Shown: one piece after another, positions 1 through 64,000 of the stretch
How positions within the stretch are numbered: the first letter of the stretch is position 1
Layout: each line of letters begins with the position of its first letter
Source: Streptomyces nigrescens
GTDB lineage: Bacteria; Actinomycetota; Actinomycetes; Streptomycetales; Streptomycetaceae
DNA: 64,000 bases
Assembly: GCA_024349765.1 (NCBI GenBank)
Contig: AP026073.1
Span: 3,472,001-3,536,000 of the forward strand
Direction: 5' to 3'
The notes under the pieces: generated by a model
What the model was told of the DNA's origin: nothing
The model's database searches: none
What the model saw: the letters and a program-made list of their open reading frames with translations, nothing else
Program-made: the position numbers and the translations under genes

Positions 1-4
1 TCAG

Positions 5-76
5 TCAGTGCGGGGTGACCCGTCAGCGCGAAGTGACCCGTCAGTGCGAAGTGATACGTCGGTCCGATAGGTTCGG
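5..76. repeat. 18-bp tandem repeat, about 4 imperfect copies
   Basis: Four consecutive 18-bp units begin at 5, 23, 41 and 59. The first three read TCAGYGCGRRGTGAYMCG and the fourth is diverged. The array lies at the window edge in a stretch (1-238) where I see no convincing gene. Confidence 0.7.
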
Positions 77-238
77 CCTCCCCTTTGGTGGGGTGTCTTT
101 GGGTGCGCGTCCGTCGATGGCGCCGATGCCGTCCGGCCGGGGCGGCCGGCTCGATGACGAGTAGGGCGGCGGGTGCGGCGAGTCCGAAGCGGACAAGGCG
201 CAGCGGGTGCGGTCGTACACAGGCGGCGGGATCCGTGC

Positions 239-670
239 TCAGCCGGCGGTCGGCCAGGGCCAGCCGAGTTGGAGGAACATGCCGAGACGGTCGCTGACGG
301 CGCGTATTTCCGAGATCTTGCCGTCGGTGACGGTGAACCACCAGATCTGCTCGACCTCGAAGGCGCGGTTGGTGGGCTCGGGCATGCGCGGGTGGTAGCC
401 GGTGTGCGTACCGGTGACGGTCAGTCGGGCGACGACGGTGTCGTCCTCGGCGACCAGGGCGTCCGGCTGCATCACACCTTCGCCGAAGGCGTCGAGCTGC
501 TGGCGGAAGCCGTCGAAGGCCGCGCCGGGCTCGTCCGCCTCGCCGAAAATGATCTTGTTGTGGTCGATCACGTCGAGCGCCATGTATTGCGGCAGATCGT
601 CGAGTCGCCGCTCGTTGATCGCTCGGAAGAAATCCGCGACGACCTGCTTGTTCGCCATCGGTGACAGCAT
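239..670 (-). CDS. SnoaL-like / NTF2-fold polyketide cyclase family protein
   Basis: Protein of 143 aa in the NTF2-like alpha+beta barrel superfamily. The N-terminal helix (KQVVADFFRAINER) followed by the 'DVIDHN' stretch and the C-terminal 'IWWFTVTDGKISEIRAVSDRLGM' pattern are typical of SnoaL-like ester cyclases, which bind small hydrophobic ligands; the actual substrate cannot be told. The start at 670 is preceded by GGGGGA at a good distance, whereas an internal ATG at 658 has no ribosome site. It is divergent from the TetR gene at 773, and two palindromes lie between them, so it is probably the target of that repressor. The long open frame upstream of 670 on this strand is read-through of antisense sequence. 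Confidence 0.75.
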   Translation of the reverse strand: MLSPMANKQVVADFFRAINERRLDDLPQYMALDVIDHNKIIFGEADEPGAAFDGFRQQLDAFGEGVMQPDALVAEDDTVVARLTVTGTHTGYHPRMPEPTNRAFEVEQIWWFTVTDGKISEIRAVSDRLGMFLQLGWPWPTAG

Positions 671-685
671 GGAATCCCCCAAAGA

Positions 686-735
686 CTTACGATGTAAGAA
701 AGCTTCCGTGCACCACGGTAGACTTACGACGTAAG
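686..735. promoter_or_regulatory. Twin TetR-type operators in divergent promoter
   Basis: Two copies of the palindrome CTTACGAYGTAAG lie at 686-698 and 723-735, 37 bp apart, between the SnoaL-like gene and the TetR gene. Each has CTTAC/GTAAG arms around a 3-bp spacer. The placement fits repression of both genes by the TetR protein; binding is inferred. Confidence 0.7.
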
Positions 736-772
736 AAAAACAAGAGCGCTCGGCGAAGTCGGAGGAGCCACG

Positions 773-1459
773 GTGGGAAAACGGACACGCGGCGAGCGGG
801 CGGGCCTGTCCCGGACGCGGGTACTGGATGCTGCGCTGGCCCTGGTGGACCGGGAAGGGGCCGGAGCGTTGACGATGCGTCGCCTGGGAGTCGAGCTGGA
901 CGTGGAGGCGATGACGCTCTATCACTACGTGCCCAACAAGGACGCCCTGCTGGACGGCCTGGTGGAGCGGCTGTTCGCCCAGGCACTGCCATTCGCCGAC
1001 GAGAAGACGGAGCCCGACGCAGACGCGGAAAGCGCCGACTGGCGTGCACTGCTGCGCACGTACGCGGTCTCGCTGCGCCAAGCGCTGCTGCGCCACCCGG
1101 GCGTGCTCTCCTTCGCGGCGAGCCGCCCAGCGGTGACCCCGGCAACGCTCGATGCGGTGGAACGCGGTTTGACGGCCCTGACGGCGTCGGGATTTCCGCT
1201 GGGGTCGGCGGTGCACGCCCTCAACACACTCTCGCTCTTCGTCGTCGGCCACACCGCGGCCGAAGCCGCGCAGCCCACCCAGGCTGACGCCCCCGGTTCC
1301 CCCGCCTGGCTGGCCGAGCTGGACGCAACCCGCTATCCACTACTCACCCAGGCTGCCCGCAACGGCGCGGGAACGGACGACGCCGAGCGGTTCGACTTCG
1401 CCATCAACGCACTGGTCACTGGCTTTGGCGCCGCGCTCGACCAGGGGGTGTCCGGCTGA
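773..1459 (+). CDS. TetR/AcrR family transcriptional regulator, TetR_C_1-type C-terminal domain
   Basis: Protein of 228 aa. The N-terminal helix-turn-helix covers about residues 12-58 (SRTRVLDAALALVDREG ... MTLYHYVPNKDALLDGL), which resembles true tetracycline repressors rather than the AcrR type because of 'LYHYVPNKDALLD'. The C-terminal ligand-binding domain has the long helices expected of the TetR_C family. The GTG start at 773 is supported by GGAGGAG about 8 nt upstream. It is divergent from the SnoaL-like gene at 670, with two identical operator palindromes between them. Likely role: ligand-relieved repressor of the divergent pair. The ligand is unknown. Confidence 0.85.
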   Translation: MGKRTRGERAGLSRTRVLDAALALVDREGAGALTMRRLGVELDVEAMTLYHYVPNKDALLDGLVERLFAQALPFADEKTEPDADAESADWRALLRTYAVSLRQALLRHPGVLSFAASRPAVTPATLDAVERGLTALTASGFPLGSAVHALNTLSLFVVGHTAAEAAQPTQADAPGSPAWLAELDATRYPLLTQAARNGAGTDDAERFDFAINALVTGFGAALDQGVSG

Positions 1460-1462
1460 ACA

Positions 1463-1560
1463 CGAAGGGAGCCAGAGGGCGGTGGCTGCAGCGGTGACCG
1501 TGCCGGGGAAGACACAGCCGCGCTTGTCATAGCGGGTGGCCACCGCCCGCGCTGGCGGAC
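1463..1560 (-). pseudogene. C-terminal remnant of an IS5-type transposase
   Basis: On the minus strand this reads RAVATRYDKRGCVFPGTV followed by TAAATALWL, which matches the 'VATRYDKR...F.GTVT.AA...WL' end of Streptomyces IS5-family transposases. No DDE catalytic region, start or terminal inverted repeats remain. It is a short scar of an old insertion just downstream of the TetR gene. Confidence 0.6.
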
Positions 1561-1625
1561 CGTTGCAGCCCACCCAACGAGACACCCGGTACGAGGGACA
1601 CAACCACGGTGCCTACCCTCGTAGG

Positions 1626-1916
1626 GTGAACGGTCAGGAAACCACGGCGCATTTGGAGTGGTGGGCCAACCCATCAACCTCCCTGGCCCGTATCCCTGTC
1701 AGTGTGACGGCCACGCCCGGCGGCGGGTGGGACGCCACCGCCTCGCCCGCACTCGATCATGACGCCCGCGAAGACCTGCAACTGCTCATCGACGCCAGCC
1801 CGGTCTTCACGCTGCGCTTCCAGGACGGTTCGGTCACCGAGGTCACGGCGGAACACTCAGGAGACGTCAACCAGCTACGGCTGAGCGCCACCCCGGGTGC
1901 GGATGCGGACCTCTGA
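1626..1916 (+). CDS. Small conserved hypothetical protein, probably leaderless
   Basis: Protein of 96 aa, no family recognised. It is acidic, with two beta-rich halves (IPVSVTATPGGGWDATA and VFTLRFQDGSVTEVTAE), and no signal or membrane segment. I chose the GTG at 1626 because a -10-like TACCCT (1614-1619) lies exactly 6 nt before it, the layout of a leaderless actinomycete transcript. The open frame continues upstream to 1536 but there overlaps the transposase scar. Start and function are uncertain. Confidence 0.5.
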   Translation: MNGQETTAHLEWWANPSTSLARIPVSVTATPGGGWDATASPALDHDAREDLQLLIDASPVFTLRFQDGSVTEVTAEHSGDVNQLRLSATPGADADL

Positions 1917-2151
1917 TGAGAAGCACATGATTGCCCGGACCGGCTCTGGTCACTCAGCCGGCCGCCGCATCCGCGAAACGGCCCGCGCGAAGCTGTCGGC
2001 GGCCACCAGACCGGCCGGGCCGCCGGCTCATCGCCCGGCGCCGGGTCCCCATGTGGCCAGGGTCCCCATGTGCCCTGGGTCCGTATTGCTCATGTCCTCA
2101 ACGAGTGTCTGGGGGGAAGGAACTGCGCGAGTTCCCCAGCTCCTCGGGCCC

Positions 2152-2607
2152 TCAGCCTTCCTCGCTCGCCCCCTTCGCATCGAACGCCTGGGCCACGGCG
2201 AGGCTGTCTTCGTAGACATGGTGCCGGGTGACAAGGCCGTTTTCGATCGTGAGGTGCAGGGCGAACCGAGCACGATAGGCACGTCCGGTGGAGCGGGCGG
2301 TCTGACGGATCTCGCCGAGCACGACCGCGTCGTTGCCGTCGATGAGGATGCGCTCGATCTCGGTCGCCGCCTGCCCAGGCACGTGGTGCTCGGCGAGCTC
2401 GCGGTAGTGGTCTGCGGCATCCGCGCGGGTAGAACGGTGGCGGATCCACGGGGTGGCGCTACGACCGTGCTCGGACTCCGGCCAGTCGAGCTTCCAGTCG
2501 CCCTGCTCGGCATACATTTCCGCGATGCGCGCGGGATCGCCCTCGCCGATCCGGCGCAAGAGCTCCTCCACCGCAGTGCGAGTGGTAGTGGGTGCGGCTG
2601 ACGACAC
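2152..2607 (-). CDS. SnoaL-like / NTF2-family ketosteroid-isomerase-related protein
   Basis: Protein of 151 aa with the NTF2-like layout: N-terminal helix with 'LLRRIGEGDPARIAEMYAEQGDWKLDWP', a central RSTRADAADHYRELAEHHVPG segment and beta strands ending in 'LHLTIENGLVTRHHVYEDSLAVAQAF'. Proteins of this type (COG3631) include ketosteroid isomerases and many enzymes of unknown substrate. The GTG start at 2607 has GGAGAG 7 nt upstream. It is a different branch from the SnoaL-like protein at 239-670. The neighbourhood gives no pathway; the stretch 1917-2151 downstream holds no gene that I can support. Confidence 0.75.
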   Translation of the reverse strand: MSSAAPTTTRTAVEELLRRIGEGDPARIAEMYAEQGDWKLDWPESEHGRSATPWIRHRSTRADAADHYRELAEHHVPGQAATEIERILIDGNDAVVLGEIRQTARSTGRAYRARFALHLTIENGLVTRHHVYEDSLAVAQAFDAKGASEEG

Positions 2608-2815
2608 GGCATCTCTCCGATCCGATTTCCGCGTCTGATGACCGACGCGGTGAGATCAGCATTCTCGTCAGCCATGAGAGATCGACGCCATTACCTCGCA
2701 GGTAAACGCGGGGAGATCAAGATTCACTGCTCCTTGCACGTGCGTGCGGGCCGGGGTTGGTGACGGGGCTGGGGCTGCCCGCCCGCGTCGAAGTCGGCGC
2801 GGGCGTGCAGCGCGC

Positions 2816-3010
2816 TCACCACATCCAGTGCTGGAACCAGGCGGTGAGCAGAGTGATGGCGCTGCCGCCGACGGCGTACAGGGCGCCGCGCAACGGCTCC
2901 TGCCACAGAGGGCGGGTGCGCTGGTAGGAGTCTTCACGGTGTGGATGCTGGCTGGGGGTCCCCGTCTCGTCGGGGCGGCCCACCGGTGCGGTGGTACCGT
3001 CGCTTTCCAT
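2816..3010 (-). CDS. Small single-pass membrane protein, 64 aa
   Basis: The first about 40 residues are polar and charged (MESDGTTAPVGRPDETGTP ... REDSYQRTR), followed by one hydrophobic segment at about residues 42-62 (GALYAVGGSAITLLTAWFQH), giving a tail-anchored layout. An AGGAGG ribosome site 7 nt before the ATG is one of the strongest in the window, which is why I regard it as a real gene despite its size. No family is recognised. Upstream, on its leader side, lies a long inverted repeat (3069-3119). Confidence 0.6.
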   Translation of the reverse strand: MESDGTTAPVGRPDETGTPSQHPHREDSYQRTRPLWQEPLRGALYAVGGSAITLLTAWFQHWMW

Positions 3011-3068
3011 AGGTGTGCCTCCTGAAACTCGGGTCTTCGCGGTCCGGGGCTGTGTGGTGCATCGCTGG

Positions 3069-3119
3069 GAGAGCCCCCTCGACGCCCGGGCCTAGGAATC
3101 CGGTCGAGGTAGGGCTCTC
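3069..3119. other. Long inverted repeat upstream of the small membrane protein gene
   Basis: Arms GAGAGCCCCCTCGAC (3069-3083) and GTCGAGGTAGGGCTCTC (3103-3119) pair with one small bulge around a 19-nt loop. It could be a structured 5' leader for the gene starting at 3010, or a terminator for upstream transcription. No U-run follows on either strand. Confidence 0.5.
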
Positions 3120-3473
3120 TCATGCGTTGTCACGATGGTAGCGAGCGTAAGAAGGAACACCTTTTAAACGAGGGCTAGTTGAACGGTCGTCTCCGCTGCT
3201 CGTGACCGCGTGTGGTGCGTGTGTTGCGTGATCTGCGGTGCGGGCCGGCTGTTTTTACTTCCAAGCCGTCGCTGACCTGCACACCAATGCCAAGCCTGTG
3301 CTGGTCGTTACGCCCACATGGATGTGCACGATGGTGAACAGGGTCGTCAGCGATCCGATGATGAAGAGCTCTGAAGAGCCCACACAAGTGCACAAGACTC
3401 GTCGACCAGGACGATGAACGACTGTGGTGCCGGTCGGCACGTGAGCACGGCACCGGCTTCGTGTTGGTGAACC

Positions 3474-3543
3474 CGAGTCGACGGTGACCGAGTCGACGGT
3501 GACCGAGTCGACGGTGACCGAGTCGACGGTGACCGAGTCGACC
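3474..3543. repeat. 15-bp tandem repeat (4.7 copies) inside the glutamate dehydrogenase relic
   Basis: The unit CGAGTCGACGGTGAC starts at 3474, 3489, 3504 and 3519, with a partial copy at 3534. It is followed by two copies of CGACCAGGAACGGCAT ending at 3570. Every junction carries GTCGA, which suggests growth by slippage or microhomology-based duplication. Confidence 0.85.
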
Positions 3544-3660
3544 AGGAACGGCATCGACCAGGAACGGCATGTCGTCGGTGACGACCTCGATGACGGAGTG
3601 GCTGCAGGTCCAGCCGTTCTCCTGAGCCGTGCGGGGCGAGGGATACCTGACGTTGGCCTT
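3474..3660 (-). pseudogene. Relic of NAD-glutamate dehydrogenase N-terminal region with repeat expansion
   Basis: On the minus strand, 3660 to about 3547 reads KANVRYPSPRTAQENGWTCS then HSVIEVVTDDMPFLVD. This is the conserved N-terminal segment of the very large (about 1600 aa) Streptomyces NAD-dependent glutamate dehydrogenase (family pattern: ANVR...ENGWTCSHSVVEVVTDDMPFLVDSVT). Immediately afterwards the 16 bp coding MPFLV is duplicated, shifting the frame, and then a 15-bp unit coding DSVTV is repeated about 4.7 times. Nothing recognisable of the enzyme follows, so only about 35 original codons remain. The rest of 3180-3760 contains no gene that I can support. Confidence 0.7.
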
Positions 3661-3825
3661 CCGCTTCAAGAGTTGGTGTGTACAGCGAGTGAAGGGTGGG
3701 GAGTTTGATCCGCCACGTGCGACGCGGGCGGGCAATCTGGCACGTGCGGGGGTCATTCAAGGGGTTCCCGCTGCAGTGCGCCATGCATTGCGATCTACCA
3801 CTAGAGAAGAAGGACGCTCATCATC

Positions 3826-4035
3826 ATGAGCAACACCTCCGGCATTGAGACCCGTGAGATTGCCGACGACGAGCTCGACGGCGTCGCGGGTGGCCTGTCC
3901 GTCAGCGGTTCCGTGGAAGGCCTGACTGCCACGTTCGCCCCGGGCCCGAATGGCGTGCCCATCCTGACCGGCGGCTCCGTGAAGTCCCTCAGCCTCACTG
4001 TCTCGGACATCCCCCTGGGCCCGATCAGCAGCTGA
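3826..4035 (+). CDS. Orphan RiPP-like precursor peptide with double-glycine leader
   Basis: Peptide of 69 aa. Residues 1-23 (MSNTSGIETREIADDELDGV then AGG) end in the ELxxVxGG motif recognised by C39-type leader peptidases in lanthipeptide and other bacteriocin systems. The 46-residue remainder (from LSVSGSVEG to IPLGPISS) is rich in Ser, Thr, Gly and Pro and has no Cys, so lanthionine rings cannot form. The ATG at 3826 is preceded by GAAGGA about 11 nt upstream. No LanM, radical-SAM, ATP-grasp, YcaO, protease or transporter gene lies nearby, so it is an orphan precursor or a non-modified secreted peptide. A strong hairpin follows at 4118. Confidence 0.65.
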   Translation: MSNTSGIETREIADDELDGVAGGLSVSGSVEGLTATFAPGPNGVPILTGGSVKSLSLTVSDIPLGPISS

Positions 4036-4117
4036 GCCACACCTTCGGCACGGTGCTGACCCACCGGATGCCGGAACCGCCCCGAGGCGTGGTGAAGTAC
4101 TCGGGGTACTGACCGAA

Positions 4118-4156
4118 GTCGGCCTTCAAGACGTGCCTGTGGTCTTGAAGGCCGAC
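4118..4156. terminator. Perfect 15-bp stem hairpin terminator
   Basis: Arms GTCGGCCTTCAAGAC (4118-4132) and GTCTTGAAGGCCGAC (4142-4156) are exactly complementary around a 9-nt loop. It lies between the RiPP-like peptide gene and the gene at 4215 and probably ends the peptide transcript. There is no U-run, as is common in actinomycetes. Confidence 0.75.
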
Positions 4157-4214
4157 GTTGTCGTGTGGGGTGGCCGGCAGTGCCCCGCCCATCCGCGGCT
4201 GACAGGATGCCTGC

Positions 4215-4790
4215 ATGTCGAACACGGAACCGATCACCTATGCGCGGATAGCCGAAGTCCTCACCGGTCTTGGAATGATCACCAGTGAGCACGGCCAGAG
4301 CGTCCTGGCCGACGCCGTCGGCTACGCGAACGAGCCGATCACGCGCCGCTACGACATCGCAAGCGCCCTCGAATCCTTCGGCGTGGCGGTGTCCATCCAC
4401 TCCGATGACGTCGATTTCGCCGATGAGCACTACGAATGGCTGCTCAACGAGGCCGCGGCGCTCACCGGTGGTCAAGCCACTGTCTCCAACTACCGCTTTG
4501 AGAAGGCCAATCCGGACGACGAAGACTGTGGTCTGGGCACCATGCACTTCGCATGCAACGGCAAACCCTTCTCCTTCTCCATCGAGCAGGAGTCGAACGA
4601 TTACCTCGACATGGGAGCAGCGCAGGCGTCCATCGAAGCGCTCCGTCCCGAGGGTGGCCCCAGGGAGTTTCGCTGTGTCGTACAGGAAGGTCGGCAACTC
4701 GACGACGACATCATGGTTCTGGCCACGGCCGAGCAGCGGGAGGGGCTCCGCCAACACTTGGGTATCACTTTCCAGCGTCCTTGGCGCTGA
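4215..4790 (+). CDS. Hypothetical cytoplasmic protein, 191 aa
   Basis: No family recognised. The protein is acidic and soluble, with a helical first half (ITYARIAEVLTGLGMITSEH ... ALESFGVAVSIHSDDVDFA) and a beta-rich second half (GTMHFACNGKPFSFSIEQES). No signal peptide or membrane segment is visible. The ATG at 4215 has AGGA 8 nt upstream. It begins shortly after the hairpin at 4118-4156, so it should have its own promoter. Its regular codon use and full-length frame argue that it is real. Confidence 0.6.
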   Translation: MSNTEPITYARIAEVLTGLGMITSEHGQSVLADAVGYANEPITRRYDIASALESFGVAVSIHSDDVDFADEHYEWLLNEAAALTGGQATVSNYRFEKANPDDEDCGLGTMHFACNGKPFSFSIEQESNDYLDMGAAQASIEALRPEGGPREFRCVVQEGRQLDDDIMVLATAEQREGLRQHLGITFQRPWR

Positions 4791-4895
4791 TGCTGACCAC
4801 GGCACTGCCCATCGTCTTGAGGACGCGCGGGAGGGGAAGAGGTGGGTTGGGATGAAGCCTGGACCGGGAAATCGCTGTGCGACTAGGGTCCGCTG

Positions 4896-5822
4896 ATGTC
4901 TTTGATCGTTCCGTCGCTGCCGCCCGGCTACCGTTCGCGGGCCGCCAGCGCCCACGACATCCCGGCGATCCACGCCCTGGTCAGGGCCTGTGAACAGGAG
5001 ATGTACGGACGGACGCAGACCGATGCCGGGGTCATCGCCGCCGATCTCGTGCGGCCGGGCCTGGTGCCGGAGACCGACACCGTGCTCGTTCTTGACCGGG
5101 CCGGGCGGCTGGCGGCCCGGGCCTGGGTGGACCGGCGCTCGGAGATCGATGTGCATCCGCAGCACCGAGGACAGGGCTTGGGCGCTGCGCTGCTGGATTG
5201 GGCGCAGAGGCGGGCGCGGCAGGCCGGCAGCGACGGCATCGTGCAGACGGTGCCGGATGCTGACTCGGGTGCGGTCGCGCTGCTGCGCTCGCGCGGGTAC
5301 GAGCCGCTGGTGACCTCGTGGCTGTTGGAATTCGCCATGTCTGAAGAGCCTGCCGTGCCGGAGCCGCCGAGGGGTGTCACGGTGAGGTTCTTTCGCGACG
5401 GTGACGGGCCCGCTGCGCATGTGCTCGTTCAGGATGCGTTCGACGAGTGGCAGGAACGGCGGCAGGCCTACGAGGAGTGGGCCATGCATACCGTTGAGCG
5501 GCCGGCATTCGCCCCGACGTTGTCGGCTCTGGCCTTCGCGGGTGATCAACTGGTGGGCGCCGCACTGGCGTTGGATGTGCCGGGGACGGACGAGGGCTAT
5601 GTGGAGCAGGTCGCCGTACGCCGTGATCACCGCGGGCGGGGGATCGCCCGGCTGCTGCTGCGCCACACCTTCCGTGCCTTCCACCGGGCGGGTCGCCGTT
5701 CCTGCACGCTGTGGACGCACTCGGACACCGGGGCGCTCGACCTCTATCTACGAGTGGGCATGACGGTCCGGCGCAGCTCCACGGTCTTTCGTAAAGCCTT
5801 GTGCGATGACCTTCGTTCCTAG
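4896..5822 (+). CDS. Tandem-domain GNAT N-acetyltransferase
   Basis: Protein of 308 aa with two GNAT folds. The first covers about residues 8-140 with the acetyl-CoA loop 'HPQHRGQGLGAALL'; the second covers about 155-305 with 'VAVRRDHRGRGIARLLLRHT'. Both carry the Q/RxxGxG/A pyrophosphate-binding motif. This two-domain layout is that of mycothiol-synthase-like and other actinobacterial double GNATs; the acceptor substrate is unknown. A -10-like TAGGGT at 4884-4889, 6 nt before the ATG, suggests a leaderless transcript and fixes the start. The neighbours do not indicate a pathway. Confidence 0.85.
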   Translation: MSLIVPSLPPGYRSRAASAHDIPAIHALVRACEQEMYGRTQTDAGVIAADLVRPGLVPETDTVLVLDRAGRLAARAWVDRRSEIDVHPQHRGQGLGAALLDWAQRRARQAGSDGIVQTVPDADSGAVALLRSRGYEPLVTSWLLEFAMSEEPAVPEPPRGVTVRFFRDGDGPAAHVLVQDAFDEWQERRQAYEEWAMHTVERPAFAPTLSALAFAGDQLVGAALALDVPGTDEGYVEQVAVRRDHRGRGIARLLLRHTFRAFHRAGRRSCTLWTHSDTGALDLYLRVGMTVRRSSTVFRKALCDDLRS

Positions 5823-5956
5823 ATTGTGGCCGTGGGAGTCCGCAGCGTGCGCGCGCCAAGGGCATAGCCAACCCGCCGCCAAGCAGGGCGACTTCGCCTG
5901 AGCGTGCCTCCGTCGAGACGCGTGATGCGGTGATGCGCCATTGCGGATCGGTCCGG

Positions 5957-6679
5957 CTACCGTGCCGTCAGTGTGGTGACCAGTTCGTCCAGTCCGTTGA
6001 AGTGCCAGTCGAAGGCGTCGGAATGCGTCGGTGGATCCCCGACCGGTCGCTGGACGTAGGCGGTGCGCATGCCCCTGGCCTGAGCTCCGCGGAGGTCCCA
6101 GGCGTGGGCGGCCACCATGAGCACGCGTGACGGTGGACATCCGGCGGTGTCGAGGGCGAGTTGGTAGACCTCCGGCGCCGGCTTGTACGCCGTGACGGAT
6201 TCGGCGGACAGGGCTTGGTGCCAGCGCAGCCCGGCATGTGCGTTGAGTCGAAGCAGGGCGGCGCGGCTGGCGTTGGAGAGTCCCAGCACGGGGAAGTGCG
6301 GGGTGAGCCGGTCGAGACCGGCGACGGAGTCGCTCCAGGCAGGCAGGCGCTGACCGGCGGTTGCCAGTCGGGCGAGGGTTGCCGGATCGGTGAGTCCGGC
6401 ACGGTCGACCACCCGTTGCGCTGCCTCGCCATCGATGATCTCGCTGTTGGCGTAGGCGCGGTGACCTTGCCCGATGCGTTGCTGCTCGCGCTCAACGTGC
6501 TCCTGCCACACGGTGAGCAGCTCGTCGATGGTCTCGTCGTCGGAAGCGGGCACCGCGTCACGGATTTCGGCCCGAAGGCCGGCGGGTTCGTCGACCAGGG
6601 TGCCGAGGACATCGAAGACCACGGCCTCTATGCCGTGGATCTCGGCCAGGCATTTTCCCGTTCGGCGGATCTCGGCCAT
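5957..6679 (-). CDS. Haloacid dehalogenase type II (HAD superfamily)
   Basis: Protein of 240 aa with the HAD motifs: motif I near the N-terminus (VVFDVLGTLVDE, Asp nucleophile), motif II 'LGLSNAS', motif III Lys in 'SVTAYKPAPEVYQLAL', and 'MVAAHAWDLRGAQARGMRTA', which fits the L-2-haloacid dehalogenase subgroup. The expected reaction is hydrolysis of 2-haloacids to 2-hydroxyacids, but many members act on other substrates. It is divergent from the CGNR regulator at 6769, with a long palindromic region between, so joint regulation is likely. No strong ribosome site is seen before 6679. Confidence 0.85.
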   Translation of the reverse strand: MAEIRRTGKCLAEIHGIEAVVFDVLGTLVDEPAGLRAEIRDAVPASDDETIDELLTVWQEHVEREQQRIGQGHRAYANSEIIDGEAAQRVVDRAGLTDPATLARLATAGQRLPAWSDSVAGLDRLTPHFPVLGLSNASRAALLRLNAHAGLRWHQALSAESVTAYKPAPEVYQLALDTAGCPPSRVLMVAAHAWDLRGAQARGMRTAYVQRPVGDPPTHSDAFDWHFNGLDELVTTLTAR

Positions 6680-6705
6680 GCGTTATCCCGTTCGTTCGTC
6701 TTACG

Positions 6706-6769
6706 CGTCACCATCTCAACAGGTGACGGATCTTGCCGAACGGGTGCGTCACCGGTCAAGATGGTGACG
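6706..6769. promoter_or_regulatory. Operator region between HAD gene and CGNR regulator
   Basis: CGTCACCATCT (6706-6716) and AGATGGTGACG (6759-6769) are exact inverted repeats. Between them GGTGAC and GTCACC recur, making nested palindromes such as GTCACC-N9-GGTGAC. The second arm touches the regulator's start codon, so this is a likely autoregulatory and divergent operator. Confidence 0.6.
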
Positions 6770-7341
6770 TGAATTTCGCGTTCGTGAGCGGCAACCCAGC
6801 CCTCGATCTGGCCGGCACCGTGGGATCTCGTCGAGACGAGCCCACCGACCTCCTGGCCGCGCCCGTGGACCTCGAACGGTGGGTGGCCGAGTGTGACGAG
6901 CTCCCCGACGGTGTCACCGCCGACTTCGCCACCTTCGAGTCCGCGCTGTCACTGCGCGAAGCGATCTACCAACTCGCGCTCGACCGGGTGCTCGACCGGC
7001 CCTTCGATCCGCGCAGCCTCGGGATCGTCAACGACACGGCTGCCGGGCCAGTGCCCACACTCCAGCTCAGTGACACCGGGCTGCAGGTGTCGGGAGACCT
7101 CGCGGCAGTGCTGGCTCACATAGCCAGAAGTGGGATCGCCGTGCTCGGCGATCCTCACGCCTGTCTGAAGGAGTGCGGCCGTACTGGCTGCACTCGCATC
7201 TATCTCGACCGTTCACGCGGCGCCCGGCGCACCTGGTGCGGGATGGACGAGTGCGGCAACCGCGTCAAGGCGTCGGCCTATCGCGCTCGCAGACGCGCTT
7301 CGATGACCAGAGCCGAAGGCCGTGGGAACGAGGCTCCCTGA
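6769..7341 (+). CDS. CGNR zinc-finger (ABATE domain) transcriptional regulator
   Basis: Protein of 190 aa from the GTG at 6769. The N-terminal half is an ABATE stress-response domain (starting 'VNFAFVSGNPALDLAGTVG', with 'LREAIYQLALDRV'). The C-terminal half carries the CGNR zinc finger: C in 'ECGRTGCTRIYLDRSRG' and 'TWCGMDECGNRVKASAYR', the latter with the name-giving CGNR. Such proteins are probable DNA-binding regulators of an adjacent enzyme gene. Here that is the divergent HAD dehalogenase, with palindromes in the shared promoter. An upstream in-frame ATG at 6733 would place the operator inside the gene, so GTG 6769 is preferred. Confidence 0.8.
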   Translation: MNFAFVSGNPALDLAGTVGSRRDEPTDLLAAPVDLERWVAECDELPDGVTADFATFESALSLREAIYQLALDRVLDRPFDPRSLGIVNDTAAGPVPTLQLSDTGLQVSGDLAAVLAHIARSGIAVLGDPHACLKECGRTGCTRIYLDRSRGARRTWCGMDECGNRVKASAYRARRRASMTRAEGRGNEAP

Positions 7342-7345
7342 CGTC

Positions 7346-7378
7346 ACCAGCCACCAGCCACCAGCCACCAGCCACCAG
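7346..7378. repeat. 7-bp tandem repeat ACCAGCC
   Basis: About 4.7 copies of ACCAGCC immediately after the CGNR gene, with looser copies (CCACCGGCCACCAGT) continuing to about 7410. This is a simple-sequence tract in the gap between convergent genes. Confidence 0.8.
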
Positions 7379-7399
7379 TCATCCGCCACCGGCCACCAG

Positions 7400-8035
7400 T
7401 CATCCATCAGACTTCTGCTTGCCGGGCTGATGCACGGGGTTGGCATCCGATTTCACAGCCGCCGCCAGCCCGTTCAACCGCAGGCGGGTGGCGCCGCGCA
7501 GGTGGGGGAAGTCATGGTCGGGCTCCGCGGAAGGGGTGAGGAAGGCCGCTTGCTCGGTCCACCGCACGTGGGTGCCGTCCGCCTCCGGGTGCAGTTCGAC
7601 GGTCACCAGCGAGGTCCAACGCGGCACGTCGTCCACATGGGACGTGTACGCGTAGACGATCCTCGACCCCGGCGTGATGTCGAGGTAACGAGATGTGTAT
7701 GCGAGCCGTTCCGGCGGTGCGTCTGGAATCGTGAAGACGCTGGACGCCGTCTCGCCGCCGTTCACGGTGAAGTCGTGGTCGTATGACACCTGGCGACCCG
7801 GCAGCTTGAACCACCGGCGCCGGACCGGAGTGTCGGCGAACGCCTCGAACACCGAGCTCGGAGGCGCGGGCAGGTGGCATTCGACCGTGAAGGTATCGTG
7901 CCGCACCCCTGGGACCGCGCCGCTGACCTGTCCGTCAACGTCCATGTCAGTGTCGGCGTCAGTGCCGGCATCAACGTCCGTGTCTGCGGCACGGGTTCCG
8001 GCGGTGTTGGTGGCCAACTTTTCCTCGCAGGGCAT
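7400..8035 (-). CDS. SRPBCC (START/Bet v1-fold, AHSA1-like) domain protein
   Basis: Protein of 211 aa. Residues about 17-35 form an Asp/Thr-rich acidic tract (DTDVDAGTDADTDMDVDG) that looks like repeat-expanded sequence. The SRPBCC fold covers about 48-200, with 'VECHLPAPPSSVFEAFADT' at its start, 'RRRWFKLPGRQ', and the closing 'GTHVRWTEQAAFL' strand plus C-terminal helix. These proteins bind hydrophobic ligands or act as cyclases or Hsp90 activators; none can be assigned. It is divergent from the HxlR regulator at 8239, and the pair probably forms a regulated unit sharing the GTTAC-N9-GTAAC site at 8063. Confidence 0.8.
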   Translation of the reverse strand: MPCEEKLATNTAGTRAADTDVDAGTDADTDMDVDGQVSGAVPGVRHDTFTVECHLPAPPSSVFEAFADTPVRRRWFKLPGRQVSYDHDFTVNGGETASSVFTIPDAPPERLAYTSRYLDITPGSRIVYAYTSHVDDVPRWTSLVTVELHPEADGTHVRWTEQAAFLTPSAEPDHDFPHLRGATRLRLNGLAAAVKSDANPVHQPGKQKSDG

Positions 8036-8062
8036 CGTGGCGGATCGGGCGAGTGCCCATTA

Positions 8063-8081
8063 GTTACTATCCGTATGTAAC
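8063..8081. promoter_or_regulatory. HxlR-type operator GTTAC-N9-GTAAC
   Basis: A perfect 5-bp inverted repeat with a 9-bp spacer lies between the SRPBCC gene and the HxlR gene. HxlR-family regulators commonly bind GTAC/GTTAC-type palindromes, so this is the best candidate site. Binding is inferred. Confidence 0.6.
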
Positions 8082-8138
8082 GGGGTCCGGCCGTAGCGAT
8101 CAAGGCGTCGCGCTCACGCACTTTCACGTCAGCTACGC

Positions 8139-8228
8139 ACTCGTAGGGAAGCTATGGGCTCGTAGGGAAGCTATGGGCTCGTGGGGAAGCGACGGACTCA
8201 TAGGGAAGCTACGCACTCGAAGGGAAGG
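8139..8228. repeat. 19-bp tandem repeat in the hxlR leader
   Basis: Units of the form RCTCGTAGGGAAGCTATGG begin at 8139, 8158, 8177, 8196 and 8215 (last one partial). The array ends in AGGGAAGGGG, which supplies the ribosome site of the HxlR gene. Each copy carries a GGGAAG purine stretch resembling a ribosome site. Confidence 0.85.
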
Positions 8229-8238
8229 GGACAGACGC

Positions 8239-8646
8239 ATGGATTCCGTACTGCGTGACCGGCTGGCGGCTGCCGGGGTCACGCCGGAGTGCGCGGCGAC
8301 CATCGGGCTCGTGCGTGACGTGCTCGCCCGTGTCGGGGACAAGTGGACCGTCCTGGTCATCACCACCCTCGCCGACGGACCGTTGCGCTTTACGGTCCTG
8401 CACGAGCGCATCGCCGGTGTGTCCCAGCGGATGCTGAGTGAGACACTCCGCTCACTGACCCGCGACGGACTGATCACGCGGACGGCTTACGCCGAAGTGC
8501 CGCCTCGCGTCGAATACACGCTCACCCCGCTGGGGCGTTCGCTCAGCGACACCGTCACGCACGTGGTGCGCTGGGTGCAGGAAAACCAGGTCGAGATCGT
8601 CCGCAATCGTGAGGTGTTCGACGGAGCCGATTCCGCGGCACCGTGA
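8239..8646 (+). CDS. HxlR family winged-helix regulator
   Basis: Protein of 135 aa from the ATG at 8239 (ribosome site AAGGGGA 6-8 nt upstream). It contains the complete HxlR domain: 'GLVRDVLARVGDKWTVLVI', 'LADGPLRFTVLHERIAGVSQ', 'MLSETLRSLTRDGLI' and the wing 'PPRVEYTLTPLGRSL'. No redox cysteine lies in the DNA-binding domain, although one Cys occurs at about residue 15 (TPECAATIG), where HxlR-type redox sensors often have theirs. The open frame extends upstream through the 19-bp repeat array, but that part lacks domain similarity. It probably regulates the divergent SRPBCC gene. Confidence 0.88.
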   Translation: MDSVLRDRLAAAGVTPECAATIGLVRDVLARVGDKWTVLVITTLADGPLRFTVLHERIAGVSQRMLSETLRSLTRDGLITRTAYAEVPPRVEYTLTPLGRSLSDTVTHVVRWVQENQVEIVRNREVFDGADSAAP

Positions 8647-8710
8647 CGCAGCGGGCGGTACCGCTGCGTTCGCCACTCGTTGGGTGCGCGGCGGTACGGC
8701 CGAGCCCGGA

Positions 8711-9403
8711 TCAGGGGGTCAAGGGCCCGTGCAGGATCCGCCGGCCCGCCTTCTCATCGCCGTCCCAGACGAACGCGACGCCGTCGAGTGCCATCCGGCC
8801 CCACAGGAGAAGCAGCAACGATTCCGCGGGCGCGGCCAGCGCGGCTACCGGTACGCCGGGACCGTACTCCCACGACGCGCCGGTGTCGGTGGCTTCCAGG
8901 CGCAGGGCGGCCGCGGGTGAGGGTGTGCGCCCGCGGGCGATCTGCCGGGGCGCCATCGTGTCGAAGACCTCGGCCACCCCCTCGCCCGCGAGTTGGGCGT
9001 CGAGCGGTCGTGGGGTGCCCGACGCGCGTTCGGCATCCCAGCGGTGGATGAGCGCCTCCATGCAGCGGCGCCGCTGCCAGAAGCCGACGGTGTGTGGTGG
9101 GTGGAACGTCCAGGCGGGAGCGGACGGATCGGTGTCCAATGCCTCGTACAGGGTCTGCGACGTGTCGTCGAACCACCGCACCAGGGCGGCTCGTTCGCAT
9201 GGCGCCGCAGGGGGCTCGTAGCCACCGCGCCTCTGGGTGACTGCGGCGGCCGCCCGGAGGTTCGAACCGCCCAGATGCTCCGCCAGTTCACGCAACGTCC
9301 AGTCACCGCAATGCTCGACCGGCGCGGCCAGATCGCCGTCAAGGCAGTTCCGGAAAGCGTCCAGTTCACGGCGCAGGTGGCGGAGAAGCGAAGAGGGGTC
9401 CAT
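8711..9403 (-). CDS. Maleylpyruvate isomerase family (mycothiol-dependent, DinB_2-like) protein
   Basis: Protein of 230 aa. The N-terminal four-helix DinB/MDMPI domain (about 1-140) has the metal-binding histidine pattern: 'CGDWTLRELAEHLGGSN' and 'RRRCMEALIHRWDAERASG', with H in 'AEHLG' and 'IHRWD'. The C-terminal domain (about 150-230) is the MDMPI_C / SCP-like domain ending 'LLLLLWGRMALDG'. The family includes mycothiol-dependent maleylpyruvate isomerase, but most actinobacterial members are uncharacterised metal-dependent mycothiol transferases. No gentisate pathway genes are nearby, so the substrate is open. Confidence 0.8.
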   Translation of the reverse strand: MDPSSLLRHLRRELDAFRNCLDGDLAAPVEHCGDWTLRELAEHLGGSNLRAAAAVTQRRGGYEPPAAPCERAALVRWFDDTSQTLYEALDTDPSAPAWTFHPPHTVGFWQRRRCMEALIHRWDAERASGTPRPLDAQLAGEGVAEVFDTMAPRQIARGRTPSPAAALRLEATDTGASWEYGPGVPVAALAAPAESLLLLLWGRMALDGVAFVWDGDEKAGRRILHGPLTP

Positions 9404-9577
9404 GCGGCGAAACTATCCGACGCGGCGGGAGCCGGCACCGGCCCTCACCGCGGAGGCCGCCGGGTGGGCCACCAGGTGGGCCGGCGCGGTCGGCGTCGCG
9501 TCGGCGCGGTCAGTGCGTCCCGTGCGATGTCCGCCGGCCCGCGCCCAGCTGCGTGAAGGGTCTGTCGAACGGTGCGG

Positions 9578-9889
9578 TCAGGACGGTTCGTTCGTGTCCG
9601 GGAAGACGACGGTGAGGAGCCCGGGAAAGCGCGCTTCGAGATCGTCCGCGCGCAACGTGAGGTAGTTTCTGCGGCCTTCGTGGCGCAGGTGGATGACACC
9701 GCTCTCGCGCAGGACCCGCCAGTGGTGGGTGAGGGTGGATTTCGGTGCACCCGTCTCGATCGCTCCGCAGTAGGTCTCCACTCCCGATGCGAGTGCCCGG
9801 ACGATCTTCATGCGCACCGGGTGCCCGAGCGCGGCCAGCACGTCCTCGAGCGTGATCTGTTCGCGGGTCGGGTGCAGGAGAGCGGGCAT
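9578..9889 (-). CDS. ArsR-type winged-helix regulator
   Basis: Protein of 103 aa with a complete ArsR/SmtB-like winged helix: 'TLEDVLAALGHPVRMKIVRA', recognition helix 'GAPKSTLTHHWRVLRESGVI' and wing 'EGRRNYLTLRADDLEARFPG'. The 'KSTLTHHWRVLR' form is the group that senses non-metal signals. It is divergent from the alpha/beta hydrolase gene at 10027 and could regulate it. The leader on this side holds a repeated ATATCCGT (9906-9921). Confidence 0.85.
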   Translation of the reverse strand: MPALLHPTREQITLEDVLAALGHPVRMKIVRALASGVETYCGAIETGAPKSTLTHHWRVLRESGVIHLRHEGRRNYLTLRADDLEARFPGLLTVVFPDTNEPS

Positions 9890-9984
9890 GGTCCGACCCT
9901 ACGGCATATCCGTATATCCGTACATCGGCCGTTGGCATGCACGGCAAGTGTGCGCTGTGCAGCGGGAGTTGAGCTTGGACTATG

Positions 9985-10001
9985 GTACGGTTCCACCGTA
10001 C
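9985..10001. promoter_or_regulatory. Palindromic operator GTACGG-N5-CCGTAC
   Basis: A perfect 6-bp inverted repeat with a 5-bp spacer lies 26 bp before the hydrolase start at 10027, between it and the ArsR gene. This is the usual position for a TetR- or ArsR-type operator. Candidate binders are the flanking ArsR (9578) or the TetR gene on the other side of the hydrolase (11048). Confidence 0.6.
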
Positions 10002-10026
10002 AAACGTACTTGATCCCGGGGGTCGC

Positions 10027-10968
10027 ATGCCTGGCGCAGTGTCCGAAGCGGAGCTGGCACGTTCGCTGGAGGGTGGGTTCGTCAGTCGTCACGCCGACAT
10101 CGGCGGGGTTCGCCTGCATTACGTGGAAGGTGGCCACGGCGATCCGCTGCTGCTGTTGGGGGGATGGCCGCAGACGTGGTGGCAGTTCCACAAGATCATG
10201 CCCGCACTCGCCGAGCACTTCCGGGTCATCGCCGTGGACCTGCGCGGCATGGGAGGCTCGGACAAACCCGCCGGCGGGTACGGCAAGAAGGCCATGGCCG
10301 CGGACATCCGCGGCCTGGTGGGCCACCTCGGACATGACGCCGTGCACATCGCGGGGCACGACATCGGGGGCATGGTCGCGTACGCATTCGCCGCCAACCA
10401 CCCCGAACTGACGGGTCGGGTCGCGCTGTTGGACATCGCGCCGCCCGACGACCGGTTCTTCCGCTACTCCCTGCTGCCGGTGCCCGGGCGCCACCAAGTC
10501 GACGGCGACATCCATGCCGGCCCCGGCCGGTTCCTGTGGTGGTTCGCCTTCAATCAGGTCCCCGACCTGCCGGAACGGCTCCTCGCCGGCCGGGCCCGGT
10601 TGCTGATCGACTGGATGATCGACTACCTCGCCGCAGACCCCGCCGCCCTCACCGACCACGACCGGGACGTGTACGCCCGCGCCTACTCCAGCGACGAGGC
10701 GATCCGCGCGGGCAACGCCTGGTACCGGGCCCTGCCCCAGGACATCGCCGACGGCAAGACATACGCTCCGCTGAGTGCGCCGGTGCTGGCCCTCGGCGGC
10801 GGCGAAGGCACCCGCGCCCTCCTGGAGCCGGTCCTCGCGCCCCGGGTCACCGACCTCGAGATCGTCGAAGTCCCCGACAGCGGTCACTACATCGCCGAGG
10901 AACAACCCGAAGCGGTCGTCGGCCACTTCCTCCGCTTCTTCCGCGACCGACCGCACGACGCCGCGTGA
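10027..10968 (+). CDS. Alpha/beta hydrolase, epoxide-hydrolase-like
   Basis: Protein of 313 aa from the ATG at 10027 (GGGGG 5-8 nt upstream; an earlier ATG at 9982 would run through the operator palindrome). Alpha/beta-hydrolase features: oxyanion 'LLLGGWPQTWWQFHK', the nucleophile elbow 'IAGHDIGGMVAYAFA' with Asp (G-H-D-I-G), 'DLRGMGGSDKP', and a terminal His in 'VPDSGHYIAEEQPEAV'. An Asp nucleophile at the elbow indicates an epoxide hydrolase or haloalkane dehalogenase, not an esterase. It is divergent from an ArsR gene and convergent with a TetR gene. Confidence 0.85.
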   Translation: MPGAVSEAELARSLEGGFVSRHADIGGVRLHYVEGGHGDPLLLLGGWPQTWWQFHKIMPALAEHFRVIAVDLRGMGGSDKPAGGYGKKAMAADIRGLVGHLGHDAVHIAGHDIGGMVAYAFAANHPELTGRVALLDIAPPDDRFFRYSLLPVPGRHQVDGDIHAGPGRFLWWFAFNQVPDLPERLLAGRARLLIDWMIDYLAADPAALTDHDRDVYARAYSSDEAIRAGNAWYRALPQDIADGKTYAPLSAPVLALGGGEGTRALLEPVLAPRVTDLEIVEVPDSGHYIAEEQPEAVVGHFLRFFRDRPHDAA

Positions 10969-11047
10969 TCGGCGCCGCCACCCGCTGACCGCCGCCCGGC
11001 GGGTGGACGATCGGCGCGCGTGCCGCGCGCTGGCCGGCGCCCGTCTG

Positions 11048-11674
11048 TCAGGCTCCTGCAGGCGAACGCGGGCCGGTGTCGTGGCCCCACGCGCCGTCAC
11101 CGAGGACAAGGCGCAGAGCCGCTTCGGCAACGCGTTGGAGTCGAGCACGCGGGACGCCGGAGGCGGCTTGGACGGCGATGCCGTCGGTGAGGGTGTGCAA
11201 CAGGGAGGCCAGGGTTGCCGGGTCGGCTCCGGCGGGCAGGTCGTCCAACTGCTCCAGGCGGCTGCGCAGTGCGGCCTCGGCGGCTTTGCGCACGGCGGTT
11301 GCGTCCTGCCGGGCGCGCTCGGCACCCGGACCGCAGGCGTGCACGCCTTTGACGGTGAGGCAGCCCCGGGAGGCGCCGTCGCCCGCGGTGAGTTCGACGC
11401 TGCAGAGGACCAGGCGCTGGGCAAGTTCGGCGAATGTCGGCGCGGTGAGCGCCGCCTCGGCGAACGCGGCCGGCCCGCGCAGGTAGCGACCGAGAACCGT
11501 GGCGAACAGGTCCTCCTTGTTGCCGAAGGCGGCATACATGCTGGGCTTGTTGATGCCCATCGCGCCGGTGAGGTCCGCCAGCGACGCGCCCTCGTAGCCG
11601 TGGCGCCAGAACACGTCCAGTGCGCGGTCGAGTGCTGCGTCGACGTCGAAAGCGCGCGGTCGGCCACCAGGCAT
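11048..11674 (-). CDS. TetR/AcrR family transcriptional regulator
   Basis: Protein of 208 aa. The N-terminal domain starts 'GRPRAFDVDAALDRALDVFW', followed by the HTH 'LADLTGAMGINKPSMYAAFGNKEDLFATVL', the AcrR/YxaF type. The C-terminal domain has Cys in 'SRGCLTVKGVHACGPG', a pattern seen in regulators of oxidoreductase genes. A TACC-N4-GGTA palindrome (11697-11708) just upstream is a likely autoregulatory site. The gene is convergent with the alpha/beta hydrolase and divergent from the broken oxidoreductase at 11706. Confidence 0.85.
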   Translation of the reverse strand: MPGGRPRAFDVDAALDRALDVFWRHGYEGASLADLTGAMGINKPSMYAAFGNKEDLFATVLGRYLRGPAAFAEAALTAPTFAELAQRLVLCSVELTAGDGASRGCLTVKGVHACGPGAERARQDATAVRKAAEAALRSRLEQLDDLPAGADPATLASLLHTLTDGIAVQAASGVPRARLQRVAEAALRLVLGDGAWGHDTGPRSPAGA

Positions 11675-11696
11675 GCGACTCTCCTCTCCTGTTTCT

Positions 11697-11708
11697 TACC
11701 TATCGGTA
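11697..11708. promoter_or_regulatory. TACC-TATC-GGTA operator candidate
   Basis: A 12-bp inverted repeat lies 22 bp upstream of the TetR start at 11674, exactly where the truncated oxidoreductase relic begins. It probably serves TetR autoregulation. Confidence 0.5.
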
Positions 11709-12554
11709 CAGGGCCGCCCTGGAGGCGGGCAAGCATGTCGTGTCCGAATGGCCGTTGGGGGTGAACGCCGAGGAAGCCCGGTCCCTCGCCGACGCCGCGT
11801 GCGCCGCGGGCGTGCGGCATGCGGTGGTGCTGCAGGGCCTTCACTCGCCCGACGTCCGGTTCGTTGCCGATCTGCTGGCGGAGGGCGGGCTCGGGCGCCT
11901 CGAGTCGGCCGTCCTGGTCGCGGACGGCGACCCGTTCGGGGGGAGCGCCATCCCATCGGACCAGGCTTGGACGCTCGACCCGCGGCCGGGGCCTCCATCG
12001 TCAGCATCATGGCCGGGCACTTCCTGGCGACGCTGGAACGCATCACCGGCCCCTTGGCGTCGGTGTCGGCGCGGCTTCCGCTCCTCCACGAGCAGGTGAC
12101 CGTCGCGGGATCCGGGGAACGTCGGCGCAACGGCACTCCGGGGCACGTACTGCTCCACGGGAGGCTGGCCGACGAGGCGACCGTGTCGGTGGCTGTCCAC
12201 GGCGGCAACCGACCGGACGAGGTCGGCTTCTTCCTCAAACTCGCCTGTGAACGGGGGACGTTGATCGCGGTGCCCCGCCGCCCCGGCATGTACATGCACT
12301 GGACCGACTGGAACATCACCGTGAACGGCGAGCCCGTCGCGGTGCCGGCGGCCTACCGCACCGTCCCCGAGGCGGTGCCCGCGGGGCCGGCACTCAGGAT
12401 CGCTGAGCTCTACCGCGACTTCGCCCAGGCTCTCGCCGAGGACCGGCCTGCCTGTCCCGACTTCGACGAGGCCACCCGCTATCACCGCCTCCTTGCCACG
12501 ATCGAACGTTCCGCAGCGAACGGTGCGCAGGAGAGCGCCGTCATGAGGCGGTGA
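11706..12554 (+). pseudogene. Gfo/Idh/MocA-family oxidoreductase, 5'-truncated and frameshifted
   Basis: The sequence begins inside the protein at 'YRAALEAGKHVVSEWPLG', the strand after the NAD(P)-binding Rossmann core, so the GxGxxG start is missing. It reads on to 'QAWTLDPR' at about 11990 and then needs a one-base shift to continue with 'GASIVSIMAGHFLATLERI' through the C-terminal domain to 'ESAVMRR'. The remaining C-terminal dimerisation domain is well preserved (MYMHWTDWNITVNGEPV). The loss of the 5' end lies exactly where the promoter of the divergent TetR gene sits. It may be the decayed former target of that repressor. Confidence 0.75.
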
Positions 12555-12690
12555 GGCGCTCGCCGGTGGGGCAGGCGGTCGAAGGGGGGACCGGCAGGCG
12601 AGAGGGCCACGGTCGCCAACGTGCTCTTCGTGCTCTTCGCGCCGGCGCGCAATCGTCGACCAGACCCCGGCCGATGTCACCGTTTGCACC

Positions 12691-12730
12691 GTGTGGTTTT
12701 CCGCAGGTTGCGCACTGCGGAAAACCACAC
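12691..12730. terminator. Perfect 15-bp stem hairpin terminator
   Basis: Arms GTGTGGTTTTCCGCA and TGCGGAAAACCACAC pair exactly around a 10-nt loop. It lies between the oxidoreductase relic and the DedA gene. It can act on either strand, and the T/A run inside the stem is notable. Confidence 0.8.
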
Positions 12731-12835
12731 CGGGCCGGACGGCAATCCTCATACCGTCGCTGATCTGCGGTTTCTAGCTTGGAGGGGCATCGGGGCGGCT
12801 GCCTCGGATGACCGACCGCCAGCTTGGAGACGCAC

Positions 12836-13498
12836 ATGCACGTCATGTACTTGGCCCTGCCGCAGGAGCCCGCGAACGGTATCGCGGGCTGGGCCGCCCA
12901 TCTCGTCGACGTCTTGGGCGGACCGGGAGCCGGTCTGGCCATCGCGCTGGAGAACCTCTTCCCGCCGCTCCCCAGCGAGGTCATCCTGCCGCTGACCGGG
13001 TTCGCCGCCGGGCAGGGAGTGCTCACCCTGGTCTCGGCGCTGTTCTGGACCACGCTCGGCTCCGTTGTGGGAGCCGTGATCCTCTACTGGATCGGCATGC
13101 TCTTCGGCCGCGAACGCATGCACGCGATCTGGGCGAAGCTGCCGCTGGTGAAGGCCTCGGATCTGGTGCGGACGGAGGAGTGGTTCGCCAGGCACGGCAC
13201 CAAGGCGGTCTTCCTCGGCCGCATGGTGCCGATATTCCGGAGCCTCATCTCCGTACCGGCGGGGGTGGAGCGGATGCCTCTGCCGGTGTTCATCATGCTG
13301 ACCACGCTCGGCAGCCTGATGTGGAACTCCGTGCTGGTGCTGGCCGGCTACTGGCTGGGTGACCAGTGGGCGGTGGTGGAGGGCTATGTCGGGATCCTGT
13401 CCAAGGTGGTCGTGGTCCTCGTCGTCGGTGCCCTCGTCGGGTACGTGGCTGTGCGGCTGCGGGGACGGAACCGGGCCCAGCACCGGCGCACTTCGTGA
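12836..13498 (+). CDS. DedA family membrane protein
   Basis: Protein of 220 aa. DedA (SNARE-associated, VTT-domain) features are present: the re-entrant segment 'LENLFPPLPSEVILPLTGFA', 'GSVVGAVILYWIGMLFGRE' and the conserved 'FLGRMVPIFRSLISVPAGVERM', followed by two C-terminal membrane helices. DedA proteins act as lipid scramblases or flippases (for example undecaprenyl-phosphate recycling) and need an intact membrane potential. The ATG at 12836 has GGAGA 6 nt upstream; an in-frame TTG at 12824 is an alternative. The gene stands alone after a strong terminator. Confidence 0.85.
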   Translation: MHVMYLALPQEPANGIAGWAAHLVDVLGGPGAGLAIALENLFPPLPSEVILPLTGFAAGQGVLTLVSALFWTTLGSVVGAVILYWIGMLFGRERMHAIWAKLPLVKASDLVRTEEWFARHGTKAVFLGRMVPIFRSLISVPAGVERMPLPVFIMLTTLGSLMWNSVLVLAGYWLGDQWAVVEGYVGILSKVVVVLVVGALVGYVAVRLRGRNRAQHRRTS

Positions 13499-13503
13499 CC
13501 CCT

Positions 13504-13551
13504 CACACGCACCCCCACAGGCAATCCCACACGCACCCCCACAGGCAATCC
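13504..13551. repeat. 24-bp direct repeat, two copies
   Basis: CACACGCACCCCCACAGGCA plus ATCC is repeated head to tail at 13504-13527 and 13528-13551, directly after the DedA stop codon. Confidence 0.9.
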
Positions 13552-13638
13552 CACGGGCACTCCCGCACGACGGGCCCGCTCCTCGCACAGCCTGGTCGAT
13601 CTTGCTCCGCGTGTGCGGCCGCATTAGGCTCCGGCTCC

Positions 13639-14865
13639 GTGCAGGGGGACTCCGCGGACATCACCATCACCCATCCTCATGCGGACCCGCCGGGTCGGGA
13701 CGGCTTCGGGGGAGACGATCCGGCGGTGGCCCGGACGCCTCCGTGGCCGCGCAGAAGCCTCGGCACGCTTCTCGGCTGCGTCACCGCCCTGTTCGGCTTC
13801 CTGTACCTCCTCCTTGTCGGCACCGCCCTCGGCCCTTTCCTGGTCTGGCCACCCACCCGAACCGCCGCCCTGGACATCCTCACCACGGGAGCCCGCCGGC
13901 TGGCAGCCCTGGAGCGATCCCGCCGGTCCGGGTTCTTCGGCGACCGCTTTCCCGAGCACTACCGGGCGTCCGACCGGAAGACCCTGCGTTATCTGGCCGT
14001 CCGCAGTTGTTCGGGGTTGCTGTGCGCCGTCGTGATCGGACTGCTGGGTTTCGGCGTCGTCCTGGCGGGGCTGCTGCTGTGGGGGACGGTTCAGGGCAGG
14101 CTCCGGTGGGACGAGTTGCTGATGCAGGTGGTTCTGGGCGGGGTGCTGCTCTTCCTCGACCTCCAGGGGCTCGTTTCGCTGGCCACATTGGATGCGCGGA
14201 GCGCCCGTGAGTGTTTCGGCCCCTCCGAGCGGGAATTGCTGCGGCGACGCATCGACGAGCTGGCCACCAGCCGGGCCGCGGTGGTCCAGGCGGTGGACGC
14301 GGAACGCCGGCGCATCGAGCGGGATCTCCACGACGGGGTGCAGCAGCGGCTGGTGGCGCTCGCCATGCTGCTCGGGCGTGCGCGCAGGCGGCGCGATCCC
14401 GGGCAGGCGGACGCCCTGCTGCGCCAGGCACACCAGGAGTCCCAGGATGTCCTCGCGGAACTGCGCGAAGTGGCCTGGCGCGTCTACCCCTCGGCGCTGG
14501 ACAGCCTGGGGCTCGAGGAGGCGCTGGGTGGGGTGTCCGAGCGATGCGGTATCCCCGTCCGGACGCGGTTCGACGTCGCCGGACCGCTTCCGCAGCCGGT
14601 GGAGACCGCCGCGTACTTCGTGGTGTCGGAGTCCGTGACCAACGCGGCCAAGCACGCCGGTGCCACGTCCGTCTCGATCCAAGTCGTCCTCCACGGACGG
14701 TTGCTGACGGTGCGCATCCAGGACAACGGCAGGGGTGGTGCGGATCCCTCGGGCAGCGGCCTGAGCGGGTTGCGCAGCCGGGTGGCCGCGCTCGACGGCG
14801 CTCTGCACATCGACAGCCCGCCAAGGGGACCGACCACCATTACCGCGGAGCTGCCATGCGCGTGA
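13639..14865 (+). CDS. Sensor histidine kinase, HisKA_3 (NarL-partner) type
   Basis: Protein of 408 aa. The N-terminal sensor part has three or four membrane segments (about residues 40-65, 115-140 and 150-175) with a PspC/DUF1700-like look. The dimerisation/phosphoacceptor box is 'RIERDLHDGVQQRLVALAML' (His about 231). The ATPase domain has 'VSESVTNAAKHAGATSVSI' and 'DNGRGGADPSGSGLSGLRSR'. I chose the GTG at 13639 because TAGGCT (13625-13630) lies about 8 nt before it, pointing to a leaderless transcript; the open frame upstream merely shadows dedA. It overlaps its response regulator by 10 bp. Confidence 0.85.
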   Translation: MQGDSADITITHPHADPPGRDGFGGDDPAVARTPPWPRRSLGTLLGCVTALFGFLYLLLVGTALGPFLVWPPTRTAALDILTTGARRLAALERSRRSGFFGDRFPEHYRASDRKTLRYLAVRSCSGLLCAVVIGLLGFGVVLAGLLLWGTVQGRLRWDELLMQVVLGGVLLFLDLQGLVSLATLDARSARECFGPSERELLRRRIDELATSRAAVVQAVDAERRRIERDLHDGVQQRLVALAMLLGRARRRRDPGQADALLRQAHQESQDVLAELREVAWRVYPSALDSLGLEEALGGVSERCGIPVRTRFDVAGPLPQPVETAAYFVVSESVTNAAKHAGATSVSIQVVLHGRLLTVRIQDNGRGGADPSGSGLSGLRSRVAALDGALHIDSPPRGPTTITAELPCA

Positions 14866-15500
14866 TGATCGCCGAGGATTCGACCCTGCTACGGGAAGGA
14901 ATGGTCCGGCTGCTCGTCGAAGAGGGGCACGAGGTTCCGGCTGCCTTCGGTGAGGCGGTGTCCCTGCTGAAGGAGATGGAGTCGCGGCGACCGGACATCG
15001 TCGTCCTGGACATCCGGATGCCGCCGACGCACACCGACGAGGGGCTGCGCGCGGCACTGGAGATCCGCGAGCGGTGGCCGGAGGTCGGGGTGCTGATGCT
15101 GTCCCAGCACATCGAGCGCAACTATGCGGCCCAGCTTCTGGCCGCGAGCGCGGAAGGGGTGGGATACCTCCTCAAGGACCGGGTGGCGCAGGTCGAGGAG
15201 TTCCTGGATGCCTTGGAACGCGTCCATGCGCGCGGCGCTGCGATCGACCCCGAGGTGGTGCGGCACCTGGTCGTCCGCACCACGCACACGGACCCGCTGG
15301 CGCGTCTCACCCCTCGCGAACGCAGCGTCCTGGAGGCTCTGGCACAAGGGCACACCAACACGGCCATCGCGCAGAAGCTGCACATCTCGTTGAGCGCGGT
15401 GGAGAAGAACCTCAACACCATCTTCGGCAAGCTGGAACTGCCGCAGACCACCGGTTACAGCCGGCGGATCCTGGCGGTGCTGAGATTTCTGAAGTCGTAG
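14856..15500 (+). CDS. NarL/LuxR-type response regulator
   Basis: Protein of 214 aa. The receiver domain (about 1-120) has the acidic pair near residues 7-8 and phosphorylation Asp52 in 'IVVLDIRMPPTH', with Lys in 'GYLLKDRV'. The LuxR HTH occupies the C-terminus: 'LTPRERSVLEALAQGHTNTA' and 'LHISLSAVEKNLNTIFGKL'. The start at 14856 lies inside the last codons of the kinase gene, so the two are translationally coupled and form one signalling pair. The signal and regulon are unknown. Confidence 0.9.
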   Translation: MRVMIAEDSTLLREGMVRLLVEEGHEVPAAFGEAVSLLKEMESRRPDIVVLDIRMPPTHTDEGLRAALEIRERWPEVGVLMLSQHIERNYAAQLLAASAEGVGYLLKDRVAQVEEFLDALERVHARGAAIDPEVVRHLVVRTTHTDPLARLTPRERSVLEALAQGHTNTAIAQKLHISLSAVEKNLNTIFGKLELPQTTGYSRRILAVLRFLKS

Positions 15501-15741
15501 GTGGCCGGAGCGACTGGCCCGTACCTGCGAGGTTGACCGGACCCCATTTGCGCGGCACATCCCTGGGCCCCGCTGCCTCATGGACTTCACCCATGCCTGA
15601 TGCGGCACCGCCAGGCAAATTCTCCCGGAGGTCACGCGCCCGTTCGCCAAGGGCGGGATCCTGTTCCATGACCCTCGCCGAGGACAGCGACCGCGAGGGC
15701 ATCTGGCACACGTGAGGCAACTCCGAAAGGGCATCGGCAGA

Positions 15742-16878
15742 ATGACGCGTTTATCGGGCGAGAAGGACACGACGACCGGCGGGTACTCCCGCCGTACGCT
15801 TCTCAAGATCGGCATCGGTGTCGCCGTGGGGGCAGGGGCCGTCGGTTCGGGTACCGGGGTGGCGGTGGCCGGCGGGCCGGACGATCCGTCCAGTCCGACC
15901 TTCGCGACCAAGGTGAAGAACCTGAGCGGCCCGGCCGAGACCGGCCCGTTCGCCTCGCCGTGGACCGACCTCGGCATCCCCGTGCTGTGCCCGAACGGCA
16001 CCATGCTGTTCGTCGGCGGCGACACCTTCAACGGTGACCACGTACCGCAGCCGGGCGAGGGTGCCGACGACTGGCGTGCCCCGGTCGGCCTGCGCTCCAG
16101 CAGCGCGGACCTGAACAACCTGCGTATCGACGGCAGTGTCGGCGGCGATCACGCGATCAGCCTGGTCGACGAGCCGCACAACCCGGTCGGCGACAAGGCC
16201 ACGACGGCGATCCCGTCCGATGTGTTCGTCGTCGACGGCGTCATGTACATGCACCTCATGCGCGGTGTCATCTACGACACCCACCACACGGACTTCTGGC
16301 GCTCCACCGACAACGGCGAGACCTGGGAGTACCTGTGCCAGTGGCCGGGTGACCTGCACGGCGGCCAGTTCCAGCAGAAGACCTATGCCGTGGCCGAGGG
16401 CGACTACTGCTATGTGCTGTCCACGGTCTTCAACCGCGAGGTCGAGTCGGGGATGCTGCTGCACCGGGTACGCAAGGACAGCCTCGGCAATCCGGACGCC
16501 TACGAACCGTGGGGCTACGCCGACGGTGACTGGCGGTGGGGCGCGCCCCCGACGACCGTCTTCGGCATCCGCAAGTGGGGCGAGATCTGCTTCCGTGCCA
16601 TGGACGGCAAGTACGTCCTCACGTGGCTGAACATGAACCCGCTGTCGATCCGGGCGATGGTCTTCCCGCTCCCGACGTCGGACCTGACCAGGACGCTGGA
16701 GCAGACGATGATCCTGCCCGGCACCCCGGGCCAGGAGGCGGCCAACTTCGTCGCCAGCCCCTACGGCGGATTCGTGCTCCCCGGCTCGACGTTCGGCAAC
16801 TTCCACATCGTCGTCAGCCAGTGGTACGACCCGTGGAACTACCGGTTCATGCAGTACAAGATCAACATGCTGTCTTGA
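15742..16878 (+). CDS. Tat-exported DUF4185 domain protein
   Basis: Protein of 378 aa from the ATG at 15742 (a GTG at 15712 would add ten residues). A twin-arginine signal is evident: 'GYSRRTLLKIGIGVAVGAGA' followed by a VAVAGG cleavage region. The mature part is a beta-propeller-like DUF4185 domain with 'GTMLFVGGDTFNGD', 'YMHLMRGVIYDTHHTDFWRS', 'TDNGETWEYL' and 'WGEICFRAMDGKYVLTW'. DUF4185 proteins are secreted, glycosidase-like propellers found near arabinan- and mycolate-active enzymes; the activity is not established. A strong hairpin follows at 16895. Confidence 0.85.
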   Translation: MTRLSGEKDTTTGGYSRRTLLKIGIGVAVGAGAVGSGTGVAVAGGPDDPSSPTFATKVKNLSGPAETGPFASPWTDLGIPVLCPNGTMLFVGGDTFNGDHVPQPGEGADDWRAPVGLRSSSADLNNLRIDGSVGGDHAISLVDEPHNPVGDKATTAIPSDVFVVDGVMYMHLMRGVIYDTHHTDFWRSTDNGETWEYLCQWPGDLHGGQFQQKTYAVAEGDYCYVLSTVFNREVESGMLLHRVRKDSLGNPDAYEPWGYADGDWRWGAPPTTVFGIRKWGEICFRAMDGKYVLTWLNMNPLSIRAMVFPLPTSDLTRTLEQTMILPGTPGQEAANFVASPYGGFVLPGSTFGNFHIVVSQWYDPWNYRFMQYKINMLS

Positions 16879-16894
16879 GGCAACGCATCGCGTC

Positions 16895-16924
16895 GGGCGC
16901 CGCCGTCCTTGGACAGCGGCGCCC
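16895..16924. terminator. GC-rich hairpin terminator after the DUF4185 gene
   Basis: GGGCGCCGC (16895-16903) pairs with GCGGCGCCC (16916-16924), and the inner GTCC/GGAC extends the stem to a 2-nt loop with one mismatch. It begins 16 nt after the stop codon. Confidence 0.8.
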
Positions 16925-16947
16925 GGCCGCCTCGTGGGCCTTTCGCC

Positions 16948-17019
16948 TTTTCCAGGCCAGTCATCTTCCCCAGGCCAGTCACCGAGTTCCCCAGGCCAGT
17001 CGTCGAGCCAGTCATCGAG
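16948..17019. repeat. About 21-bp imperfect tandem repeat (CCAGGCCAGTC core)
   Basis: Copies of TTCCCCAGGCCAGTCNYCGAG start at 16966 and 16987, flanked by partial copies at about 16948 and 17008. The repeat lies between the terminator and the TetR promoter and has no coding role. Confidence 0.75.
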
Positions 17020-17051
17020 TCGACATGCCTGTCGTTGACCGCGGGCACCGC

Positions 17052-17081
17052 TTGACGCTATTAGGTAGACTGACCTACCTA
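17052..17081 (+). promoter_or_regulatory. Promoter with overlapping TetR operator
   Basis: A -35-like TTGACG (17052-17057) precedes a perfect inverted repeat TAGGTAG-N6-CTACCTA (17062-17081). The right arm supplies the -10 region at the correct 17-18-bp spacing. Binding of the TetR product of the gene at 17122 here would block polymerase. Confidence 0.75.
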
Positions 17082-17121
17082 GAAGCCGAGAGGGGAATCG
17101 AGAGCGAATGCAGGGAATGCG

Positions 17122-17730
17122 ATGAGGGAAACCGGGACCGAGACAGACCGGCCCAGGAGACGACGGGGGGCCGCGCGCGAGCGCCTGCTCAGTGCCGCAG
17201 CGCGCCGCTTCTACGCGGACGGCGTCGCGGCGACGGGCATCGACACGATCACCGCCGAGGCGGGCGTGGCGAAGATGAGCCTGTACAACAACTTCTCCTC
17301 CAAGGCCGACCTGGTGAGGGCCTACCTCGATGCCCGGCATGAGGAGTGGCTGGGCCTGTACCGGCGGCGGCTGGAAGGGGCCCGCGACGCGCGCGGCGGC
17401 GTGCTCGCCGTCTTCGACGCGTACGCCGATCACGCGGCCTTCGCCTATGAGCACGGCTTCCGGGGGTGCGGTCTGCTCAATGCCGCCGCCGAGCTGCCCG
17501 TTGGCGACGAGGGGCGGGCCGTGGTGCGCCGGCACAAGGAGGAAGTCGAGTCCCTGCTCGCCGGGCATCTGGAGGAAATGCTGCCCGGGCGGACCGAGGA
17601 GGCGCGTGCGATGGCGGAGCATCTGGCGTTCCTGCTGGAAGGAGCGATGGCGCGGGCCGGTCTGGAGGGCGCGGGGACGCGTCTGGAACATGCGCGGACG
17701 ATGGCCGTGGACCTGCTGGACCGGCTGTGA
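17122..17730 (+). CDS. TetR/AcrR family transcriptional regulator
   Basis: Protein of 202 aa. Arg-rich N-terminus, then the HTH domain 'ARERLLSAAARRFYADGVAA' ... 'EAGVAKMSLYNNFSSKADLV', the type found in regulators of efflux pumps (C-terminal domain with 'GCGLLNAAAELP', Cys-containing). A 20-bp palindrome overlapping its own promoter (17062-17081) indicates autoregulation. The following EamA transporter gene begins with GTG at 17727, overlapping the stop codon, so regulator and transporter form one operon and the transporter is the likely regulated function. Confidence 0.88.
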   Translation: MRETGTETDRPRRRRGAARERLLSAAARRFYADGVAATGIDTITAEAGVAKMSLYNNFSSKADLVRAYLDARHEEWLGLYRRRLEGARDARGGVLAVFDAYADHAAFAYEHGFRGCGLLNAAAELPVGDEGRAVVRRHKEEVESLLAGHLEEMLPGRTEEARAMAEHLAFLLEGAMARAGLEGAGTRLEHARTMAVDLLDRL

Positions 17731-18788
17731 GGCGGCCCACCGGACAGCGGGCCCGCTCGGTGGGCGCGGGGTCGCTGTGCGTGCTCGTCGCGTCCGCGCT
17801 GTGGGGCACCACGGGCACCGCTGCGACCTTCGCCCCGGCCGTGGGCCCCCTCGCGATCGGGGCCGTCGCGATGGGGCTGGGGGGACTGCTGCAGGCCCTG
17901 ATAGCCGCGCCTCGTATCGCCCGGGAAGGGCCCCGCCTGCGTGCGCAGCGCGGTGTGGTGCTGCTCGGGGCGATGGCGGTGGCGCTCTACCCCCTGGCGT
18001 TCTACAGCTCCATGCACCTGGCCGGGGTCGCTGCCGGGACGGTGGTGTCGATCGGCTCGGCGCCGCTGGCTTCGGCCCTGATCGAGCGCGTCGTGGACGG
18101 GCGCCGGCTGACGCGCCGCTGGATGTTCGGTGCCGCGATGGGGATGTCGGGCACAGTGCTGCTGTGTGTGGCCGAAGCGGCGACGGCGCACTCCGCCCCC
18201 GGGGCCGGGTCCGTGCGGATGACCGTGCTCGGCGTGGGGTTGGGATTGGTGGCCGGGCTCACCTACGCCCTGTATTCCTGGGCGGCGCACCGGCTGATCG
18301 GCCGCGGTGTCTCCTCCGGCGCCGCCATGGGTACCGTCTTCGGAATCGGCGGGGTGCTGCTCCTGCCCGTTCTGCTGGTGACCGGTGCTCCGCTGCTCAG
18401 CTCCTGGTCGAACGCGGCCGTCGGCGCCTACATGGCCCTGGTCCCCATGTTGATCGGCTACGTCCTGTTCGGCTGGGGCCTGGCCCACGTCCCCGCGAGC
18501 ACGGCGACCACGCTGTCACTGCTGGAGCCCGCCGTCGCGGCGGTCCTGGCCGTGCTGATCGTCGGTGAGCGTCTTCCCCTGCTGGGGTGGATCGGCATCG
18601 CCGCGGTCGTCGGCTGCCTTGCCGTGCTCACCACGCCGTCACGCACTGCCCGGCAGCCGCGAGCGATCACCACCACGAGGCCCACCACCGGCGCCGGTGG
18701 CCATGACGCTCCACCGCCCGGCGGCGCTTCGGTCCACGTCACCGCACCCTCCGTACCCACCGGGCGCGGAGAGGTCTCCACGTACTGA
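17727..18788 (+). CDS. EamA/DMT family transporter (RhaT/YdcZ-like)
   Basis: Protein of 353 aa from the GTG at 17727, sharing four bases (GTGA) with the stop of the TetR gene. About ten hydrophobic helices in two EamA repeats: the first begins 'SLCVLVASALWGTTGTAATF', the second 'GVGLGLVAGLTYALYSWAAH'. The 'LEPAVAAVLAVLIVGERL' motif near the C-terminus is typical of DMT exporters. The last about 50 residues are a hydrophilic, Thr/Pro-rich tail (TTTRPTTGAGGHDAPPPGG) that is longer than usual. It probably exports a metabolite or toxic compound sensed by the upstream TetR protein. Confidence 0.88.
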   Translation: MRRPTGQRARSVGAGSLCVLVASALWGTTGTAATFAPAVGPLAIGAVAMGLGGLLQALIAAPRIAREGPRLRAQRGVVLLGAMAVALYPLAFYSSMHLAGVAAGTVVSIGSAPLASALIERVVDGRRLTRRWMFGAAMGMSGTVLLCVAEAATAHSAPGAGSVRMTVLGVGLGLVAGLTYALYSWAAHRLIGRGVSSGAAMGTVFGIGGVLLLPVLLVTGAPLLSSWSNAAVGAYMALVPMLIGYVLFGWGLAHVPASTATTLSLLEPAVAAVLAVLIVGERLPLLGWIGIAAVVGCLAVLTTPSRTARQPRAITTTRPTTGAGGHDAPPPGGASVHVTAPSVPTGRGEVSTY

Positions 18789-18843
18789 GTGGGTCGCCGT
18801 ACGCGTGGTTCCAGGGCGCGAGGTGCGCGCCCTGGGGGGACGG

Positions 18844-19668
18844 TCACACGTCGCGGCGCCGCACGACGAGCACGGCGAGTGCGACCGTGATCAGCGGCCA
18901 GAGCACATAGACGATCCAGGAGCCGGGGACCGTGGCGGAGTAGCCCAGGGATCCGGGATCGGGTTCCCAGTTCTGGATCAGGCGAGTCCAGGCGGCCGAC
19001 ACCATCGAGTGTTTGATGTCCGCCGACCAGCGACTGCCGTCCGAGAACATGGGGGGCAGCATCAGCAGCGTGAAGACGCTGATGACCATGGTCGCGGCGG
19101 CGTGCCGGAACAGAACGCCCAGGCCCAGACCGACCAGTGCGCAGACCGGGGCCAGCAACGCGGTGGCCACCAGCGGCCGGAACACCCCGGGGTGGGTGAT
19201 CGGGACCCCGGCGTGACGCCCGTTCAAAATGGCCTGGGAGACCAGGAACGATCCCATGGAGACGGCCGTGCCGATCGCGGTCCACAGCGCGGCGGTGACG
19301 GCCGCCTTGGCCAGTACGACCGAGCCGCGGGCGGGGACGGCCACGGTGGTGGTGCGGATCAGGCCGCTGCTGTACTCACTCACGACGGTGAGGGCGCCCA
19401 TGCTGCTGGCGACCAGCATCAACGTCCAGTAGCCGGCCGGCGGGTAGGCGTCGAAGGGCCGGAAATCGGCGGGGCCGGAGCCCGCGGCCTGGTCCGCCAG
19501 CGAGGCCACGGCGGTGGACCCGAAGGCGAACAGAGCGGTGAGGGCGATCGTCCACGGGGTGGAGCGCAGGGACCGCGTCTTGAGCCACTCGGAGGCGAGC
19601 AGGTCGCGGAAGCGGACGGGCGGCGTGGTGACGGGGCTGCGTCGGGGGACGGAGGTGAGTGTGGTCAT
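18844..19668 (-). CDS. ABC-2 type transporter permease
   Basis: Protein of 274 aa with six membrane helices and the ABC-2 pattern: 'RFRDLLASEWLKTRSLRSTP' at the N-terminus, 'ALTVVSEYSSGLIRTTTVAV' and a terminal 'WPLITVALAVLVVRRRDV'. The ATG at 19668 overlaps the stop of the ATPase gene (ATGA), so the pair is co-translated. Together they form an export-type ABC system whose divergent neighbour is a two-component system, an arrangement common for antimicrobial-peptide or bacitracin-type resistance pumps; the substrate is unknown. Confidence 0.88.
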   Translation of the reverse strand: MTTLTSVPRRSPVTTPPVRFRDLLASEWLKTRSLRSTPWTIALTALFAFGSTAVASLADQAAGSGPADFRPFDAYPPAGYWTLMLVASSMGALTVVSEYSSGLIRTTTVAVPARGSVVLAKAAVTAALWTAIGTAVSMGSFLVSQAILNGRHAGVPITHPGVFRPLVATALLAPVCALVGLGLGVLFRHAAATMVISVFTLLMLPPMFSDGSRWSADIKHSMVSAAWTRLIQNWEPDPGSLGYSATVPGSWIVYVLWPLITVALAVLVVRRRDV

Positions 19669-20585
19669 CGGGGTTGTCCTGCCAGGTATTCGGCGCTGTC
19701 GGCGGTGAGTTCCATGAAGGCCGCCTCCAGTGAGGCGGTGCGGGTGGTCAGCTCGTGCAGCTGGATGCGGTTCTCGAAGGCGAGCGCTCCGATGCGGTCC
19801 GCAGGGAGCCCGGTCACGACGAGCCTCTCCGTGCCCGCCGGTCCCTCCGGCTCGACCGAGCCGCCCGCCGCGGTCAGCACGGCCGCCAGCTCGGCGGCCC
19901 GCGGTGTCGCGACCACGACGCAGCCACGGGTGCCGCGGGCCGCGAAGTCCCGTACCGACTCGGCCGCGATGAGGCGGCCCCGGCCGATGACGACCAGCTG
20001 GTCGGCGGTGTTCTCCATCTCCGACATCAGGTGGCTGGAGAGGAAGACCGTACGTCCCTCGGCGGCCAGGCGCCGGAAGAGCCGGCGCACCCACAGCACA
20101 CCCTCCGGGTCCATGCCGTTGATCGGCTCGTCGAACATGAGCACGGGCGGGTCGCCGAGCAGGGCGGTGGCGATGCCCAGTCGCTGCTTCATGCCGAGGG
20201 AGAAGCCACCGATGCGGCGGGTCGCCGCCTCGGCCAGCCCCACCTCCTGAAGCACCTCGTCCACCCGGCGCCGCGGGATGCCGTTGCTCCGGGCCAGGGC
20301 GGCCAGATGAGCCGCGGCGCTGCGTCCGCCGTGGACCTGGCCGGCGTCGAGGAGGGCGCCGACGTGCCGCAGTCCGCGCGGGTGGTGGCGGAAGGGGACG
20401 CCGCTGACGGTGGCCGCGCCGGTGGTGGGCGCGTCCAGCCCGAGGATCATCCGCAGGGTCGTGGTCTTGCCGGCTCCGTTGGGGCCGAGGAATCCGGTGA
20501 CCTGGCCCGGCCGGACGGTGAAGGACAGATGGTCGACGGCGGTCTTGCCGCCGTAGCGCTTGGTGAGTTCGCTGACTTCGATCAC
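19665..20585 (-). CDS. ABC transporter ATP-binding protein (DrrA/CcmA-like)
   Basis: Protein of 306 aa from the GTG at 20585 (AGGGTGGG upstream; a longer frame starts at 20621). Walker A 'GFLGPNGAGKTTTLRMILGL', signature 'IGGFSLGMKQRLGIATALLG', Walker B 'PPVLMFDEPINGMDPEG' and switch His in 'VFLSSHLMSEMENTAD'. The C-terminal about 90 residues are the usual DUF4162-like extension. It is followed by the permease gene with a 4-bp overlap. It energises export by the ABC-2 permease. Confidence 0.92.
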   Translation of the reverse strand: MIEVSELTKRYGGKTAVDHLSFTVRPGQVTGFLGPNGAGKTTTLRMILGLDAPTTGAATVSGVPFRHHPRGLRHVGALLDAGQVHGGRSAAAHLAALARSNGIPRRRVDEVLQEVGLAEAATRRIGGFSLGMKQRLGIATALLGDPPVLMFDEPINGMDPEGVLWVRRLFRRLAAEGRTVFLSSHLMSEMENTADQLVVIGRGRLIAAESVRDFAARGTRGCVVVATPRAAELAAVLTAAGGSVEPEGPAGTERLVVTGLPADRIGALAFENRIQLHELTTRTASLEAAFMELTADSAEYLAGQPR

Positions 20586-20715
20586 GGCACCCACCCTGCC
20601 GAGCGGAACCCGTCCGGGCATGGGGCCGTGGGCGGCAATCGTGCGGCCGCGTTGGCCCGTGGGCGTACGTCCCCGGGTTGATGCCGCGCGGATGGTGAGC
20701 GGTTAGTCTCGCGCC

Positions 20716-20796
20716 GTGAACCGCATAACGATCACCTTGCCGCCCGCGCGCGCTGCGCACCGCGGCCCTGTCCCCGACCGGACCTGCCGCCCATGA
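20716..20796 (+). CDS. Leaderless 26-codon leader peptide coupled to the histidine kinase gene
   Basis: A GTG at 20716 lies 6 nt after a TTAGTCT -10-like box (20703-20709), so translation should begin at the 5' end of the transcript. The frame reads MNRITITLPPARAAHRGPVP then DRTCRP and stops at TGA 20794-20796, overlapping the ATG of the kinase (20793) as ATGA. The overlap suggests that the kinase is translated by termination-reinitiation from this short ORF. It is inferred from layout only; the peptide resembles nothing that I know. Confidence 0.45.
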   Translation: MNRITITLPPARAAHRGPVPDRTCRP

Positions 20797-21968
20797 CGAG
20801 AACGAAGGCCGTGGCCTGGGCGGGGGGTGCCTCCTACCTCCTCATGGTGGGTCTGCTGGTGGGGGGCGCGCCGCGGGCGTCGGACACGGTCCACGGCGTC
20901 GGGGCGCTGCTGGCCGTGAGCCTGCTCGTCGGCGTGCTGCGACGGATGCCGCTGCTGGCCCTGGCCCTGGCACTCTTCGGATCCACTGCCGTGGTGGTGG
21001 GCACTCCGAGCTCCCTGCACGCGAGCCTGGCGGCCGGGTATCAGGGCCAGTTCCTGTCGTATCTGGCGGTGGACGTCGTCCTGGGCTTCATCGTGGCCAC
21101 CCGCGCACGGGGAGCTTCGATCGTCGCCGTGTCCGTGTCCTTCACCGTGCAGCTCCTGGTGATCGGCGTCTTCGCGCGCGGCGACAACCTGACCGTCAAC
21201 GGGGTGATCGCTCTCCTGGCGATGTCCGCCTCCTGCATCGCCGGTCTGCTCGGCCGCGAGCGCCGTGAGCACGCGGTGGCGCTGCGTGCGCAGGAGGTGG
21301 CCGAGGCCGTGACCGCCGAACGGCTGCGGATCGCACGGGAGTTGCACGACATGGTCGCGCACAGCATCGGCATCATCGCCATCCAGGCCGGTGTGGGGAG
21401 CAGGGTCATCCAGACCCAGCCGGCGGAGGCCCGCGAGGCCCTGCGCGCCATCGAGGCCACCAGCCGGGAGACCCTGTCGGGACTTCGGCGCACACTGGTG
21501 TCGCTCCGGCAGGCCGAACGGGACGTGACCGCCTCGAAGCAGTCCCCGCTCGCGCCCGCGCCGGGGCTGGCGGACCTCGAACGGCTCGCGGCGACGACCA
21601 CGGACGCGGGGGTACGCGTCGACGTGCACCGCAGCGGGAAGCAGCGCCCGCTGCCCGCCGACATCGATCTGTCCGCCTACCGCATCGTCCAGGAGGCGCT
21701 GACCAACGTGGTCCGCCACGCCGGCACCGGAAGCTGCCGGGTGGCCATCGGCTACGGGGACGAGGAGCTGTCCGTGGAGGTTGTCGACGAGGGGCGCGGC
21801 GCCACCGGGGACGGCTCGACCCACGGCTTCGGCCTCGTCGGCATGCGCGAGCGGGTCGGCCTGCTGGGCGGCCACCTCAGCACCGGCCCGCGTCCCGAGG
21901 GTGGCTTCCGGGTGGCAGCCCGGCTGCCGCTGCCCGCACCCGTCGCCGTTCCGGTGGAGGCCCGATGA
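20793..21968 (+). CDS. Sensor histidine kinase, HisKA_3 type
   Basis: Protein of 391 aa. Four or five membrane helices lie in residues 8-155, with almost no extracellular loop, so it is an intramembrane-sensing type. Phosphoacceptor box 'RLRIARELHDMVAHSIGIIA' with His185. ATPase motifs 'RIVQEALTNVVRHAGTGSCR' and 'DEGRGATGDGSTHGFGLVGM'. It is divergent from an ABC exporter, coupled to the response regulator by ATGA overlap, and apparently coupled upstream to a short leader ORF. Such kinase/ABC pairs often sense the compound or cell-envelope stress that the exporter relieves. Confidence 0.9.
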   Translation: MTRTKAVAWAGGASYLLMVGLLVGGAPRASDTVHGVGALLAVSLLVGVLRRMPLLALALALFGSTAVVVGTPSSLHASLAAGYQGQFLSYLAVDVVLGFIVATRARGASIVAVSVSFTVQLLVIGVFARGDNLTVNGVIALLAMSASCIAGLLGRERREHAVALRAQEVAEAVTAERLRIARELHDMVAHSIGIIAIQAGVGSRVIQTQPAEAREALRAIEATSRETLSGLRRTLVSLRQAERDVTASKQSPLAPAPGLADLERLAATTTDAGVRVDVHRSGKQRPLPADIDLSAYRIVQEALTNVVRHAGTGSCRVAIGYGDEELSVEVVDEGRGATGDGSTHGFGLVGMRERVGLLGGHLSTGPRPEGGFRVAARLPLPAPVAVPVEAR

Positions 21969-22627
21969 CCGTCCGGATCCTGCTCGCCGACGACCAGCCG
22001 CTGGTGCGGTCCGGTCTGCGCGTGATCATGGCCGACCACCCCGACCTGGAAGTCGTCGGTGAGGCCGCCACCGGCTCCGAAGCGGTCCGGCTCGTCGGCG
22101 AACTCCGCCCGGACGTCGCGGTGATGGACATCCGGATGCCCGGCATGGACGGGATCGAGGCCACCCGCCTGATCACCGCCGGTCCGGCAACGACCCGCGT
22201 CCTCGTCCTGACCACCTTCGACGAGGACGACCACGTCTACGGCGCACTCCGGGCCGGCGCGAGCGGCTTCGTGGTCAAGGACATGGCGCTGGACGACATC
22301 CTCGCCGCGATCCGTGTGGTCGCCGCCGGCGACGCACTGATCGCGCCCGGGGTGACGCGCCGTCTGATCGCGGACTTCATCGGACGCCCCAAGGCCGTAC
22401 CGGAGCGCGCCCCACGGCCGGTCGAGGGCATCACCGAGCGGGAACGGGAAGTGCTGACCCTGGTCGGACGCGGCCGGTCGAACACCGAGATCGCCCAGGA
22501 CCTCTTCATCACGGTGGCCACCGCCAAGTCACACGTGTCCCGACTGCTCACCAAACTGGCAGCGCGGGACCGGGTGCAACTCGTGATCACGGCCTATGAG
22601 ATGGGGCTGGTCACGCCGCCTCGCTGA
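21965..22627 (+). CDS. NarL/LuxR-type response regulator
   Basis: Protein of 220 aa. Receiver domain with acidic pair D9-D10, phosphorylation Asp55 in 'VAVMDIRMPGMDGIEA' and Lys in 'GASGFVVKDMALDD'. C-terminal LuxR HTH 'ITEREREVLTLVGRGRSNTE' ... 'VATAKSHVSRLLTKLAARDR'. It overlaps the kinase stop codon by 4 bp. The likely target is the divergent ABC exporter. Its 3' end overlaps the convergent GNAT gene by 17 bp. Confidence 0.92.
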   Translation: MTVRILLADDQPLVRSGLRVIMADHPDLEVVGEAATGSEAVRLVGELRPDVAVMDIRMPGMDGIEATRLITAGPATTRVLVLTTFDEDDHVYGALRAGASGFVVKDMALDDILAAIRVVAAGDALIAPGVTRRLIADFIGRPKAVPERAPRPVEGITEREREVLTLVGRGRSNTEIAQDLFITVATAKSHVSRLLTKLAARDRVQLVITAYEMGLVTPPR

Positions 22628-23108
22628 GCGCCTTGACCATGACGTGTTCCACGCGTCCGTCCGGCAGCACCTCACCCACCGGCCCGGTGTCGTGGAATCC
22701 GTTGCGCCGGTACAGCGCGAAGGCGGGCGCGTTGCCGGGCATGACCGCGAGGTGCAAGGCTGCGGCACGCGTCTGCCGTGCCCACCGCTCCACCGCCCGT
22801 AGCAGGTGATCTCCCACGCCCTGGCCCCGTGCGTCCTTGCTGACCCACATCGAGATCAGCTCGACGACACCGCTGTGCGGGCCCGGGACACCGCTGATCA
22901 TCCCGACCGGCTTGCCGTCGAGCACGGCGACGAGATGGTGGGAACCGGGGATGCTCAGGCGACCACGCCACCGCTCCTCCCGGTCGCCCTCGCCCTGCCA
23001 GTCCGCGAGCCGGGACCCGAAAGCAGAGGGCGCGTCCGTGAGCGCGGCGAGCCGCAACTCTCGCCACACCGTCCAGTCGTCCGCTGTCAGCACCTGCAAT
23101 TCGATCAC
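22611..23108 (-). CDS. GNAT family N-acetyltransferase
   Basis: Protein of 165 aa from the GTG at 23108 (an ATG at 23150 would add 14 residues without similarity; neither has a good ribosome site). One GNAT fold with 'WRELRLAALTDAPSAFGS', a pattern found in ribosomal or small-molecule acetyltransferases, the acetyl-CoA loop 'WVSKDARGQGVGDHLLRAVE' and 'MPGNAPAFALYRRNGFHDTG'. The acceptor is unknown. It is convergent with and slightly overlaps the response regulator. Confidence 0.82.
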   Translation of the reverse strand: MIELQVLTADDWTVWRELRLAALTDAPSAFGSRLADWQGEGDREERWRGRLSIPGSHHLVAVLDGKPVGMISGVPGPHSGVVELISMWVSKDARGQGVGDHLLRAVERWARQTRAAALHLAVMPGNAPAFALYRRNGFHDTGPVGEVLPDGRVEHVMVKALSEAA

Positions 23109-23235
23109 GCAGGGAGAATGTCGCCCGGATGCGGTCGACGGCAACTCCATTCCGGCCCGGGAGGCGGGAGGAAGGCGAAGACGCGCTGACGGAAATTCCC
23201 TACCGCGGTGGCCGGCAAGGGCGGAGACTCGTCAT

Positions 23236-23853
23236 ATGGCTGATATGGAGTCGTTCCGGGAGGCGGTCACCGCGTGGGCGGCCGGGGGCCCCGGCGACCC
23301 CGCGCGCGAGCTGGCCGCGCGGCTCCCCGTCCGGGCGGTCGTCCTGCTCGAAGGGCCGAGCGACGCCGCGGCGGTCGGCGCGCTCGCCGCGGGCCGCGGC
23401 CGGGACCTGGCGGCCGAAGGGGTCTGCGTCCTGCCGATGGGCGGTGCGATGAGCGTCGGGCGTTTCGCCCGCCTCCTCGGGCCACCCGGCCTGGGCCTCC
23501 GCCTCACGGGACTGTGCGACGAGGCGGAACGCCGCTACTACGCCCGCGCCTTGGCGGAGGCCGATGCGGCACCGCGAGGGTTCTTCGTCTGCGCGGCCGA
23601 TCTGGAGGACGAGCTGATCCGCGCGCTGGGCGTGACCCGGGTACAGGAACTCGTCCGGGCGGAGGGCGACCTGCGCGCCCTGCAGACCTTTCAGTGCCAG
23701 CCCGCGCAGCGGGGCCGCACCGCACAGCAGCAGGTGCGGCGCTTCCTCGGCACGAAGAAGGGGCGCAAGATCCGCTACGGCCGCGTCCTCGTCGAGGCCC
23801 TCGACCCTGACCGGGTACCCGCCCCACTCGACGGCCTGCTCACCAGCCTCTGA
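23236..23853 (+). CDS. Stand-alone TOPRIM-domain protein (OLD-nuclease-like)
   Basis: Protein of 205 aa. The TOPRIM fold starts at about residue 33: 'RAVVLLEGPSDAAAVGALA' supplies the catalytic Glu39, and 'LRLTGLCDEAERRYYARAL' supplies the Asp95 region, with 'RGFFVCAADLEDELIRALG' as the third acidic strand. OLD-family nucleases couple this domain to an ATPase; here no ATPase domain or neighbour is present. The C-terminal part is basic (RTAQQQVRRFLGTKKGRK), suitable for nucleic-acid binding. The ATG at 23236 is the start that gives a complete domain. It could be a nuclease or a nucleotidyl-transferase-like enzyme; activity is inferred. Confidence 0.75.
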   Translation: MADMESFREAVTAWAAGGPGDPARELAARLPVRAVVLLEGPSDAAAVGALAAGRGRDLAAEGVCVLPMGGAMSVGRFARLLGPPGLGLRLTGLCDEAERRYYARALAEADAAPRGFFVCAADLEDELIRALGVTRVQELVRAEGDLRALQTFQCQPAQRGRTAQQQVRRFLGTKKGRKIRYGRVLVEALDPDRVPAPLDGLLTSL

Positions 23854-23866
23854 CCGCTGGGCGACG

Positions 23867-24949
23867 TCAATCTCGGAGGGGTGCCTGGGAAGAAGTGCCT
23901 CGGTTGACGTACTCGGGCGGGTCAGGGCGGCGGCGGAAGGTGCGTCGGTAGGTGTCCGGGGGCACGCCGAGCGTGCGGTTGAAGTGCCGGCGCAGTGAGG
24001 CGGCGGTGCCCATGCCGGTGACCGTGGCGATGGTGTCGATGCTGTCGTCGGTGCTTTCCAGGAGTTCCTGGGCGCGGTGGATGCGTTGGGTGTGCAACCA
24101 CCGCAGTGGGGTGGTGCCGGTGACGGCGTGGAAGTGACGGGCCAGGTTGCGGGGGCTCATGTTCGCCTGACGGGCCAGGTCTTGGACCGTCAGCGGCTGG
24201 TCGAGGCGGGCCATCACCCAGGGGAACAGGGCGGCGAGCGGGTGGGGGCGGGGGTCGGGGAGTGGTGTGGTGACGAACTGTGCCTGGCCGCCGGGGCGGT
24301 GGGGTGGCACGACCAGGTTGCGGGCCACTGCGTTGGCGATCGCCGAGCCGTGGTCGAGCCGGACCAGGTGCAGGCACAGATCCATGGCGGCGGCCTTGCC
24401 CGCGGAGGTGAGCACGTCGCCGTCGTCGACGTAGAGCACGTCCGGATCGACGCGCACCGCGGGGTACCGGGTGGCCAGTGCCTTGGCATGGGCCCAGTGT
24501 GTGGTGGCGCGCCGTCCGTCCAGCAGACCCGCGGCGGCCAGGACGAACGCTCCGGTGCACAGCGAGACCACCCGGGCGCCGGCCTGGTGTGCCGCGCGGA
24601 CCGCGTCGATCAGATCGCCGGGCGGTTCCTCGTCGATGGTCGCGTAGGCGGGGACGATCACGGTCCGGGCGTCCGGCAGCCGGTCCAGTCCGTGGTCGGG
24701 TTCGAGCCGGAAGCGACCACCGACCCGGGCGCCGACCGGACCGCAGACGGTCAACTCGTACCAAGGGTCGGCTATTTCGGACCAGTCGACGCCGAACACT
24801 TCGCAGGGCGCGCCGAGTTCGAAGTGGCGTACCCCGTCCGTGACGGCGAGCGCGACCGTGTTCCTGGCCGGAGGGACGCCGGCCACGGCCGGAGCGACGG
24901 GAGCCATGTCTGGAGCGACGGTAGCCATGTCTGGAGCGACGGGAGTCAT
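23867..24949 (-). CDS. GlxA-type transcriptional regulator (DJ-1/PfpI + AraC HTH)
   Basis: Protein of 360 aa. The N-terminal 24 residues come from a triplicated 21-bp sequence (MTPVAPD-MATVAPD-MAPVAP). Residues about 30-200 form a DJ-1/PfpI glutamine-amidotransferase-like sensor domain with the nucleophile-elbow-like 'GARVVSLCTGAFVLAAAGLL' (Cys). Residues about 240-340 carry two AraC HTH motifs ('LARQANMSPRNLARHFHAVT' and 'TVTGMGTAASLRRHFNRTLG'). The true start is ambiguous because three in-frame ATGs lie in the repeat and none has a good ribosome site. It is divergent from the reductase gene at 25051, a probable target. Confidence 0.88.
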   Translation of the reverse strand: MTPVAPDMATVAPDMAPVAPAVAGVPPARNTVALAVTDGVRHFELGAPCEVFGVDWSEIADPWYELTVCGPVGARVGGRFRLEPDHGLDRLPDARTVIVPAYATIDEEPPGDLIDAVRAAHQAGARVVSLCTGAFVLAAAGLLDGRRATTHWAHAKALATRYPAVRVDPDVLYVDDGDVLTSAGKAAAMDLCLHLVRLDHGSAIANAVARNLVVPPHRPGGQAQFVTTPLPDPRPHPLAALFPWVMARLDQPLTVQDLARQANMSPRNLARHFHAVTGTTPLRWLHTQRIHRAQELLESTDDSIDTIATVTGMGTAASLRRHFNRTLGVPPDTYRRTFRRRPDPPEYVNRGTSSQAPLRD

Positions 24950-24953
24950 GTCC
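24891..24953. repeat. 21-bp tandem repeat (3 copies) spanning the GlxA start codon
   Basis: Units GGAGCGACGGGAGCCATGTC+T begin at 24891, 24912 and 24933. Each copy carries CAT, an ATG start codon on the minus strand, so the gene has three possible starts at 24907, 24928 and 24949. Confidence 0.9.
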
Positions 24954-25050
24954 GGAACTGTACGAGGCGTGGCATTCCTGCCGCTCGTCGTCCCGCTCTG
25001 CCGCAGGCACGCTGTCCCCGAGAGATCACGCGGTGATGACAGGAGGACAC

Positions 25051-26100
25051 ATGGAATCCCCTCTCCAGGTGGCGGTGTTCGGCGCCTACGGACACACCGG
25101 ACGCTTCGTGGTGGCGGAGCTCCTCGAACGCGGGTTGCGCCCGGTCCTGGCCGGACGCGACACCGAACGACTTCAGGAACTCGCCCGTGCCCACCCCGGC
25201 CTCGACGTGCGGCCGGCGTCCACCGCAGACCCGGACTCCCTCACCCGCGCGCTGGCCGGCACGGCGGCGGTGATCAACTGCGCCGGCCCGTTCGCCGCCA
25301 CGGCCGCCCCCGTGATCGAGGCGGCCCTGGCCGCCCGGATTCCCTACGCGGACATCGCAGGCGAAGTGGAGGCCGTCGCCGACACCTTCGCGCACTACAC
25401 GGAGCCGGCGCGCGCCGCCGGCCTCCCCGTCATCCCCGCGATGGCGTTCTTCGGCGCCCTCGGCGACCTGCTGACCACCGCCGCACTGGGCGACTGGCCA
25501 TCGGCCGACGAGGTGTCCCTCGCCTACGCACTGAGCAGTTGGCACCCCACCGCCGGGACCCGCGCATCCAGCCAGGTGTCCCGAGAGCGCCGCAACGGCC
25601 GCCGCCTCGTCCTCACCAACGGCAGCCTCGCACTGCGCACCGACCAGGCTCCGACCGCCCAATGGGTCTTCCCCCCGCCCCTCGGTAAGCAGACCGTGGT
25701 CGCCGAATTCACCACGGCGGACAGCATCACCCTCTCCCGCCACATCCGCGTCCCGCACCTCCACACGTACATGACGGCCGCGGCGGTCAAGGACGTGTTG
25801 GCCCCGGGCGCCGAACCCCCTGTGCCCATCGACGCCAACGGGCGCTCCGACCAGACCTTCCTGGTCGAGGCGGTCGTACGCAACGGCGAAACCGAACGGC
25901 GGGCCACCGCCCGCGGCCAGGACATCTACGCCGTCAGCGCACCCCTGGTCGTCGAGGCGATCTGCCGCGTCCTCGACGGGCGCACCAAAACGGTCGGGGC
26001 CGCAGCACCCGGCGAGATCTTCGACGCCCCTGACTTCCTCCGCGCGTTGTCTTCCCACCTGACGGTCGAATTCGCCCCGCACCTGGACCACGTGTTGTGA
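25051..26100 (+). CDS. Saccharopine-dehydrogenase-like / trans-acting enoyl reductase family oxidoreductase
   Basis: Protein of 349 aa. N-terminal NADP-binding Rossmann fold 'VAVFGAYGHTGRFVVAELLE', followed by 'AVINCAGPFAATAAPVIEAA', which is the pattern of saccharopine-dehydrogenase-like short proteins, including mycobacterial trans-acting enoyl reductases. No membrane segment is seen. The ATG at 25051 has an ideal AGGAGG 5-10 nt upstream. It is divergent from the GlxA-type regulator and nearly contiguous with the patatin gene, suggesting a small operon acting on a lipid-like or carbonyl substrate. Confidence 0.82.
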   Translation: MESPLQVAVFGAYGHTGRFVVAELLERGLRPVLAGRDTERLQELARAHPGLDVRPASTADPDSLTRALAGTAAVINCAGPFAATAAPVIEAALAARIPYADIAGEVEAVADTFAHYTEPARAAGLPVIPAMAFFGALGDLLTTAALGDWPSADEVSLAYALSSWHPTAGTRASSQVSRERRNGRRLVLTNGSLALRTDQAPTAQWVFPPPLGKQTVVAEFTTADSITLSRHIRVPHLHTYMTAAAVKDVLAPGAEPPVPIDANGRSDQTFLVEAVVRNGETERRATARGQDIYAVSAPLVVEAICRVLDGRTKTVGAAAPGEIFDAPDFLRALSSHLTVEFAPHLDHVL

Positions 26101-26138
26101 TCAGGTACGACTGTTTCCATCACGAGGGGGAGATGGCA

Positions 26139-26990
26139 ATGCACACATTCGACCGGGGACTGGTCCTGGGCAGCGGAGGTCCCGTGGGCACGGCCTGGAT
26201 GGCTGGGCTGGCCTGCGGGTTGCGCCGCGAGGGGGTGGATCTGGGGGAGGCCGACCTGTTCGTCGGCACGTCGGCCGGCGCGATCGTCGCGGCGCTGCTC
26301 ACCACGGGGCAGGACCTCGGGCGCCTCGCGGCTCTGCCGGCCCGCCCGGTCGGCCGTCGGCCCGTGGTCGATCCGGGGCGGATGGGCGCGGTCTTCGCTG
26401 TGCTCGGTGACCGTAGCCTGGAGCCGGGGGAGGCCCGGCGCCGAGTCGGTCGACTCGCGCTCGACAGTGCCGACCAGGAGGCCGAGGAAGCGTTGCTCGC
26501 GGGGCGGGGCGCTTTGATCGGTGCGCAGGCCTGGCCGGACCGGCGGTTGCTGATCACCGCGGTGGATGCCACTACCGGTGAGCCTGTGGTGTGGGATCGC
26601 GACAGCGGAGTGCCGTTGGTACACGCTGTGGCGGCGAGCAGCGCCTTCCCCGGGGCGGAGCCGCCGGTTGCCGTCAACGGCCGGCAGTACATGGACGGTG
26701 CACTGCGGTCGGGCACCAACGCCGATCTCGCGGTCGGAGCCCGCACACTGGTCGTGATCGAGCCGATGGCGCACCTGTTTCCCCGCGCATCGCTCGACCA
26801 GGAGTTGGCGGTGGTGGGAGCGCACACCGTGATGACCGTTGGCCCCGATCCGGCGTCGGTGCGTGCCTTCGGCTCGGACCTGAATGACCGGGCAGCCTGG
26901 GAACCGGCTTATCAGGCGGGGCTTCGTCAGGCCGATGAGGTGGGTGGACGTCTCCGAGCCGGGTGGAGGTCAGGGGCTGACGGGGGATGA
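26139..26990 (+). CDS. Patatin-like phospholipase family protein
   Basis: Protein of 283 aa from the ATG at 26139 (GGGGGAG 7 nt upstream; the ATG at 26133 is too close to that site). Catalytic features of patatins: oxyanion loop 'LVLGSGGPVGTAWM' (residues 9-17), nucleophile Ser45 in 'FVGTSAGAIVAAL' and Asp186 in 'YMDGALRSGTNADLAVGA'. The expected activity is an acyl hydrolase on phospholipids or other esters; no signal peptide is seen. It follows the reductase gene by 38 bp and probably shares its transcript. Confidence 0.88.
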   Translation: MHTFDRGLVLGSGGPVGTAWMAGLACGLRREGVDLGEADLFVGTSAGAIVAALLTTGQDLGRLAALPARPVGRRPVVDPGRMGAVFAVLGDRSLEPGEARRRVGRLALDSADQEAEEALLAGRGALIGAQAWPDRRLLITAVDATTGEPVVWDRDSGVPLVHAVAASSAFPGAEPPVAVNGRQYMDGALRSGTNADLAVGARTLVVIEPMAHLFPRASLDQELAVVGAHTVMTVGPDPASVRAFGSDLNDRAAWEPAYQAGLRQADEVGGRLRAGWRSGADGG

Positions 26991-27020
26991 TCGCCCTGTC
27001 GGGTCCTGCGCTCGGCGGAC

Positions 27021-27434
27021 CTATCTCGCTGACGGGTGGGGGAGGAGGCGGGCGGCGGGGCCGGGGTCGGTGCTGGTGGCGAAGAGCCGCAGTGTGCCGC
27101 TCAGTTCCAGCACACGGTGCACGATGGGGCTGGGTGCTCGTAGGGACACGGTCTTGCCGTGCCGCAGCGCAAGCTGACGTACGGCGAGGAGGATCTTCAC
27201 GCTGGAGCAGGCCCAGAAGGAGACCTTGCTGAGGTCGATCGCGATGCCGCGGTCAGAGCAGCTCAATGCGCTGTTGAGGGAGGTTTCGAGGGTCTCCTCG
27301 CAGCCGTAGTCGATCTCGCCGCGCAGTGCCACCACGGTCTCCTCCGTCTGGGGATCGCTGTAAATCCTCATCAGGCATGGCGAACTCACCAGGTCGCTGA
27401 CCGACTTCTCGGGTTGCGTGGATGGCTGTGTCAT
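27021..27434 (-). CDS. STAS-domain protein, anti-sigma factor antagonist-like
   Basis: Protein of 137 aa. STAS fold from about residue 22: 'EETVVALRGEIDYGCEETLE' and the phosphorylation loop 'IDLSKVSFWACSSVKILLAV'. The canonical D-S-S-G is A-C-S-S-V here, with the Asp before the Ser pair replaced, so regulation by an RsbW-type kinase may be altered although Ser77/Ser78 remain. The start at 27434 lacks a clear ribosome site and an internal ATG (MRIYSDPQ) is possible. No anti-sigma factor or sigma gene is adjacent. Confidence 0.8.
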   Translation of the reverse strand: MTQPSTQPEKSVSDLVSSPCLMRIYSDPQTEETVVALRGEIDYGCEETLETSLNSALSCSDRGIAIDLSKVSFWACSSVKILLAVRQLALRHGKTVSLRAPSPIVHRVLELSGTLRLFATSTDPGPAARLLPHPSAR

Positions 27435-27591
27435 CCAGGCGTGCCCTGTCGCAACCGCCTTTTCCCGAGCATCCACCTCGTCCGTCCTCCTTCGGAGCCC
27501 TGCCGACGCCGGAACACCAACACACGCAACGCGGTACACGAAATATATGTCATGTATTCAGTGTCGGCCAAGAGCGCCTTAAGATTGCCGC

Positions 27592-27927
27592 ATGGGAGTG
27601 CCTGACCCTCACAACGGATGGACGTTCATCACCAATCACGCGCGCGTGCTGGCTGCCATCGCCGACGATTCGAACGCGCGCATCCGCGACATCGCCGCCC
27701 ACTGCCGGCTCACCGAGCGCGCCGTCCAACGGATCATTGCCGATCTTGAGCAAGACGGTTACTTGTCCCACAAGCGCGAGGGGCGTACGAACACCTACCG
27801 GATCGAAGCGGGGAAGGTCCTGCGGCACCCGGCGGAGGCCGGCCTCACCGTCGCCTCCCTGCTCTCCCTGCTCATCCAGGACGAAGTCCGCCGCAGCGGT
27901 CAGCCGGCCCCGCCAGGCGACCTGTAG
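27592..27927 (+). CDS. Winged-helix (MarR-like) regulator, leaderless
   Basis: Protein of 111 aa. HTH 'ARVLAAIADDSNARIRDIAA' with recognition helix 'CRLTERAVQRIIADLEQDGY' and wing 'LSHKREGRTNTYRIEAGKVL', followed by a short hydrophobic C-terminal helix. This is the common stand-alone MarR/ArsR-like fold of Streptomyces. TAAGAT (27580-27585) lies exactly 6 nt before the ATG, so the message is probably leaderless. An unusually AT-rich 25 bp (27540-27565) precedes it. It is divergent from the STAS gene; its target is unknown. Confidence 0.78.
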   Translation: MGVPDPHNGWTFITNHARVLAAIADDSNARIRDIAAHCRLTERAVQRIIADLEQDGYLSHKREGRTNTYRIEAGKVLRHPAEAGLTVASLLSLLIQDEVRRSGQPAPPGDL

Positions 27928-28000
27928 GACCGTCGCGCCCGCGTGCCGTCCGAACCGGTGCGGCGGGCGCCGGTCCCCTCCTCCCCGCGAAGGAGTAGCG

Positions 28001-29074
28001 TCAGGCTGTGGCCAGTCCCAGGTCGGCGGCCAGTCGGTGCCGGTGCCACGCCGGGGGGCCGAAGAGCTGGGCGGCGCCGTGTGCGCGCTTGAGGAAGCGG
28101 TGGGCGTCGTGCTCCCAGGTGATGCCGATGCCGCCGTGCAGCTGGACCATTTCGCCCGCCACCGTCGAAAGCGCCTCCGAGCAGGCGGACTTGGCGACGG
28201 CTGCACAGCGGATCAGCTCCGGGGAGCCCTCGGCGGCAGCGAAGGCCGCACCGAGTGCCGCCGAGCGTGCCGACTCCACCAGCACGTACGCGTCCGCCAG
28301 TCGGTGCTTCACCGCCTGGAAGGAGCCGATGGGCCGGCCGAACTGGACGCGTTCCTTGGCGTAGGCGACGGTGAGTTCCAAGGCACGCTCGGCCGCGCCG
28401 ACCTGCTCGGCGGCGAGCGCCGCGCAGGCCAGGCTCAGGACGTGCCCCAGGATCCGGTCGCCCTCGCCGTCCGTGCCGATGAGCCGGCCCTCGGCAGCGT
28501 CGAGCACCACGCGCGCCTGGGCCCGGGTCTGATCCATCGTGACCGCTGCCTCGCGGCGTAGTCCGGTGCTGTCCACGGCCACTTCGAAGAGCGAGACCCC
28601 GGCGGTCGTACGGGCCACCACGAGCAGCACGTCGGCCTCGGCACCGTCCAGCACGTGCTCCTTCACCCCGGTGATCAGCCAGGTTCCGCCGCGGCCCGGG
28701 GCGGCTTCGGCCTGGATCGACGCCGGGTCCCAGGAACCTTGCTCGGCCCACGCCAGGCACCCCACCGCGCGGCCCTCGGCGAGACGCGGCAGCAGCTGCG
28801 CGCAGGCCGCCGGGTCATCGGAGGCGAGCAGCGCCTGTACCGCGAGCACCGCGGAGCCGAGGTAGGGGACGGGGCTCAGTGTCCGTCCCAACTCCTCCAT
28901 CACGGCGTGGACCTCCCGGGCCCCGCAGCCCGCGCCGCCGTACTCCTCGGGGACGGCGAGCCCCGAGACGCCGATCTGCTCGGTCAGGGGCCGCCAGGCA
29001 GCCGGACCCTCGTGGCGTGCGAGCAGCGACCGCACGGCGGACCGCAGTGCTTCCTGTTCCTCCGTCAGCCTCAC
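28001..29074 (-). CDS. Acyl-CoA dehydrogenase, small catalytic subunit, FadE33/IpdE2-like
   Basis: Protein of 357 aa, shorter than the usual about 390 aa. N-terminal helical domain 'RLTEEQEALRSAVRSLLARH', then 'GLAVPEEYGGAGCGAREVHA', and the C-terminal 'VAGEMVQLHGGIGITWEHDA' in which Glu aligns with the catalytic base of medium-chain acyl-CoA dehydrogenases. It lacks the terminal 'YAGTNEIQRNIIAERLLG' FAD-binding motif, as expected for the catalytic half of the alpha2beta2 steroid dehydrogenases. By position (fourth after ech, E31 and E32) it matches M. tuberculosis FadE33, which pairs with FadE30 (IpdE1-IpdE2) to oxidise the HIP-CoA side chain. The GTG start has AAAGGAGC upstream. Confidence 0.85.
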   Translation of the reverse strand: MRLTEEQEALRSAVRSLLARHEGPAAWRPLTEQIGVSGLAVPEEYGGAGCGAREVHAVMEELGRTLSPVPYLGSAVLAVQALLASDDPAACAQLLPRLAEGRAVGCLAWAEQGSWDPASIQAEAAPGRGGTWLITGVKEHVLDGAEADVLLVVARTTAGVSLFEVAVDSTGLRREAAVTMDQTRAQARVVLDAAEGRLIGTDGEGDRILGHVLSLACAALAAEQVGAAERALELTVAYAKERVQFGRPIGSFQAVKHRLADAYVLVESARSAALGAAFAAAEGSPELIRCAAVAKSACSEALSTVAGEMVQLHGGIGITWEHDAHRFLKRAHGAAQLFGPPAWHRHRLAADLGLATA

Positions 29075-29137
29075 TCGTCTGCTCCTTTCCGTGCGGCGCG
29101 CCCCCGTCACCCGGTGCGCCTTTGTTGAGGGCCGGGG

Positions 29138-29165
29138 CTCCGTTCCCACACACGTGGGAACGGAG
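29138..29165. terminator. Perfect 12-bp hairpin between two acyl-CoA dehydrogenase genes
   Basis: CTCCGTTCCCAC and GTGGGAACGGAG pair exactly around the loop ACAC, in the 99-bp gap between the FadE32-like and FadE33-like genes of one operon. It may partly terminate or stabilise the transcript, reducing or separating expression of the last gene. Confidence 0.75.
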
Positions 29166-29173
29166 TGTGGGGA

Positions 29174-30214
29174 TCAGGGGGCGAGGACGCGGGCGCGGCA
29201 GGCGGCCGGGGTGCCCCAGGCACCGCGCAGTGCGCGGGCCTTGCGGATCCAGAGGGAGAGGTCCAGCTCCTCGGTGTAGCCGAGGGCGCCGTGCAGATGG
29301 AGGGCGGTGCGGGCCGCGGAACAGGCGGCCTCGCAGGCGGACACCTTGGCCGCCGCGATCTCGGCGCCCGACGACTCGACGTTGGCAGCCAGCGCCAGGG
29401 CTGCGGCGTGCACCAACGGCTCGGCGAACTCCAGGGCGATCAGCGCGTCGGCCAGACGGTGCTTCACGGCCTGGAACGAGCCGATCGCGGCCCCGAACTG
29501 GGTGCGCTGGCGAGCGTATTCGACCGTCCGTGCCAGCAGGGCCCGGCCCAGCCCGAGGGCCTGCGCGGCCGTCGCCAGGGCCGCGACCTCGGCGGCGTGC
29601 GCGGCCGCGGCGGACACCCGTGGACCGCGTGCCAGCACGGTTCCGCCGAGCGGCCGGGACAGTCGGCGCGCGGGGTCGGCGGACGGTTGTACCGGCCCCG
29701 TCACCTCCGTCAGACGTACGGTGTCGCCGTCGACGACGAAGACCGCGTCGGCCGAGTCGGCGTCCAGTGCGTACGGGCTTTCGCCGGATCCAGAGCCGGA
29801 TCCACATCCCGACCCCGATGCATTACCCGAGATCAGGCACAGCGAGGCAACGGTCTTCCCGGACGCGATGCCCGGCAGCCAGTTGGCGGCCGTCGCCTCG
29901 TCGCCGAGCGTGCCGAGCCGGTCCAGCAGGGCCGCCGCGGCCACCGTCTCCACCACCGGCCCCGGCACCACGTGCCGACCCAACTCCCGCAATGCCACGG
30001 CCAGTTCGAGCGGCAGCGGGCCGAGTCCGTCGTGCCGTTCCGGTACGGCCAGGGCGAAGACTCCGGCCTCGGCCAGCCGGGCCCAGACGGCGCGGCCGGG
30101 AGCGGTGTCCCCGGCCGCCCAGGCCCGTACGACCGCAGGGGTGTCGGCGGCCGTCAGCATGGCGTCGAGCGAGCGGGCGAAATCCCGCTGCTCGTCGTCG
30201 AGGAGGAACCGCAT
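29174..30214 (-). CDS. Acyl-CoA dehydrogenase, small catalytic subunit, FadE32-like
   Basis: Protein of 346 aa. Start ATG at 30214 overlaps the stop of the FadE31-like gene (ATGA) and has AAAGGAC upstream. It starts 'MRFLLDDEQRDFARSLDAML'; near the C-terminus 'ALHLHGALGYTEELDLSLWI' carries the Glu that aligns with the catalytic base. The FAD motif of large subunits is absent. An odd Gly/Ser stretch (NASGSGCGSGSGSGESPYAL) is inserted in the middle domain. By order it matches M. tuberculosis fadE32, whose product with FadE31 acts late in ring C/D breakdown. The pairing is inferred. Confidence 0.82.
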   Translation of the reverse strand: MRFLLDDEQRDFARSLDAMLTAADTPAVVRAWAAGDTAPGRAVWARLAEAGVFALAVPERHDGLGPLPLELAVALRELGRHVVPGPVVETVAAAALLDRLGTLGDEATAANWLPGIASGKTVASLCLISGNASGSGCGSGSGSGESPYALDADSADAVFVVDGDTVRLTEVTGPVQPSADPARRLSRPLGGTVLARGPRVSAAAAHAAEVAALATAAQALGLGRALLARTVEYARQRTQFGAAIGSFQAVKHRLADALIALEFAEPLVHAAALALAANVESSGAEIAAAKVSACEAACSAARTALHLHGALGYTEELDLSLWIRKARALRGAWGTPAACRARVLAP

Positions 30215-31392
30215 CACCGGCGTCCTTTCGGCAGACCGAGCAGCCGCTCGGCGATGATGTCGCGCTGGATCTCGTTGGTGCCGGCGTAGATCGGCCCGGC
30301 GAGGGAGAAGGTGTAGCCGTCGGACCAGCTGCCGTGCGCCGGAGCCTCCTCGGCGTCGTCCGACAGCTCGCCGTACGGGCCGAGCAGGTCGAGCGCGGTC
30401 TCGTGGAGGGCGATGTCCAGCTCCGACCAGAAGACCTTGTTGAGGCTCGACTCGGCGCCGAGGGTGCCCCCCGCGGCGATCCGCGAGGCGTTGGCGTAGG
30501 TGAACAGCTGGTACGCGCGGGCGCCGATCACCGCGTCGGCGACCCGGTCGCGCAGCGCGGTGTCGCCCGGGTCGGCCTGCTCGCGCCACAGCGCGGTCAG
30601 TCGCTCGGCGGCGGCCGTGAACCGGCCCGGGCTGCGCAGCGTCAGCCCGCGTTCGTTGCCCGCCGTGCTCATCGCGACCCGCCAGCCCTGGCCGGGCTCG
30701 CCGATCACGTCCGCGTCCGGCACGAAGACGTCCGAGAGGAACAGTTCGGCGAAGGCGGGCTTGCCGTCGAGGCGGCCGATGGGCCGCACGGTCACGCCGT
30801 CCGCGTCCAGCGGGAACATCAGATACGTCAGGCCTCGGTATGGCTTGCCCGCCGAAATGCCGTCCTGGTCACTGCGGAAGAGGCCGAAGGCCCGGTCGGC
30901 GAAGGCGGCCCGGGACGACCAGGTCTTCTGGCCGTTCAGCAGCCAGCCGCCGTCCGTCCGTACGGCCGTGGAGCGGAGCGAGGCGAGGTCCGAGCCGGAC
31001 TCCGGCTCGGACCAGGCCTGGGCCCAGATGACCTCGCCGCTCGCCATGGGCGGCAGGATCCGGGCCCGCTGCTCCTCCGTACCGTGCTCGAAGAGGGTCG
31101 GCGCGAGGAGGTTGATGCCGTTCTGGCTGACCCGGCCGGGCGCGCCGGCCGCGTAGTACTCCTCCTCGAAGACCAGCCACTCAAGGATCGAGGCGGCCCG
31201 GCCGCCGTACGCCTCGGGCCAGGAGACCACCGACCAGCGGTCCGCGAACAGCGTGCGTTCCCACTCCCGGTGCGCGGCGAAACCCTCGGCGGTCTCCAGT
31301 GAGGGCAGGGGCACCGACGGTACGTGGCCGGCGAGCCAGGCGCGGGCCTCCGTGCGGAAGGCGTCCTCCGCCGCCGTGAAGTCCAGGTCCAT
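30214..31392 (-). CDS. Acyl-CoA dehydrogenase, large subunit, FadE31-like
   Basis: Protein of 392 aa. Full acyl-CoA dehydrogenase fold: 'WSVVSWPEAYGGRAASILEW', the flavin-binding 'AQAWSEPESGSDLASLRSTA' and 'NGQKTWSSRAAFADRAFGLF', and the terminal 'GPIYAGTNEIQRDIIAERLL'. At the catalytic-base position there is no Glu (it reads '...SWSDGYTFSLAGPIYAG'), so it should need a small catalytic partner, most likely the adjacent FadE32-like protein. Both ends overlap neighbours by ATGA. Role inferred from synteny: oxidation of a ring-opened CoA ester after HIP degradation. Confidence 0.85.
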   Translation of the reverse strand: MDLDFTAAEDAFRTEARAWLAGHVPSVPLPSLETAEGFAAHREWERTLFADRWSVVSWPEAYGGRAASILEWLVFEEEYYAAGAPGRVSQNGINLLAPTLFEHGTEEQRARILPPMASGEVIWAQAWSEPESGSDLASLRSTAVRTDGGWLLNGQKTWSSRAAFADRAFGLFRSDQDGISAGKPYRGLTYLMFPLDADGVTVRPIGRLDGKPAFAELFLSDVFVPDADVIGEPGQGWRVAMSTAGNERGLTLRSPGRFTAAAERLTALWREQADPGDTALRDRVADAVIGARAYQLFTYANASRIAAGGTLGAESSLNKVFWSELDIALHETALDLLGPYGELSDDAEEAPAHGSWSDGYTFSLAGPIYAGTNEIQRDIIAERLLGLPKGRR

Positions 31393-32249
31393 CAGCCGGA
31401 GGCCTCCTTCATGGCGCGGATGTCCATGCCGCCCAGCGAGTCCCGTGCGACCTCGGCGTTGTGCGCGTGCGCCAGGTGGTGCAGTCCGAAGACGGAGTCC
31501 AGCCCGGTGTGCAGGCCCTGCAGATCCTCGGCCTGGTTGACCGCGCGCTTGGTCAGCGCCAGTCCCAGCCGTGGCATCTCCGCGATGCGCAGTGCCAACT
31601 CCCGTACGGTGCCGTCCAGTTGCTCGCGTGGGACGACCCGGTTGACCATGCCCACCTCGTACGCTCGGCGGGCGCTCATCCGGTCGCCGGTGAAGAGGAA
31701 CTCCTTGGCGATGCGTGGCGGCATCACCCACGGGTGGGCGAAGTACTCCACGCCCGGAATGCCCATCCGCACCACCGGGTCCGCGAAGAAGGCGTCCTCG
31801 GAGGCGACGATCAGGTCGCAGACCCAGGCGAGCATCAACCCGCCCGCCACGCAGGCCCCTTGGACGGCGGCGATGACCGGCTTGGGCAGCTCGCGCCAGC
31901 GGCGGCACATGCCCAGATAGACCTCGGACTCGCGGGCGTAGCGGCTCTCGGCGCCCTCCTTGTCCGAGTGGTCCCACCAGAGCCCGGCCTCGCGGTCGAA
32001 CGGCAGATGCGCGTCCCGCTCCGGGGTGCCGATGTCATGGCCGGCCGAGAAGTGCTTCCCCGCCCCGGCGAGCACGACGACCTTCACCTCGTCGTCGTCG
32101 GCCGCGCGGTAGAAGGCCCGGTCCAGGGCGTAGGTCATCGCGGAGTTCTGGGCGTTGCGGTAGTCGGGCCGGTCCATCGTGACCAGGGCGAGAGGCCCTT
32201 GGCGTTCGTAGCGGACGGGCCCTGAAGACGCAGTGCGGGCAGCGGACAT
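31392..32249 (-). CDS. Enoyl-CoA hydratase/isomerase family protein of the steroid ring C/D operon
   Basis: Protein of 285 aa from the ATG at 32249 (GGAGG upstream). Crotonase fold: 'LALVTMDRPDYRNAQNSAMT', oxyanion-hole 'VVLAGAGKHFSAGHDIGTPE' and 'KPVIAAVQGACVAGGLMLAW'. Instead of the usual catalytic Glu of hydratases in 'GxxE', the segment reads 'VVRMGIPGVEYFAHPWVMPP'. It is the first gene of the ech-fadE31-32-33 operon, behind the 16-bp palindrome at 32263. It lies where M. tuberculosis has fadD3. It may hydrate the unsaturated propionyl-CoA side chain made by FadE30/FadE33 (the EchA13/EchA19-like role); the exact step is inferred. Confidence 0.85.
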   Translation of the reverse strand: MSAARTASSGPVRYERQGPLALVTMDRPDYRNAQNSAMTYALDRAFYRAADDDEVKVVVLAGAGKHFSAGHDIGTPERDAHLPFDREAGLWWDHSDKEGAESRYARESEVYLGMCRRWRELPKPVIAAVQGACVAGGLMLAWVCDLIVASEDAFFADPVVRMGIPGVEYFAHPWVMPPRIAKEFLFTGDRMSARRAYEVGMVNRVVPREQLDGTVRELALRIAEMPRLGLALTKRAVNQAEDLQGLHTGLDSVFGLHHLAHAHNAEVARDSLGGMDIRAMKEASG

Positions 32250-32262
32250 CCGCCCCTCCTTC

Positions 32263-32278
32263 CCTAACAATTGTTTGG
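32263..32278. promoter_or_regulatory. KstR2-like operator CCTAACAATTGTTTGG
   Basis: A 16-bp palindrome with one mismatch (core AACAATTGTT) lies in the 110-bp divergent promoter of ech and fadE30. A copy differing by one base lies at 45628 in the echA20/SDR promoter. The sequence differs from the M. tuberculosis KstR2 box (core CAAG..CTTG) but the placement is equivalent. The most likely binder is the TetR protein encoded at 34317. Confidence 0.8.
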
Positions 32279-32359
32279 TAGGTTAACGTACGGGCCCTCG
32301 GCCGTCGAGAAGTCGATCCGCCGGGACGCCCGTCCCACGAGAGCCGCCCGGAGCCGCCC

Positions 32360-33535
32360 ATGAGCAGCAGCGTCGAGGAGTTCCGCACCGAGTTCCGCAG
32401 CTGGCTGCGGGCCCACCTCACCGGGGAATTCGCGGGCCTGCGCGGACGCGGTGGCCCCGGCCGGGAACACGAGGCCTTCGCCGAACGCCTCGCCTGGGAG
32501 CGGCACATGGCCGCCGCGGGCTGGACCTGCGTCGGCTGGCCCAAGGAGTACGGCGGGCGCGGCGCCACCCTCGAACAGCAGGTGGCCTGCCACGAGGAGT
32601 ACGCCCTCGCCGACGCCCCCGCCCGGGTGGGCCACCTGGGCGAACAGCTCCTCGGCCCCACCCTGATGGCCTTCGGCACCCCCGAGCAGCGGGAGCGGTA
32701 CCTCCCCCGGATCGTCGCCGTCGAGGAGCTGTGGTGCCAGGGCTACAGCGAGCCGGACGCCGGATCGGACCTGGCGAACGTCCGGACCCGGGCCGAGCTC
32801 GACGACGCAGCGGACGAATGGGTGGTCACCGGCCAGAAGATCTGGACCTCGCTCGCCCACGCCTCCGACTGGTGCTTCGTCGTCGCCCGCACCGAACCCG
32901 GCTCCACCCGCCACCACGGCCTGTCCTACCTACTGGTCCCGCTCGACCAGCCGGGCGTGGAGATACGGCCGATCACCCAGCTCACCGGCACCTCCGAATT
33001 CAACGAGGTGTTCTTCGACGGCGCCCGCACCGCCGCCGGGAACATCGTCGGAGCGCCGGGCGAGGGCTGGCAGGTCGCCATGGCGACCCTCGGCTTCGAA
33101 CGCGGTGTGTCCACCCTCGGCCAGCAGGTCGGCTTCCGCCGCGAACTCGAATCCCTCATCGAGCTGGCCAAGCGCAACGGCGCCGCCCGGGACCCGCTGA
33201 TCCGCGACCGCATCGCCCGGGCCTGGACCGGCCTGGAGATCATCCGCGGCAACGCACTGCGCATGCTCGACGGCGTCGCGGCCGGCGCCCCCGGCCCGGA
33301 GGCGTCCATCGGCAAGATCTTCTGGGCCACCTGGCACCGTGAGCTGGGCGAACTCGCCATGGACGTGTGCGGCGCCGACGGTATGACGGCCGCCGGAGCG
33401 CCGTACGACCTCGACGACTGGCAGCGGCTCTTCCTCTTCTCCCGCGCCGACACGATCTACGCCGGCTCGAACGAGATCCAGCGCAACATCATCGCCGAGC
33501 GCGTGCTCGGCCTGCCGAAGGAGGTTCGCCCGTGA
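32360..33535 (+). CDS. fadE30: Acyl-CoA dehydrogenase, large subunit, FadE30/IpdE1-like
   Basis: Protein of 391 aa. Motifs: 'WTCVGWPKEYGGRGATLEQQ', 'CQGYSEPDAGSDLANVRTRA', 'VVTGQKIWTSLAHASDWCFV' and the C-terminal 'DTIYAGSNEIQRNIIAERVL'. The position of the catalytic Glu is occupied by 'GADGMTAAGAPYDLDD', so the base must come from a partner. In M. tuberculosis, FadE30 (IpdE1) with FadE33 (IpdE2) dehydrogenates 5-OH-HIP-CoA, the first beta-oxidation step on the ring C/D propionate. It is divergent from ech with the 16-bp operator between, and overlaps the next SDR gene by GTGA. Confidence 0.87.
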   Translation: MSSSVEEFRTEFRSWLRAHLTGEFAGLRGRGGPGREHEAFAERLAWERHMAAAGWTCVGWPKEYGGRGATLEQQVACHEEYALADAPARVGHLGEQLLGPTLMAFGTPEQRERYLPRIVAVEELWCQGYSEPDAGSDLANVRTRAELDDAADEWVVTGQKIWTSLAHASDWCFVVARTEPGSTRHHGLSYLLVPLDQPGVEIRPITQLTGTSEFNEVFFDGARTAAGNIVGAPGEGWQVAMATLGFERGVSTLGQQVGFRRELESLIELAKRNGAARDPLIRDRIARAWTGLEIIRGNALRMLDGVAAGAPGPEASIGKIFWATWHRELGELAMDVCGADGMTAAGAPYDLDDWQRLFLFSRADTIYAGSNEIQRNIIAERVLGLPKEVRP

Positions 33536-34320
33536 CCTCGGTCCCGCCCCGCTACGTACCCGGCCACCAACTGCTCGCCGGCCGCACCGCCGTCATCACC
33601 GCGGCCGCGGGCGCCGGAATCGGCGGCGCGACCGCCAAGCGGCTGCTGGAGGAAGGCGCGGACGTCGTCCTCTCCGACGCCCACGCCCGCCGCCTCAAGG
33701 AGTCGGAGGCGGAGCTGGCAGGCGAGTTCGGCGCCGACCGCGTCGCCGCCCTGCCCTGCGACGTCACCGAGGAATCCCAGGTCGCGGCCCTCTTCGACCT
33801 GGCCGAGGAACGCCACGGCCGGCTCGACATCGTCGTCAACAACGCCGGGCTCGGGGGCACCGCCGACCTCGTCGACATGACCGACGAGCAGTGGGACAGG
33901 GTCCTCGACGTCACCTTGAACGGGACCTTCCGCTGCACCCGCGCCGCGCTCCGCCGGATGAAGGCCGCGGGCAGCGGCGGTGTCATCGTCAACAACGCCT
34001 CGGTCGTCGGCTGGCGGGCCCAGCAGGGCCAGTCCCACTACGCCGCCGCCAAGGCCGGCGTGATGGCCCTGACCCGCTGCGCCGCCCTGGAGGCCGCCGA
34101 CTTCGGAGTGCGCGTCAACGCCGTCTCGCCGAGCCTCGCCATGCACCCCCACCTGGTGAAGGTCACCACGCCCGAGCTGCTGGCGGAGTTGACCTCCCGC
34201 GAGGCGTTCGGCCGCTACGCCGAGCCGTGGGAGGTGGCCAACGTCATCGTCTTCCTCGCCAGCGGCTACTCCTCGTACCTCACCGGGGAGGTCCTGTCGG
34301 TCAGCAGCCAGCACCCGTGA
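33532..34320 (+). CDS. ipdF: Short-chain dehydrogenase, IpdF-like
   Basis: Protein of 262 aa from the GTG at 33532, overlapping the fadE30 stop. Classical SDR: cofactor motif 'GRTAVITAAAGAGIGGATAK', 'NNAGLGGTADLVDMTDEQWD', and catalytic Tyr/Lys in 'QSHYAAAKAGVMALTRCAAL'. Position directly after fadE30 and before the TetR gene corresponds to Rv3559c (IpdF) in M. tuberculosis, which interconverts the 5-oxo and 5-hydroxy forms of the HIP-CoA skeleton. The substrate assignment rests on synteny and family. Confidence 0.82.
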   Translation: MTSVPPRYVPGHQLLAGRTAVITAAAGAGIGGATAKRLLEEGADVVLSDAHARRLKESEAELAGEFGADRVAALPCDVTEESQVAALFDLAEERHGRLDIVVNNAGLGGTADLVDMTDEQWDRVLDVTLNGTFRCTRAALRRMKAAGSGGVIVNNASVVGWRAQQGQSHYAAAKAGVMALTRCAALEAADFGVRVNAVSPSLAMHPHLVKVTTPELLAELTSREAFGRYAEPWEVANVIVFLASGYSSYLTGEVLSVSSQHP

Positions 34321-34994
34321 GAGGAGAGCGCCGGACCCCGGCCTCCAACACAAGCGATAGGAAGACCGCGGTCAGTAGCAGTAGCAGGAGCAGGAGGAAG
34401 ACTGTCACGAGCCCGGCGCCCGAGCGGCGCGAGGAGCTCCTGGCCACCGCCGCCGAGGTGTTCGCGGCGCAGGGTTACCGCGCCACCACCGTCCGAAAGA
34501 TCGCGGACGCGGCGGGCATGCTCGCGGGCAGCCTCTACTACCACTTCGACTCCAAGGAGTCGATGCTCGACGAGATCCTCGCCACCTTCCTGGACGAGCT
34601 CCGGTCCCGGTACGACGCCGTGCTGGCCGCCGGCCTCGGGCCCAGGGAGACCATCGAGGCCCTGGTCACCGAGTCCTTCCGGGAGATCGACCGGCACCGC
34701 GCCGCCGTCGCCATCTACCAGAAGGAGTCCCCGCACCTGCGCACCCAGCCCCGCTTCGGCTACCTCACCGCCTCGCAGCGGAAGTTCGAGAAGGCGTGGC
34801 TGGGCACGCTGGAGCGCGGCGTGGCCGCCAAGGTCTTCCGCGCCGACCTCGACATCCGGCTCACCTACCGCTTCGTGCGCGACACCGTCTGGGTCGCCGC
34901 GAGCTGGTACCGCCCGGGCGGACAGCACGGCCCGGAGGAGATCGCCCGCCAGTACCTGTCGACGGTGCTGGAAGGCATCGCCGTCCGGGACTGA
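34317..34994 (+). CDS. kstR2: TetR family repressor, KstR2-like
   Basis: Protein of 225 aa from the GTG at 34317, overlapping the ipdF stop as GTGA. The first about 35 residues are Ser/Arg-rich (SDRKTAVSSSSRSRRK), an extension not usual in KstR2. HTH 'ELLATAAEVFAAQGYRATTV' ... 'AAGMLAGSLYYHFDSKESML'. The C-terminal domain has 'YQKESPHLRTQPRFGYLTAS' and 'FVRDTVWVAASWYRPGG', in the style of KstR2, which in mycobacteria is released from DNA by HIP-CoA. It lies between ipdF and fadA6 as in M. tuberculosis. Expected targets are the near-identical palindromes at 32263 and 45628. Confidence 0.85.
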   Translation: MRGERRTPASNTSDRKTAVSSSSRSRRKTVTSPAPERREELLATAAEVFAAQGYRATTVRKIADAAGMLAGSLYYHFDSKESMLDEILATFLDELRSRYDAVLAAGLGPRETIEALVTESFREIDRHRAAVAIYQKESPHLRTQPRFGYLTASQRKFEKAWLGTLERGVAAKVFRADLDIRLTYRFVRDTVWVAASWYRPGGQHGPEEIARQYLSTVLEGIAVRD

Positions 34995-35038
34995 CGCACG
35001 ACCCGAAAACTCCGGGAATGACGCACGACCCGAGAACG
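34985..35038. repeat. 27-bp direct repeat at the 3' end of the kstR2-like gene
   Basis: Two head-to-tail copies, 34985-35011 and 35012-35038, with two mismatches (core TGACGCACGACCCGARAAC). The first copy contains the TGA stop of the TetR gene, and the duplication enlarges the gap to fadA6. Confidence 0.88.
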
Positions 35039-35066
35039 TAGACAAGGAACAGGAAGAGGAGTGGCC

Positions 35067-36224
35067 ATGGCCGAGGCATACATCGTCGAAGCGGTCCGCA
35101 CCCCGGTCGGCAGGCGGAACGGAGGACTGGCCGCCGTGCACCCGGCCGACCTCGGCGCGCACGTCCTGAAAGCGCTGATGGAGCGCTCCGGCGCCGACCC
35201 GGCGGCCGTCGAGGACGTCGTCTTCGGCTGTCTGGACACCGTCGGCCCGCAGGCGGGCGACATAGCCCGCACCTGCTGGCTGGCCGCCGGGCTGCCCGAA
35301 GAGGTCCCCGGAGTGACCGTGGACCGGCAGTGCGGCTCCTCCCAGCAGGCCCTGCACTTCGCCGCGCAGGGAGTGCTCTCCGGCACCCAGGACCTGGTGG
35401 TCGCGGGCGGCGTGCAGAACATGTCCCAGGTGCCGATCGCCTTCGCCAGCCGCCAGGCCGCCGAGCCGCTCGGCCTCACCCAGGGCCCGTACGCCGGCTC
35501 CGAGGGATGGCGGGCCCGCTACGGCGACCGGCCCGTCAACCAGTTCCACGGCGCCGAGCTGATCGCGACGAAGTGGGACATCTCCCGCCGCGCCATGGAG
35601 GAGTTCGCCCTGCGCTCACACCAGCGGGCCATCCGCGCCATCGACGAGGGCCGCTTCGACCGCGAGACCGTCCCGTACGGCGACGTGACCACCGACGAGG
35701 GCCCGCGCCGCGACACCACCCTGGAGAAGATGGCCGGCCTCCAGCCGCTCACCGAGGGCGGCCGGCTCACCGCCGCCGTCTCCTCCCAGGTCTCCGACGG
35801 TGCCTCCGCCCTCCTGATCGCGAGCGACCGCGCCGTACGCGAGCACGGCCTGACCCCGCGCGCCCGCATCCACCACCTCTCCGTCCGCGGCGAGGACCCG
35901 ATCCGGATGCTGTCCGCACCCATCCCCGCCACCGCGTACGCGCTGAAGAAGGCCGGGATGACGCTCGACGACATCGACCTCGTCGAGATCAACGAGGCCT
36001 TCGCCCCGGTCGTCCTCGCCTGGCTCAAGGAGACCGCCGCCGACCCCGAGAAGGTCAACGTCAACGGCGGCGCCATCGCCCTCGGCCACCCGCTGGGCGC
36101 CACCGGCACCAAGCTGATGACGACCCTGCTGCACGAACTGGAGCGCACCGGCGGCCGATTCGGCCTGCAGACCATGTGCGAGGGCGGCGGCCAGGCGAAC
36201 GTCACGATCATCGAGCGGCTGTAG
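35067..36224 (+). CDS. fadA6: Acetyl-CoA acyltransferase (thiolase), FadA6-like
   Basis: Protein of 385 aa from the ATG at 35067 (GAGGAG 7 nt upstream; a GTG at 35061 is too close to it). Thiolase motifs: nucleophilic Cys89 in 'VTVDRQCGSSQQALHFAAQG', 'VEINEAFAPVVLAWLKETAA', His in 'NGGAIALGHPLGATGTKLMT' and the second Cys in 'LQTMCEGGGQANVTIIERL'. In M. tuberculosis, FadA6 carries out a thiolytic step late in ring C/D breakdown. It is the last gene of the fadE30-ipdF-kstR2-fadA6 operon. Confidence 0.87.
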   Translation: MAEAYIVEAVRTPVGRRNGGLAAVHPADLGAHVLKALMERSGADPAAVEDVVFGCLDTVGPQAGDIARTCWLAAGLPEEVPGVTVDRQCGSSQQALHFAAQGVLSGTQDLVVAGGVQNMSQVPIAFASRQAAEPLGLTQGPYAGSEGWRARYGDRPVNQFHGAELIATKWDISRRAMEEFALRSHQRAIRAIDEGRFDRETVPYGDVTTDEGPRRDTTLEKMAGLQPLTEGGRLTAAVSSQVSDGASALLIASDRAVREHGLTPRARIHHLSVRGEDPIRMLSAPIPATAYALKKAGMTLDDIDLVEINEAFAPVVLAWLKETAADPEKVNVNGGAIALGHPLGATGTKLMTTLLHELERTGGRFGLQTMCEGGGQANVTIIERL

Positions 36225-36646
36225 GACACGGAGACCGCGAAGCCCACCTCGCCCCGCCCGCCTCTCCACCCCCACCGGGCAACGCGCCGACCGGCGGTGC
36301 CGCCGACCCCGCCCAGCCGCGGCAGCCGCACGATCCGCCGCCACCCGCGCCGCCGGCCACTTCCGGTGGGGCGACGAAACCCGCACCGCCCCACGCCCCC
36401 GCCAAGCCCTGGAAGTCCTGCACGTACTACTCCGGTACCCGGCTCACGGAGTACGGCGATCGTGGGGCGGCCGTGAAGGAGGTGCAGTGCATCCTCCGGG
36501 CCCGCGGCTACAACATCGGCCCCAGCGGCGTGGACGGCGTCTTCGGCTCCGACACGCTGTTCGAGGTCAAGAGGTTCCAGAGCAGGCACCACCTCCAGGT
36601 CGACGGGCAGGTCGGTACCCGGACCTGGGCGGCGTTGCGGTCGTGA
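36225..36646 (+). pseudogene. Remnant of a peptidoglycan-binding protein
   Basis: Directly after fadA6 a frame without any start codon reads through a Pro-rich stretch (PPASPPPPGNAPTGG ... PPPPAPPATSGG) into a complete PG_binding_1 domain: 'TRLTEYGDRGAAVKEVQCIL', 'SGVDGVFGSDTLFEVKRFQS', 'VDGQVGTRTWAALRS'. The missing N-terminus probably held an XRE HTH or a membrane anchor, as in other Streptomyces proteins of this layout. It looks like the tail of a gene cut off when the thiolase operon was joined here. Confidence 0.65.
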
Positions 36647-36670
36647 CCGACCTGCCGGTGGCCCCAGGGC

Positions 36671-37777
36671 TCAGCGCCGCAGCCACTGCCCGCGGTACGC
36701 GCCGGGCGTGACCCCGTAGGCCGACTTGAACGTCCGGTTGAACACCGCGGGGTCACGGAAGCCCCATCGCCTGGCGATCTGGCCCGCGCCGCGCTGTGAC
36801 TGGGCCGGATCGGACAGGTCCGCCCGGCAGTGTTCCAGGCGGCGTTCGCGCAGGAATCCGCCGACGGTGAGCCCGTCCCGCTGGAAGAGGTGGTGCAGAT
36901 AGCGCAGCGAGATGTGGTGGGCGGCGGCGAGGGAGGCCGGGGACAAGTCGGCGTCGTGCAAGTGGTGTTCGACGTACGTCTTGATGTCGTGCAAGAGCAG
37001 GTCGGTGCGTGACCGGGCGGGTTCCGGTGCGGTGGGCACCGGTCCGGCCGGGTGGGGGCGCGTCTCGCCGTGGCGCAGCGCGGTCTGGCTGTCGAGGAAG
37101 GCCGTCGCGAGGTTGACCGCGGCGGTGCCCAGCCACGCGGTGTGCCGGGCCTCTCGCGACGGTGCCTGCGCGGCGAGCCCGTACACGAAGGACGCGAGGA
37201 GGGCCGCCGGTCCCGAACGGGTCGGGGTGGGCCGCCCGGACACTGCGCGGAGCGACTCGCCGGGGAGCGGTAAGACGGCCTCGGGCATGTGCAGGACCAG
37301 CGCCCGGCCCGGGCGCTCGGGCGCGCCGGCGGACAGCCGGAAGCACTCGGAGGGCTCCCACAGCACCACGCTGCCGGACTCCACCCGGACGAGCCGCTGA
37401 TCGCGGCCGAGGACCACGGGCCCGCGGGTCGCGAAGACCAGGTGCCAGGTGCGCGGCAGGCCGTCGGCGTACCGGCCCGCCAGCTCTACGACGGCGGGCG
37501 GTGCGGGTGGGCTCAGCAGCGACAGCCGCACCGGTCCCAGGTCGAGATGGTGATGGTCCGCCCGTCCGACCGCCCCCGTGCGGGCCCGGACCGGAGCAGC
37601 GCCGGTCGGGGCGGTGTGCGGGGCCGCCGCGTGGTCGGCGGCAGCACGGTGCCGCCGGCCCGCAGGCGTACCGGGCCTCGTGACGGCGGGCTGTCGGCGG
37701 CGCCTGCCGGGGGCGGCCGTCGTGGCGTTCGCGATCTCGCGTTCGTCCGGGCCGGATGAGCTGCCGTCCGCCGTCAT
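36671..37777 (-). CDS. AraC family transcriptional regulator
   Basis: Protein of 368 aa from the ATG at 37777 (GGGGGAA upstream). A long disordered N-terminus (residues 1-75, Ala/Arg/Pro/His-rich) precedes an AraC-binding-like cupin domain (about 80-230: 'VRLSLLSPPAPPAVVELAGR', 'ESGSVVLWEPSECFRLSAGA'). The AraC HTH pair follows at about 265-365 ('SPASLAAAHHISLRYLHHLF' and 'IARRWGFRDPAVFNRTFKSA' with 'YGVTPGAYR'). No catabolic gene is adjacent on its strand; it could regulate either flank of the steroid locus. Confidence 0.87.
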   Translation of the reverse strand: MTADGSSSGPDEREIANATTAAPGRRRRQPAVTRPGTPAGRRHRAAADHAAAPHTAPTGAAPVRARTGAVGRADHHHLDLGPVRLSLLSPPAPPAVVELAGRYADGLPRTWHLVFATRGPVVLGRDQRLVRVESGSVVLWEPSECFRLSAGAPERPGRALVLHMPEAVLPLPGESLRAVSGRPTPTRSGPAALLASFVYGLAAQAPSREARHTAWLGTAAVNLATAFLDSQTALRHGETRPHPAGPVPTAPEPARSRTDLLLHDIKTYVEHHLHDADLSPASLAAAHHISLRYLHHLFQRDGLTVGGFLRERRLEHCRADLSDPAQSQRGAGQIARRWGFRDPAVFNRTFKSAYGVTPGAYRGQWLRR

Positions 37778-38050
37778 GTTCTGGTTCCCCCCGTGCACTT
37801 GGTGTACGTGTGGTGTACGTGCCTGAAGTTGCGTGCGCACCCTCGGCGCCGCGTCCGGCGGCCGGTCCGGGGCCGTCCCCCCGGGTGCTTGGCCCGAGTC
37901 TGGAGCGGGCGGGACAGCAGCGGCCAGGGCTGCCCGCCAGAAGCGTCAAAGGCGGGACGACCATGGCTGTGACCTGCGGGGACACCTGGCTGCCGGGCGG
38001 CGGAGCGGGACGGCCTGCCATAGTGGGACGCGCGGGGAAGGGGGGCCGCC

Positions 38051-38754
38051 GTGGGACGTTGGCAGCCGCTGCGGGATGACCTGCCCGCCGAGGTGGCCCG
38101 GTTGGTGCGAGAACTGCGCCAGTACGTGGACCGGTGCGAGATGACCACCGCGACCGTCGCCGCGAAGACCGGCTACAGCCGCAGTTCGTGGCTGCGCTAT
38201 CTGAACGGCCGGAGAATGCCGCCCTGGTCGCCGGTCTCGGGACTGGGACGGCTGGCGCAGGCCGATGCCGAGTACCTGCGCGTGTTGTGGGAGTCGGCGG
38301 CCCACGCCTGGAAGGAGGAGGGCCCGGCCGGTGAGAGCGGCCCACCGCCCGTCCCGCGTGACCCGGCGGAACGCCCGCAGGGCTCGGACACCCCGACCGG
38401 GCGGCCGCCGGGTGCCGGGGAGCAGGCTGCCGGGGCCTGGATCCTTACCGCGAGAGGTGCGATCGCGACAGCGTCGTCGTCCACCGCCTGCGCGCGTACG
38501 GCCGCGTCCTGACGCTTGAGTACAGCCCGGCCTGCCTGGCGAGCTGGGCGGAGGTGGATACTCCTGCGGCGACGGCACGGTTGCGGATCGCCACGACCGG
38601 CGGCGACCAGGAAGTGGCCGGCAAGGGCGGTGCGTACACGGAGATGGTCGGAAGCGGGCCGGACGCCGCGCGTGCCACGGTCGTCGTGGCCGGCCACCAG
38701 CTCGGCGTCGGACGGTACGACAGCTGGATCGACGCCGTCACCGGCAGCGCGTGA
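38051..38754 (+). pseudogene. XRE HTH-DUF2690 protein gene interrupted by a frameshift
   Basis: The first frame from the GTG at 38051 encodes an XRE-like HTH ('ELRQYVDRCEMTTATVAAKT', 'GYSRSSWLRYLNGRRMPPWS') and a Pro-rich linker. The conserved DUF2690 domain continues in another frame from about 38395: 'CRGAGCRGLDPYRERCDRD' and 'YGRVLTLEYSPACLASWAEV', ending at 38754. The downstream frame is closed by a stop at 38359, so the shift lies between 38359 and 38395. Unlike the intact paralogue at 39370, no membrane helix separates the two domains. It may be a real mutation or a sequencing error. Confidence 0.72.
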
Positions 38755-39238
38755 GGGTTACGGCGTCTGTCCGCAGCCGGCGGAACCGTCCGGTGTCGTA
38801 GACCTCGTACATGTGGTCCCGGTCCAGACGCAGCGGGAGACCGTAGCGTTCGCCCTGGTAGACGATCCACTGGCCGGTGGAGGCGAGACGCTGCGCCGCC
38901 GCGCCCCAGGTGGCGGACCCGACGATCCCGTCCGCGGACAGCCGGTGGTTGCTCTGCCAGACGCGGGTGGCGTCGGCGGTCGCCTTGTCGTAGGTGCAGG
39001 TGATCCCCGAGGGGGCGGAGTATCCGTCGGCCCACAGCATGCTCTGCCACAGTCCGACCAGATCGCTGCGCCGGGTGCGGCCGACCACCAGCTGTTCCGC
39101 CGCGGGCAGCCCGCCCGCGACGAGTACGCCGCCACGTCGGTCGCCGGACCGGTGGTCCCGTGGCCCCCCGGCCCCCGCGCACACCACTGCCAGCACCAGT
39201 ACGCACAGTGCGGCGCGTGCCGCATTCCCTCCGCCCAT
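38738..39238 (-). CDS. Secreted peptidoglycan-binding domain protein
   Basis: Protein of 166 aa. Signal peptide at residues 1-25 (NAARAALCVLVLAVVCAGAG). A PG_binding_1-like domain covers about 60-115 ('GLWQSMLWADGYSAPSGITC', 'VWQSNHRLSADGIVGSATWG'), and a C-terminal extension of about 50 residues has no known domain. It probably associates with the cell wall outside the membrane. The start at 39238 lacks a ribosome site. It converges with, and overlaps by 17 bp, the frameshifted DUF2690 gene, and is divergent from the intact DUF2690 gene. Confidence 0.75.
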   Translation of the reverse strand: MGGGNAARAALCVLVLAVVCAGAGGPRDHRSGDRRGGVLVAGGLPAAEQLVVGRTRRSDLVGLWQSMLWADGYSAPSGITCTYDKATADATRVWQSNHRLSADGIVGSATWGAAAQRLASTGQWIVYQGERYGLPLRLDRDHMYEVYDTGRFRRLRTDAVTLTRCR

Positions 39239-39369
39239 GAAACCGTCATAACGTCAACTGGGGTGCAATGGCGCCCACTTGGGCAAAACCACGGTTCTCG
39301 GTTCACGCGCGACGGATACGGTGAGGTGGCACATGACGAACAGAACGTACCGGGCTCCGGAGGCCGAGC

Positions 39370-40422
39370 TTGACTGACTGGAAGTCGTTACCCGACGGTC
39401 TCGCCTCGGACGTCCGCCATCTCGTCGTCGAACTGCGGGCGTTGAAGGAACGTACCGGGCTGAGCCTTACCGCACTCGCCAGGCGCACCCCGCACAGCAA
39501 GTCGTCCTGGGAGCGCTATCTCAACGGCAAGGCACTGCCGTCGCAGCACGCGGTGACGTCGCTCGGCAAGCTGGCCGACGCCGACCCCGCCCGGCTCCTG
39601 GCGCTGTGGGAACTGGCGAACACCGCTTGGCACGACCGCGAAGTCCACGACGTCCGCGAAGCCCACGACGACAGCGAAGCCCACGACGACCGCGAAGCGC
39701 ACGGCGTCCACGAAACCCACGACGACACCGAAGCCCGCGACATCGGCGAAGTCCGGGACCGGCAGCCCGGGGCACCCACCCCCGGGACGGAACCCACCCC
39801 GGCCCCACCAGCGGCGGAGCCGCCCGCACGCCGCCGCCTCAGCAGACGGCCGCCGGTCTGGGCCCTGATCGCCCTGGCCGTCGTCGTCGCGTCAAGTGCC
39901 GCCCTCTTCATGGCGTTCGGCCGGCACTCCACCGCGCACACCGACCGGGACGGCACGCCCGGGGCGAACGCATCGACCAGACAACTCGACGTCAATTGCT
40001 TCGCGGACAGCTGCGCCGGCAAGGACCCCAAGCAGACCGGCTGCGGCGGCGATGCGTGGACCGCCGCCCTGGACAAGGTCGCCGGGGTCTACGTGGAGCT
40101 GCGCTACAGCGACGCCTGCAAGGCCGCCTGGTCCCGTATCAGTTGGGGCCGCCGCGGTGACATCGCCCGGGTCGTCGGCGCGGGCGGCCGGACGTACCAG
40201 AACAAGGTCCACTACGACACCGACACGTTCAGTGCGATGGTCGCCGCCCCCAGCCCCTCAACCGCAAGGGCCTGTGTTCAGCTCACTTCCGGGGTGCACG
40301 CCTGCACGTCCCCCGGCGGCACCCAGCACCTCACGGAGCCCCCGAACCCGCCCACCGCGTCCCCGTCCGCGAACACCCCCTCGGCGGCCACCCCGAAGCA
40401 AGGTCAGCACCGGAACACCTGA
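39370..40422 (+). CDS. XRE HTH-DUF2690 single-pass membrane protein
   Basis: Protein of 350 aa from a TTG start (GGAGG 8 nt upstream). XRE-like HTH at about residues 15-75 ('ALKERTGLSLTALARRTPHS', 'KSSWERYLNGKALPSQ'), an acidic His/Asp repeat region (about 88-135), a Pro-rich linker, one membrane helix at about 160-182 ('PPVWALIALAVVVASSAALF') and an extracellular DUF2690 domain ('CFADSCAGKDPKQTGCGGDA' ... 'YVELRYSDACKAAWSRISWG'). The layout puts a DNA-binding-like domain inside and a Cys-rich domain outside, typical of Streptomyces. It is the intact paralogue of the broken gene at 38051. Confidence 0.82.
   Translation: MTDWKSLPDGLASDVRHLVVELRALKERTGLSLTALARRTPHSKSSWERYLNGKALPSQHAVTSLGKLADADPARLLALWELANTAWHDREVHDVREAHDDSEAHDDREAHGVHETHDDTEARDIGEVRDRQPGAPTPGTEPTPAPPAAEPPARRRLSRRPPVWALIALAVVVASSAALFMAFGRHSTAHTDRDGTPGANASTRQLDVNCFADSCAGKDPKQTGCGGDAWTAALDKVAGVYVELRYSDACKAAWSRISWGRRGDIARVVGAGGRTYQNKVHYDTDTFSAMVAAPSPSTARACVQLTSGVHACTSPGGTQHLTEPPNPPTASPSANTPSAATPKQGQHRNT
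39631..39753. repeat. 18-bp in-frame tandem repeat in the XRE-DUF2690 gene
   Basis: Six 18-bp units from 39646 plus a 15-bp half unit before them encode H-D-D-x-E-A-like hexapeptides (for example HDDSEA, HDDREA, HDDTEA). The result is a highly charged tract between the HTH and the membrane helix. Confidence 0.88.
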
Positions 40423-41106
40423 CGTCGTCAGGCAGTCGGGCCCGACCAGCCGTACTTCTCGCACCACCCTCGTTGGCACGCCGATTGCCTTCCGTGCCCC
40501 CGCCGCCCGCGTCCCCGTGTACGACAAGGAGGCCGGAGGGGGCGTCCGGCCTCCTGGGCACGTCGTTGTCTGGCGGCGGGCCAGGCCAACCGGTCTGTCG
40601 GTGGGCCGGATCAACCGGCACGGATCAGGGCATCGGGCCCTGCCTTTCGGGTGCCGTCGGCGCGCTGGCCGTGCGGTCCCGGCGCTGGCGGGCCGCCTTC
40701 GGTCTTACCGGGCCCGTGGCGTGCGGGCGACCGCCGAGCTCGATGAGCGCGCCCGCGTCTCCCTCGCCCATCGTTCCCGATCAGGGACCCGGGAGAGCTG
40801 GACGAAGGTTGCTGGGTCGGTCGGCCGATCTTCTGGAACGTGCGGTGCGGGGAGAACGGGCCCCTGGCCGCGGTTGCCGTCATCCCGCTTCGGCGGGTTG
40901 TCCCGCTGCCGGGTGGGGCCCGTTCCTCGTTGCTGTCGAGTACTGCCGGGCGGAGCGCCGTTCCTGGGCTTCCACCGGACGTGGCGCTCCGGCGTTGCGG
41001 TCCCGGCGCGCTGCATCCGGAATGCCGGCGGGGTGCGGGCCAACAGGTCATTGACCGCGCAGTGGGCACATCCTCCCTCAGGCCCCGCCACGGCCCTCGG
41101 GCCTCC
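40423..41106. other. 684 bp without a supported gene
   Basis: Several overlapping open frames exist on both strands but none has a recognisable domain, a ribosome site or a preferred frame. No hairpin stronger than background and no repeat was noticed. It may be decayed sequence between the DUF2690 gene and the convergent phosphatase gene. Confidence 0.5.
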
Positions 41107-42039
41107 TCACCTCACCAGTCGGGCGCTGAGCTTGACCAGGGTCGCGGTGTCCAGGCCGAGTCCCTTGCGGAGGTAGCCGTCGAGGCTGCCGTAGTCCTGT
41201 TCGGCCTGGTGGAGGGCCGCTCGTAGGTAGTCCTCGCGGACCTCCTGGAGCGGGATCAGGAGGTCGGGGTTCTGCATCAGGCCGGCGTTCTTGAGTGCCT
41301 CCCGGGTGTTGCGGTCCGCCTCGGCGCGCAGCTCGTTGGAGAGCAGGTAGTCGCCGGTGGCGGTGCGGTCCGGGACGCCGACGGCGCGGAGCAGCAGATA
41401 GCTCAGCCAGCCGGTGCGGTCCTTGCCGGAGGTGCAGTGGTAGAGGAGCGGGGACTGGTCGTGGTCCGCTATGTCGCGGAGGGTCTGCGCGAAGCGTTCG
41501 CGGTTCTCCTTGGTGGTGACGAAGTTGCGGTAGATCGACCGCATCAGCTCCTCCGCCTTGCCGTCGCCGAGCAACTCCTGCTGTTTGGCCGGGTCCTTGG
41601 TGCCGATGGCCGCCATCGTCTTCTCGTAGAGGCCGAGGTCGTTCACGGACCGTGAGGTGGCGGACAGCCCGGCGGGCAGGCGGTCCGCGCCCTCACGCTG
41701 GACCTCCAGTGGGACGCGGAAGTCCACCACGGTCCGCAGGTGCAGCGCGGACAGTTTCGCCACATCGGCGTCGGTGAGCTTGCCGAGCCCGTCGGCCCGG
41801 AAGACCTGGCCGTAGCGGACGTGCTGCCCGAGGCCGGTGCGGTACCCGCCGAGGTCGCGGACGTTCACCGCGCCCTGCAGCGCGATGCGGTGGACGGTAT
41901 CGGCGCTCCGCTCGTGCTGCGGGGCGGTGACGCCTGGGGGCTGGGCCGGGGTGTCGGCGACGGCCCAGGCAGGAAGGACGCCGAGGGTGAGCACGGAGGC
42001 TACGGCGGCCGCGGTCAGTCGTACAGGGGTAGTGCGCAT
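41107..42039 (-). CDS. Secreted tyrosine-protein phosphatase (Y_phosphatase3 family)
   Basis: Protein of 310 aa. Signal peptide at residues 1-28 (RLTAAAVASVLTLGVLPAWA). Phosphatase domain: 'GAVNVRDLGGYRTGLGQHVR' and 'GQVFRADGLGKLTDADVAKL' at its start and the CX5R loop 'LLYHCTSGKDRTGWLSYLLL' (Cys202, Arg208). The 'FRADGL...LRTVVDFR' pattern is that of the LipA/PtpB-like dual-specificity phosphatases of actinobacteria and mycobacterial PtpB. The ATG has AGGGAG upstream. Secreted enzymes of this group hydrolyse phosphotyrosine, phosphoinositides or other phosphate esters. It lies downstream of ipdC on the same strand after a 62-bp gap of tandem duplications, so co-transcription is possible. Confidence 0.87.
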   Translation of the reverse strand: MRTTPVRLTAAAVASVLTLGVLPAWAVADTPAQPPGVTAPQHERSADTVHRIALQGAVNVRDLGGYRTGLGQHVRYGQVFRADGLGKLTDADVAKLSALHLRTVVDFRVPLEVQREGADRLPAGLSATSRSVNDLGLYEKTMAAIGTKDPAKQQELLGDGKAEELMRSIYRNFVTTKENRERFAQTLRDIADHDQSPLLYHCTSGKDRTGWLSYLLLRAVGVPDRTATGDYLLSNELRAEADRNTREALKNAGLMQNPDLLIPLQEVREDYLRAALHQAEQDYGSLDGYLRKGLGLDTATLVKLSARLVR

Positions 42040-42049
42040 CACATCAACT

Positions 42050-42119
42050 CCCTGTGTTCGAGTCCCTGTGTTCGAGGGGAAGTTCAGCTGACGAGGGGAA
42101 ATCAGCTGACGAGGGGAAG
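42050..42119. repeat. Two adjacent short tandem duplications (14 bp and 18 bp)
   Basis: CCCTGTGTTCGAGK is doubled at 42050-42077 and TCAGCTGACGAGGGGAAR at 42084-42119. The second pair includes the stop codon region of ipdC and places extra stops after it. Confidence 0.88.
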
Positions 42120-43184
42120 GGCGCGCAGCGTGTGCTGCGCTTCGGTCATGACGCGGTGGACGAGCTCGGCGCAGGACGGCAGGTCGTCGATCAGGCCCGC
42201 GACCTGGCCCGACGCCATCACCCCGAGGTCGGTGCGGCCCTCGACCATCGAGGCCTTGAGCAGCATCGGGGTATTGGCGGCCAGCAGTACCTGACTCCAC
42301 ATCAGGTTCTTGCCGTGCTTCATGGCCAGGCCGTCGCGCACCATCTGTGCCCAGCTCATGCCGGAGCCGCGTCGGAACGCGGCGGCGTGGCGCACCGCGC
42401 GCAGCAGCGCCGCGAGCCGTCCCGAGCGCTCCAGCGCGTCGACCAGCTCGCTGCGCAGCATCCGGTGCGGCAGGCCGTCGACCTTGGTGGTGACGGTGAT
42501 GTCCTGGACCGTCGCGGCCAGGTACGTGGCCTTGACCGAGTCCGGGACGGTGCTGTCGGAGGTGAGCAGGAAGCGCGTGCCCATGGCGATCCCGGCGGCT
42601 CCGTACGCCAGCGCGGCGACCAGGCCCCGGCCGTCGTGGAAGCCGCCGGCCGCGATCACGGGGATGTCCACGGCATCGACGACCTGGGGGAGGAGGACGG
42701 TCGTGGCCACGTTCCCGGTGTGGCCGCCGCCCTCGCCGCCCTGCACCACGACCGCGTCGGCGCCCCACGCGGCGACCTTCTCGGCGTGCCGCTTGGCGCC
42801 GATGGACGGGATGACGACCACCCCGGCGTCCTTGAGCCGGGCGATCAGCTCGCGGGAGGGAGCGAGGGCGAACGAGGCGACCTTGACGCCCTCGTCGATG
42901 ATGAGGCGGACGCGCTCGGCGGCGTCGCCCGCGTCCGCCCGCAGATTGACCCCGAACGGCGCGTCCGTACGGGACCTGACCTCGCGCACGGCCGAACGCA
43001 GCTGCTCGACGGTCATGGTGGCGGAGGCGAGGATGCCCAGCGCGCCCGCGTTGGCGGTGGCCGAGACGAGCCGGGGGCCGGCCACCCAGCCCATGCCGGT
43101 CTGCACGATCGGGTGCCGCACCCCGACGAGCTCGGTCAGCGGGGTCTCGATCCTCACGTCCGTCGGGCGGCGGGTGTCGCTCAT
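42102..43184 (-). CDS. ipdC: Flavin-dependent nitronate-monooxygenase-like protein, IpdC
   Basis: Protein of 360 aa, TIM-barrel FMN enzyme of the 2-nitropropane dioxygenase family. 'RHPIVQTGMGWVAGPRLVSA' at the N-terminus, 'GADAVVVQGGEGGGHTGNVA', the phosphate-binding 'IPVIAAGGFHDGRGLVAALA' and 'GIAMGTRFLLTSDSTVPDSV'. In M. tuberculosis IpdC (Rv3553) takes part in preparing ring C/D intermediates before EchA20. It is the last gene of the echA20-ipdA-ipdB-ipdC operon; its ATG overlaps the ipdB stop by ATGA. The stop codon lies inside a duplicated 18-bp sequence. Confidence 0.88.
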   Translation of the reverse strand: MSDTRRPTDVRIETPLTELVGVRHPIVQTGMGWVAGPRLVSATANAGALGILASATMTVEQLRSAVREVRSRTDAPFGVNLRADAGDAAERVRLIIDEGVKVASFALAPSRELIARLKDAGVVVIPSIGAKRHAEKVAAWGADAVVVQGGEGGGHTGNVATTVLLPQVVDAVDIPVIAAGGFHDGRGLVAALAYGAAGIAMGTRFLLTSDSTVPDSVKATYLAATVQDITVTTKVDGLPHRMLRSELVDALERSGRLAALLRAVRHAAAFRRGSGMSWAQMVRDGLAMKHGKNLMWSQVLLAANTPMLLKASMVEGRTDLGVMASGQVAGLIDDLPSCAELVHRVMTEAQHTLRALPLVS

Positions 43185-43948
43185 GCCGGCACCTCGCGTT
43201 CCCGCAGTCCCTTGGGGTCCACCACCTCGCGGATCAGCCGTAGCTCCTCGGCCGTCGGCTCGCGGGTGTACGGCACCTCGTCCGGGATGGTGAGCGCGAA
43301 GCCGGTGGCGTCGGCGATCTGGTCGACCGTGACACCGGGGTGGCGCGAGCGCAGCCGCATCGTGCGGTCCGGGGTCTCGAAGTCGAAGACGCCCAGGTCG
43401 CTGATGACCTCCGGGATGCGGTGGTAGCGGCTCGCGGACGGGCCGGCCGCCGCGGCGCGGTCGTAGCCGACGCCCGACACCATGTCGACCCGCTCGACGA
43501 AGACGCGCGGGGAGTGCCGCGGTACCCAGTAACTGGTCGGGTTGTTGAGGGTGTTGATCGGCGCGCCGCGCACACCGAGGAGCTGGCGCTTGGGCCGGGA
43601 CCAGTCGCCGATGCAGCTGATGTTCTGGTTGCCGTGCCGGTCCAGCTGGCTGGCGCCCATCATCACGTGCCGCCGCCCGGTGGCCACCAGCGCCAGGTGC
43701 TGGCGGTACGGCAGCCAGCCCTCGACCACCTGGGCCGTGGCGCCGACCGCCGGTACGTCGCCGATGAGCAGCGCCTCGCCGTCCGTCAGCAGCAGGTCGG
43801 GGGAGAAGGTGAGCCTCGCCAGCCGGGCGCCGATCATCGGGATCGTGCCCATGGGGCTGGCCAGCACCTCGCCCGCGTCCCGCCAGGCCTCGGCGCAGGC
43901 CACCACGCAGTACTCGGCCCGGGTCGCCGTCGTCGCGCCTCCGCTCAT
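43181..43948 (-). CDS. ipdB: CoA-transferase-like subunit B, IpdB (COCHEA-CoA hydrolase)
   Basis: Protein of 255 aa, class I CoA-transferase beta-like fold. Pattern 'EYCVVACAEAWRDAGEVLAS', 'MMGASQLDRHGNQNISCIGD' (a hallmark of this family) and 'FVERVDMVSGVGYDRAAAAG'. IpdAB looks like a CoA-transferase but in M. tuberculosis works as a hydrolase that opens ring C of COCHEA-CoA. It overlaps both ipdA and ipdC by four bases, so the subunits are made in step. Confidence 0.88.
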   Translation of the reverse strand: MSGGATTATRAEYCVVACAEAWRDAGEVLASPMGTIPMIGARLARLTFSPDLLLTDGEALLIGDVPAVGATAQVVEGWLPYRQHLALVATGRRHVMMGASQLDRHGNQNISCIGDWSRPKRQLLGVRGAPINTLNNPTSYWVPRHSPRVFVERVDMVSGVGYDRAAAAGPSASRYHRIPEVISDLGVFDFETPDRTMRLRSRHPGVTVDQIADATGFALTIPDEVPYTREPTAEELRLIREVVDPKGLREREVPA

Positions 43949-44811
43949 GCTTCCTCCTCGTGGAACGCCGCAACGGCGGCCTGGTACGCGGCCTCGTCGC
44001 CCGACAGGAACTGCTCGGTGAAGGCCCGCCAGGCCTCGGGGTCACGGGCGGCCTGGGTGTAGGCGCGCTGGAACGTCTCGTCGCGGTCGTAGTCGGGGGC
44101 GCAGGAGGTGAAGTGCGCACCGTTCGGGGTCTCCACCACACCGTTCACGAACGCCCGCTTGACCAGCAGTGATTGCGGGCCTTGCGCCTTGAGCAGCTCC
44201 GCGGTGTCCACGATCCGCTCGCAGGAGAGGTAGGCCTGGTCGGCGGCCTGGCAGAACAGGTCGTCGAAGTACGGGTCCGGGCCCAGGTACTGGCCGTTGC
44301 CGTGGACGTCCGCCCGGTTGAGGTGCACCAGCGCGGCGTCCAGCCGCAGGGCCGGTACGGCGACGAGCTCCTCGCCGTCCTCGTAGGGGGACCTGACCGT
44401 CCGCAGCCGCGGGTTGACGGTCATGACGTCCGAGGCGAGGCCGGCGCGGATCGGCATGAACGGCAGCCGGTGCGCGGCCGCGGTCAGGCCCCACATGAAC
44501 ATGGCCTCGTCCAGCTCCACCATCTCGAACGCGGCGCGCTGCCGGGCCGCCCCGAAGTGCGGTTCCAACGGAATGGAGTCCAGGGTGGCGAAGGCGGCGA
44601 CCAGTTTGCGGATCTTCCCGGCGGCGGCGAGCAGTCCGACGTCGGGACCGCCGTAACTCACCACCGTCAGATCGGTGAGGTCGGACCGCAGCAGTGCGCG
44701 GACCAGCGCCATCGGCTTGCGGCGGGAGCCCCAGCCGCCGATGCCGAGGGTCATGCCGCTCTCCAGCCGGCCGACCGCCTCCTCGGCGGTCATCGTCTTG
44801 TCCCTGCTCAT
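43945..44811 (-). CDS. ipdA: CoA-transferase-like subunit A, IpdA (COCHEA-CoA hydrolase)
   Basis: Protein of 288 aa, class I CoA-transferase alpha-like fold: 'TAEEAVGRLESGMTLGIGGW' with the GxGG turn, 'LTVVSYGGPDVGLLAAAGKI' and 'LNRADVHGNGQYLGPDPYFD'. It forms the heteromer with IpdB for ring C opening. The ATG at 44811 overlaps the echA20 stop (ATGA). Length and motifs match the mycobacterial protein. Confidence 0.88.
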   Translation of the reverse strand: MSRDKTMTAEEAVGRLESGMTLGIGGWGSRRKPMALVRALLRSDLTDLTVVSYGGPDVGLLAAAGKIRKLVAAFATLDSIPLEPHFGAARQRAAFEMVELDEAMFMWGLTAAAHRLPFMPIRAGLASDVMTVNPRLRTVRSPYEDGEELVAVPALRLDAALVHLNRADVHGNGQYLGPDPYFDDLFCQAADQAYLSCERIVDTAELLKAQGPQSLLVKRAFVNGVVETPNGAHFTSCAPDYDRDETFQRAYTQAARDPEAWRAFTEQFLSGDEAAYQAAVAAFHEEEA

Positions 44812-45605
44812 GGCTGCCGCTCCTTTCCGGTGGCGGTGGCGGTGGCGGCGTGAGCTTCGGTGCCGGCGCCGGTGCCGAACGTGTCGCGGACCCGGTCGGC
44901 GACGCCGCTGAGGTTGGCCTCGAAGGTGAAGCCCTGTTCGAAGCGGTAGCTGCGGCGGACGTCCACCGGGTCGATGCCGTTGATCGCGGCCTTGGCGAGG
45001 CGGATCAGATAGCCGTCCTTGGCGGCGATCTCGCGGGCCAACTCCAGTGCGGACTCGCGGAGTTGCTCGCGTGGCACCACCCGCCACACCGAGCCGTGCC
45101 GGTGGAGTTCCTGTGCGGTGGCGGTACGGGAGGTGTAGTACAGCGCCCGCATCAGGTGCTGGGGGACCAGCCGGGCCAGGTGGGTGGCGGCGCCGAGCGC
45201 GCCCCGGTCCAGCTCGGGCAGCCCGAAGGTCGCGTCCTCGCTCGCCACGATCGCGTCCGCGTTGCCGACCAGCCCGATCCCGCCGCCCAGACAGAAGCCG
45301 TGCACGGCGGCGACCACCGGCACCTCGCAGTCGTAGACGGCGGCGAACGCGTCGTAGCAGCCGCGATTGGCGCCGATCAGTGCCTGGTGGCCGTCCGTGC
45401 GCTGCATTTCCTTGATGTCGACGCCGGCGTTGAAGCCGCGGCCCGCTGCGGTCAGCACCACGCAGCGCACCTTCGGGTCGGCCCCGGCGGCGCGTACCGC
45501 GGCGGCGAGGTCGTACCAGCCCCGCACGGGAAGGGCGTTGACCGGAGGGAAGTCCACGGTGACAACGGCGATGCCCTCTTCGGGGGCGGAGGTGGAGACA
45601 CCCAT
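44808..45605 (-). CDS. echA20: Crotonase-family ring D hydrolase, EchA20-like
   Basis: Protein of 265 aa from the ATG at 45605; an ATG at 45635 lies inside the 16-bp operator and is less likely. Crotonase fold: 'GIAVVTVDFPPVNALPVRGW', oxyanion-hole 'VLTAAGRGFNAGVDIKEMQR' and 'VPVVAAVHGFCLGGGIGLVG', then 'TFGLPELDRGALGAATHLAR'. In M. tuberculosis EchA20 hydrolyses ring D of HIEC-CoA to give COCHEA-CoA, the substrate of IpdAB encoded immediately downstream. The last 15 residues (THAATATATG-like) are a low-complexity tail. Confidence 0.87.
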   Translation of the reverse strand: MGVSTSAPEEGIAVVTVDFPPVNALPVRGWYDLAAAVRAAGADPKVRCVVLTAAGRGFNAGVDIKEMQRTDGHQALIGANRGCYDAFAAVYDCEVPVVAAVHGFCLGGGIGLVGNADAIVASEDATFGLPELDRGALGAATHLARLVPQHLMRALYYTSRTATAQELHRHGSVWRVVPREQLRESALELAREIAAKDGYLIRLAKAAINGIDPVDVRRSYRFEQGFTFEANLSGVADRVRDTFGTGAGTEAHAATATATGKERQP

Positions 45606-45627
45606 GAGCAGATCAGCTACCTTTCCA

Positions 45628-45643
45628 CCAAACATTTGTTAGG
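45628..45643. promoter_or_regulatory. KstR2-like operator, second copy (CCTAACAAATGTTTGG on minus strand)
   Basis: This site differs by one base from the 16-mer at 32263 when read on the minus strand. It lies in the 78-bp gap between the divergent echA20 and SDR genes and controls access to both promoters. Its conservation at two divergent promoters 13 kb apart supports a shared repressor. Confidence 0.8.
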
Positions 45644-45683
45644 CGGAAGATAGCAGCGGTCAGCGCGCTGCGGGAGGTGTGCA

Positions 45684-46460
45684 TTGGCAGCGATCACCGA
45701 TCTGTCCGGACACGTCGCCGTCGTCACCGGGGGAACCCGGGGCGTCGGCGCGGGAATCACCCGCGCCCTGCTCGCCGCCGGCGCCGAGGTGGTGGCCTGC
45801 GCACGACGCCCCCCGGACAAGCCCGTCGAAGCGGCCGGGCGCACCGCCCGCTTCCGCCCGCTCGACCTGCGTGATCCGGACGCGGTCGGCGCGTTCTTCG
45901 ACCGGGTCCGCGACGACCACGGGCGGCTGGACACCCTGGTCAACAACGCCGGCGGCACCCCGTTCCGGCTGCTCGCCGACAGCGACCCCCGGCACGCCGC
46001 CCGGCTCGTCGAACTCAACCTCGTCGCCCCGCTGACCGCCTCGCTCGCCGCGTACGCGCTGATGCACCGTCAGGAACGCGGCGGGTCGATCATCATGATC
46101 GGCAGCGTCAGCGGAACCCGGCCCTCACCGGGCACGGCGATCTACGGCGCCGCCAAGGCGGGCCTGGACAACCTGGCCCGCTCCATGGCCGTGGAATGGG
46201 CGCCCCACGTGCGCGTCAACACCCTCGTCCTCGGCATGGTCCGCACCGAACTGTCCCACCTCCACTACGGCGACGAGGACGGCATCGCCGCCGTCGGCCG
46301 CACCGTCCCGCTCGGCCGGCTCGCCGAGCCGACGGAGATCGGCGACGCCTGCGTCTTCCTCGCCTCGGACCGGGCCGCGTACATCAGCGGCGCGAGTCTG
46401 CACGTCCACGGGGGCGGGGAGCGGCCGGCGTTCCTCGACGCCGCGACCGTCAACCACTGA
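45684..46460 (+). CDS. Short-chain dehydrogenase, Rv3549c-like
   Basis: Protein of 258 aa from a TTG start (GGGAGG 8 nt upstream). Classical SDR: 'HVAVVTGGTRGVGAGITRAL' NAD(P) site, 'LDTLVNNAGGTPFRLLADSD', Ser in 'SIIMIGSVSGTRPSPGTAIY' and Tyr/Lys in 'AIYGAAKAGLDNLARSMAVE'. It is divergent from echA20 and followed by a second SDR, the same order as Rv3549c-Rv3548c next to echA20 in M. tuberculosis. It presumably oxidises or reduces a hydroxy/keto group on a ring C/D intermediate; the exact substrate is not established. Confidence 0.82.
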   Translation: MAAITDLSGHVAVVTGGTRGVGAGITRALLAAGAEVVACARRPPDKPVEAAGRTARFRPLDLRDPDAVGAFFDRVRDDHGRLDTLVNNAGGTPFRLLADSDPRHAARLVELNLVAPLTASLAAYALMHRQERGGSIIMIGSVSGTRPSPGTAIYGAAKAGLDNLARSMAVEWAPHVRVNTLVLGMVRTELSHLHYGDEDGIAAVGRTVPLGRLAEPTEIGDACVFLASDRAAYISGASLHVHGGGERPAFLDAATVNH

Positions 46461-46481
46461 TCTCCACCGAGAGGATGCACC

Positions 46482-47393
46482 ATGACCGGAATCTGCACCG
46501 GACGCGTCGCCGTCGTCACCGGCGCGGGACGAGGACTGGGCCGCGCGCACGCCCTCGCCTTCGCCGCGGAGGGGGCGAAGGTCGTCGTCAACGACCTCGG
46601 CGTCGGCCTCGACGGCAGCGGAGGGGCCGCCGGCCCGGCCCAGCAGGTCGTCGACGAGATCCGCGCGCTGGGCGGCGAGGCCGTCGCCCACGGCGGCGAC
46701 ATCGCCGCCACCGACGGCGCCGCCTCCCTCGTCGCCACCGCCCTGGAGACCTTCGGCCGCCTCGACACCCTCGTCAACAACGCCGGATTCCTGCGCGACC
46801 GCATGCTGGTCAACCTCGACGAGGACGACTGGGACGCCGTCATGCGCGTCCACCTCAAGGGCCACTTCCTGCCGCTCAAGCACGCCGCCGCGCACTGGCG
46901 GGCCGAGGCGAAGGCCGGCCGCACGCCCGAGGCCCGGGTGGTCAACACCAGCTCCGGGGCCGGTCTGCTCGGCAGCGTCGGCCAGGGCAACTACTCCGCC
47001 GCCAAGGCCGGGATCGTCGGCCTGACCCTCGTCGCCGCCGCCGAGATGGGCCGCTACGGCATCCAGGTCAATGCCATCGCACCGGCCGCCCGCACCCGGA
47101 TGACCGAGCAGACCTTCGCCGACACCATGGCCACGCCGGAGGGCGGCGGCTTCGACGCGATGGCGCCGGAGAACGTCTCGCCGCTGGTCGTCTGGCTGGG
47201 CTCCGGCGCCAGTGCCGGGGTCACCGGCCGGGTCTTCGAGGCCGAGGGCGGGCGGATCACCGTCATGGAGGGCTGGCGGCCCGGCCCCACCGCGGACAAG
47301 GGCGCCCGCCGGACCCCGGCCGAGGCCGGCGAGACCGCCCGCAAGCTCCTCGCCGACGCCGAACCCCCGCAGCCGGTCTACGGGGCGCACTGA
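46482..47393 (+). CDS. Short-chain dehydrogenase, Rv3548c-like
   Basis: Protein of 303 aa, longer than most SDRs. 'GRVAVVTGAGRGLGRAHALA', 'NDLGVGLDGSGGAAGPAQQV' (the pattern of multifunctional-enzyme-type 3-hydroxyacyl-CoA dehydrogenases), 'NNAGFLRDRMLVNLDEDDWD' and catalytic 'GQGNYSAAKAGIVGLTLVAA'. The MFE-2-like signature suggests a 3-hydroxyacyl-CoA substrate. It lies 21 bp after the preceding SDR gene and is very probably co-transcribed with it. Confidence 0.83.
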   Translation: MTGICTGRVAVVTGAGRGLGRAHALAFAAEGAKVVVNDLGVGLDGSGGAAGPAQQVVDEIRALGGEAVAHGGDIAATDGAASLVATALETFGRLDTLVNNAGFLRDRMLVNLDEDDWDAVMRVHLKGHFLPLKHAAAHWRAEAKAGRTPEARVVNTSSGAGLLGSVGQGNYSAAKAGIVGLTLVAAAEMGRYGIQVNAIAPAARTRMTEQTFADTMATPEGGGFDAMAPENVSPLVVWLGSGASAGVTGRVFEAEGGRITVMEGWRPGPTADKGARRTPAEAGETARKLLADAEPPQPVYGAH

Positions 47394-47534
47394 CTTCCGC
47401 TCCCTCCCTGAGGAGAGGGCACGTACGGCGTCCCTGCGGCACACCTTTCCCGGTCAGCGGGATTTCGCGCTCCCCGCCCGGGAAGTGCCCCGCTTAGCCT
47501 CCCGGGACAGCCCGACGCCCCGCAGAGGACCCCC

Positions 47535-48317
47535 ATGCTCACGGACCCCCAGAGGCAGCGCGCGGCGGAGATCCTGCGCTCCGCCGAGCACCGCCGCACG
47601 CCGGTCGCCCCGCTCATCGAGACCTTCCCGGAGATCGACACCGAGGACGCCTACGAGATCCAGCTCCTCAACATCCGGCACCGCCTCGACACCGGGGCCC
47701 GGGTGCACGGTCACAAGGTCGGCCTGTCGTCCCCCGTCATGCAGCGGATGATGGGGGTGGACGAGCCCGACTACGGCCATCTGCTCGACGACATGGCGTT
47801 GAGCGCCGACGTGCCGGTGCGCGCCGCCCGCTACTGCTACCCGCGCATCGAGGTCGAGGTCGGCTTCGTCCTCGGCGAGGACCTGCCGGGCGAGGAGTGC
47901 ACCCCGGCGGACGTGCTCGCCGCCACCGAACGCGTCGTCCCCGCACTGGAGTTGATCGACAGCAGGATCCGCGACTGGCGGATCTCCATCGCCGACACCA
48001 TCGCGGACAACGCCTCCTCCGCCGGATACGTCATCGGCGAGGGCCGCGATCCGCACGACCTGGACCTGAAGGCGATCGACGCGCGGCTCTTCCGCGGCGG
48101 TGAACTCCTCGCCGAGGGCCGCAGCGACGCCGTGCTCGGGGACCCGGCCGTCTCCGTCGCGTGGCTGGCCCGCACCGTGGCCCGCTTCGGAGTGCCCCTG
48201 AAGAAGGGGCACGTGGTGCTGCCGGGCTCGTGCACCCGGGCCGTCGACGTGATGCCCGGATCGACCTTCACCGCCGAGTTCACCGGGCTGGGCTCGGTCT
48301 CCCTCTCGTTCAGCTGA
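47535..48317 (+). CDS. hsaE: 2-hydroxypenta-2,4-dienoate hydratase, HsaE
   Basis: Protein of 260 aa of the MhpD/fumarylacetoacetase-like hydratase family: '[20 protein letters not shown]', '[20 protein letters not shown]', '[20 protein letters not shown]' and '[20 protein letters not shown]'. It adds water to the dienoate (2-hydroxyhexa-2,4-dienoate in steroid breakdown) released by HsaD. It heads the hsaE-hsaG-hsaF set, with spacing of 14 bp to hsaG and a 4-bp overlap between hsaG and hsaF. Confidence 0.9.
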
Positions 48318-48331
48318 GGTGATTCAAGGAA

Positions 48332-49237
48332 ATGACGCCCCCCAAGACCAAGGCGAGTGCCGCGATCGTCGGATCCGGCAACATCGGCACCGATCTGCTG
48401 TACAAGCTGCTGCGCTCCGAACTCGTCGAGCCCCGCTGGATGATCGGGGTCGACCCCGACAGCGAGGGGCTGGCCCGCGCCCGCCGCGCCGGCCTGGAGG
48501 CCAGCCACGAGGGCGTCGACTGGCTCCTCGCACAGGACGAGAAGCCCGACATCGTCTTCGAGGCCACCAGCGCCTCCGTCCACCGGGCCAACGCCCCCCG
48601 CTACGCCGAACTCGGCATCAAGGCGGTCGACCTCACCCCGGCCGCCGTCGGCCCCGCCGTCGTACCGCCCGCCAACCTGCGCGGACACCTCGACCGGCCC
48701 AACGTCAACATGATCACCTGCGGCGGCCAGGCGACCATCCCCATGGTGTACGCGGTCTCCCGGATCGTCCCGGTCCGGTACGCCGAGATCGTCGCCTCGG
48801 TGGCCTCCGTCTCCGCCGGCCCCGGAACCCGCGCCAACATCGACGAGTTCACCCGCACCACCTCGCGCGGCATCGAGACCATCGGCGGCGCCGAACGCGG
48901 CAAGGCGATCATCATCCTCAACCCCGCCGAGCCACCGGTCATCATGCGCGACACCGTCTTCTGCGCGATCCCCGAGGACGCCGACCGGGCCGCGATCACC
49001 CAATCGGTCAAGGAGATCGCCGAGCAGGTCGCCGCATACGTGCCCGGCTACCGGCTGCGCGCCGAGCCGCAGTTCGACGACCCCACCCCGGCCGGCGGCG
49101 GCATGGCGCGCGTCGCGATCTTCCTGGAGGTCGAGGGCGCGGGCGACTACCTGCCGCCGTACGCCGGAAACCTCGACATCATGACCGCCGCCGCCACCAA
49201 GGTCGGCGAGGAGTTCGCGAAGGGCATACAGGCATGA
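48332..49237 (+). CDS. hsaG: Acetaldehyde/propionaldehyde dehydrogenase (acylating), HsaG
   Basis: Protein of 301 aa. Rossmann start '[20 protein letters not shown]', active-site Cys130 in '[20 protein letters not shown]' and '[20 protein letters not shown]'. It oxidises the aldehyde produced by HsaF to acyl-CoA (propionaldehyde to propionyl-CoA in the steroid pathway) with NAD and CoA. The aldolase gene starts inside its stop codon (ATGA), in line with the channelled complex that the two enzymes form. Confidence 0.92.
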
Positions 49238-50259
49238 GGACCTACTCCGACACCCTCGACATCCGGATCACCGATTCCTCGCTGCGCGACGGTTCGCACG
49301 CCAAGCGGCACCAGTTCACGGGCGAGGACGTACGGTCGGTGGTCGCGGCCCTCGACGCCGCCGGGGTCCCGGTCATCGAGGTGACGCACGGCGACGGCCT
49401 CGGCGGATCCTCGTTCAACTACGGCTTCTCCAAGACCCCCGAGCAAGAGCTGATCAAGATCGCGGCGGCCACCGCCCAACAGGCGAAGATCGCCTTCCTG
49501 ATGCTCCCCGGTCTGGGCGTGAAGGACGACATCCGCGCCGCCCACGCACACGGCGCGAGCATCTGCCGCATCGCCACCCACTGCACCGAGGCCGACATCT
49601 CCGTCCAGCACTTCGGACTCGCCCGCGACATGGGATTGGAGACCGTCGGCTTCCTGATGATGGCCCACTCGACGACACCCGAGAAGCTGGCCGAGCAGGG
49701 CCGCATCATGGCCGACGCCGGCTGCCAGTGCGTCTACGTGGTCGACTCGGCCGGGGCCATGGTCATGGACGACGTCACCGCCCGGGTCGAGGCCCTGGTG
49801 GACGCGCTCGGCGACGACGCCCAGGTCGGCTTCCACGGGCACGAGAACCTCGCCCTCGGCACCGGCAACTCGATCGCCGCCATCAAGGCCGGCGCCCTCC
49901 AGATCGACGGATCCACCCGTCGCCTCGGAGCCGGCGCGGGCAACACCGCCGTCGAGGCGCTGGTCGCCGTCTGCGCCAAGATGGGCATCCGCACCGGCAT
50001 CGACGTACTGAAGATCATCGACGCGGCCGAGGACGTGGTCCGCCCGGTGATGGACGACGAGTGCCAACTCGACCGGCTCGCCCTGCTGATGGGCCACGCC
50101 GGCGTCTACTCCAGCTTCCTCAAGCACGCCTACCGGCAGGCCGAGCGCTACGGCGTCTCCGGCGCCGAGATCCTGCTGCGCGCGGGCGAGCGCCGCCTCG
50201 TCGGTGGCCAGGAGGACCAGCTCATCGACATCGCCGTGGAACTCGCCGCACAGAACTGA
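49234..50259 (+). CDS. hsaF: 4-hydroxy-2-oxovalerate/oxohexanoate aldolase, HsaF
   Basis: Protein of 341 aa, DmpG family. HMGL-like TIM barrel with metal-site residues in '[20 protein letters not shown]' and '[20 protein letters not shown]', and the C-terminal communication domain ('[20 protein letters not shown]'). It cleaves 4-hydroxy-2-oxohexanoate to pyruvate and propionaldehyde, passing the aldehyde to HsaG. Translationally coupled to hsaG. kshA follows 21 bp downstream after GGAAGGAGG. Confidence 0.92.
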
Positions 50260-50280
50260 GCGGCCGGAAGGAGGAACGAG

Positions 50281-51483
50281 ATGACTGCCCTCGACGACGG
50301 GGTCCGGATCATCGACGCGGGCAAGCCGCCCGCCCGCTTCGCCCGGGGCTGGCACTGCCTGGGCCTGACCGACGACTTCAAGGACGGAAAGCCGCACGAG
50401 ATCGAGGCGTTCGGCACCAAGCTGGTGGTCTTCCAGGGCACGGACGACGGGCAACTGCACGTGCTGAACGCCTACTGCCCGCACATGGGTGGCAACCTCG
50501 CCCACGGCACGGTCAAGGGGGATGCCGTCGCCTGCCCCTTCCACGACTGGCGCTGGTCGGGCAACGGCCGCTGCGCCGGGATCCCGTACGCGCGCCGGGT
50601 GCCGCCGCGCGCCCGCACCCGCGCGTGGCTCACGCTGGAACGCAACAAGCAGCTGTTCGTCTGGAACGACCCCGAGGGCAACCCCCCGCCGGCCGAGGTC
50701 ACCATTCCCGAGATCGAGGGCATCCACGGCCCGGACGCGGGCGAGTGGAGCGAGTGGACCTGGAAGACGCTCCGGGTCGAGGGCTCCAACTGCCGCGAGA
50801 TCGTGGACAACGTCGTGGACATGGCGCACTTCTTCTACGTCCACTACGCCTTCCCGGAGTACTTCAAGAACGTCTTCGAGGGCCACATCGCCACCCAGTA
50901 CATGGAGAGCAGCCCGCGCGGCGACATGGACCTGGGCACGCTGAGCTCCGGCCGCCTGCGGTCGGACGCCTCCTATTACGGCCCCTCGTACATGATCGAC
51001 TACCTCTACAGCGAGGTCGGCGGCGGTATCGACGGCGACGTCGAGGGCGGCTCCGGAAGCGGCTCCGAGGGCGGCTCCGAAATGGAGATCGTCCTGATCA
51101 ACTGCCACTACCCGATCGACGAGAACAGCTTCCAACTGCAGTACGGGGCGATCGTCAAGAAGCTGCCCGGCATGACGGACGAGCAGGCCGCGGAGGCCGC
51201 GCGGCTCACCGCGGAGGGCGCGACCGCCGGCTTCGAGCAGGACGTGGAGATCTGGAAGAACAAGACCCGGATCGACAACCCACTCCTCACCGAGGAGGAC
51301 GGCCCGGTCTACCAACTGCGCCGCTGGTACGAGCAGTTCTACGTCGACGCCGCCGACGTCAAGGACGAGATGACGAGACGGTTCGAGTTCGAGATCGACA
51401 CCGAGCGGGCGAACAAGGCCTGGCGCTCGGAGGTCGAGGAGAACCTGGCCAGCCGCGCGGAGCAGACCGGGACCGGAGCCTGA
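50281..51483 (+). CDS. kshA: 3-ketosteroid 9-alpha-monooxygenase oxygenase component, KshA
   Basis: Protein of 400 aa. The Rieske centre has Cys66, His68, Cys85 and His88 ('AYCPHMGGNLAHG', 'ACPFHDWRWSG'). The mononuclear iron site is N177-x2-D180-x2-H183-x4-H188 ('DNVVDMAHFFYVHYAFPEYF'). The 'GGNLAHGTVKGDAVACPFHD' context is characteristic of KshA. It hydroxylates C9 of 4-androstene-3,17-dione or its diene, which with KstD opens ring B. A Gly/Ser/Glu tract (DVEGGSGSGSEGGSE, about residues 258-272) appears to be an insertion in the catalytic domain. Downstream are a small Cys protein and kshB in one operon. Confidence 0.92.
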   Translation: MTALDDGVRIIDAGKPPARFARGWHCLGLTDDFKDGKPHEIEAFGTKLVVFQGTDDGQLHVLNAYCPHMGGNLAHGTVKGDAVACPFHDWRWSGNGRCAGIPYARRVPPRARTRAWLTLERNKQLFVWNDPEGNPPPAEVTIPEIEGIHGPDAGEWSEWTWKTLRVEGSNCREIVDNVVDMAHFFYVHYAFPEYFKNVFEGHIATQYMESSPRGDMDLGTLSSGRLRSDASYYGPSYMIDYLYSEVGGGIDGDVEGGSGSGSEGGSEMEIVLINCHYPIDENSFQLQYGAIVKKLPGMTDEQAAEAARLTAEGATAGFEQDVEIWKNKTRIDNPLLTEEDGPVYQLRRWYEQFYVDAADVKDEMTRRFEFEIDTERANKAWRSEVEENLASRAEQTGTGA

Positions 51484-51484
51484 C

Positions 51485-51712
51485 ATGCAGCCGGTGGAGT
51501 GCGCGACCTGCGGCAACCAGGTCCTCTGCGAGAAGTTCAGCAGGGCCCACACCTCCGTGCAGTGGACCGCCGAAGCGGCCGTCGTCTGCACCGAGTTCCG
51601 TGCCCGGGTGACCGCGGGTGCGACCAGCGCCCGGATACGCACCTGCCGGGCGCTGCGGCGGAGCATCGATGACGCGGTCGAGAACGGCACTCTGGAGATC
51701 ACCGATGTCTGA
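51485..51712 (+). CDS. Small cysteine-containing protein between kshA and kshB
   Basis: Protein of 75 aa starting one base after the kshA stop and overlapping kshB by 8 bp. It has Cys6, Cys9 and Cys15 ('VECATCGNQVLCEKFS') and two later Cys (VVCTEF, RTCRAL), no signal peptide and no membrane segment. The C-x2-C at the N-terminus could bind a metal, but the set does not match a known ferredoxin or rubredoxin. Its position suggests a role linked to the KshAB monooxygenase. I do not recognise a named family. Confidence 0.65.
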   Translation: MQPVECATCGNQVLCEKFSRAHTSVQWTAEAAVVCTEFRARVTAGATSARIRTCRALRRSIDDAVENGTLEITDV

Positions 51713-52805
51713 GCCGATGTCTGGACCGACGGCCGGGCCGCGTACCCACCGGCTGCGCGTCCTCGACGTGATCGCCGAGACGTCCGAGGCACACTCCCTG
51801 GTCCTCCAGCCACCACCGGAGAGCGCCGACCGCTTCGCCTACCGCCCCGGACAGTTCCTCACCCTGAAGCTGCCCGGGCCGGACGGGAAACCGGTCGCCC
51901 GCTGCTACTCCCTCGCCAGCTCACCGCACACCGGCGAGCCGATGAAGGTCACCGTCAAACGGGTGCCCGGCGGGTACGGGTCCCACTGGCTGTGCGACCA
52001 CGTGGCAACGGGGGAGGAGCTGGAGGCGCTGCCCCCGGCCGGCACCTTCACCCCGCCGTCCCTCGACCACGACCTGCTGCTGGTCGCCGGGGGCAGCGGC
52101 ATCACCCCGGTGCTGTCCATCGCCAAGTCGGCCCTGGCGCAAGGGTGGGGCCGGGTGGCGCTCCTGTACGCCAACCGCGACGAGTCCTCGGTGATCTTCC
52201 GCGACGAACTGCGCGAGCTGACCGAGAACCACCCGGACCGGCTACTCGTGCTCCACTGGCTGGAATCGCTCCAGGGCCTCCCCACCACCGACCGGCTGAG
52301 CGCCGCACTCGCGCCCTACGCCGACCGCGAGACCTTCGTCTGCGGCCCGGAGCCGCTGATGGACGCCGTCGAACAAGGCCTCCGCACCCTCGGCACCCCG
52401 GGCGCCCGGATCCACCGGGAACGGTTCTTCTCCCTCAGCGGAGACGTCTTCGAGACCCCGTCCGTGGAGGAGCGTACGACGGCCGCGGCGGACATCACGA
52501 CGGCTCAGCACGTCAACACGACGGCTCAGCACGTCACCACGGCGGAGGTGGAACTCGACGGCGAAACCCGCACGGTCCGCTGGCCCTCGGGGACCCCACT
52601 GCTCGACGTCCTCCTGACCGCCGGAGTGGACGCCCCGTACTCCTGCCGGGAAGGCGCCTGCAGCGCCTGCACCTGCCGGATCGTGGCGGGTGAGGTGAAG
52701 ATGCTCCGCAACGACGTCCTCGACGACCAGGACATCGCCGAGGGATACGCCCTGGCCTGCCAGGCCGTGCCGCTGACCGATCGGGTGCGGATCACTTACT
52801 CCTGA
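51705..52805 (+). CDS. kshB: 3-ketosteroid 9-alpha-monooxygenase reductase component, KshB
   Basis: Protein of 366 aa. FAD domain with 'RFAYRPGQFLTLKLPGPDGK' and 'PVARCYSLASSP' (RxYS), NAD domain 'LLLVAGGSGITPVLSIAKSA' and 'ETFVCGPEPLMDAVEQGLRT', and a C-terminal plant-type [2Fe-2S] domain with 'PYSCREGACSACTCRIVAGE' and the fourth Cys in 'GYALACQAVPLTDRVRI'. It passes electrons from NADH to KshA. The ATG at 51705 (GGAG upstream) overlaps the small Cys gene. The linker before the ferredoxin domain has a duplicated heptapeptide (TTAQHVN-TTAQHVT). Confidence 0.92.
   Translation: MSEPMSGPTAGPRTHRLRVLDVIAETSEAHSLVLQPPPESADRFAYRPGQFLTLKLPGPDGKPVARCYSLASSPHTGEPMKVTVKRVPGGYGSHWLCDHVATGEELEALPPAGTFTPPSLDHDLLLVAGGSGITPVLSIAKSALAQGWGRVALLYANRDESSVIFRDELRELTENHPDRLLVLHWLESLQGLPTTDRLSAALAPYADRETFVCGPEPLMDAVEQGLRTLGTPGARIHRERFFSLSGDVFETPSVEERTTAAADITTAQHVNTTAQHVTTAEVELDGETRTVRWPSGTPLLDVLLTAGVDAPYSCREGACSACTCRIVAGEVKMLRNDVLDDQDIAEGYALACQAVPLTDRVRITYS
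52496..52537. repeat. 21-bp in-frame duplication in the KshB linker
   Basis: CACGACGGCTCAGCACGTCA+A is repeated at 52496-52516 and 52517-52537 with one difference. It adds seven residues between the NAD domain and the ferredoxin domain. Confidence 0.9.
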
Positions 52806-52894
52806 CGCGGTCGCACGTCCCAGAAGAGTCCCTGGTGCCTCCCACCCACGCAGCCTGAAGAGGTGGGTCGATGAACGTCTCGCGCGGGTGCCGG

Positions 52895-54364
52895 TCAACC
52901 CGCCGTGTCGGCTGTCGCGGGCGTCGGCTCGGCGTTCGTGGGCGCCGGTGCCGGGGCGATCGGCCGGGTCAGCGCGGCGATCAGCGCGGCCATCGCCACC
53001 ACGAGTACCAGCTCGACCCAGACGACGCTCTCGGCCGCGCCCGCGAAGGCCACCCGGCCGGTGCGGTCGCCGAGTACGGAGAAGAACACGATCCCGATCG
53101 CGGCCAGTCCCGCCGTGCCCGCGAACTGCTGCGTGGTGTTGAGTGTGCCCGACGCCATGCCGGCCTGCTCCTGACGGACGCCGCCCAGGGTCGTACCGAT
53201 CAGTGCGGGCAGGACCAGTGTGTTGCCGAAACCCAGCAGGCCCAGGCCGACGATCAGCCACGGAACGGAGATGCCGCCGCCCAGCACGTGTAGCGCGCCG
53301 CCCAGCAGGACGAAGGCGACCGCGTCGACGGCGCAGCCGAGCAGCATTACCGGGCGGGCACCGATCCGGGCGACCAGCCGCCGGCCGACCAACGGCCCGG
53401 TCATGCCCAGGATCGCGAACGGCCCGAACGCGAGACCCGCCTGCCGGGCGGACAGTCCCAGACCGGACTGGAGCAGCAGGCTCAGCACGAAGATCGAGCT
53501 GGTGAAGGAGGCCATGAAGGCGACGTTCACACCGAGGCCGAGCCGGAAGCCGCGGCCACGGAACAGCGTCAGGTCCAACAGCGGGGTGCCCCCGCGCGCG
53601 GCGAGCCGCCGCTCCCACAGCAGCGCGCCCAGCAGCGCCGGCACGGCGGCGATCAGCGACAGCAAGGTCCACAGCGGCCAGCCCTGACCGCGGCCGAAGA
53701 TCAGCGGCAGCAGGGCGAGCGCGAGCGATCCGGACAGGGCCACCGCGCCGAGCGGATCCAGCCCAGGGCGCCGGCCGGGTCGGGCCGTAGGCAGCAGCCG
53801 CAGGGCGAAGCAGAGCACGATCGCACCGACGGGCAGATTGAGCAGGAAGACGATCCGCCAGCCGAGTCCGAAGACGTCGGCGCTGAGCAGCAGCCCGCCG
53901 AGGATCTGCCCGAGGACGCCGGCCAGGCCGCCCACGACACCGAACCACGACAGTGCGCGCGGCCGTTCATCGCCGGGGAACGTCGCCGTGATCAGCGCCA
54001 GCACCTGCGGCACCATCCCTGTCGCGGTCAGTCCCTGCAGGACACGGGCCGCCACGAGTTGGGCCGGGCTCTGGGCCAGTCCGCACAGCAGCGAAGCGAG
54101 GACGAAGGCAGCCATGCCCAGCAGGAACATCCGCCGGTAGCCGAGCAGATCGCCCAGCCGCCCGCCGATCACCAGGGCCGCGGCGTAGCTGAACGAGTAG
54201 CCGCCGACGACGAGTTCCAGCGCTTCCTGCCCGGCGTGCAGCTCGTGCTGGAGGGACGGCAGGGCGACGTTGACGATGTTGAGGTCGAATCCGTACAGGA
54301 ACGTGGCCGCCAAGACTACCGGCAGCATCAGCCAGCGGCGCGGTTCCGCGGTGGGCGTGGACAT
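52895..54364 (-). CDS. MFS transporter, DHA2 (14-TMS drug efflux) family
   Basis: Protein of 489 aa with 14 predicted hydrophobic helices. Motif A-like 'GGRLGDLLGYRRMFLLGMAA' after helix 2, 'FLYGFDLNIVNVALPSLQHE' in helix 1 (the D1 motif of DHA2 proteins) and motif C-like 'GVVGGLAGVLGQILGGLLLS'. The last 20 residues are a Pro/Ala/Thr tail. It is divergent from an ArsR-type regulator with a perfect operator between. It lies inside the steroid locus on the opposite strand and could export a steroid intermediate or an unrelated compound. Confidence 0.9.
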   Translation of the reverse strand: MSTPTAEPRRWLMLPVVLAATFLYGFDLNIVNVALPSLQHELHAGQEALELVVGGYSFSYAAALVIGGRLGDLLGYRRMFLLGMAAFVLASLLCGLAQSPAQLVAARVLQGLTATGMVPQVLALITATFPGDERPRALSWFGVVGGLAGVLGQILGGLLLSADVFGLGWRIVFLLNLPVGAIVLCFALRLLPTARPGRRPGLDPLGAVALSGSLALALLPLIFGRGQGWPLWTLLSLIAAVPALLGALLWERRLAARGGTPLLDLTLFRGRGFRLGLGVNVAFMASFTSSIFVLSLLLQSGLGLSARQAGLAFGPFAILGMTGPLVGRRLVARIGARPVMLLGCAVDAVAFVLLGGALHVLGGGISVPWLIVGLGLLGFGNTLVLPALIGTTLGGVRQEQAGMASGTLNTTQQFAGTAGLAAIGIVFFSVLGDRTGRVAFAGAAESVVWVELVLVVAMAALIAALTRPIAPAPAPTNAEPTPATADTAG

Positions 54365-54424
54365 GGGTGCGTGGTCTCCCCGTCAGTCGTGAGGCGTGCG
54401 AGGTGAGATGTGAGATGCAGATGA

Positions 54425-54461
54425 GTTCGATAGATATCGAACCCTTCGATGAGTGTCGAAG
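54425..54461. promoter_or_regulatory. Two adjacent ArsR-type operators
   Basis: GTTCGATA-GA-TATCGAAC (54425-54442) is a perfect 18-bp palindrome, followed at once by CTTCGA-N6-TCGAAG (54444-54461). Both share the TTCGA..TCGAA half-sites and lie between the MFS gene and the ArsR gene. They are a strong candidate for autoregulation and repression of efflux. Confidence 0.8.
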
Positions 54462-54510
54462 AGTACGACACATATGGAACTCCCGGCAATGCTCAACTAG
54501 GCTGGCCACC

Positions 54511-54879
54511 ATGAGCGATGAGGTCTTCCATCCGGCGATCGAGGATCTGCCGCTGTCCAAGGTTCTGGCCGCACTGGCCGATCCGGCCCGGCTGGCGATC
54601 GTCCGCGCCGTGGCCGTCGCCGATCCCGACGACGGGCTGGCCTGCACCCTGCTGCCGGAGCAGGCAGGGCTCCGGCTGAGCAAGTCGACGATGTCCCACC
54701 ACCAGCGGATCCTGCGCGAATGCGGCATCACCCGGACCCGCATCGTCGGCTCCCGCCGCACGCTGCGGCTGCGCCGCGAGGAGCTCGACCGGCGCTTCCC
54801 CGGGCTGATCGCCGCGACCCTCGCCGCCCCCGCCGAACCCGTCGGCACCTCGGCCCGCCGGCCGGCGGCGAGCGCATGA
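54511..54879 (+). CDS. ArsR-type winged-helix regulator
   Basis: Protein of 122 aa. ArsR-like HTH: 'DLPLSKVLAALADPARLAIV', recognition helix 'GLRLSKSTMSHHQRILRECG' and wing 'RTRIVGSRRTLRLRREELDR'. No metal-binding ELCVCDL motif, so it probably senses an organic ligand. The ATG at 54511 is chosen because the domain begins there; the open frame upstream runs through the operator. It is divergent from the DHA2 transporter gene. Confidence 0.86.
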   Translation: MSDEVFHPAIEDLPLSKVLAALADPARLAIVRAVAVADPDDGLACTLLPEQAGLRLSKSTMSHHQRILRECGITRTRIVGSRRTLRLRREELDRRFPGLIAATLAAPAEPVGTSARRPAASA

Positions 54880-55011
54880 AGCACAGATGCGCGCGTCCCG
54901 TGGTGACCTTTGAAGGCCGAGGGTCAAGTTGCGCCGGGAGACGGGGTGGGCCGGACGTGGCGTACTCCTGAGTCCGAACTGCACACTTCAGCCGCCAACC
55001 GGGAGTTCCGC

Positions 55012-55566
55012 GTGAATGATGAGCCCGCACAGCCCAAGAAGCCGTTCCTGTACGTCGTGGTGTGTGCAGCCGGCATCGCCGGGGATGTCGGCAAGTTGAT
55101 CACCGCCGCCCAGGAGAGGCACTGGGACGTCGGTGTTGTCGCTACGCCGCAAGCGCTCGGCTTCATAGATGTCCAGGCCGTCGAGGCGCAGACCGGCTAC
55201 CCGATCCGTTCCGCCTGGCGTGCACCCGGCGAGCCCCGCCCGCTGCCGCCGGCGGATGTGATCGCGGTGGCCCCGGCCACCTTCAACACCATCAACAAAT
55301 GGGCCGCGGGGATCTCCGACACCCTCGCGGTGGGCATCCTGTGCGAGGCGTACGGCCTCGGCATCCCCACCGCCGTCCTGCCGTGTCTGAACTCGGCCCA
55401 GGCCGCCCACCCCGCGTACCGTCAGAGCCTGGCGCGGCTGCGCGAGATGGGCATCCTGATCGGCTCGTACGAGCCTCACGGGCCCAAGGCCGGCGGCGCG
55501 GCCGAAGGTTTCCGCTGGGAGGAGGCGCTGGAGCTGCTCACGCCCCAGCTTTCCACCCGAGGGTGA
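55012..55566 (+). CDS. Flavoprotein (PPC-decarboxylase/Dfp-like fold)
   Basis: Protein of 184 aa from the GTG at 55012 (GGGAG upstream). Homo-oligomeric flavin-containing Cys decarboxylase fold: 'PFLYVVVCAAGIAGDVGKLI', 'VGVVATPQALGFIDVQAVEA', 'PPADVIAVAPATFNTINKWA' with the N-K-W-A-x-G-I-S-D pattern of this family, and 'AAHPAYRQSLARLREMGILI'. Members bind FMN and decarboxylate or modify small molecules; the substrate is unknown. It lies between the ArsR gene and the convergent IclR gene. Confidence 0.82.
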   Translation: MNDEPAQPKKPFLYVVVCAAGIAGDVGKLITAAQERHWDVGVVATPQALGFIDVQAVEAQTGYPIRSAWRAPGEPRPLPPADVIAVAPATFNTINKWAAGISDTLAVGILCEAYGLGIPTAVLPCLNSAQAAHPAYRQSLARLREMGILIGSYEPHGPKAGGAAEGFRWEEALELLTPQLSTRG

Positions 55567-55698
55567 TCGTCGGCGCCGCGCTAACGCTGATCTTCGGGGT
55601 CACCTGGCCGACGTGGTCAGAGGCAGAGGCCACGTGGGCCCAGCCACGTCGGTGGTGCTGCCCCGGTGTCCTGCCGGGATCCACCGGGCACGTCAGCG

Positions 55699-56571
55699 TC
55701 ACATCCACTCGCTGAAGCGCAGCCAGGACATCATGTTGTCCATCGCGGGCTGTGGAACGCCGGCCGTGGGCAGGGGCGGGGTCGACTCCGTCCGCTTCCT
55801 CGTGCGCCGGCCCGGCCCGAACATCGCCTGCCACACCGACCGGGCGCAGCCGAGTACGGCGGGCGCGATCCGTTCCAGCTCCCGGTGGGCGCCGTTGCCG
55901 CAGACCGAGATCGAGGCGATCGCCCGACCCGCGCCGCGCAGGGGTGCGGCCACGCAGAAGACCCCCTGGAACCCCTCTTCGTAGTCGAACGCGACGCCGC
56001 GCTCCCGTACCCTCGCCAGCTCGCCGCGGAAGGACTCGGGGCGGGTGATGGTGCGCGGGGTGCGTGGCCGTAGCCCGTGCCGGATCACCGGCTCGACCAG
56101 CGTGGCGTCGCTGAAGGCCAGGATCGCCTTGCCCGCCGCCGTGCAGTACGCCGGCTGCCGCCCGCCCACCCGCGACGGCACGCCGTGGTCGTGTGATCCG
56201 CCGATCCGCTCCAGATAGACCACCTCGGTGCCGTCGAGCACCGTGAGGTGCACCAGGTGGCCGGTGGACTCGTGGAGCGCGTGCAGATGCGGCAGCGCCG
56301 CCCGGCGCAGCCGGTTGTGGTGGGCGGCCATGGCGCCCAGTTCCAGCATGCCGATGCCGAGGCGGTAGTCGCGGCCCTCCCGCTCCAGCCAGCGTTGCTG
56401 CACCAGCTGGTCGAGGATGCGGTGCGCGGAGGACCGGGGGAGACCGGAGCGCTGGACGACCTCGGTCAGGGTGAGCCGGGGCTGTGCGGTCTGGAACGCG
56501 CTCAGTACCTTCGCCGCCTTCTCCAGCAGGGACAGCGGCGGACCTTCGGACTCGACGGCATGCGTCGTCAA
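55699..56571 (-). CDS. IclR family transcriptional regulator of the hsa operon
   Basis: Protein of 290 aa from a TTG at 56571 (GGGAGG 8 nt upstream). Winged helix at about residues 14-75 ('LLEKAAKVLSAFQTAQPRLT', 'LTEVVQRSGLPRSSAHRILD'), then the IclR effector domain ('HESTGHLVHLTVLDGTEVVY', 'YCTAAGKAILAFSDATLVEP', 'GVFCVAAPLRGAGRAIASIS'). The C-terminal about 35 residues (TRKRTESTPPLPTAGVPQPA) extend past the usual end. It is divergent from hsaA1, and a perfect palindrome (56673) lies in the shared promoter, so it probably controls ring A/B genes and senses an aromatic or steroid intermediate. Confidence 0.87.
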   Translation of the reverse strand: MTTHAVESEGPPLSLLEKAAKVLSAFQTAQPRLTLTEVVQRSGLPRSSAHRILDQLVQQRWLEREGRDYRLGIGMLELGAMAAHHNRLRRAALPHLHALHESTGHLVHLTVLDGTEVVYLERIGGSHDHGVPSRVGGRQPAYCTAAGKAILAFSDATLVEPVIRHGLRPRTPRTITRPESFRGELARVRERGVAFDYEEGFQGVFCVAAPLRGAGRAIASISVCGNGAHRELERIAPAVLGCARSVWQAMFGPGRRTRKRTESTPPLPTAGVPQPAMDNMMSWLRFSEWM

Positions 56572-56672
56572 CGGCACCTCCCACACGGACGGCCGGGCCA
56601 GCCCCTGGCTGCGGCCGTAATCTCCGGTATGGGATGGATGCTGCAGTGGATTCCGGCTGTCGGGAAGAGGGT

Positions 56673-56687
56673 GTTCCGTTTCGGAAC
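56673..56687. promoter_or_regulatory. IclR-type operator GTTCCG-TTT-CGGAAC
   Basis: A perfect 15-bp palindrome (6-bp arms, 3-bp centre) lies 102 bp upstream of the IclR start and about 110 bp before hsaA1. IclR proteins typically bind such short TTCCG/CGGAA palindromes. Only this copy was noticed by eye. Confidence 0.72.
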
Positions 56688-56732
56688 GGTAACGCGTAGG
56701 TTCCCTCCCGTCACCCCAGGGCGACCTGCGGA

Positions 56733-56792
56733 CCTGACGACCTGCGGGCCTGACGACTTGAGGACGCCCTGACGACCTGAGGACGACTTGAG
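56733..56792. repeat. Imperfect tandem repeat in the hsaA1 leader
   Basis: The core CCTGACGACYTGMGG recurs about three to four times with 15-19-bp spacing between 56733 and 56792, ending at the hsaA1 ribosome site. It gives several GAGGAC-like purine stretches before the start. Confidence 0.7.
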
Positions 56793-56796
56793 AGGG

Positions 56797-57972
56797 ATGC
56801 GCGTGCGCGAGGACCGTGTACTTGCCGCGGTCCGTGAACTCGCCCCCGCCCTGCGCGCGCGGGCGGCCGGGACCGAGGCGCTGCGCCGCGTGCCCGGGAC
56901 CTCCGTCAAGGAGCTGGAGCACGCCGGCTTCTTCCGGCTGCTGCAGCCCCGGGCGTACGGAGGGCTCGCCGCCGACCCGGCCGTCTTCTACGCCGCGGTG
57001 AAGGAGATCGCCAAGGCCTGCGGTGCGACCGGTTGGGTCGCCTCGGTCGTCGGTGTGCACCCCTGGCATCTGGCCCTCTTCGACCCGCGGGCGCAGGAGG
57101 AGGTGTGGGGCGAGGACCGCTCCGCCCGGATCTGCTCCTCGTACGCCCCCACCGGGACCGTCACCCCGGCCGCCGGCGGCTTCCGGCTGTCCGGCCGGTG
57201 GCACTTCTCGTCCGGCTGCGACCACGCCCAGTGGGCCCTGCTCAGCGGTCTCCTCGCGGACGGCGAGGGTCGGCCGGTGGACATGCGGACCTTTCTGATT
57301 CCCCGCTGCGCGTACCGCATCGACGACGTGTGGGACACCGTCGGTCTGCGCGGCACCGGCAGCAATGACCTCGTCGTCGAGGACGCCTTCGTTCCCGACC
57401 ACCGGACCCTCGGCTACGGCCCCATGTCCGCACTGAGATGTCCGGGCCACGAGGTCAACGCCGAACCGCTGTACCGGCTGCCGTACGCCGCCGTCTTCAC
57501 CACCACCATCGCGACCTCGATGGTCGGTATCGCCGAGGGCGCGTATGAGGATCATGTCGCGACGGTCCGCGAGCGCGTGCGCGTCTCCTACGGGCCGAAG
57601 GTCGCCGAGGACCCCTTCGCGCAGGTGCGCATCGCCCGCGCCGCGAGCGACATCGACGCGGCCTGGCTCCAACTGACCCGTAACATCGACGAGTTGTACG
57701 CCCTCGCCAGGCGCGGTGCGGAGCTTCCGATGGAGTTGCGTGTCCGCACCCGTCGGGACCAGGTGAGGGCTACCGAGCGTGCGGTCGCGGCGGTCGACCT
57801 GCTGCGGGAGAACGCCGGCGGTAGTGCCCTGCGCGCCGGCGACGACGTCGTGCAGCGCGCCTGGCGGGACGTGCACACCGGACGCGGGCAGGCGGCCAAC
57901 GACGTGGAGCGGGCGCTGGTCCTCGCCGGCCGGCACGCGCTCGGGCTGGACGTCCAGGATCCCATGCTCTGA
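56797..57972 (+). CDS. hsaA1: Flavin-dependent 3-HSA hydroxylase oxygenase, HsaA-like copy 1
   Basis: Protein of 391 aa from the ATG at 56797; a GTG at 56803 with AGAGGG 6 nt upstream is equally possible. Acyl-CoA-dehydrogenase-fold monooxygenase: 'SVKELEHAGFFRLLQPRAYG', 'CGATGWVASVVGVHPWHLAL', 'GRWHFSSGCDHAQWALLSGL', 'GLRGTGSNDLVVEDAFVPDH' and 'NAGGSALRAGDDVVQRAWRD'. HsaA with reductase HsaB hydroxylates 3-HSA to the catechol 3,4-DHSA. It is nearly identical in plan to the second copy 140 bp downstream and is separated from it by two hairpins. Divergent from the IclR regulator. Confidence 0.87.
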   Translation: MRVREDRVLAAVRELAPALRARAAGTEALRRVPGTSVKELEHAGFFRLLQPRAYGGLAADPAVFYAAVKEIAKACGATGWVASVVGVHPWHLALFDPRAQEEVWGEDRSARICSSYAPTGTVTPAAGGFRLSGRWHFSSGCDHAQWALLSGLLADGEGRPVDMRTFLIPRCAYRIDDVWDTVGLRGTGSNDLVVEDAFVPDHRTLGYGPMSALRCPGHEVNAEPLYRLPYAAVFTTTIATSMVGIAEGAYEDHVATVRERVRVSYGPKVAEDPFAQVRIARAASDIDAAWLQLTRNIDELYALARRGAELPMELRVRTRRDQVRATERAVAAVDLLRENAGGSALRAGDDVVQRAWRDVHTGRGQAANDVERALVLAGRHALGLDVQDPML

Positions 57973-57976
57973 TCCC

Positions 57977-58023
57977 CCCTCTCCCGCAGGAGAGGGCCTT
58001 CTGCTCCCGCTCAGTGGGAGCAG
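57977..58023. terminator. Two tandem hairpins between the hsaA copies
   Basis: CCCTCTCC-CGCA-GGAGAGGG (57977-57996) begins 4 nt after the hsaA1 stop, and CTGCTCCC-N7-GGGAGCAG (58001-58023) follows at once. They probably end the hsaA1 transcript or lower read-through into hsaA2. Confidence 0.78.
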
Positions 58024-58112
58024 CGCATTTCGCCGTGGAAGAGCGCAGCGTACGGTCCTGCCACCTCCCCACCGAGAGCTTCCACCACCGCGAACCGAGA
58101 AGGGGTGCTCCC

Positions 58113-59279
58113 ATGGCCGAAGATGTGCTGGCAGCGATCCGGGCCCTGGCGCCGAGTCTGCGCGAGCGCGCGGGCGAGGCCGAGGCGCTGCGCCGGGTGC
58201 CGGACACCTCCGTCAAGGAGCTGGCGGACACCGGCTTCTTCCAGCTGCTGCAGCCCAAGGCCTTCGGTGGCCGGGCGGCCGACCCCCTGGTCTTCTACTC
58301 GGCGGTCAAGGAGATCGCCAAGGCGTGCGGCTCCACCGGCTGGGTCGCCTCGGTGGTCGGTGTCCACCCCTGGCACGTGGCCCTGTACGACCCGCGGGCC
58401 CAGCAGGAGGTGTGGGGCCAGGACCCCAAGACCCGCATCGCCTCCTCGTACGCGCCCACCGGCAAGGCGACCGCGGTCGACGGCGGCTTCCGGCTGTCCG
58501 GCCGGTGGCACTTCTCCTCCGGCTGCGACCACGCCCAGTGGGCCCTGCTCGGCTGCCTGGTCCCGGACGGCGAGGGCCGGCCGGTGGACATGCGGACCTT
58601 TCTGATCCCCCGCTCCGAGTACCGCATCGACGACGTGTGGGACACCGTGGGCCTGCGGGGCACCGGAAGCAACGACGTCGTGGTGGAGGACGTCTTCGTC
58701 CCCGACCACCGGGCGCTCAGCTTCGGTCCGGTGACCGCCCTGAAGGTGCCCGGCCACGAGCTCAACCCCGAGCCGCTGTACCGGCTGCCGTACGCCGGTG
58801 TGTTCACCACGACCATCTCCACCCCGATCGTCGGCATCGCCGAGGGTGCTTACGAGTCCTACGTCGAGGCCACCCGGCAGCGCGTCCGCGTCTCCTACGG
58901 GCAGAAGGTCGCCGAGGACCCCTTCGCGCAGGTGCGCATCGCCCGCGCGGCCAGCGACATCGACGCGGCCTGGCTCCAACTGACCCGCAACATGGGCGAG
59001 ATGTACGCCCTGGCCCAGCGCGGGGCGGAGCTCCCGATGGAGCTGCGCATCCGCACCCGCCGGGACCAGGTGAGGGCCACCGAGCGTGCGGTCGCGGCGG
59101 TCGACCTGCTGATGGAGAACGCCGGCGGCAGCGCGATGCGCACCGGCCCCAACCCGGTCCAGCGCGCCTGGCGCGACGCCCACACCGGCCGTGGCCACGC
59201 CGCGAACGACCCGGAGCGGGCGCTGGTCATGTACGGGCAGTGCGCGCTCGGCATCGACACCCACGACACCATGGCCTGA
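58113..59279 (+). CDS. hsaA2: Flavin-dependent 3-HSA hydroxylase oxygenase, HsaA copy 2
   Basis: Protein of 388 aa from the ATG at 58113 (AAGGGG upstream). It has the same motifs as copy 1: 'SVKELADTGFFQLLQPKAFG', 'CGSTGWVASVVGVHPWHVAL', 'GRWHFSSGCDHAQWALLGCL', 'GLRGTGSNDVVVEDVFVPDH'. By eye most positions are identical, the differences being concentrated in the N-terminal 25 residues, around residues 105-125 and the C-terminus. It is followed by hsaD, hsaC and hsaB with short gaps, so this is the copy in the canonical operon position. Confidence 0.9.
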   Translation: MAEDVLAAIRALAPSLRERAGEAEALRRVPDTSVKELADTGFFQLLQPKAFGGRAADPLVFYSAVKEIAKACGSTGWVASVVGVHPWHVALYDPRAQQEVWGQDPKTRIASSYAPTGKATAVDGGFRLSGRWHFSSGCDHAQWALLGCLVPDGEGRPVDMRTFLIPRSEYRIDDVWDTVGLRGTGSNDVVVEDVFVPDHRALSFGPVTALKVPGHELNPEPLYRLPYAGVFTTTISTPIVGIAEGAYESYVEATRQRVRVSYGQKVAEDPFAQVRIARAASDIDAAWLQLTRNMGEMYALAQRGAELPMELRIRTRRDQVRATERAVAAVDLLMENAGGSAMRTGPNPVQRAWRDAHTGRGHAANDPERALVMYGQCALGIDTHDTMA

Positions 59280-59291
59280 AAGGCGCCGCAG

Positions 59292-60161
59292 ATGGCAGAG
59301 CTCACCTACGAGTCGACGTCCCGGACCGTCAAAGCGGCGGGGCTCACCCTCCACTACCACGAGGCCGGTCCGGACAACCGGCCCGACGCACCCGTCGTGA
59401 TCATGCTGCACGGCGGCGGCCCCGGCGCCTCCGCCTGGAGCAACTTCGGTCGCAACCTCCCCGTCTTCGTCCGGCAGTTCCGCACCCTGCTGGTCGACCA
59501 GCCCTGCTTCGGCCGCTCGGACAAGCCGGAGCTCGACAAGGACTACTTCAGCTACAGCGCGAACGCCGTTGCCGCGCTGATGGACGAACTGGGCATCGAC
59601 CGCGCACACTTCGTCGGCAACTCGCTCGGCGGCGGAACCTGCGTCCGGATGGCCCTGAACCACCCGGACAAGGTCGCCAAACTGCTGCTCATGGGCCCCG
59701 GCGGCATCTCCGTCAACCTCTTCGCCCCGGACCCGACCGAGGGCATCAACCGGCTCTTCGAGTTCAACGCCGCGCCGGAACCCACCAAGGACCAACTGCG
59801 CGCCTTCCTCGGCGTCATGGCGTACGACCAGTCGATCGTCACCGACGAACTGATCGAGGAGCGCTGGGCCTCGGCCACCGACCCCGACACCAGGCTGGGC
59901 ACCGCCCGGATGGGGGCCGCCTTCGCCAACCCCGCCTGGGCCGAGGACTGGATGCTCTGGCGCGAGGCCCACCGCATCACCCAGCCGGTGCTGCTCACCT
60001 GGGGCCGCGAGGACCGGGTCAATCCGCTCGACGGCGCGCTGGTCGCCCTCAAGACCATCCCGGACGCCCGGCTGCACGTCTTCCCGCACTGCGGCCACTG
60101 GGCCCAGGCCGAGCAGGCCGACGAGTTCAACCGCCTCGCCCTCGACTTCTTCTCCCACTGA
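59292..60161 (+). CDS. hsaD: 4,9-DSHA hydrolase (meta-cleavage product hydrolase), HsaD
   Basis: Protein of 289 aa, alpha/beta hydrolase of the BphD type. Oxyanion region 'VVIMLHGGGPGASAWSNFGR', catalytic Ser111 in 'HFVGNSLGGGTCVRMALNHP', Asp241 in 'LLTWGREDRVNPLDG' and His269 in 'LHVFPHCGHWAQAEQADEFN'. It splits the C-C bond of the ring A meta-cleavage product (4,9-DSHA) to HIP and 2-hydroxyhexa-2,4-dienoate, feeding HsaE and the ring C/D genes. It starts 12 bp after hsaA2. Confidence 0.93.
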   Translation: MAELTYESTSRTVKAAGLTLHYHEAGPDNRPDAPVVIMLHGGGPGASAWSNFGRNLPVFVRQFRTLLVDQPCFGRSDKPELDKDYFSYSANAVAALMDELGIDRAHFVGNSLGGGTCVRMALNHPDKVAKLLLMGPGGISVNLFAPDPTEGINRLFEFNAAPEPTKDQLRAFLGVMAYDQSIVTDELIEERWASATDPDTRLGTARMGAAFANPAWAEDWMLWREAHRITQPVLLTWGREDRVNPLDGALVALKTIPDARLHVFPHCGHWAQAEQADEFNRLALDFFSH

Positions 60162-60178
60162 CCGACGAAAGGCTGACC

Positions 60179-61072
60179 ATGGACATCCGTGCTCTCGGCT
60201 ACCTGCGCCTGGAGACCACCAAGCTCGCCGAGTGGCGCACCTACGCGCTCGACATCCTCGGCCTGGTGGAGGCCCCCGGCACCACCGAGGACACCCTCTG
60301 CCTGCGCCTGGACGACCGCTGCCACCGCATCGTCATCCAGGCCGGCGAGGGTGACCGGCTGCTGGCGGCCGGCTGGGAGGTGGCGAACGCCGCCGCACTC
60401 GCCCGGGCGGCCCAGGAGCTGGAGGCGGCGGGCGTCGCCGTCAAGCCCGCCGACGCCGCCGCACTCGCCGAGCGCCGCGTCCAGGGCCTGATCCACCTGA
60501 CGGACCCCTGCGGCAACCCGCTGGAGATCTACTGGGGTCAGGCGCAGGACCACACCGCGCTCGGCACCCCGTACGGCAACCGCTTCGTCACCGGCGACCT
60601 CGGCCTGGGCCACGTGGTGCTGCCGGTGTCGGACGCCGAGGCGGCGCTGGACTTCTACGAGAACCTGCTCGGCTTCCAACTGCGCGACTCGATGAAGCTC
60701 CCGCCACAGGCCGTCCCCACGGCCGCCGAGCAACGGGACTTCCACTGGATGCACTTCCTCAGTCCCAACCGGCGCCACCACAGCCTGGGACTGTACCCCG
60801 GTGCACTGCCCCCCGGCATCGTGCACTTCATGGTGGAGCTGGAGACCCTCGACGACGTGGGCCGCGGCCTGGACCGGATGAGCGCCGCGGGCATCCCCAT
60901 CGCCTCCACCCTCGGCCGCCACACCAACGACCACATGGTGTCGTTCTACGCCCAGGCTCCCGGTGGCTTCCAGGTCGAGTACGGCTGGGACGGCCTGCTC
61001 GTCGACCCGGCCGCCTGGGTGGCCAAGGAGATCACCGCCGACAGCTTCTGGGGCCACCAGTGGAAGGGATGA
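60179..61072 (+). CDS. hsaC: 3,4-DHSA extradiol dioxygenase, HsaC
   Basis: Protein of 297 aa, two-domain type I extradiol dioxygenase. The N-terminal half lacks metal ligands. The C-terminal half has His145 ('GLGHVVLPVSDAEAALDFYE'), His201 ('NRRHHSLGLYPGALP') and Glu267 ('GGFQVEYGWDG') as the Fe(II) facial triad. It cleaves ring A of 3,4-DHSA to 4,9-DSHA. The 3' end overlaps hsaB by ATGA. Confidence 0.93.
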   Translation: MDIRALGYLRLETTKLAEWRTYALDILGLVEAPGTTEDTLCLRLDDRCHRIVIQAGEGDRLLAAGWEVANAAALARAAQELEAAGVAVKPADAAALAERRVQGLIHLTDPCGNPLEIYWGQAQDHTALGTPYGNRFVTGDLGLGHVVLPVSDAEAALDFYENLLGFQLRDSMKLPPQAVPTAAEQRDFHWMHFLSPNRRHHSLGLYPGALPPGIVHFMVELETLDDVGRGLDRMSAAGIPIASTLGRHTNDHMVSFYAQAPGGFQVEYGWDGLLVDPAAWVAKEITADSFWGHQWKG

Positions 61073-61575
61073 CGGACAGTCGGGTGGCGGGCCGTCAGAT
61101 CGACCCGGCCGGCTTCCGGGACGTCCTCGGCCGTTTCGCCACCGGCATCACGGTGGTGGCGGCACTCGACGGCGCGGAGCCCGTCGGGTTCGCCTGCCAG
61201 TCCTTCGCCTCGCTCTCCCTGGACCCCCCGCTGGTCATGCTGGCCGTCGGCAACACCTCCACCAGCTGGCCGAGGATCGAGCGGGGTGGCCGCTTCTGCG
61301 TCAACATCCTCGCCGAGGACCAGCAGGACACCTGCGCCGCACTCGGCCGCAGCGGCGCCGACAAGTTCGCGGACGTGCCCTGGCGCACCTCGCCGCACGG
61401 CACCGTGCTCATCGACGGCGCCCTGGCCACCGTGGACTGCCGCCTGGCCGCGGTCCACGAGGCCGGCGACCACTCCATCGTCACCGGCGAGGTCGTCGAC
61501 CTCGCCGCCCAGGAGAACGGGCGACCGCTGCTCTACTTCCGCAGCCGCTACGCCACCGGCAGGTTTGCGCCCTGA
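61069..61575 (+). CDS. hsaB: Flavin reductase component, HsaB
   Basis: Protein of 168 aa from the ATG at 61069, which overlaps the hsaC stop. Flavin_Reduct domain: 'FRDVLGRFATGITVVAALDG', 'GFACQSFASLSLDPPLVMLA', 'GRFCVNILAEDQQDTCAALG' and 'GDHSIVTGEVVDLAAQENGR', closing with 'PLLYFRSRYATGRF'. It supplies reduced flavin to HsaA with NADH. Two HsaA copies but only one HsaB are present in the window. Confidence 0.92.
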   Translation: MTDSRVAGRQIDPAGFRDVLGRFATGITVVAALDGAEPVGFACQSFASLSLDPPLVMLAVGNTSTSWPRIERGGRFCVNILAEDQQDTCAALGRSGADKFADVPWRTSPHGTVLIDGALATVDCRLAAVHEAGDHSIVTGEVVDLAAQENGRPLLYFRSRYATGRFAP

Positions 61576-61685
61576 GTGCCCACCGCGCACCGAGCACGCA
61601 CGCGCACCGAGCACTCACACGCCCCCGGGCACGCACGCGCACGGAGCACGGCCTCGTGCAACCGACCCAGAAGGAAGCCACCCCC

Positions 61686-62573
61686 ATGCCGATCGATGTC
61701 GAGAAGGTGACCTCCGCCCCGCCCGTGCGCGCCGCGGCGGTCTGGGACGAGCGCGAGGTGCGGCTGTACCACCTGGCCCTCGGCGCGGGGGTCCCCGAGA
61801 CCAGCTCCGACGAGCTGCGCTACGTCTTCGAAGGACACGAGCAGGGCCTGCAGGTACTGCCCACCTTCGGGGTGGTGGCCGGCGGCACCGGGGGAGTGGG
61901 GTTCCAGCTCTTCGACCTGCCGGGCGTGGACATCGACCTGGCCGCCGCGCTGCACGGCGGCCAGGAGATCACCGTGCACCGCCCGCTGCCCGCCGCCGCC
62001 CGGGCCACCACGATCACCCGGGTCCCGGCCGTGTACGACAAGGGCACGGCCGCCGTCATCGTCCAGGAGTCCACCCTCCTCGGCGAGGACGGCCGGCCGC
62101 TGATCACCCAGCGGAACCAGATCTTCGTCCGCGGCGAGGGCGGGTTCGGCGGGGACCGCGGTCCCTCCGAGCGTCTCCCCGCACCGGACCGGGAACCCGA
62201 CCGGTTGCTGGACCTCCCGACGCTCCGTCAGCAGGCACTGCTCTACCGGCTCGCAGGTGACGGGAACCCGCTGCACGCCGATCCCGCCACCGCCCGCCGT
62301 GCCGGCTACGACCGCCCCGTCCTGCACGGGCTGTGCACCTTCGGGATGGCGGTCAAGGCCGTCACCGACCGCCTGCTGGGCGGGGACGCCACCCGCATCG
62401 CGGCGTGCCGTACGCGCTTCGCGGGCGTGTTCTTCCCCGGCGAGACCCTGCGGCTGCGCATCTGGGCCGCATCCGAAGGGGACGAGGGCGGCGCCGGCTA
62501 CCGGCTCACGGCCACGGCAGCGGACCGCGACGACGCCCCCGTCCTCACCGACGCCCGACTCACCACACGCTGA
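61686..62573 (+). CDS. MaoC-family (R)-specific enoyl-CoA hydratase 2
   Basis: Protein of 295 aa with two hot-dog folds. The first half is degenerate ('ETSSDELRYVFEGHEQGLQV' at the MFE-2 hydratase start). The second half has the hydratase-2 motif 'LYRLAGDGNPLHADPATARR' with Asp192 and His197, then 'GYDRPVLHGLCTFGMAVKAV'. This is the layout of eukaryotic MFE-2 hydratase and of mycobacterial ChsH3/Hsd4B-type steroid side-chain hydratases. It lies between hsaB and kstD, so a steroid CoA ester is the likely substrate. A 110-bp gap separates it from hsaB. Confidence 0.87.
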   Translation: MPIDVEKVTSAPPVRAAAVWDEREVRLYHLALGAGVPETSSDELRYVFEGHEQGLQVLPTFGVVAGGTGGVGFQLFDLPGVDIDLAAALHGGQEITVHRPLPAAARATTITRVPAVYDKGTAAVIVQESTLLGEDGRPLITQRNQIFVRGEGGFGGDRGPSERLPAPDREPDRLLDLPTLRQQALLYRLAGDGNPLHADPATARRAGYDRPVLHGLCTFGMAVKAVTDRLLGGDATRIAACRTRFAGVFFPGETLRLRIWAASEGDEGGAGYRLTATAADRDDAPVLTDARLTTR

Positions 62574-62648
62574 TCCGGCCGCCGTTCCACCTGCCACCGC
62601 CCCGGCGCGCCGTGCTCCGGGCCGGACCGACACGACGAGGTTGACGCG

Positions 62649-64000
62649 ATGAACAACACCTGGGACCACACCTACGACGTGGTGGTGGTCGGCTCCGGCG
62701 CGGCGGGAATGGCCGCGGCCCTCACCGCCCGCCTGCGCGGACTGACCGCCCTCGTGGTGGAGAAGACCGCCGTCTACGGCGGCACCACCGCCCTGTCCGG
62801 CGGCGCGGTCTGGGTACCGAACAACTTCCACCTGGACGAAGCCGGGCTCGGCGACACCCCCGAGAAGGCCCGCGCCTACCTCGACGCCACCGTAGGCGAC
62901 CGGGTCCCCGCCGACCGCAAGGACGCCTACCTCGCGCACGGACCGCGCATGGTGAAGGAGTTCCACGACCGCACGGCCGTGCAGTTCGTCTACACCCCCG
63001 GCTACTCCGACTACTACCCCGAGCGGCTCGGCGGCTACCCCCAGGGCCGCTCCATCGAACCGCGGATCTTCGACCTGAAGAAGCTCCCGCCCGAGCAGCG
63101 TGCCACCCTGCGCCGGGCGGGGCTGCCCACCTACGGACTGACCATCACCTCCAAGGACTTCCGCCACCTGAACATGGTCGGGCGCACCTGGGCCGGCAAG
63201 CGGACCTCGGCCAAGGTCGGCGCCCGGGCCGTCAAGGCCCTGCTGACCGGCCAGAAGCCGCTGGCCCTCGGCGAGGCGCTGATCGCCCGGATGCGGCGCT
63301 CGCTGGACCTGCTCGGCGGCGACCTGTGGCTGTCCGCACCGCTGACCGGTCTGGTGGAGGAGAACGGCCGGATCGCCGGCGTCCGGGTCACCCTCGGCAA
63401 CCGGGAGCTGGCGGTCCGCGCGACCGGGGGTGTGGTCCTCGCCTCGGGCGGCTTCTCGCACCACCAGCAGCTGCGCGAGAAGTACCTGCCCGCACCCACC
63501 TCCACCGAGTGGAGCGCCGCGGCCGAGGGCCAGACCGGCGACGGCCTGGAACTGGGCCTGGCCGCCGGCGCCGCCGTCGACCTGATGGACCGGGTCTGGG
63601 GCGCGCCCTCCGTGGTGCCGCCCGATGGCAAGCCGTTCTTCCTCGTCGCCGACCGCGGCGTGCCGGGGATGGTGATCGTCGACTCGGCGGGGGAGCGCTA
63701 CGCCAACGAGGCCGCCCCGTACCACGAGTTCGTCGACGCGATGTACGCCCACGACCGGCCCGAGGCGACCGCCGTGCCGTCCTGGCTGATCCTCGATGCC
63801 ACCTCGAAGTCCCGCTACCTCTTCATGGGGCTGTTCCCGGGCCAATCGTTCCCCAGGCCATGGCTGGAGACCGGATTCGTCAAGAAAGCCGCCTCCGTCG
63901 AGGAGTTGGCCACACGGATCGGCGCCGCCCCGGAGCGGCTGCGCGCCACCGTGGACCGCTTCAACGGCTTCGCCCGCGCCGGCCGCGACGAGGACTTCCA
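62649..64000 (+). CDS. kstD: 3-ketosteroid delta-1-dehydrogenase, KstD (partial, runs off the window)
   Basis: The first 450 residues are present and the frame is open to the window end; KstD proteins are about 510-570 aa. FAD-binding start 'YDVVVVGSGAAGMAAALTAR', 'VEKTAVYGGTTALSGGAVWV', the active-site region 'GYSDYYPERLGGYPQGRSIE' with the Tyr-rich segment of KstD, 'GGVVLASGGFSHHQQLREKY' and 'VIVDSAGERYANEAAPYHEF'. It introduces the C1-C2 double bond into 3-ketosteroids; together with KshAB this triggers ring B opening and gives 3-HSA, the HsaAB substrate. Two-base-pair context: ATG at 62649 with GAGG about 9 nt upstream. Confidence 0.92.
   Translation, partial: MNNTWDHTYDVVVVGSGAAGMAAALTARLRGLTALVVEKTAVYGGTTALSGGAVWVPNNFHLDEAGLGDTPEKARAYLDATVGDRVPADRKDAYLAHGPRMVKEFHDRTAVQFVYTPGYSDYYPERLGGYPQGRSIEPRIFDLKKLPPEQRATLRRAGLPTYGLTITSKDFRHLNMVGRTWAGKRTSAKVGARAVKALLTGQKPLALGEALIARMRRSLDLLGGDLWLSAPLTGLVEENGRIAGVRVTLGNRELAVRATGGVVLASGGFSHHQQLREKYLPAPTSTEWSAAAEGQTGDGLELGLAAGAAVDLMDRVWGAPSVVPPDGKPFFLVADRGVPGMVIVDSAGERYANEAAPYHEFVDAMYAHDRPEATAVPSWLILDATSKSRYLFMGLFPGQSFPRPWLETGFVKKAASVEELATRIGAAPERLRATVDRFNGFARAGRDEDF

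Follow-up and report, generated by a model that had tools for sequence, protein, structure and literature searches.

We analysed a 64,000-nucleotide stretch of Streptomyces nigrescens DNA (the window), in which a first-pass annotation had placed a full set of steroid-nucleus genes within 36 kb. A homologue of each named gene is indeed present at 28-64 kb, with KstD running on to 64328; families were called by comparing bit scores with NCBIfam cut-offs. On the plus strand, two SDRs (PRK07856 and PRK07791; 45684..47393) precede genes for an HsaE-like hydratase (47535..48317), an HsaG-like acetaldehyde-type dehydrogenase (48332..49237), an HsaF-like aldolase (49234..50259), the Rieske oxygenase KshA (50281..51483), and a KshB-like reductase (51768..52805). 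An IclR-family regulator (55699..56586, minus strand) is divergent from hsaA, and downstream on the plus strand lie two HsaA copies (56797..57972 and 58113..59279; 79% identical), HsaD (59292..60161), HsaC (60179..61072), HsaB (61069..61575), a MaoC-type hydratase (61656..62573), and KstD (62649..64328, of which 62649..64000 is in the window). The two HsaA copies score 595 and 629 bits against a cut-off of 450, and HsaD (479; cut-off 400) and the HsaG- and HsaF-type enzymes likewise exceed their cut-offs. HsaC (378 bits) and HsaB (215 bits) fall under theirs (450 and 230, respectively), yet these families are their best matches, and HsaE and KshB matched only related families, all under cut-off. 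KstD matches 3-oxosteroid 1-dehydrogenase with 497 bits over the 450 of its 559 residues inside the window, and KshA has a Rieske motif and KshA itself as best PDB match (4qdc, 581 bits). By homology, the 9,10-seco ring A/B set (KstD, KshA, KshB, and HsaA-G) is therefore complete, which supports the earlier prediction that the strain has a steroid-nucleus pathway. That annotation had allowed that the DNA might come from a relative of Rhodococcus or Mycobacterium; the source genus is Streptomyces.

The C/D-ring genes precede this set. Three acyl-CoA dehydrogenases, FadE33/32/31-like by order (28001..31392, minus strand), adjoin a crotonase over the PRK08290 cut-off (31392..32177, minus strand), which occupies the mycobacterial fadD3 position. 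Opposite them, on the plus strand, are a FadE30-like acyl-CoA dehydrogenase (32360..33535), an IpdF-like SDR (PRK07831, 458 bits; cut-off 336; 33532..34320), a KstR2-like TetR regulator (34392..34994), and a FadA6-like thiolase (PRK07801, 714 bits; cut-off 591; 35067..36224). An IpdC-like flavoprotein of the FabK family (42102..43184), IpdB- and IpdA-like CoA-transferase subunits (beta, 43181..43948; alpha, 43945..44811), and an EchA20-like protein (PRK07938, 426 bits; cut-off 260; 44808..45605) follow on the minus strand. The KstR2 (HIP) regulon set ipdA, ipdB, ipdC, ipdF, echA20, fadA6, and fadE is thus present together, with ipdA and the fadE numbers assigned partly by place. FadE31 and FadE30 are numbered from gene order, and the genes at 28001 and 29174 best match the acyl-CoA dehydrogenase IpdE2, far under cut-off (239 and 115 bits versus 450). 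IpdB best matches PDB 6co6, a "probable CoA-transferase beta subunit" (335 bits) that we take to be IpdB; IpdA is named from its place beside it because its CoA-transferase match is weak (55 bits versus 128.5).

The first-pass annotation described this arrangement as the mycobacterial KstR2-regulon order. Gene set and order agree with that description, but fadD3 is displaced: it is absent from its mycobacterial place, and the search of the flanks that the annotation had called for located a FadD3-family ligase about 30 kb off, at 66050-67621. A Streptomyces lineage of the pathway is the better description. The order is also broken at about 36.5-40.4 and 52.9-55.6 kb by genes without close relatives in 23 compared clusters: an AraC protein has a 34% relative in one cluster and an MFS protein 32-40% relatives in three, whereas the DUF2690, ArsR, and flavoprotein genes have none. 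Since the cluster order recurs in related genomes, it is not due to chance.

The TetR regulator best matches an unnamed regulator (PDB 2ibd, 220 bits) followed by KstR2 (4w97, 191 bits), and we assign it as a KstR2 orthologue. KstR2 is released from its operators by its ligand, HIP-CoA. The strict operator motif, given as AnCAAGnnCTTGnT in the available text of PMC3068626, had no match at ≤1 mismatch, while a relaxed form, ANCAARNNYTTGNT, taken from footprinting and counted afterwards, had three, two of them inside the cluster. These putative operators lie at 32266..32279, in a divergent promoter and with one deviation in the window's own copy, and at 45627..45640; of the promoters that could be aligned, 16 of 19 and 16 of 17 have a site free of mismatches. 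A changed version of the predicted KstR2-type operator is conserved. Upstream of kstR2 itself, no conserved palindrome was seen. As far as the available portions of PMC3068626 and PMC5380842 describe the KstR2 regulon of Mycobacterium and Rhodococcus, the Streptomyces cluster shares with it a KstR2-like regulator, ipdABCF, echA20, fadA6, fadE genes, and operators in two matching divergent promoters; it differs in a half-site that is often CAAA instead of CAAG and in having fadD3 beside a steroid monooxygenase (STMO) gene, with a crotonase in its place.

The displaced ligase belongs to a group of genes on the adjoining fragment, L003 (base 1 = window 64001): the FadD3-family ligase (2050-3621) and an STMO-type Baeyer-Villiger monooxygenase (BVMO; 3618-5237) on the plus strand, and an HSL-family esterase (5337-6251) and an SDR (6248-7012) on the minus strand. 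STMO, esterase, and ligase, all just outside the window and missed by the first-pass annotation, point to pregnanes. We found no KstR2-type operator in L003, so this module may be controlled otherwise. The monooxygenase has the type I BVMO fingerprint, its closest PDB match is the Rhodococcus rhodochrous STMO (4aos/4aox), and it scores 803 bits to that enzyme versus 592 to phenylacetone monooxygenase; it differs from the Rhodococcus enzyme in that the Streptomyces gene belongs to a ring-degradation cluster. Relatives in other genera lie near ring genes at 17 of the 20 places inspected, and the esterase shares a fetched region with STMO in eight of nine genomes, the ninth (G152) being fragmented. 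Given the ligase, STMO, esterase, and SDRs downstream, the substrate reading with the best support is entry of progesterone-type (C21) steroids, whose two-carbon side chain the linked genes probably take off; STMO-like enzymes may also accept other ketones. The pdc cluster of Caenibius tardaugens, in the available text of PMC12239570, similarly places a type I BVMO and a luciferase-like oxygenase (LLM), both acting on progesterone, close to steroid genes. By contrast, STMO and LLM were not seen together in any Streptomyces cluster that we fetched, and an esterase and an SDR adjoin them. The authors of that study describe the acetate hydrolase as unknown and could give no assignment for the LLM reductase.

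Adjoining KshA is a small four-cysteine protein without known family (51485..51712, plus strand), which is undescribed and holds this position in 23 of 23 Streptomyces loci. A fold search returned nothing at E 0.001 or better, and a profile search gave weak partial matches only, chiefly to small ribosomal and RNA-polymerase proteins (E 0.14 at best).

To place the cluster in its genus, we scored HsaC orthologues in 295 Streptomyces genomes and found them in 24. All 24 carry either STMO or the unrelated LLM, as compared to 10 of the 271 others. STMO (E 1e-200) occurs in 9 of the 24, once as a fragment, and in none of the 271. LLM is not exclusive to genomes with this HsaC, given those 10 others: in nine it lies beside C/D-ring genes and in the tenth (G181) beside KshA, KshB, and KstD-like genes. 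KstR2 with the central C/D-ring genes was found in 15 of 19 sampled Streptomyces without this HsaC; FadE30 is missing from 13 of these 15 loci and FadD3 from all 15 fetched pieces. The full cluster is rare in Streptomyces, and a core of ring-opening genes is common. The available text of Bergstrand 2016 (PMC4810484) reports the pathway absent in 55 of 57 Streptomyces genomes, i.e., present in 2, and elsewhere the cholesterol pathway in "1 in over 50", as compared to our 24 of 295 by HsaC orthologue; that text mentions neither a linkage to STMO or LLM nor a C/D core common in the genus.

We consider it likely that the locus is a self-contained, KstR2-linked 9,10-seco cluster of a Streptomyces-specific lineage, with a C21 side-chain module, and that it has spread by horizontal transfer inside the genus. 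Its basis is gene identity by homology, gene order, conserved operators, distribution, and tree conflict, from which each reaction and the substrate are predicted. Acting on a progesterone-type steroid, STMO would place oxygen between C17 and C20 to give the 17-acetate, which the HSL esterase might convert to the 17-hydroxysteroid and an SDR, in turn, to the 17-ketone. KstD and KshAB would then cleave ring B, and HsaAB, C, D, E, F, and G would degrade rings A/B. HIP, the remnant with rings C/D, would be activated by the FadD3-type ligase, and its rings would be broken by FadE30, IpdF, IpdC, EchA20, IpdAB, FadA6, and FadE31-33.

The rpoB and cluster trees conflict strongly (trees and AU tests), including for the window's genome, with rpoB being a single gene and the AU groups named once the trees had been inspected. 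In a relative, the cluster sits on a linear plasmid of 1.5 Mb, and this copy together with the conflict argues for horizontal movement; the cluster thus appears to move between Streptomyces strains. We also counted in its favor a second, lone kstR2 at C1:5038118. On the cluster tree, the STMO-type genome G103 stands apart from other STMO types, on a long branch. Vertical inheritance with many losses would fit the flanking genes of several LLM-type clusters, which look similar on visual inspection, but the strong tree conflict for the window's genome and the plasmid-borne copy make it improbable. We rejected a recent mycobacterial import, since in a class sample of 394 genomes no HsaC from another genus exceeds 53% identity. 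Plasmid pRHL1 of Rhodococcus jostii RHA1 resembles the cluster in having KshA, KshB, HsaA, C, D, E, F, G, KstD, STMO, and esterase homologues in 45 kb; it differs in its HsaC (45%) and in having only weak IpdF-/FadE30-like C/D matches (32-33%), with no IpdABC or KstR2 match there.

Whether the cluster mainly serves sterols bears on the substrate. CYP125 and FadA5 would then cut the C27 side chain elsewhere, the window would degrade the rings, and STMO would be an extra. The first-pass annotation had favored other steroids "rather than cholesterol", which is not supported: a homologue of CYP125, with CYP125 structures as its best PDB matches (531 bits), and a thiolase of the FadA5 type (694 bits versus a cut-off of 515 that 0 of 14 control genomes exceed) lie at C1:1314472-1317117, about 2.2 Mb from the cluster, and CYP125A13 of Streptomyces peucetius is described in the available text of PMC9728343 as hydroxylating cholesterol. 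The annotation had noted no mce4 in the window, and PF02470 detected no Mce in the whole genome; of the cholesterol-pathway components, homologues of CYP125 and FadA5 are present, and the Mce4 transporter was not found. Moreover, CYP125 occurs in 77 of 101 Streptomyces, most without this HsaC, and we regard the sterol reading as possible but tentative. Bile-acid-type (hydroxylated) steroids, also raised by the annotation, are touched weakly by the crotonase in fadD3's place inside the HIP cluster, for which an EchA13-like role is possible. Its closest PDB chains carry only the name enoyl-CoA hydratase, and the same crotonase is also found in 2 of the 15 loci without this HsaC (G018 and G019); such substrates seem unlikely.

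A wider reading is that steroid catabolism in the genus is split. A KstR2-controlled C/D core (IpdF, IpdC, EchA20, IpdAB, FadA6, and FadE31/32) with intact operators would be near-core and act on hydrindane acids, perhaps steroid remnants that other bacteria release. A rare mobile add-on, made up of the ring A/B genes with FadE30 and a FadD3-type ligase, would complete the degrader, with C21 entry by one of two unrelated Baeyer-Villiger oxygenases and the four-cysteine protein as an unrecognised part of the 9alpha-hydroxylase. We lowered our estimate of this reading from tentative to doubtful, since most C/D-only loci lack FadE30 and FadD3, an absence that also weakens plain HIP scavenging by those loci.

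If the self-contained C21 cluster is correctly read, it would define the genes with which an actinomycete breaks progestogens down completely, and would provide candidates for the acetate hydrolase and the LLM flavin reductase, steps unassigned in the 2025 Caenibius study. It also singles out the small, conserved neighbor of 3-ketosteroid 9alpha-hydroxylase. Across a major soil genus, steroid catabolism would have two parts that differ in distribution, and the purpose of a conserved C/D-ring-opening core without adjacent FadD3 and FadE30 would become a puzzle open to test.

The 9.33-Mb, two-contig genome of the strain (G000; window at C1:3472001-3536000) carries the steroid-nucleus genes that the first-pass annotation had listed; homology searches support them, although some matches fall below family cut-offs and some names go by gene order. 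Genes were called with our own script, so start positions are approximate. The cluster extends beyond the window end: KstD reaches 64328 and is followed by two SDRs, and the DNA past the window (L003) also encodes a FadD3-family ligase (705 bits against a cut-off of 657), found in the flanks where the annotation had proposed to look for fadD3, a Baeyer-Villiger monooxygenase closest to the steroid monooxygenase of R. rhodochrous (STMO), and an HSL-family esterase (349 bits against a cut-off of 350), after which come an SDR and one more esterase of the HSL family. In the window, AraC, peptidoglycan-binding, DUF2690, MFS, ArsR, and flavoprotein genes break up the cluster at 36473-40422 and 52895-55566; all of these except the peptidoglycan-binding gene were compared with the other clusters, and none has a close relative there. 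Another fetched locus (L004:6113-8865) encodes a short peptide, then 568-aa, 83-aa, and 142-aa proteins, an arrangement resembling a lasso-peptide gene set. rpoB (G000:C1:8181360-8183180) lies ~70 kb short of one end of its 8.25-Mb contig; hence, the contig ends are probably not chromosome ends.

HsaC was detected (E <= 1e-60) in 36 of 295 same-genus genomes; 24, the window's included, have copies that we treat as orthologs (71-100% identical), and the remaining 12 lie at 43-47%. The cluster order recurs in the 23 other ortholog-bearing genomes, for which surrounding DNA was fetched, several pieces stopping at contig ends. All 24 encode STMO or an unrelated luciferase-like oxygenase (LLM). STMO (at least 70% identity) is found in nine (G152 has just a fragment, located on a separate contig) and LLM (at least 83%) in 17, i.e., the 15 without STMO plus G162 and G268, where STMO sits inside the cluster and LLM elsewhere; G224 has STMO plus a broken LLM. 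Among the 271 genomes of the same set without an HsaC ortholog, STMO (E 1e-200) occurs in none and LLM (E 1e-180) in ten (Fisher p = 1e-27 for either oxygenase versus HsaC ortholog, uncorrected for kinship). Esterase and SDR genes adjoin LLM in all ten; none of the three LLM copies found in STMO-type G162, G268, and G224 has them alongside. At the loci of these ten (L259-L268), nine LLM-SDR-esterase sets adjoin C/D-ring genes, and the tenth adjoins KshA, KshB, and KstD-like genes. A second type of Streptomyces steroid cluster (L046, L065, L066, L085, and L096) has HsaC at ~46% and KshA at ~60% identity to those of the window; G289 has both types. Among titles and abstract openings of the accessible literature, mostly outside subscription journals, we found no report of linkage between STMO or LLM and ring genes in Streptomyces.

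STMO carries the BVMO fingerprint and scores 803 bits against R. rhodochrous steroid monooxygenase versus 592 against phenylacetone monooxygenase. According to PMC12239570, the Rhodococcus enzyme converts progesterone to testosterone acetate, lactonization of androstenedione not being seen, and in Caenibius a BVMO and an LLM each make testosterone acetate. By analogy, STMO would convert progesterone to testosterone acetate, on which an esterase and then an SDR may act. The Streptomyces LLM is 46% identical to that of N. aromaticivorans plasmid pNL2, probably the homolog named in PMC12239570; from this identity we infer its role, with caution because half of the HsaC-ortholog genomes (12 of 24) also encode another type of LLM (59-69%). 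An esterase homolog accompanies STMO in the same fetched region in eight of nine STMO genomes and is present in the fetched regions of 14/15 LLM-type genomes (G086: ~37 kb from LLM). Ten of these 15 also have, in the fetched pieces, an HsaB-like flavin reductase (at least 69% identical to that of G161, which is one of the ten).

A class-wide search was run for STMO, and 20 places among its stronger matches (55-68% identical) were fetched. HsaA-, HsaC-, or HsaD-like genes lie in 17 of these pieces; L135, L136, and L137 lack them. Named loci include Nocardia, Mycobacterium, Rhodococcus, Amycolatopsis, and RHA1 pRHL1; outside Streptomyces, these have, where found, HsaC at 42-51% and KshA at 56-64% identity to the window's. 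In a class sample of 394 genomes, HsaC of other genera reaches at most 53% identity. On the rpoB tree the window's genome groups with G175 and G265 (100/100), and a tree of six concatenated cluster proteins places it among the STMO types (98/99 and 99/100 on the branches concerned). AU tests rejected the swapped groupings (p 4e-40, 3e-41, and 3e-6), for groups picked after the trees were seen. The STMO/LLM label requires four changes on the rpoB tree versus two on that of the cluster; on the latter, STMO-type G103 is separate from the others and has a long branch. In Streptomyces sp. NBC_00841, a linear plasmid of 1.51 Mb bears the cluster together with STMO. We read the tree conflict and the plasmid copy as probable horizontal movement of the cluster within the genus.

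When aligned, the EchA20/SDR promoters (19 genomes) and the crotonase/FadE30 promoters (17 genomes) show a conserved palindrome block with consensus ACCAAACRYTTGTT. The relaxed motif ANCAARNNYTTGNT matches without mismatch in 16/19 of the former (exceptions G268, G161, and G103) and 16/17 of the latter (exception, the window's own). The strict KstR2 motif AnCAAGnnCTTGnT, reported in PMC3068626 with EMSA sites in the matching M. tuberculosis promoters, was not found in the window. Allowing at most one mismatch, the relaxed motif has three matches there versus 0.58 expected (2 of 100 shuffles reach three), the one at 19004 lying outside the cluster; none occurs in L003, which holds FadD3 and STMO.

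KstR2 (E 1e-60) is present in 18/18 tested genomes with an HsaC ortholog and in 15 of 19 without one (G001-G022 minus G004, G012, and G015; among them G014, whose HsaC is at 44%), as well as in G004 and G181. Around KstR2, ipdF, fadA6, ipdA, ipdB, ipdC, echA20, FadE31-like, FadE32-like, and SDR genes occur at 15/15 loci, which we read as a C/D core. All 15 have the relaxed motif without mismatch (13 with two sites, two with one); 0/8 loci with a lone kstR2 and none of 30 simulations do. Against this reading count the sparse FadE30, FadE33, and crotonase (each in 2/15 fetched pieces) and the absence of FadD3 and all ring A/B genes from the 15 pieces. These KstR2 loci (L280-L285, L289, L293-L298, L300, and L301) hold central C/D-ring genes and operators, mostly without FadE30, with FadD3 absent from the fetched pieces. 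Ring A/B genes, judged from HsaC alone, appear rare in Streptomyces. Going by its title in the references of PMC5380842, a 1977 study reportedly described metabolites made from HIP, the C/D-ring remnant, by Streptomyces rubescens. G002 and G021 each have an additional lone kstR2. The window's genome also has one (G000:C1:5038118-5038735; L279), without operators or steroid genes nearby; the genes beside it are similar in length to those in G265 and G175, and it is likely a relic.

Between KshA and KshB (window 51485-51712) lies a gene for a 75-aa protein whose four cysteines are invariant in 23 aligned sequences. It is at most 38 bases from KshA in all 23 Streptomyces loci with KshA in the fetched DNA (in G012, KshA is outside the piece) and 72-90 bases away in the five second-type clusters; it also occurs in steroid loci of other genera, the RHA1 copy ~8 kb from KshA. 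Pfam and NCBIfam returned no family, and its model (mean pLDDT 82.5) no PDB match at E 0.001. We regard it as a new small protein, and our guess is that it might take part in 9alpha-hydroxylation.

The first-pass annotation had favored androstane- or bile-acid-type substrates over cholesterol for want of mce4 and a side-chain P450 in the window. Mce was indeed not found in the G000 genome, which counts against a sterol route; the preference over cholesterol is not supported, since CYP125 and FadA5 in the genome make sterols possible. CYP125 occurs in 77/101 genomes. At G000:C1:1333190-1349887 (L150 and L151), genes for an Rv3520c-family F420-type oxidoreductase (above cut-off), a long acyl-CoA dehydrogenase, a thiolase-like protein, MaoC, and SDR lie 16-33 kb from CYP125/FadA5. 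C19 steroids follow as substrates from the ring genes, bile acids are a less probable option, and our first choice is progesterone-type C21 steroids.
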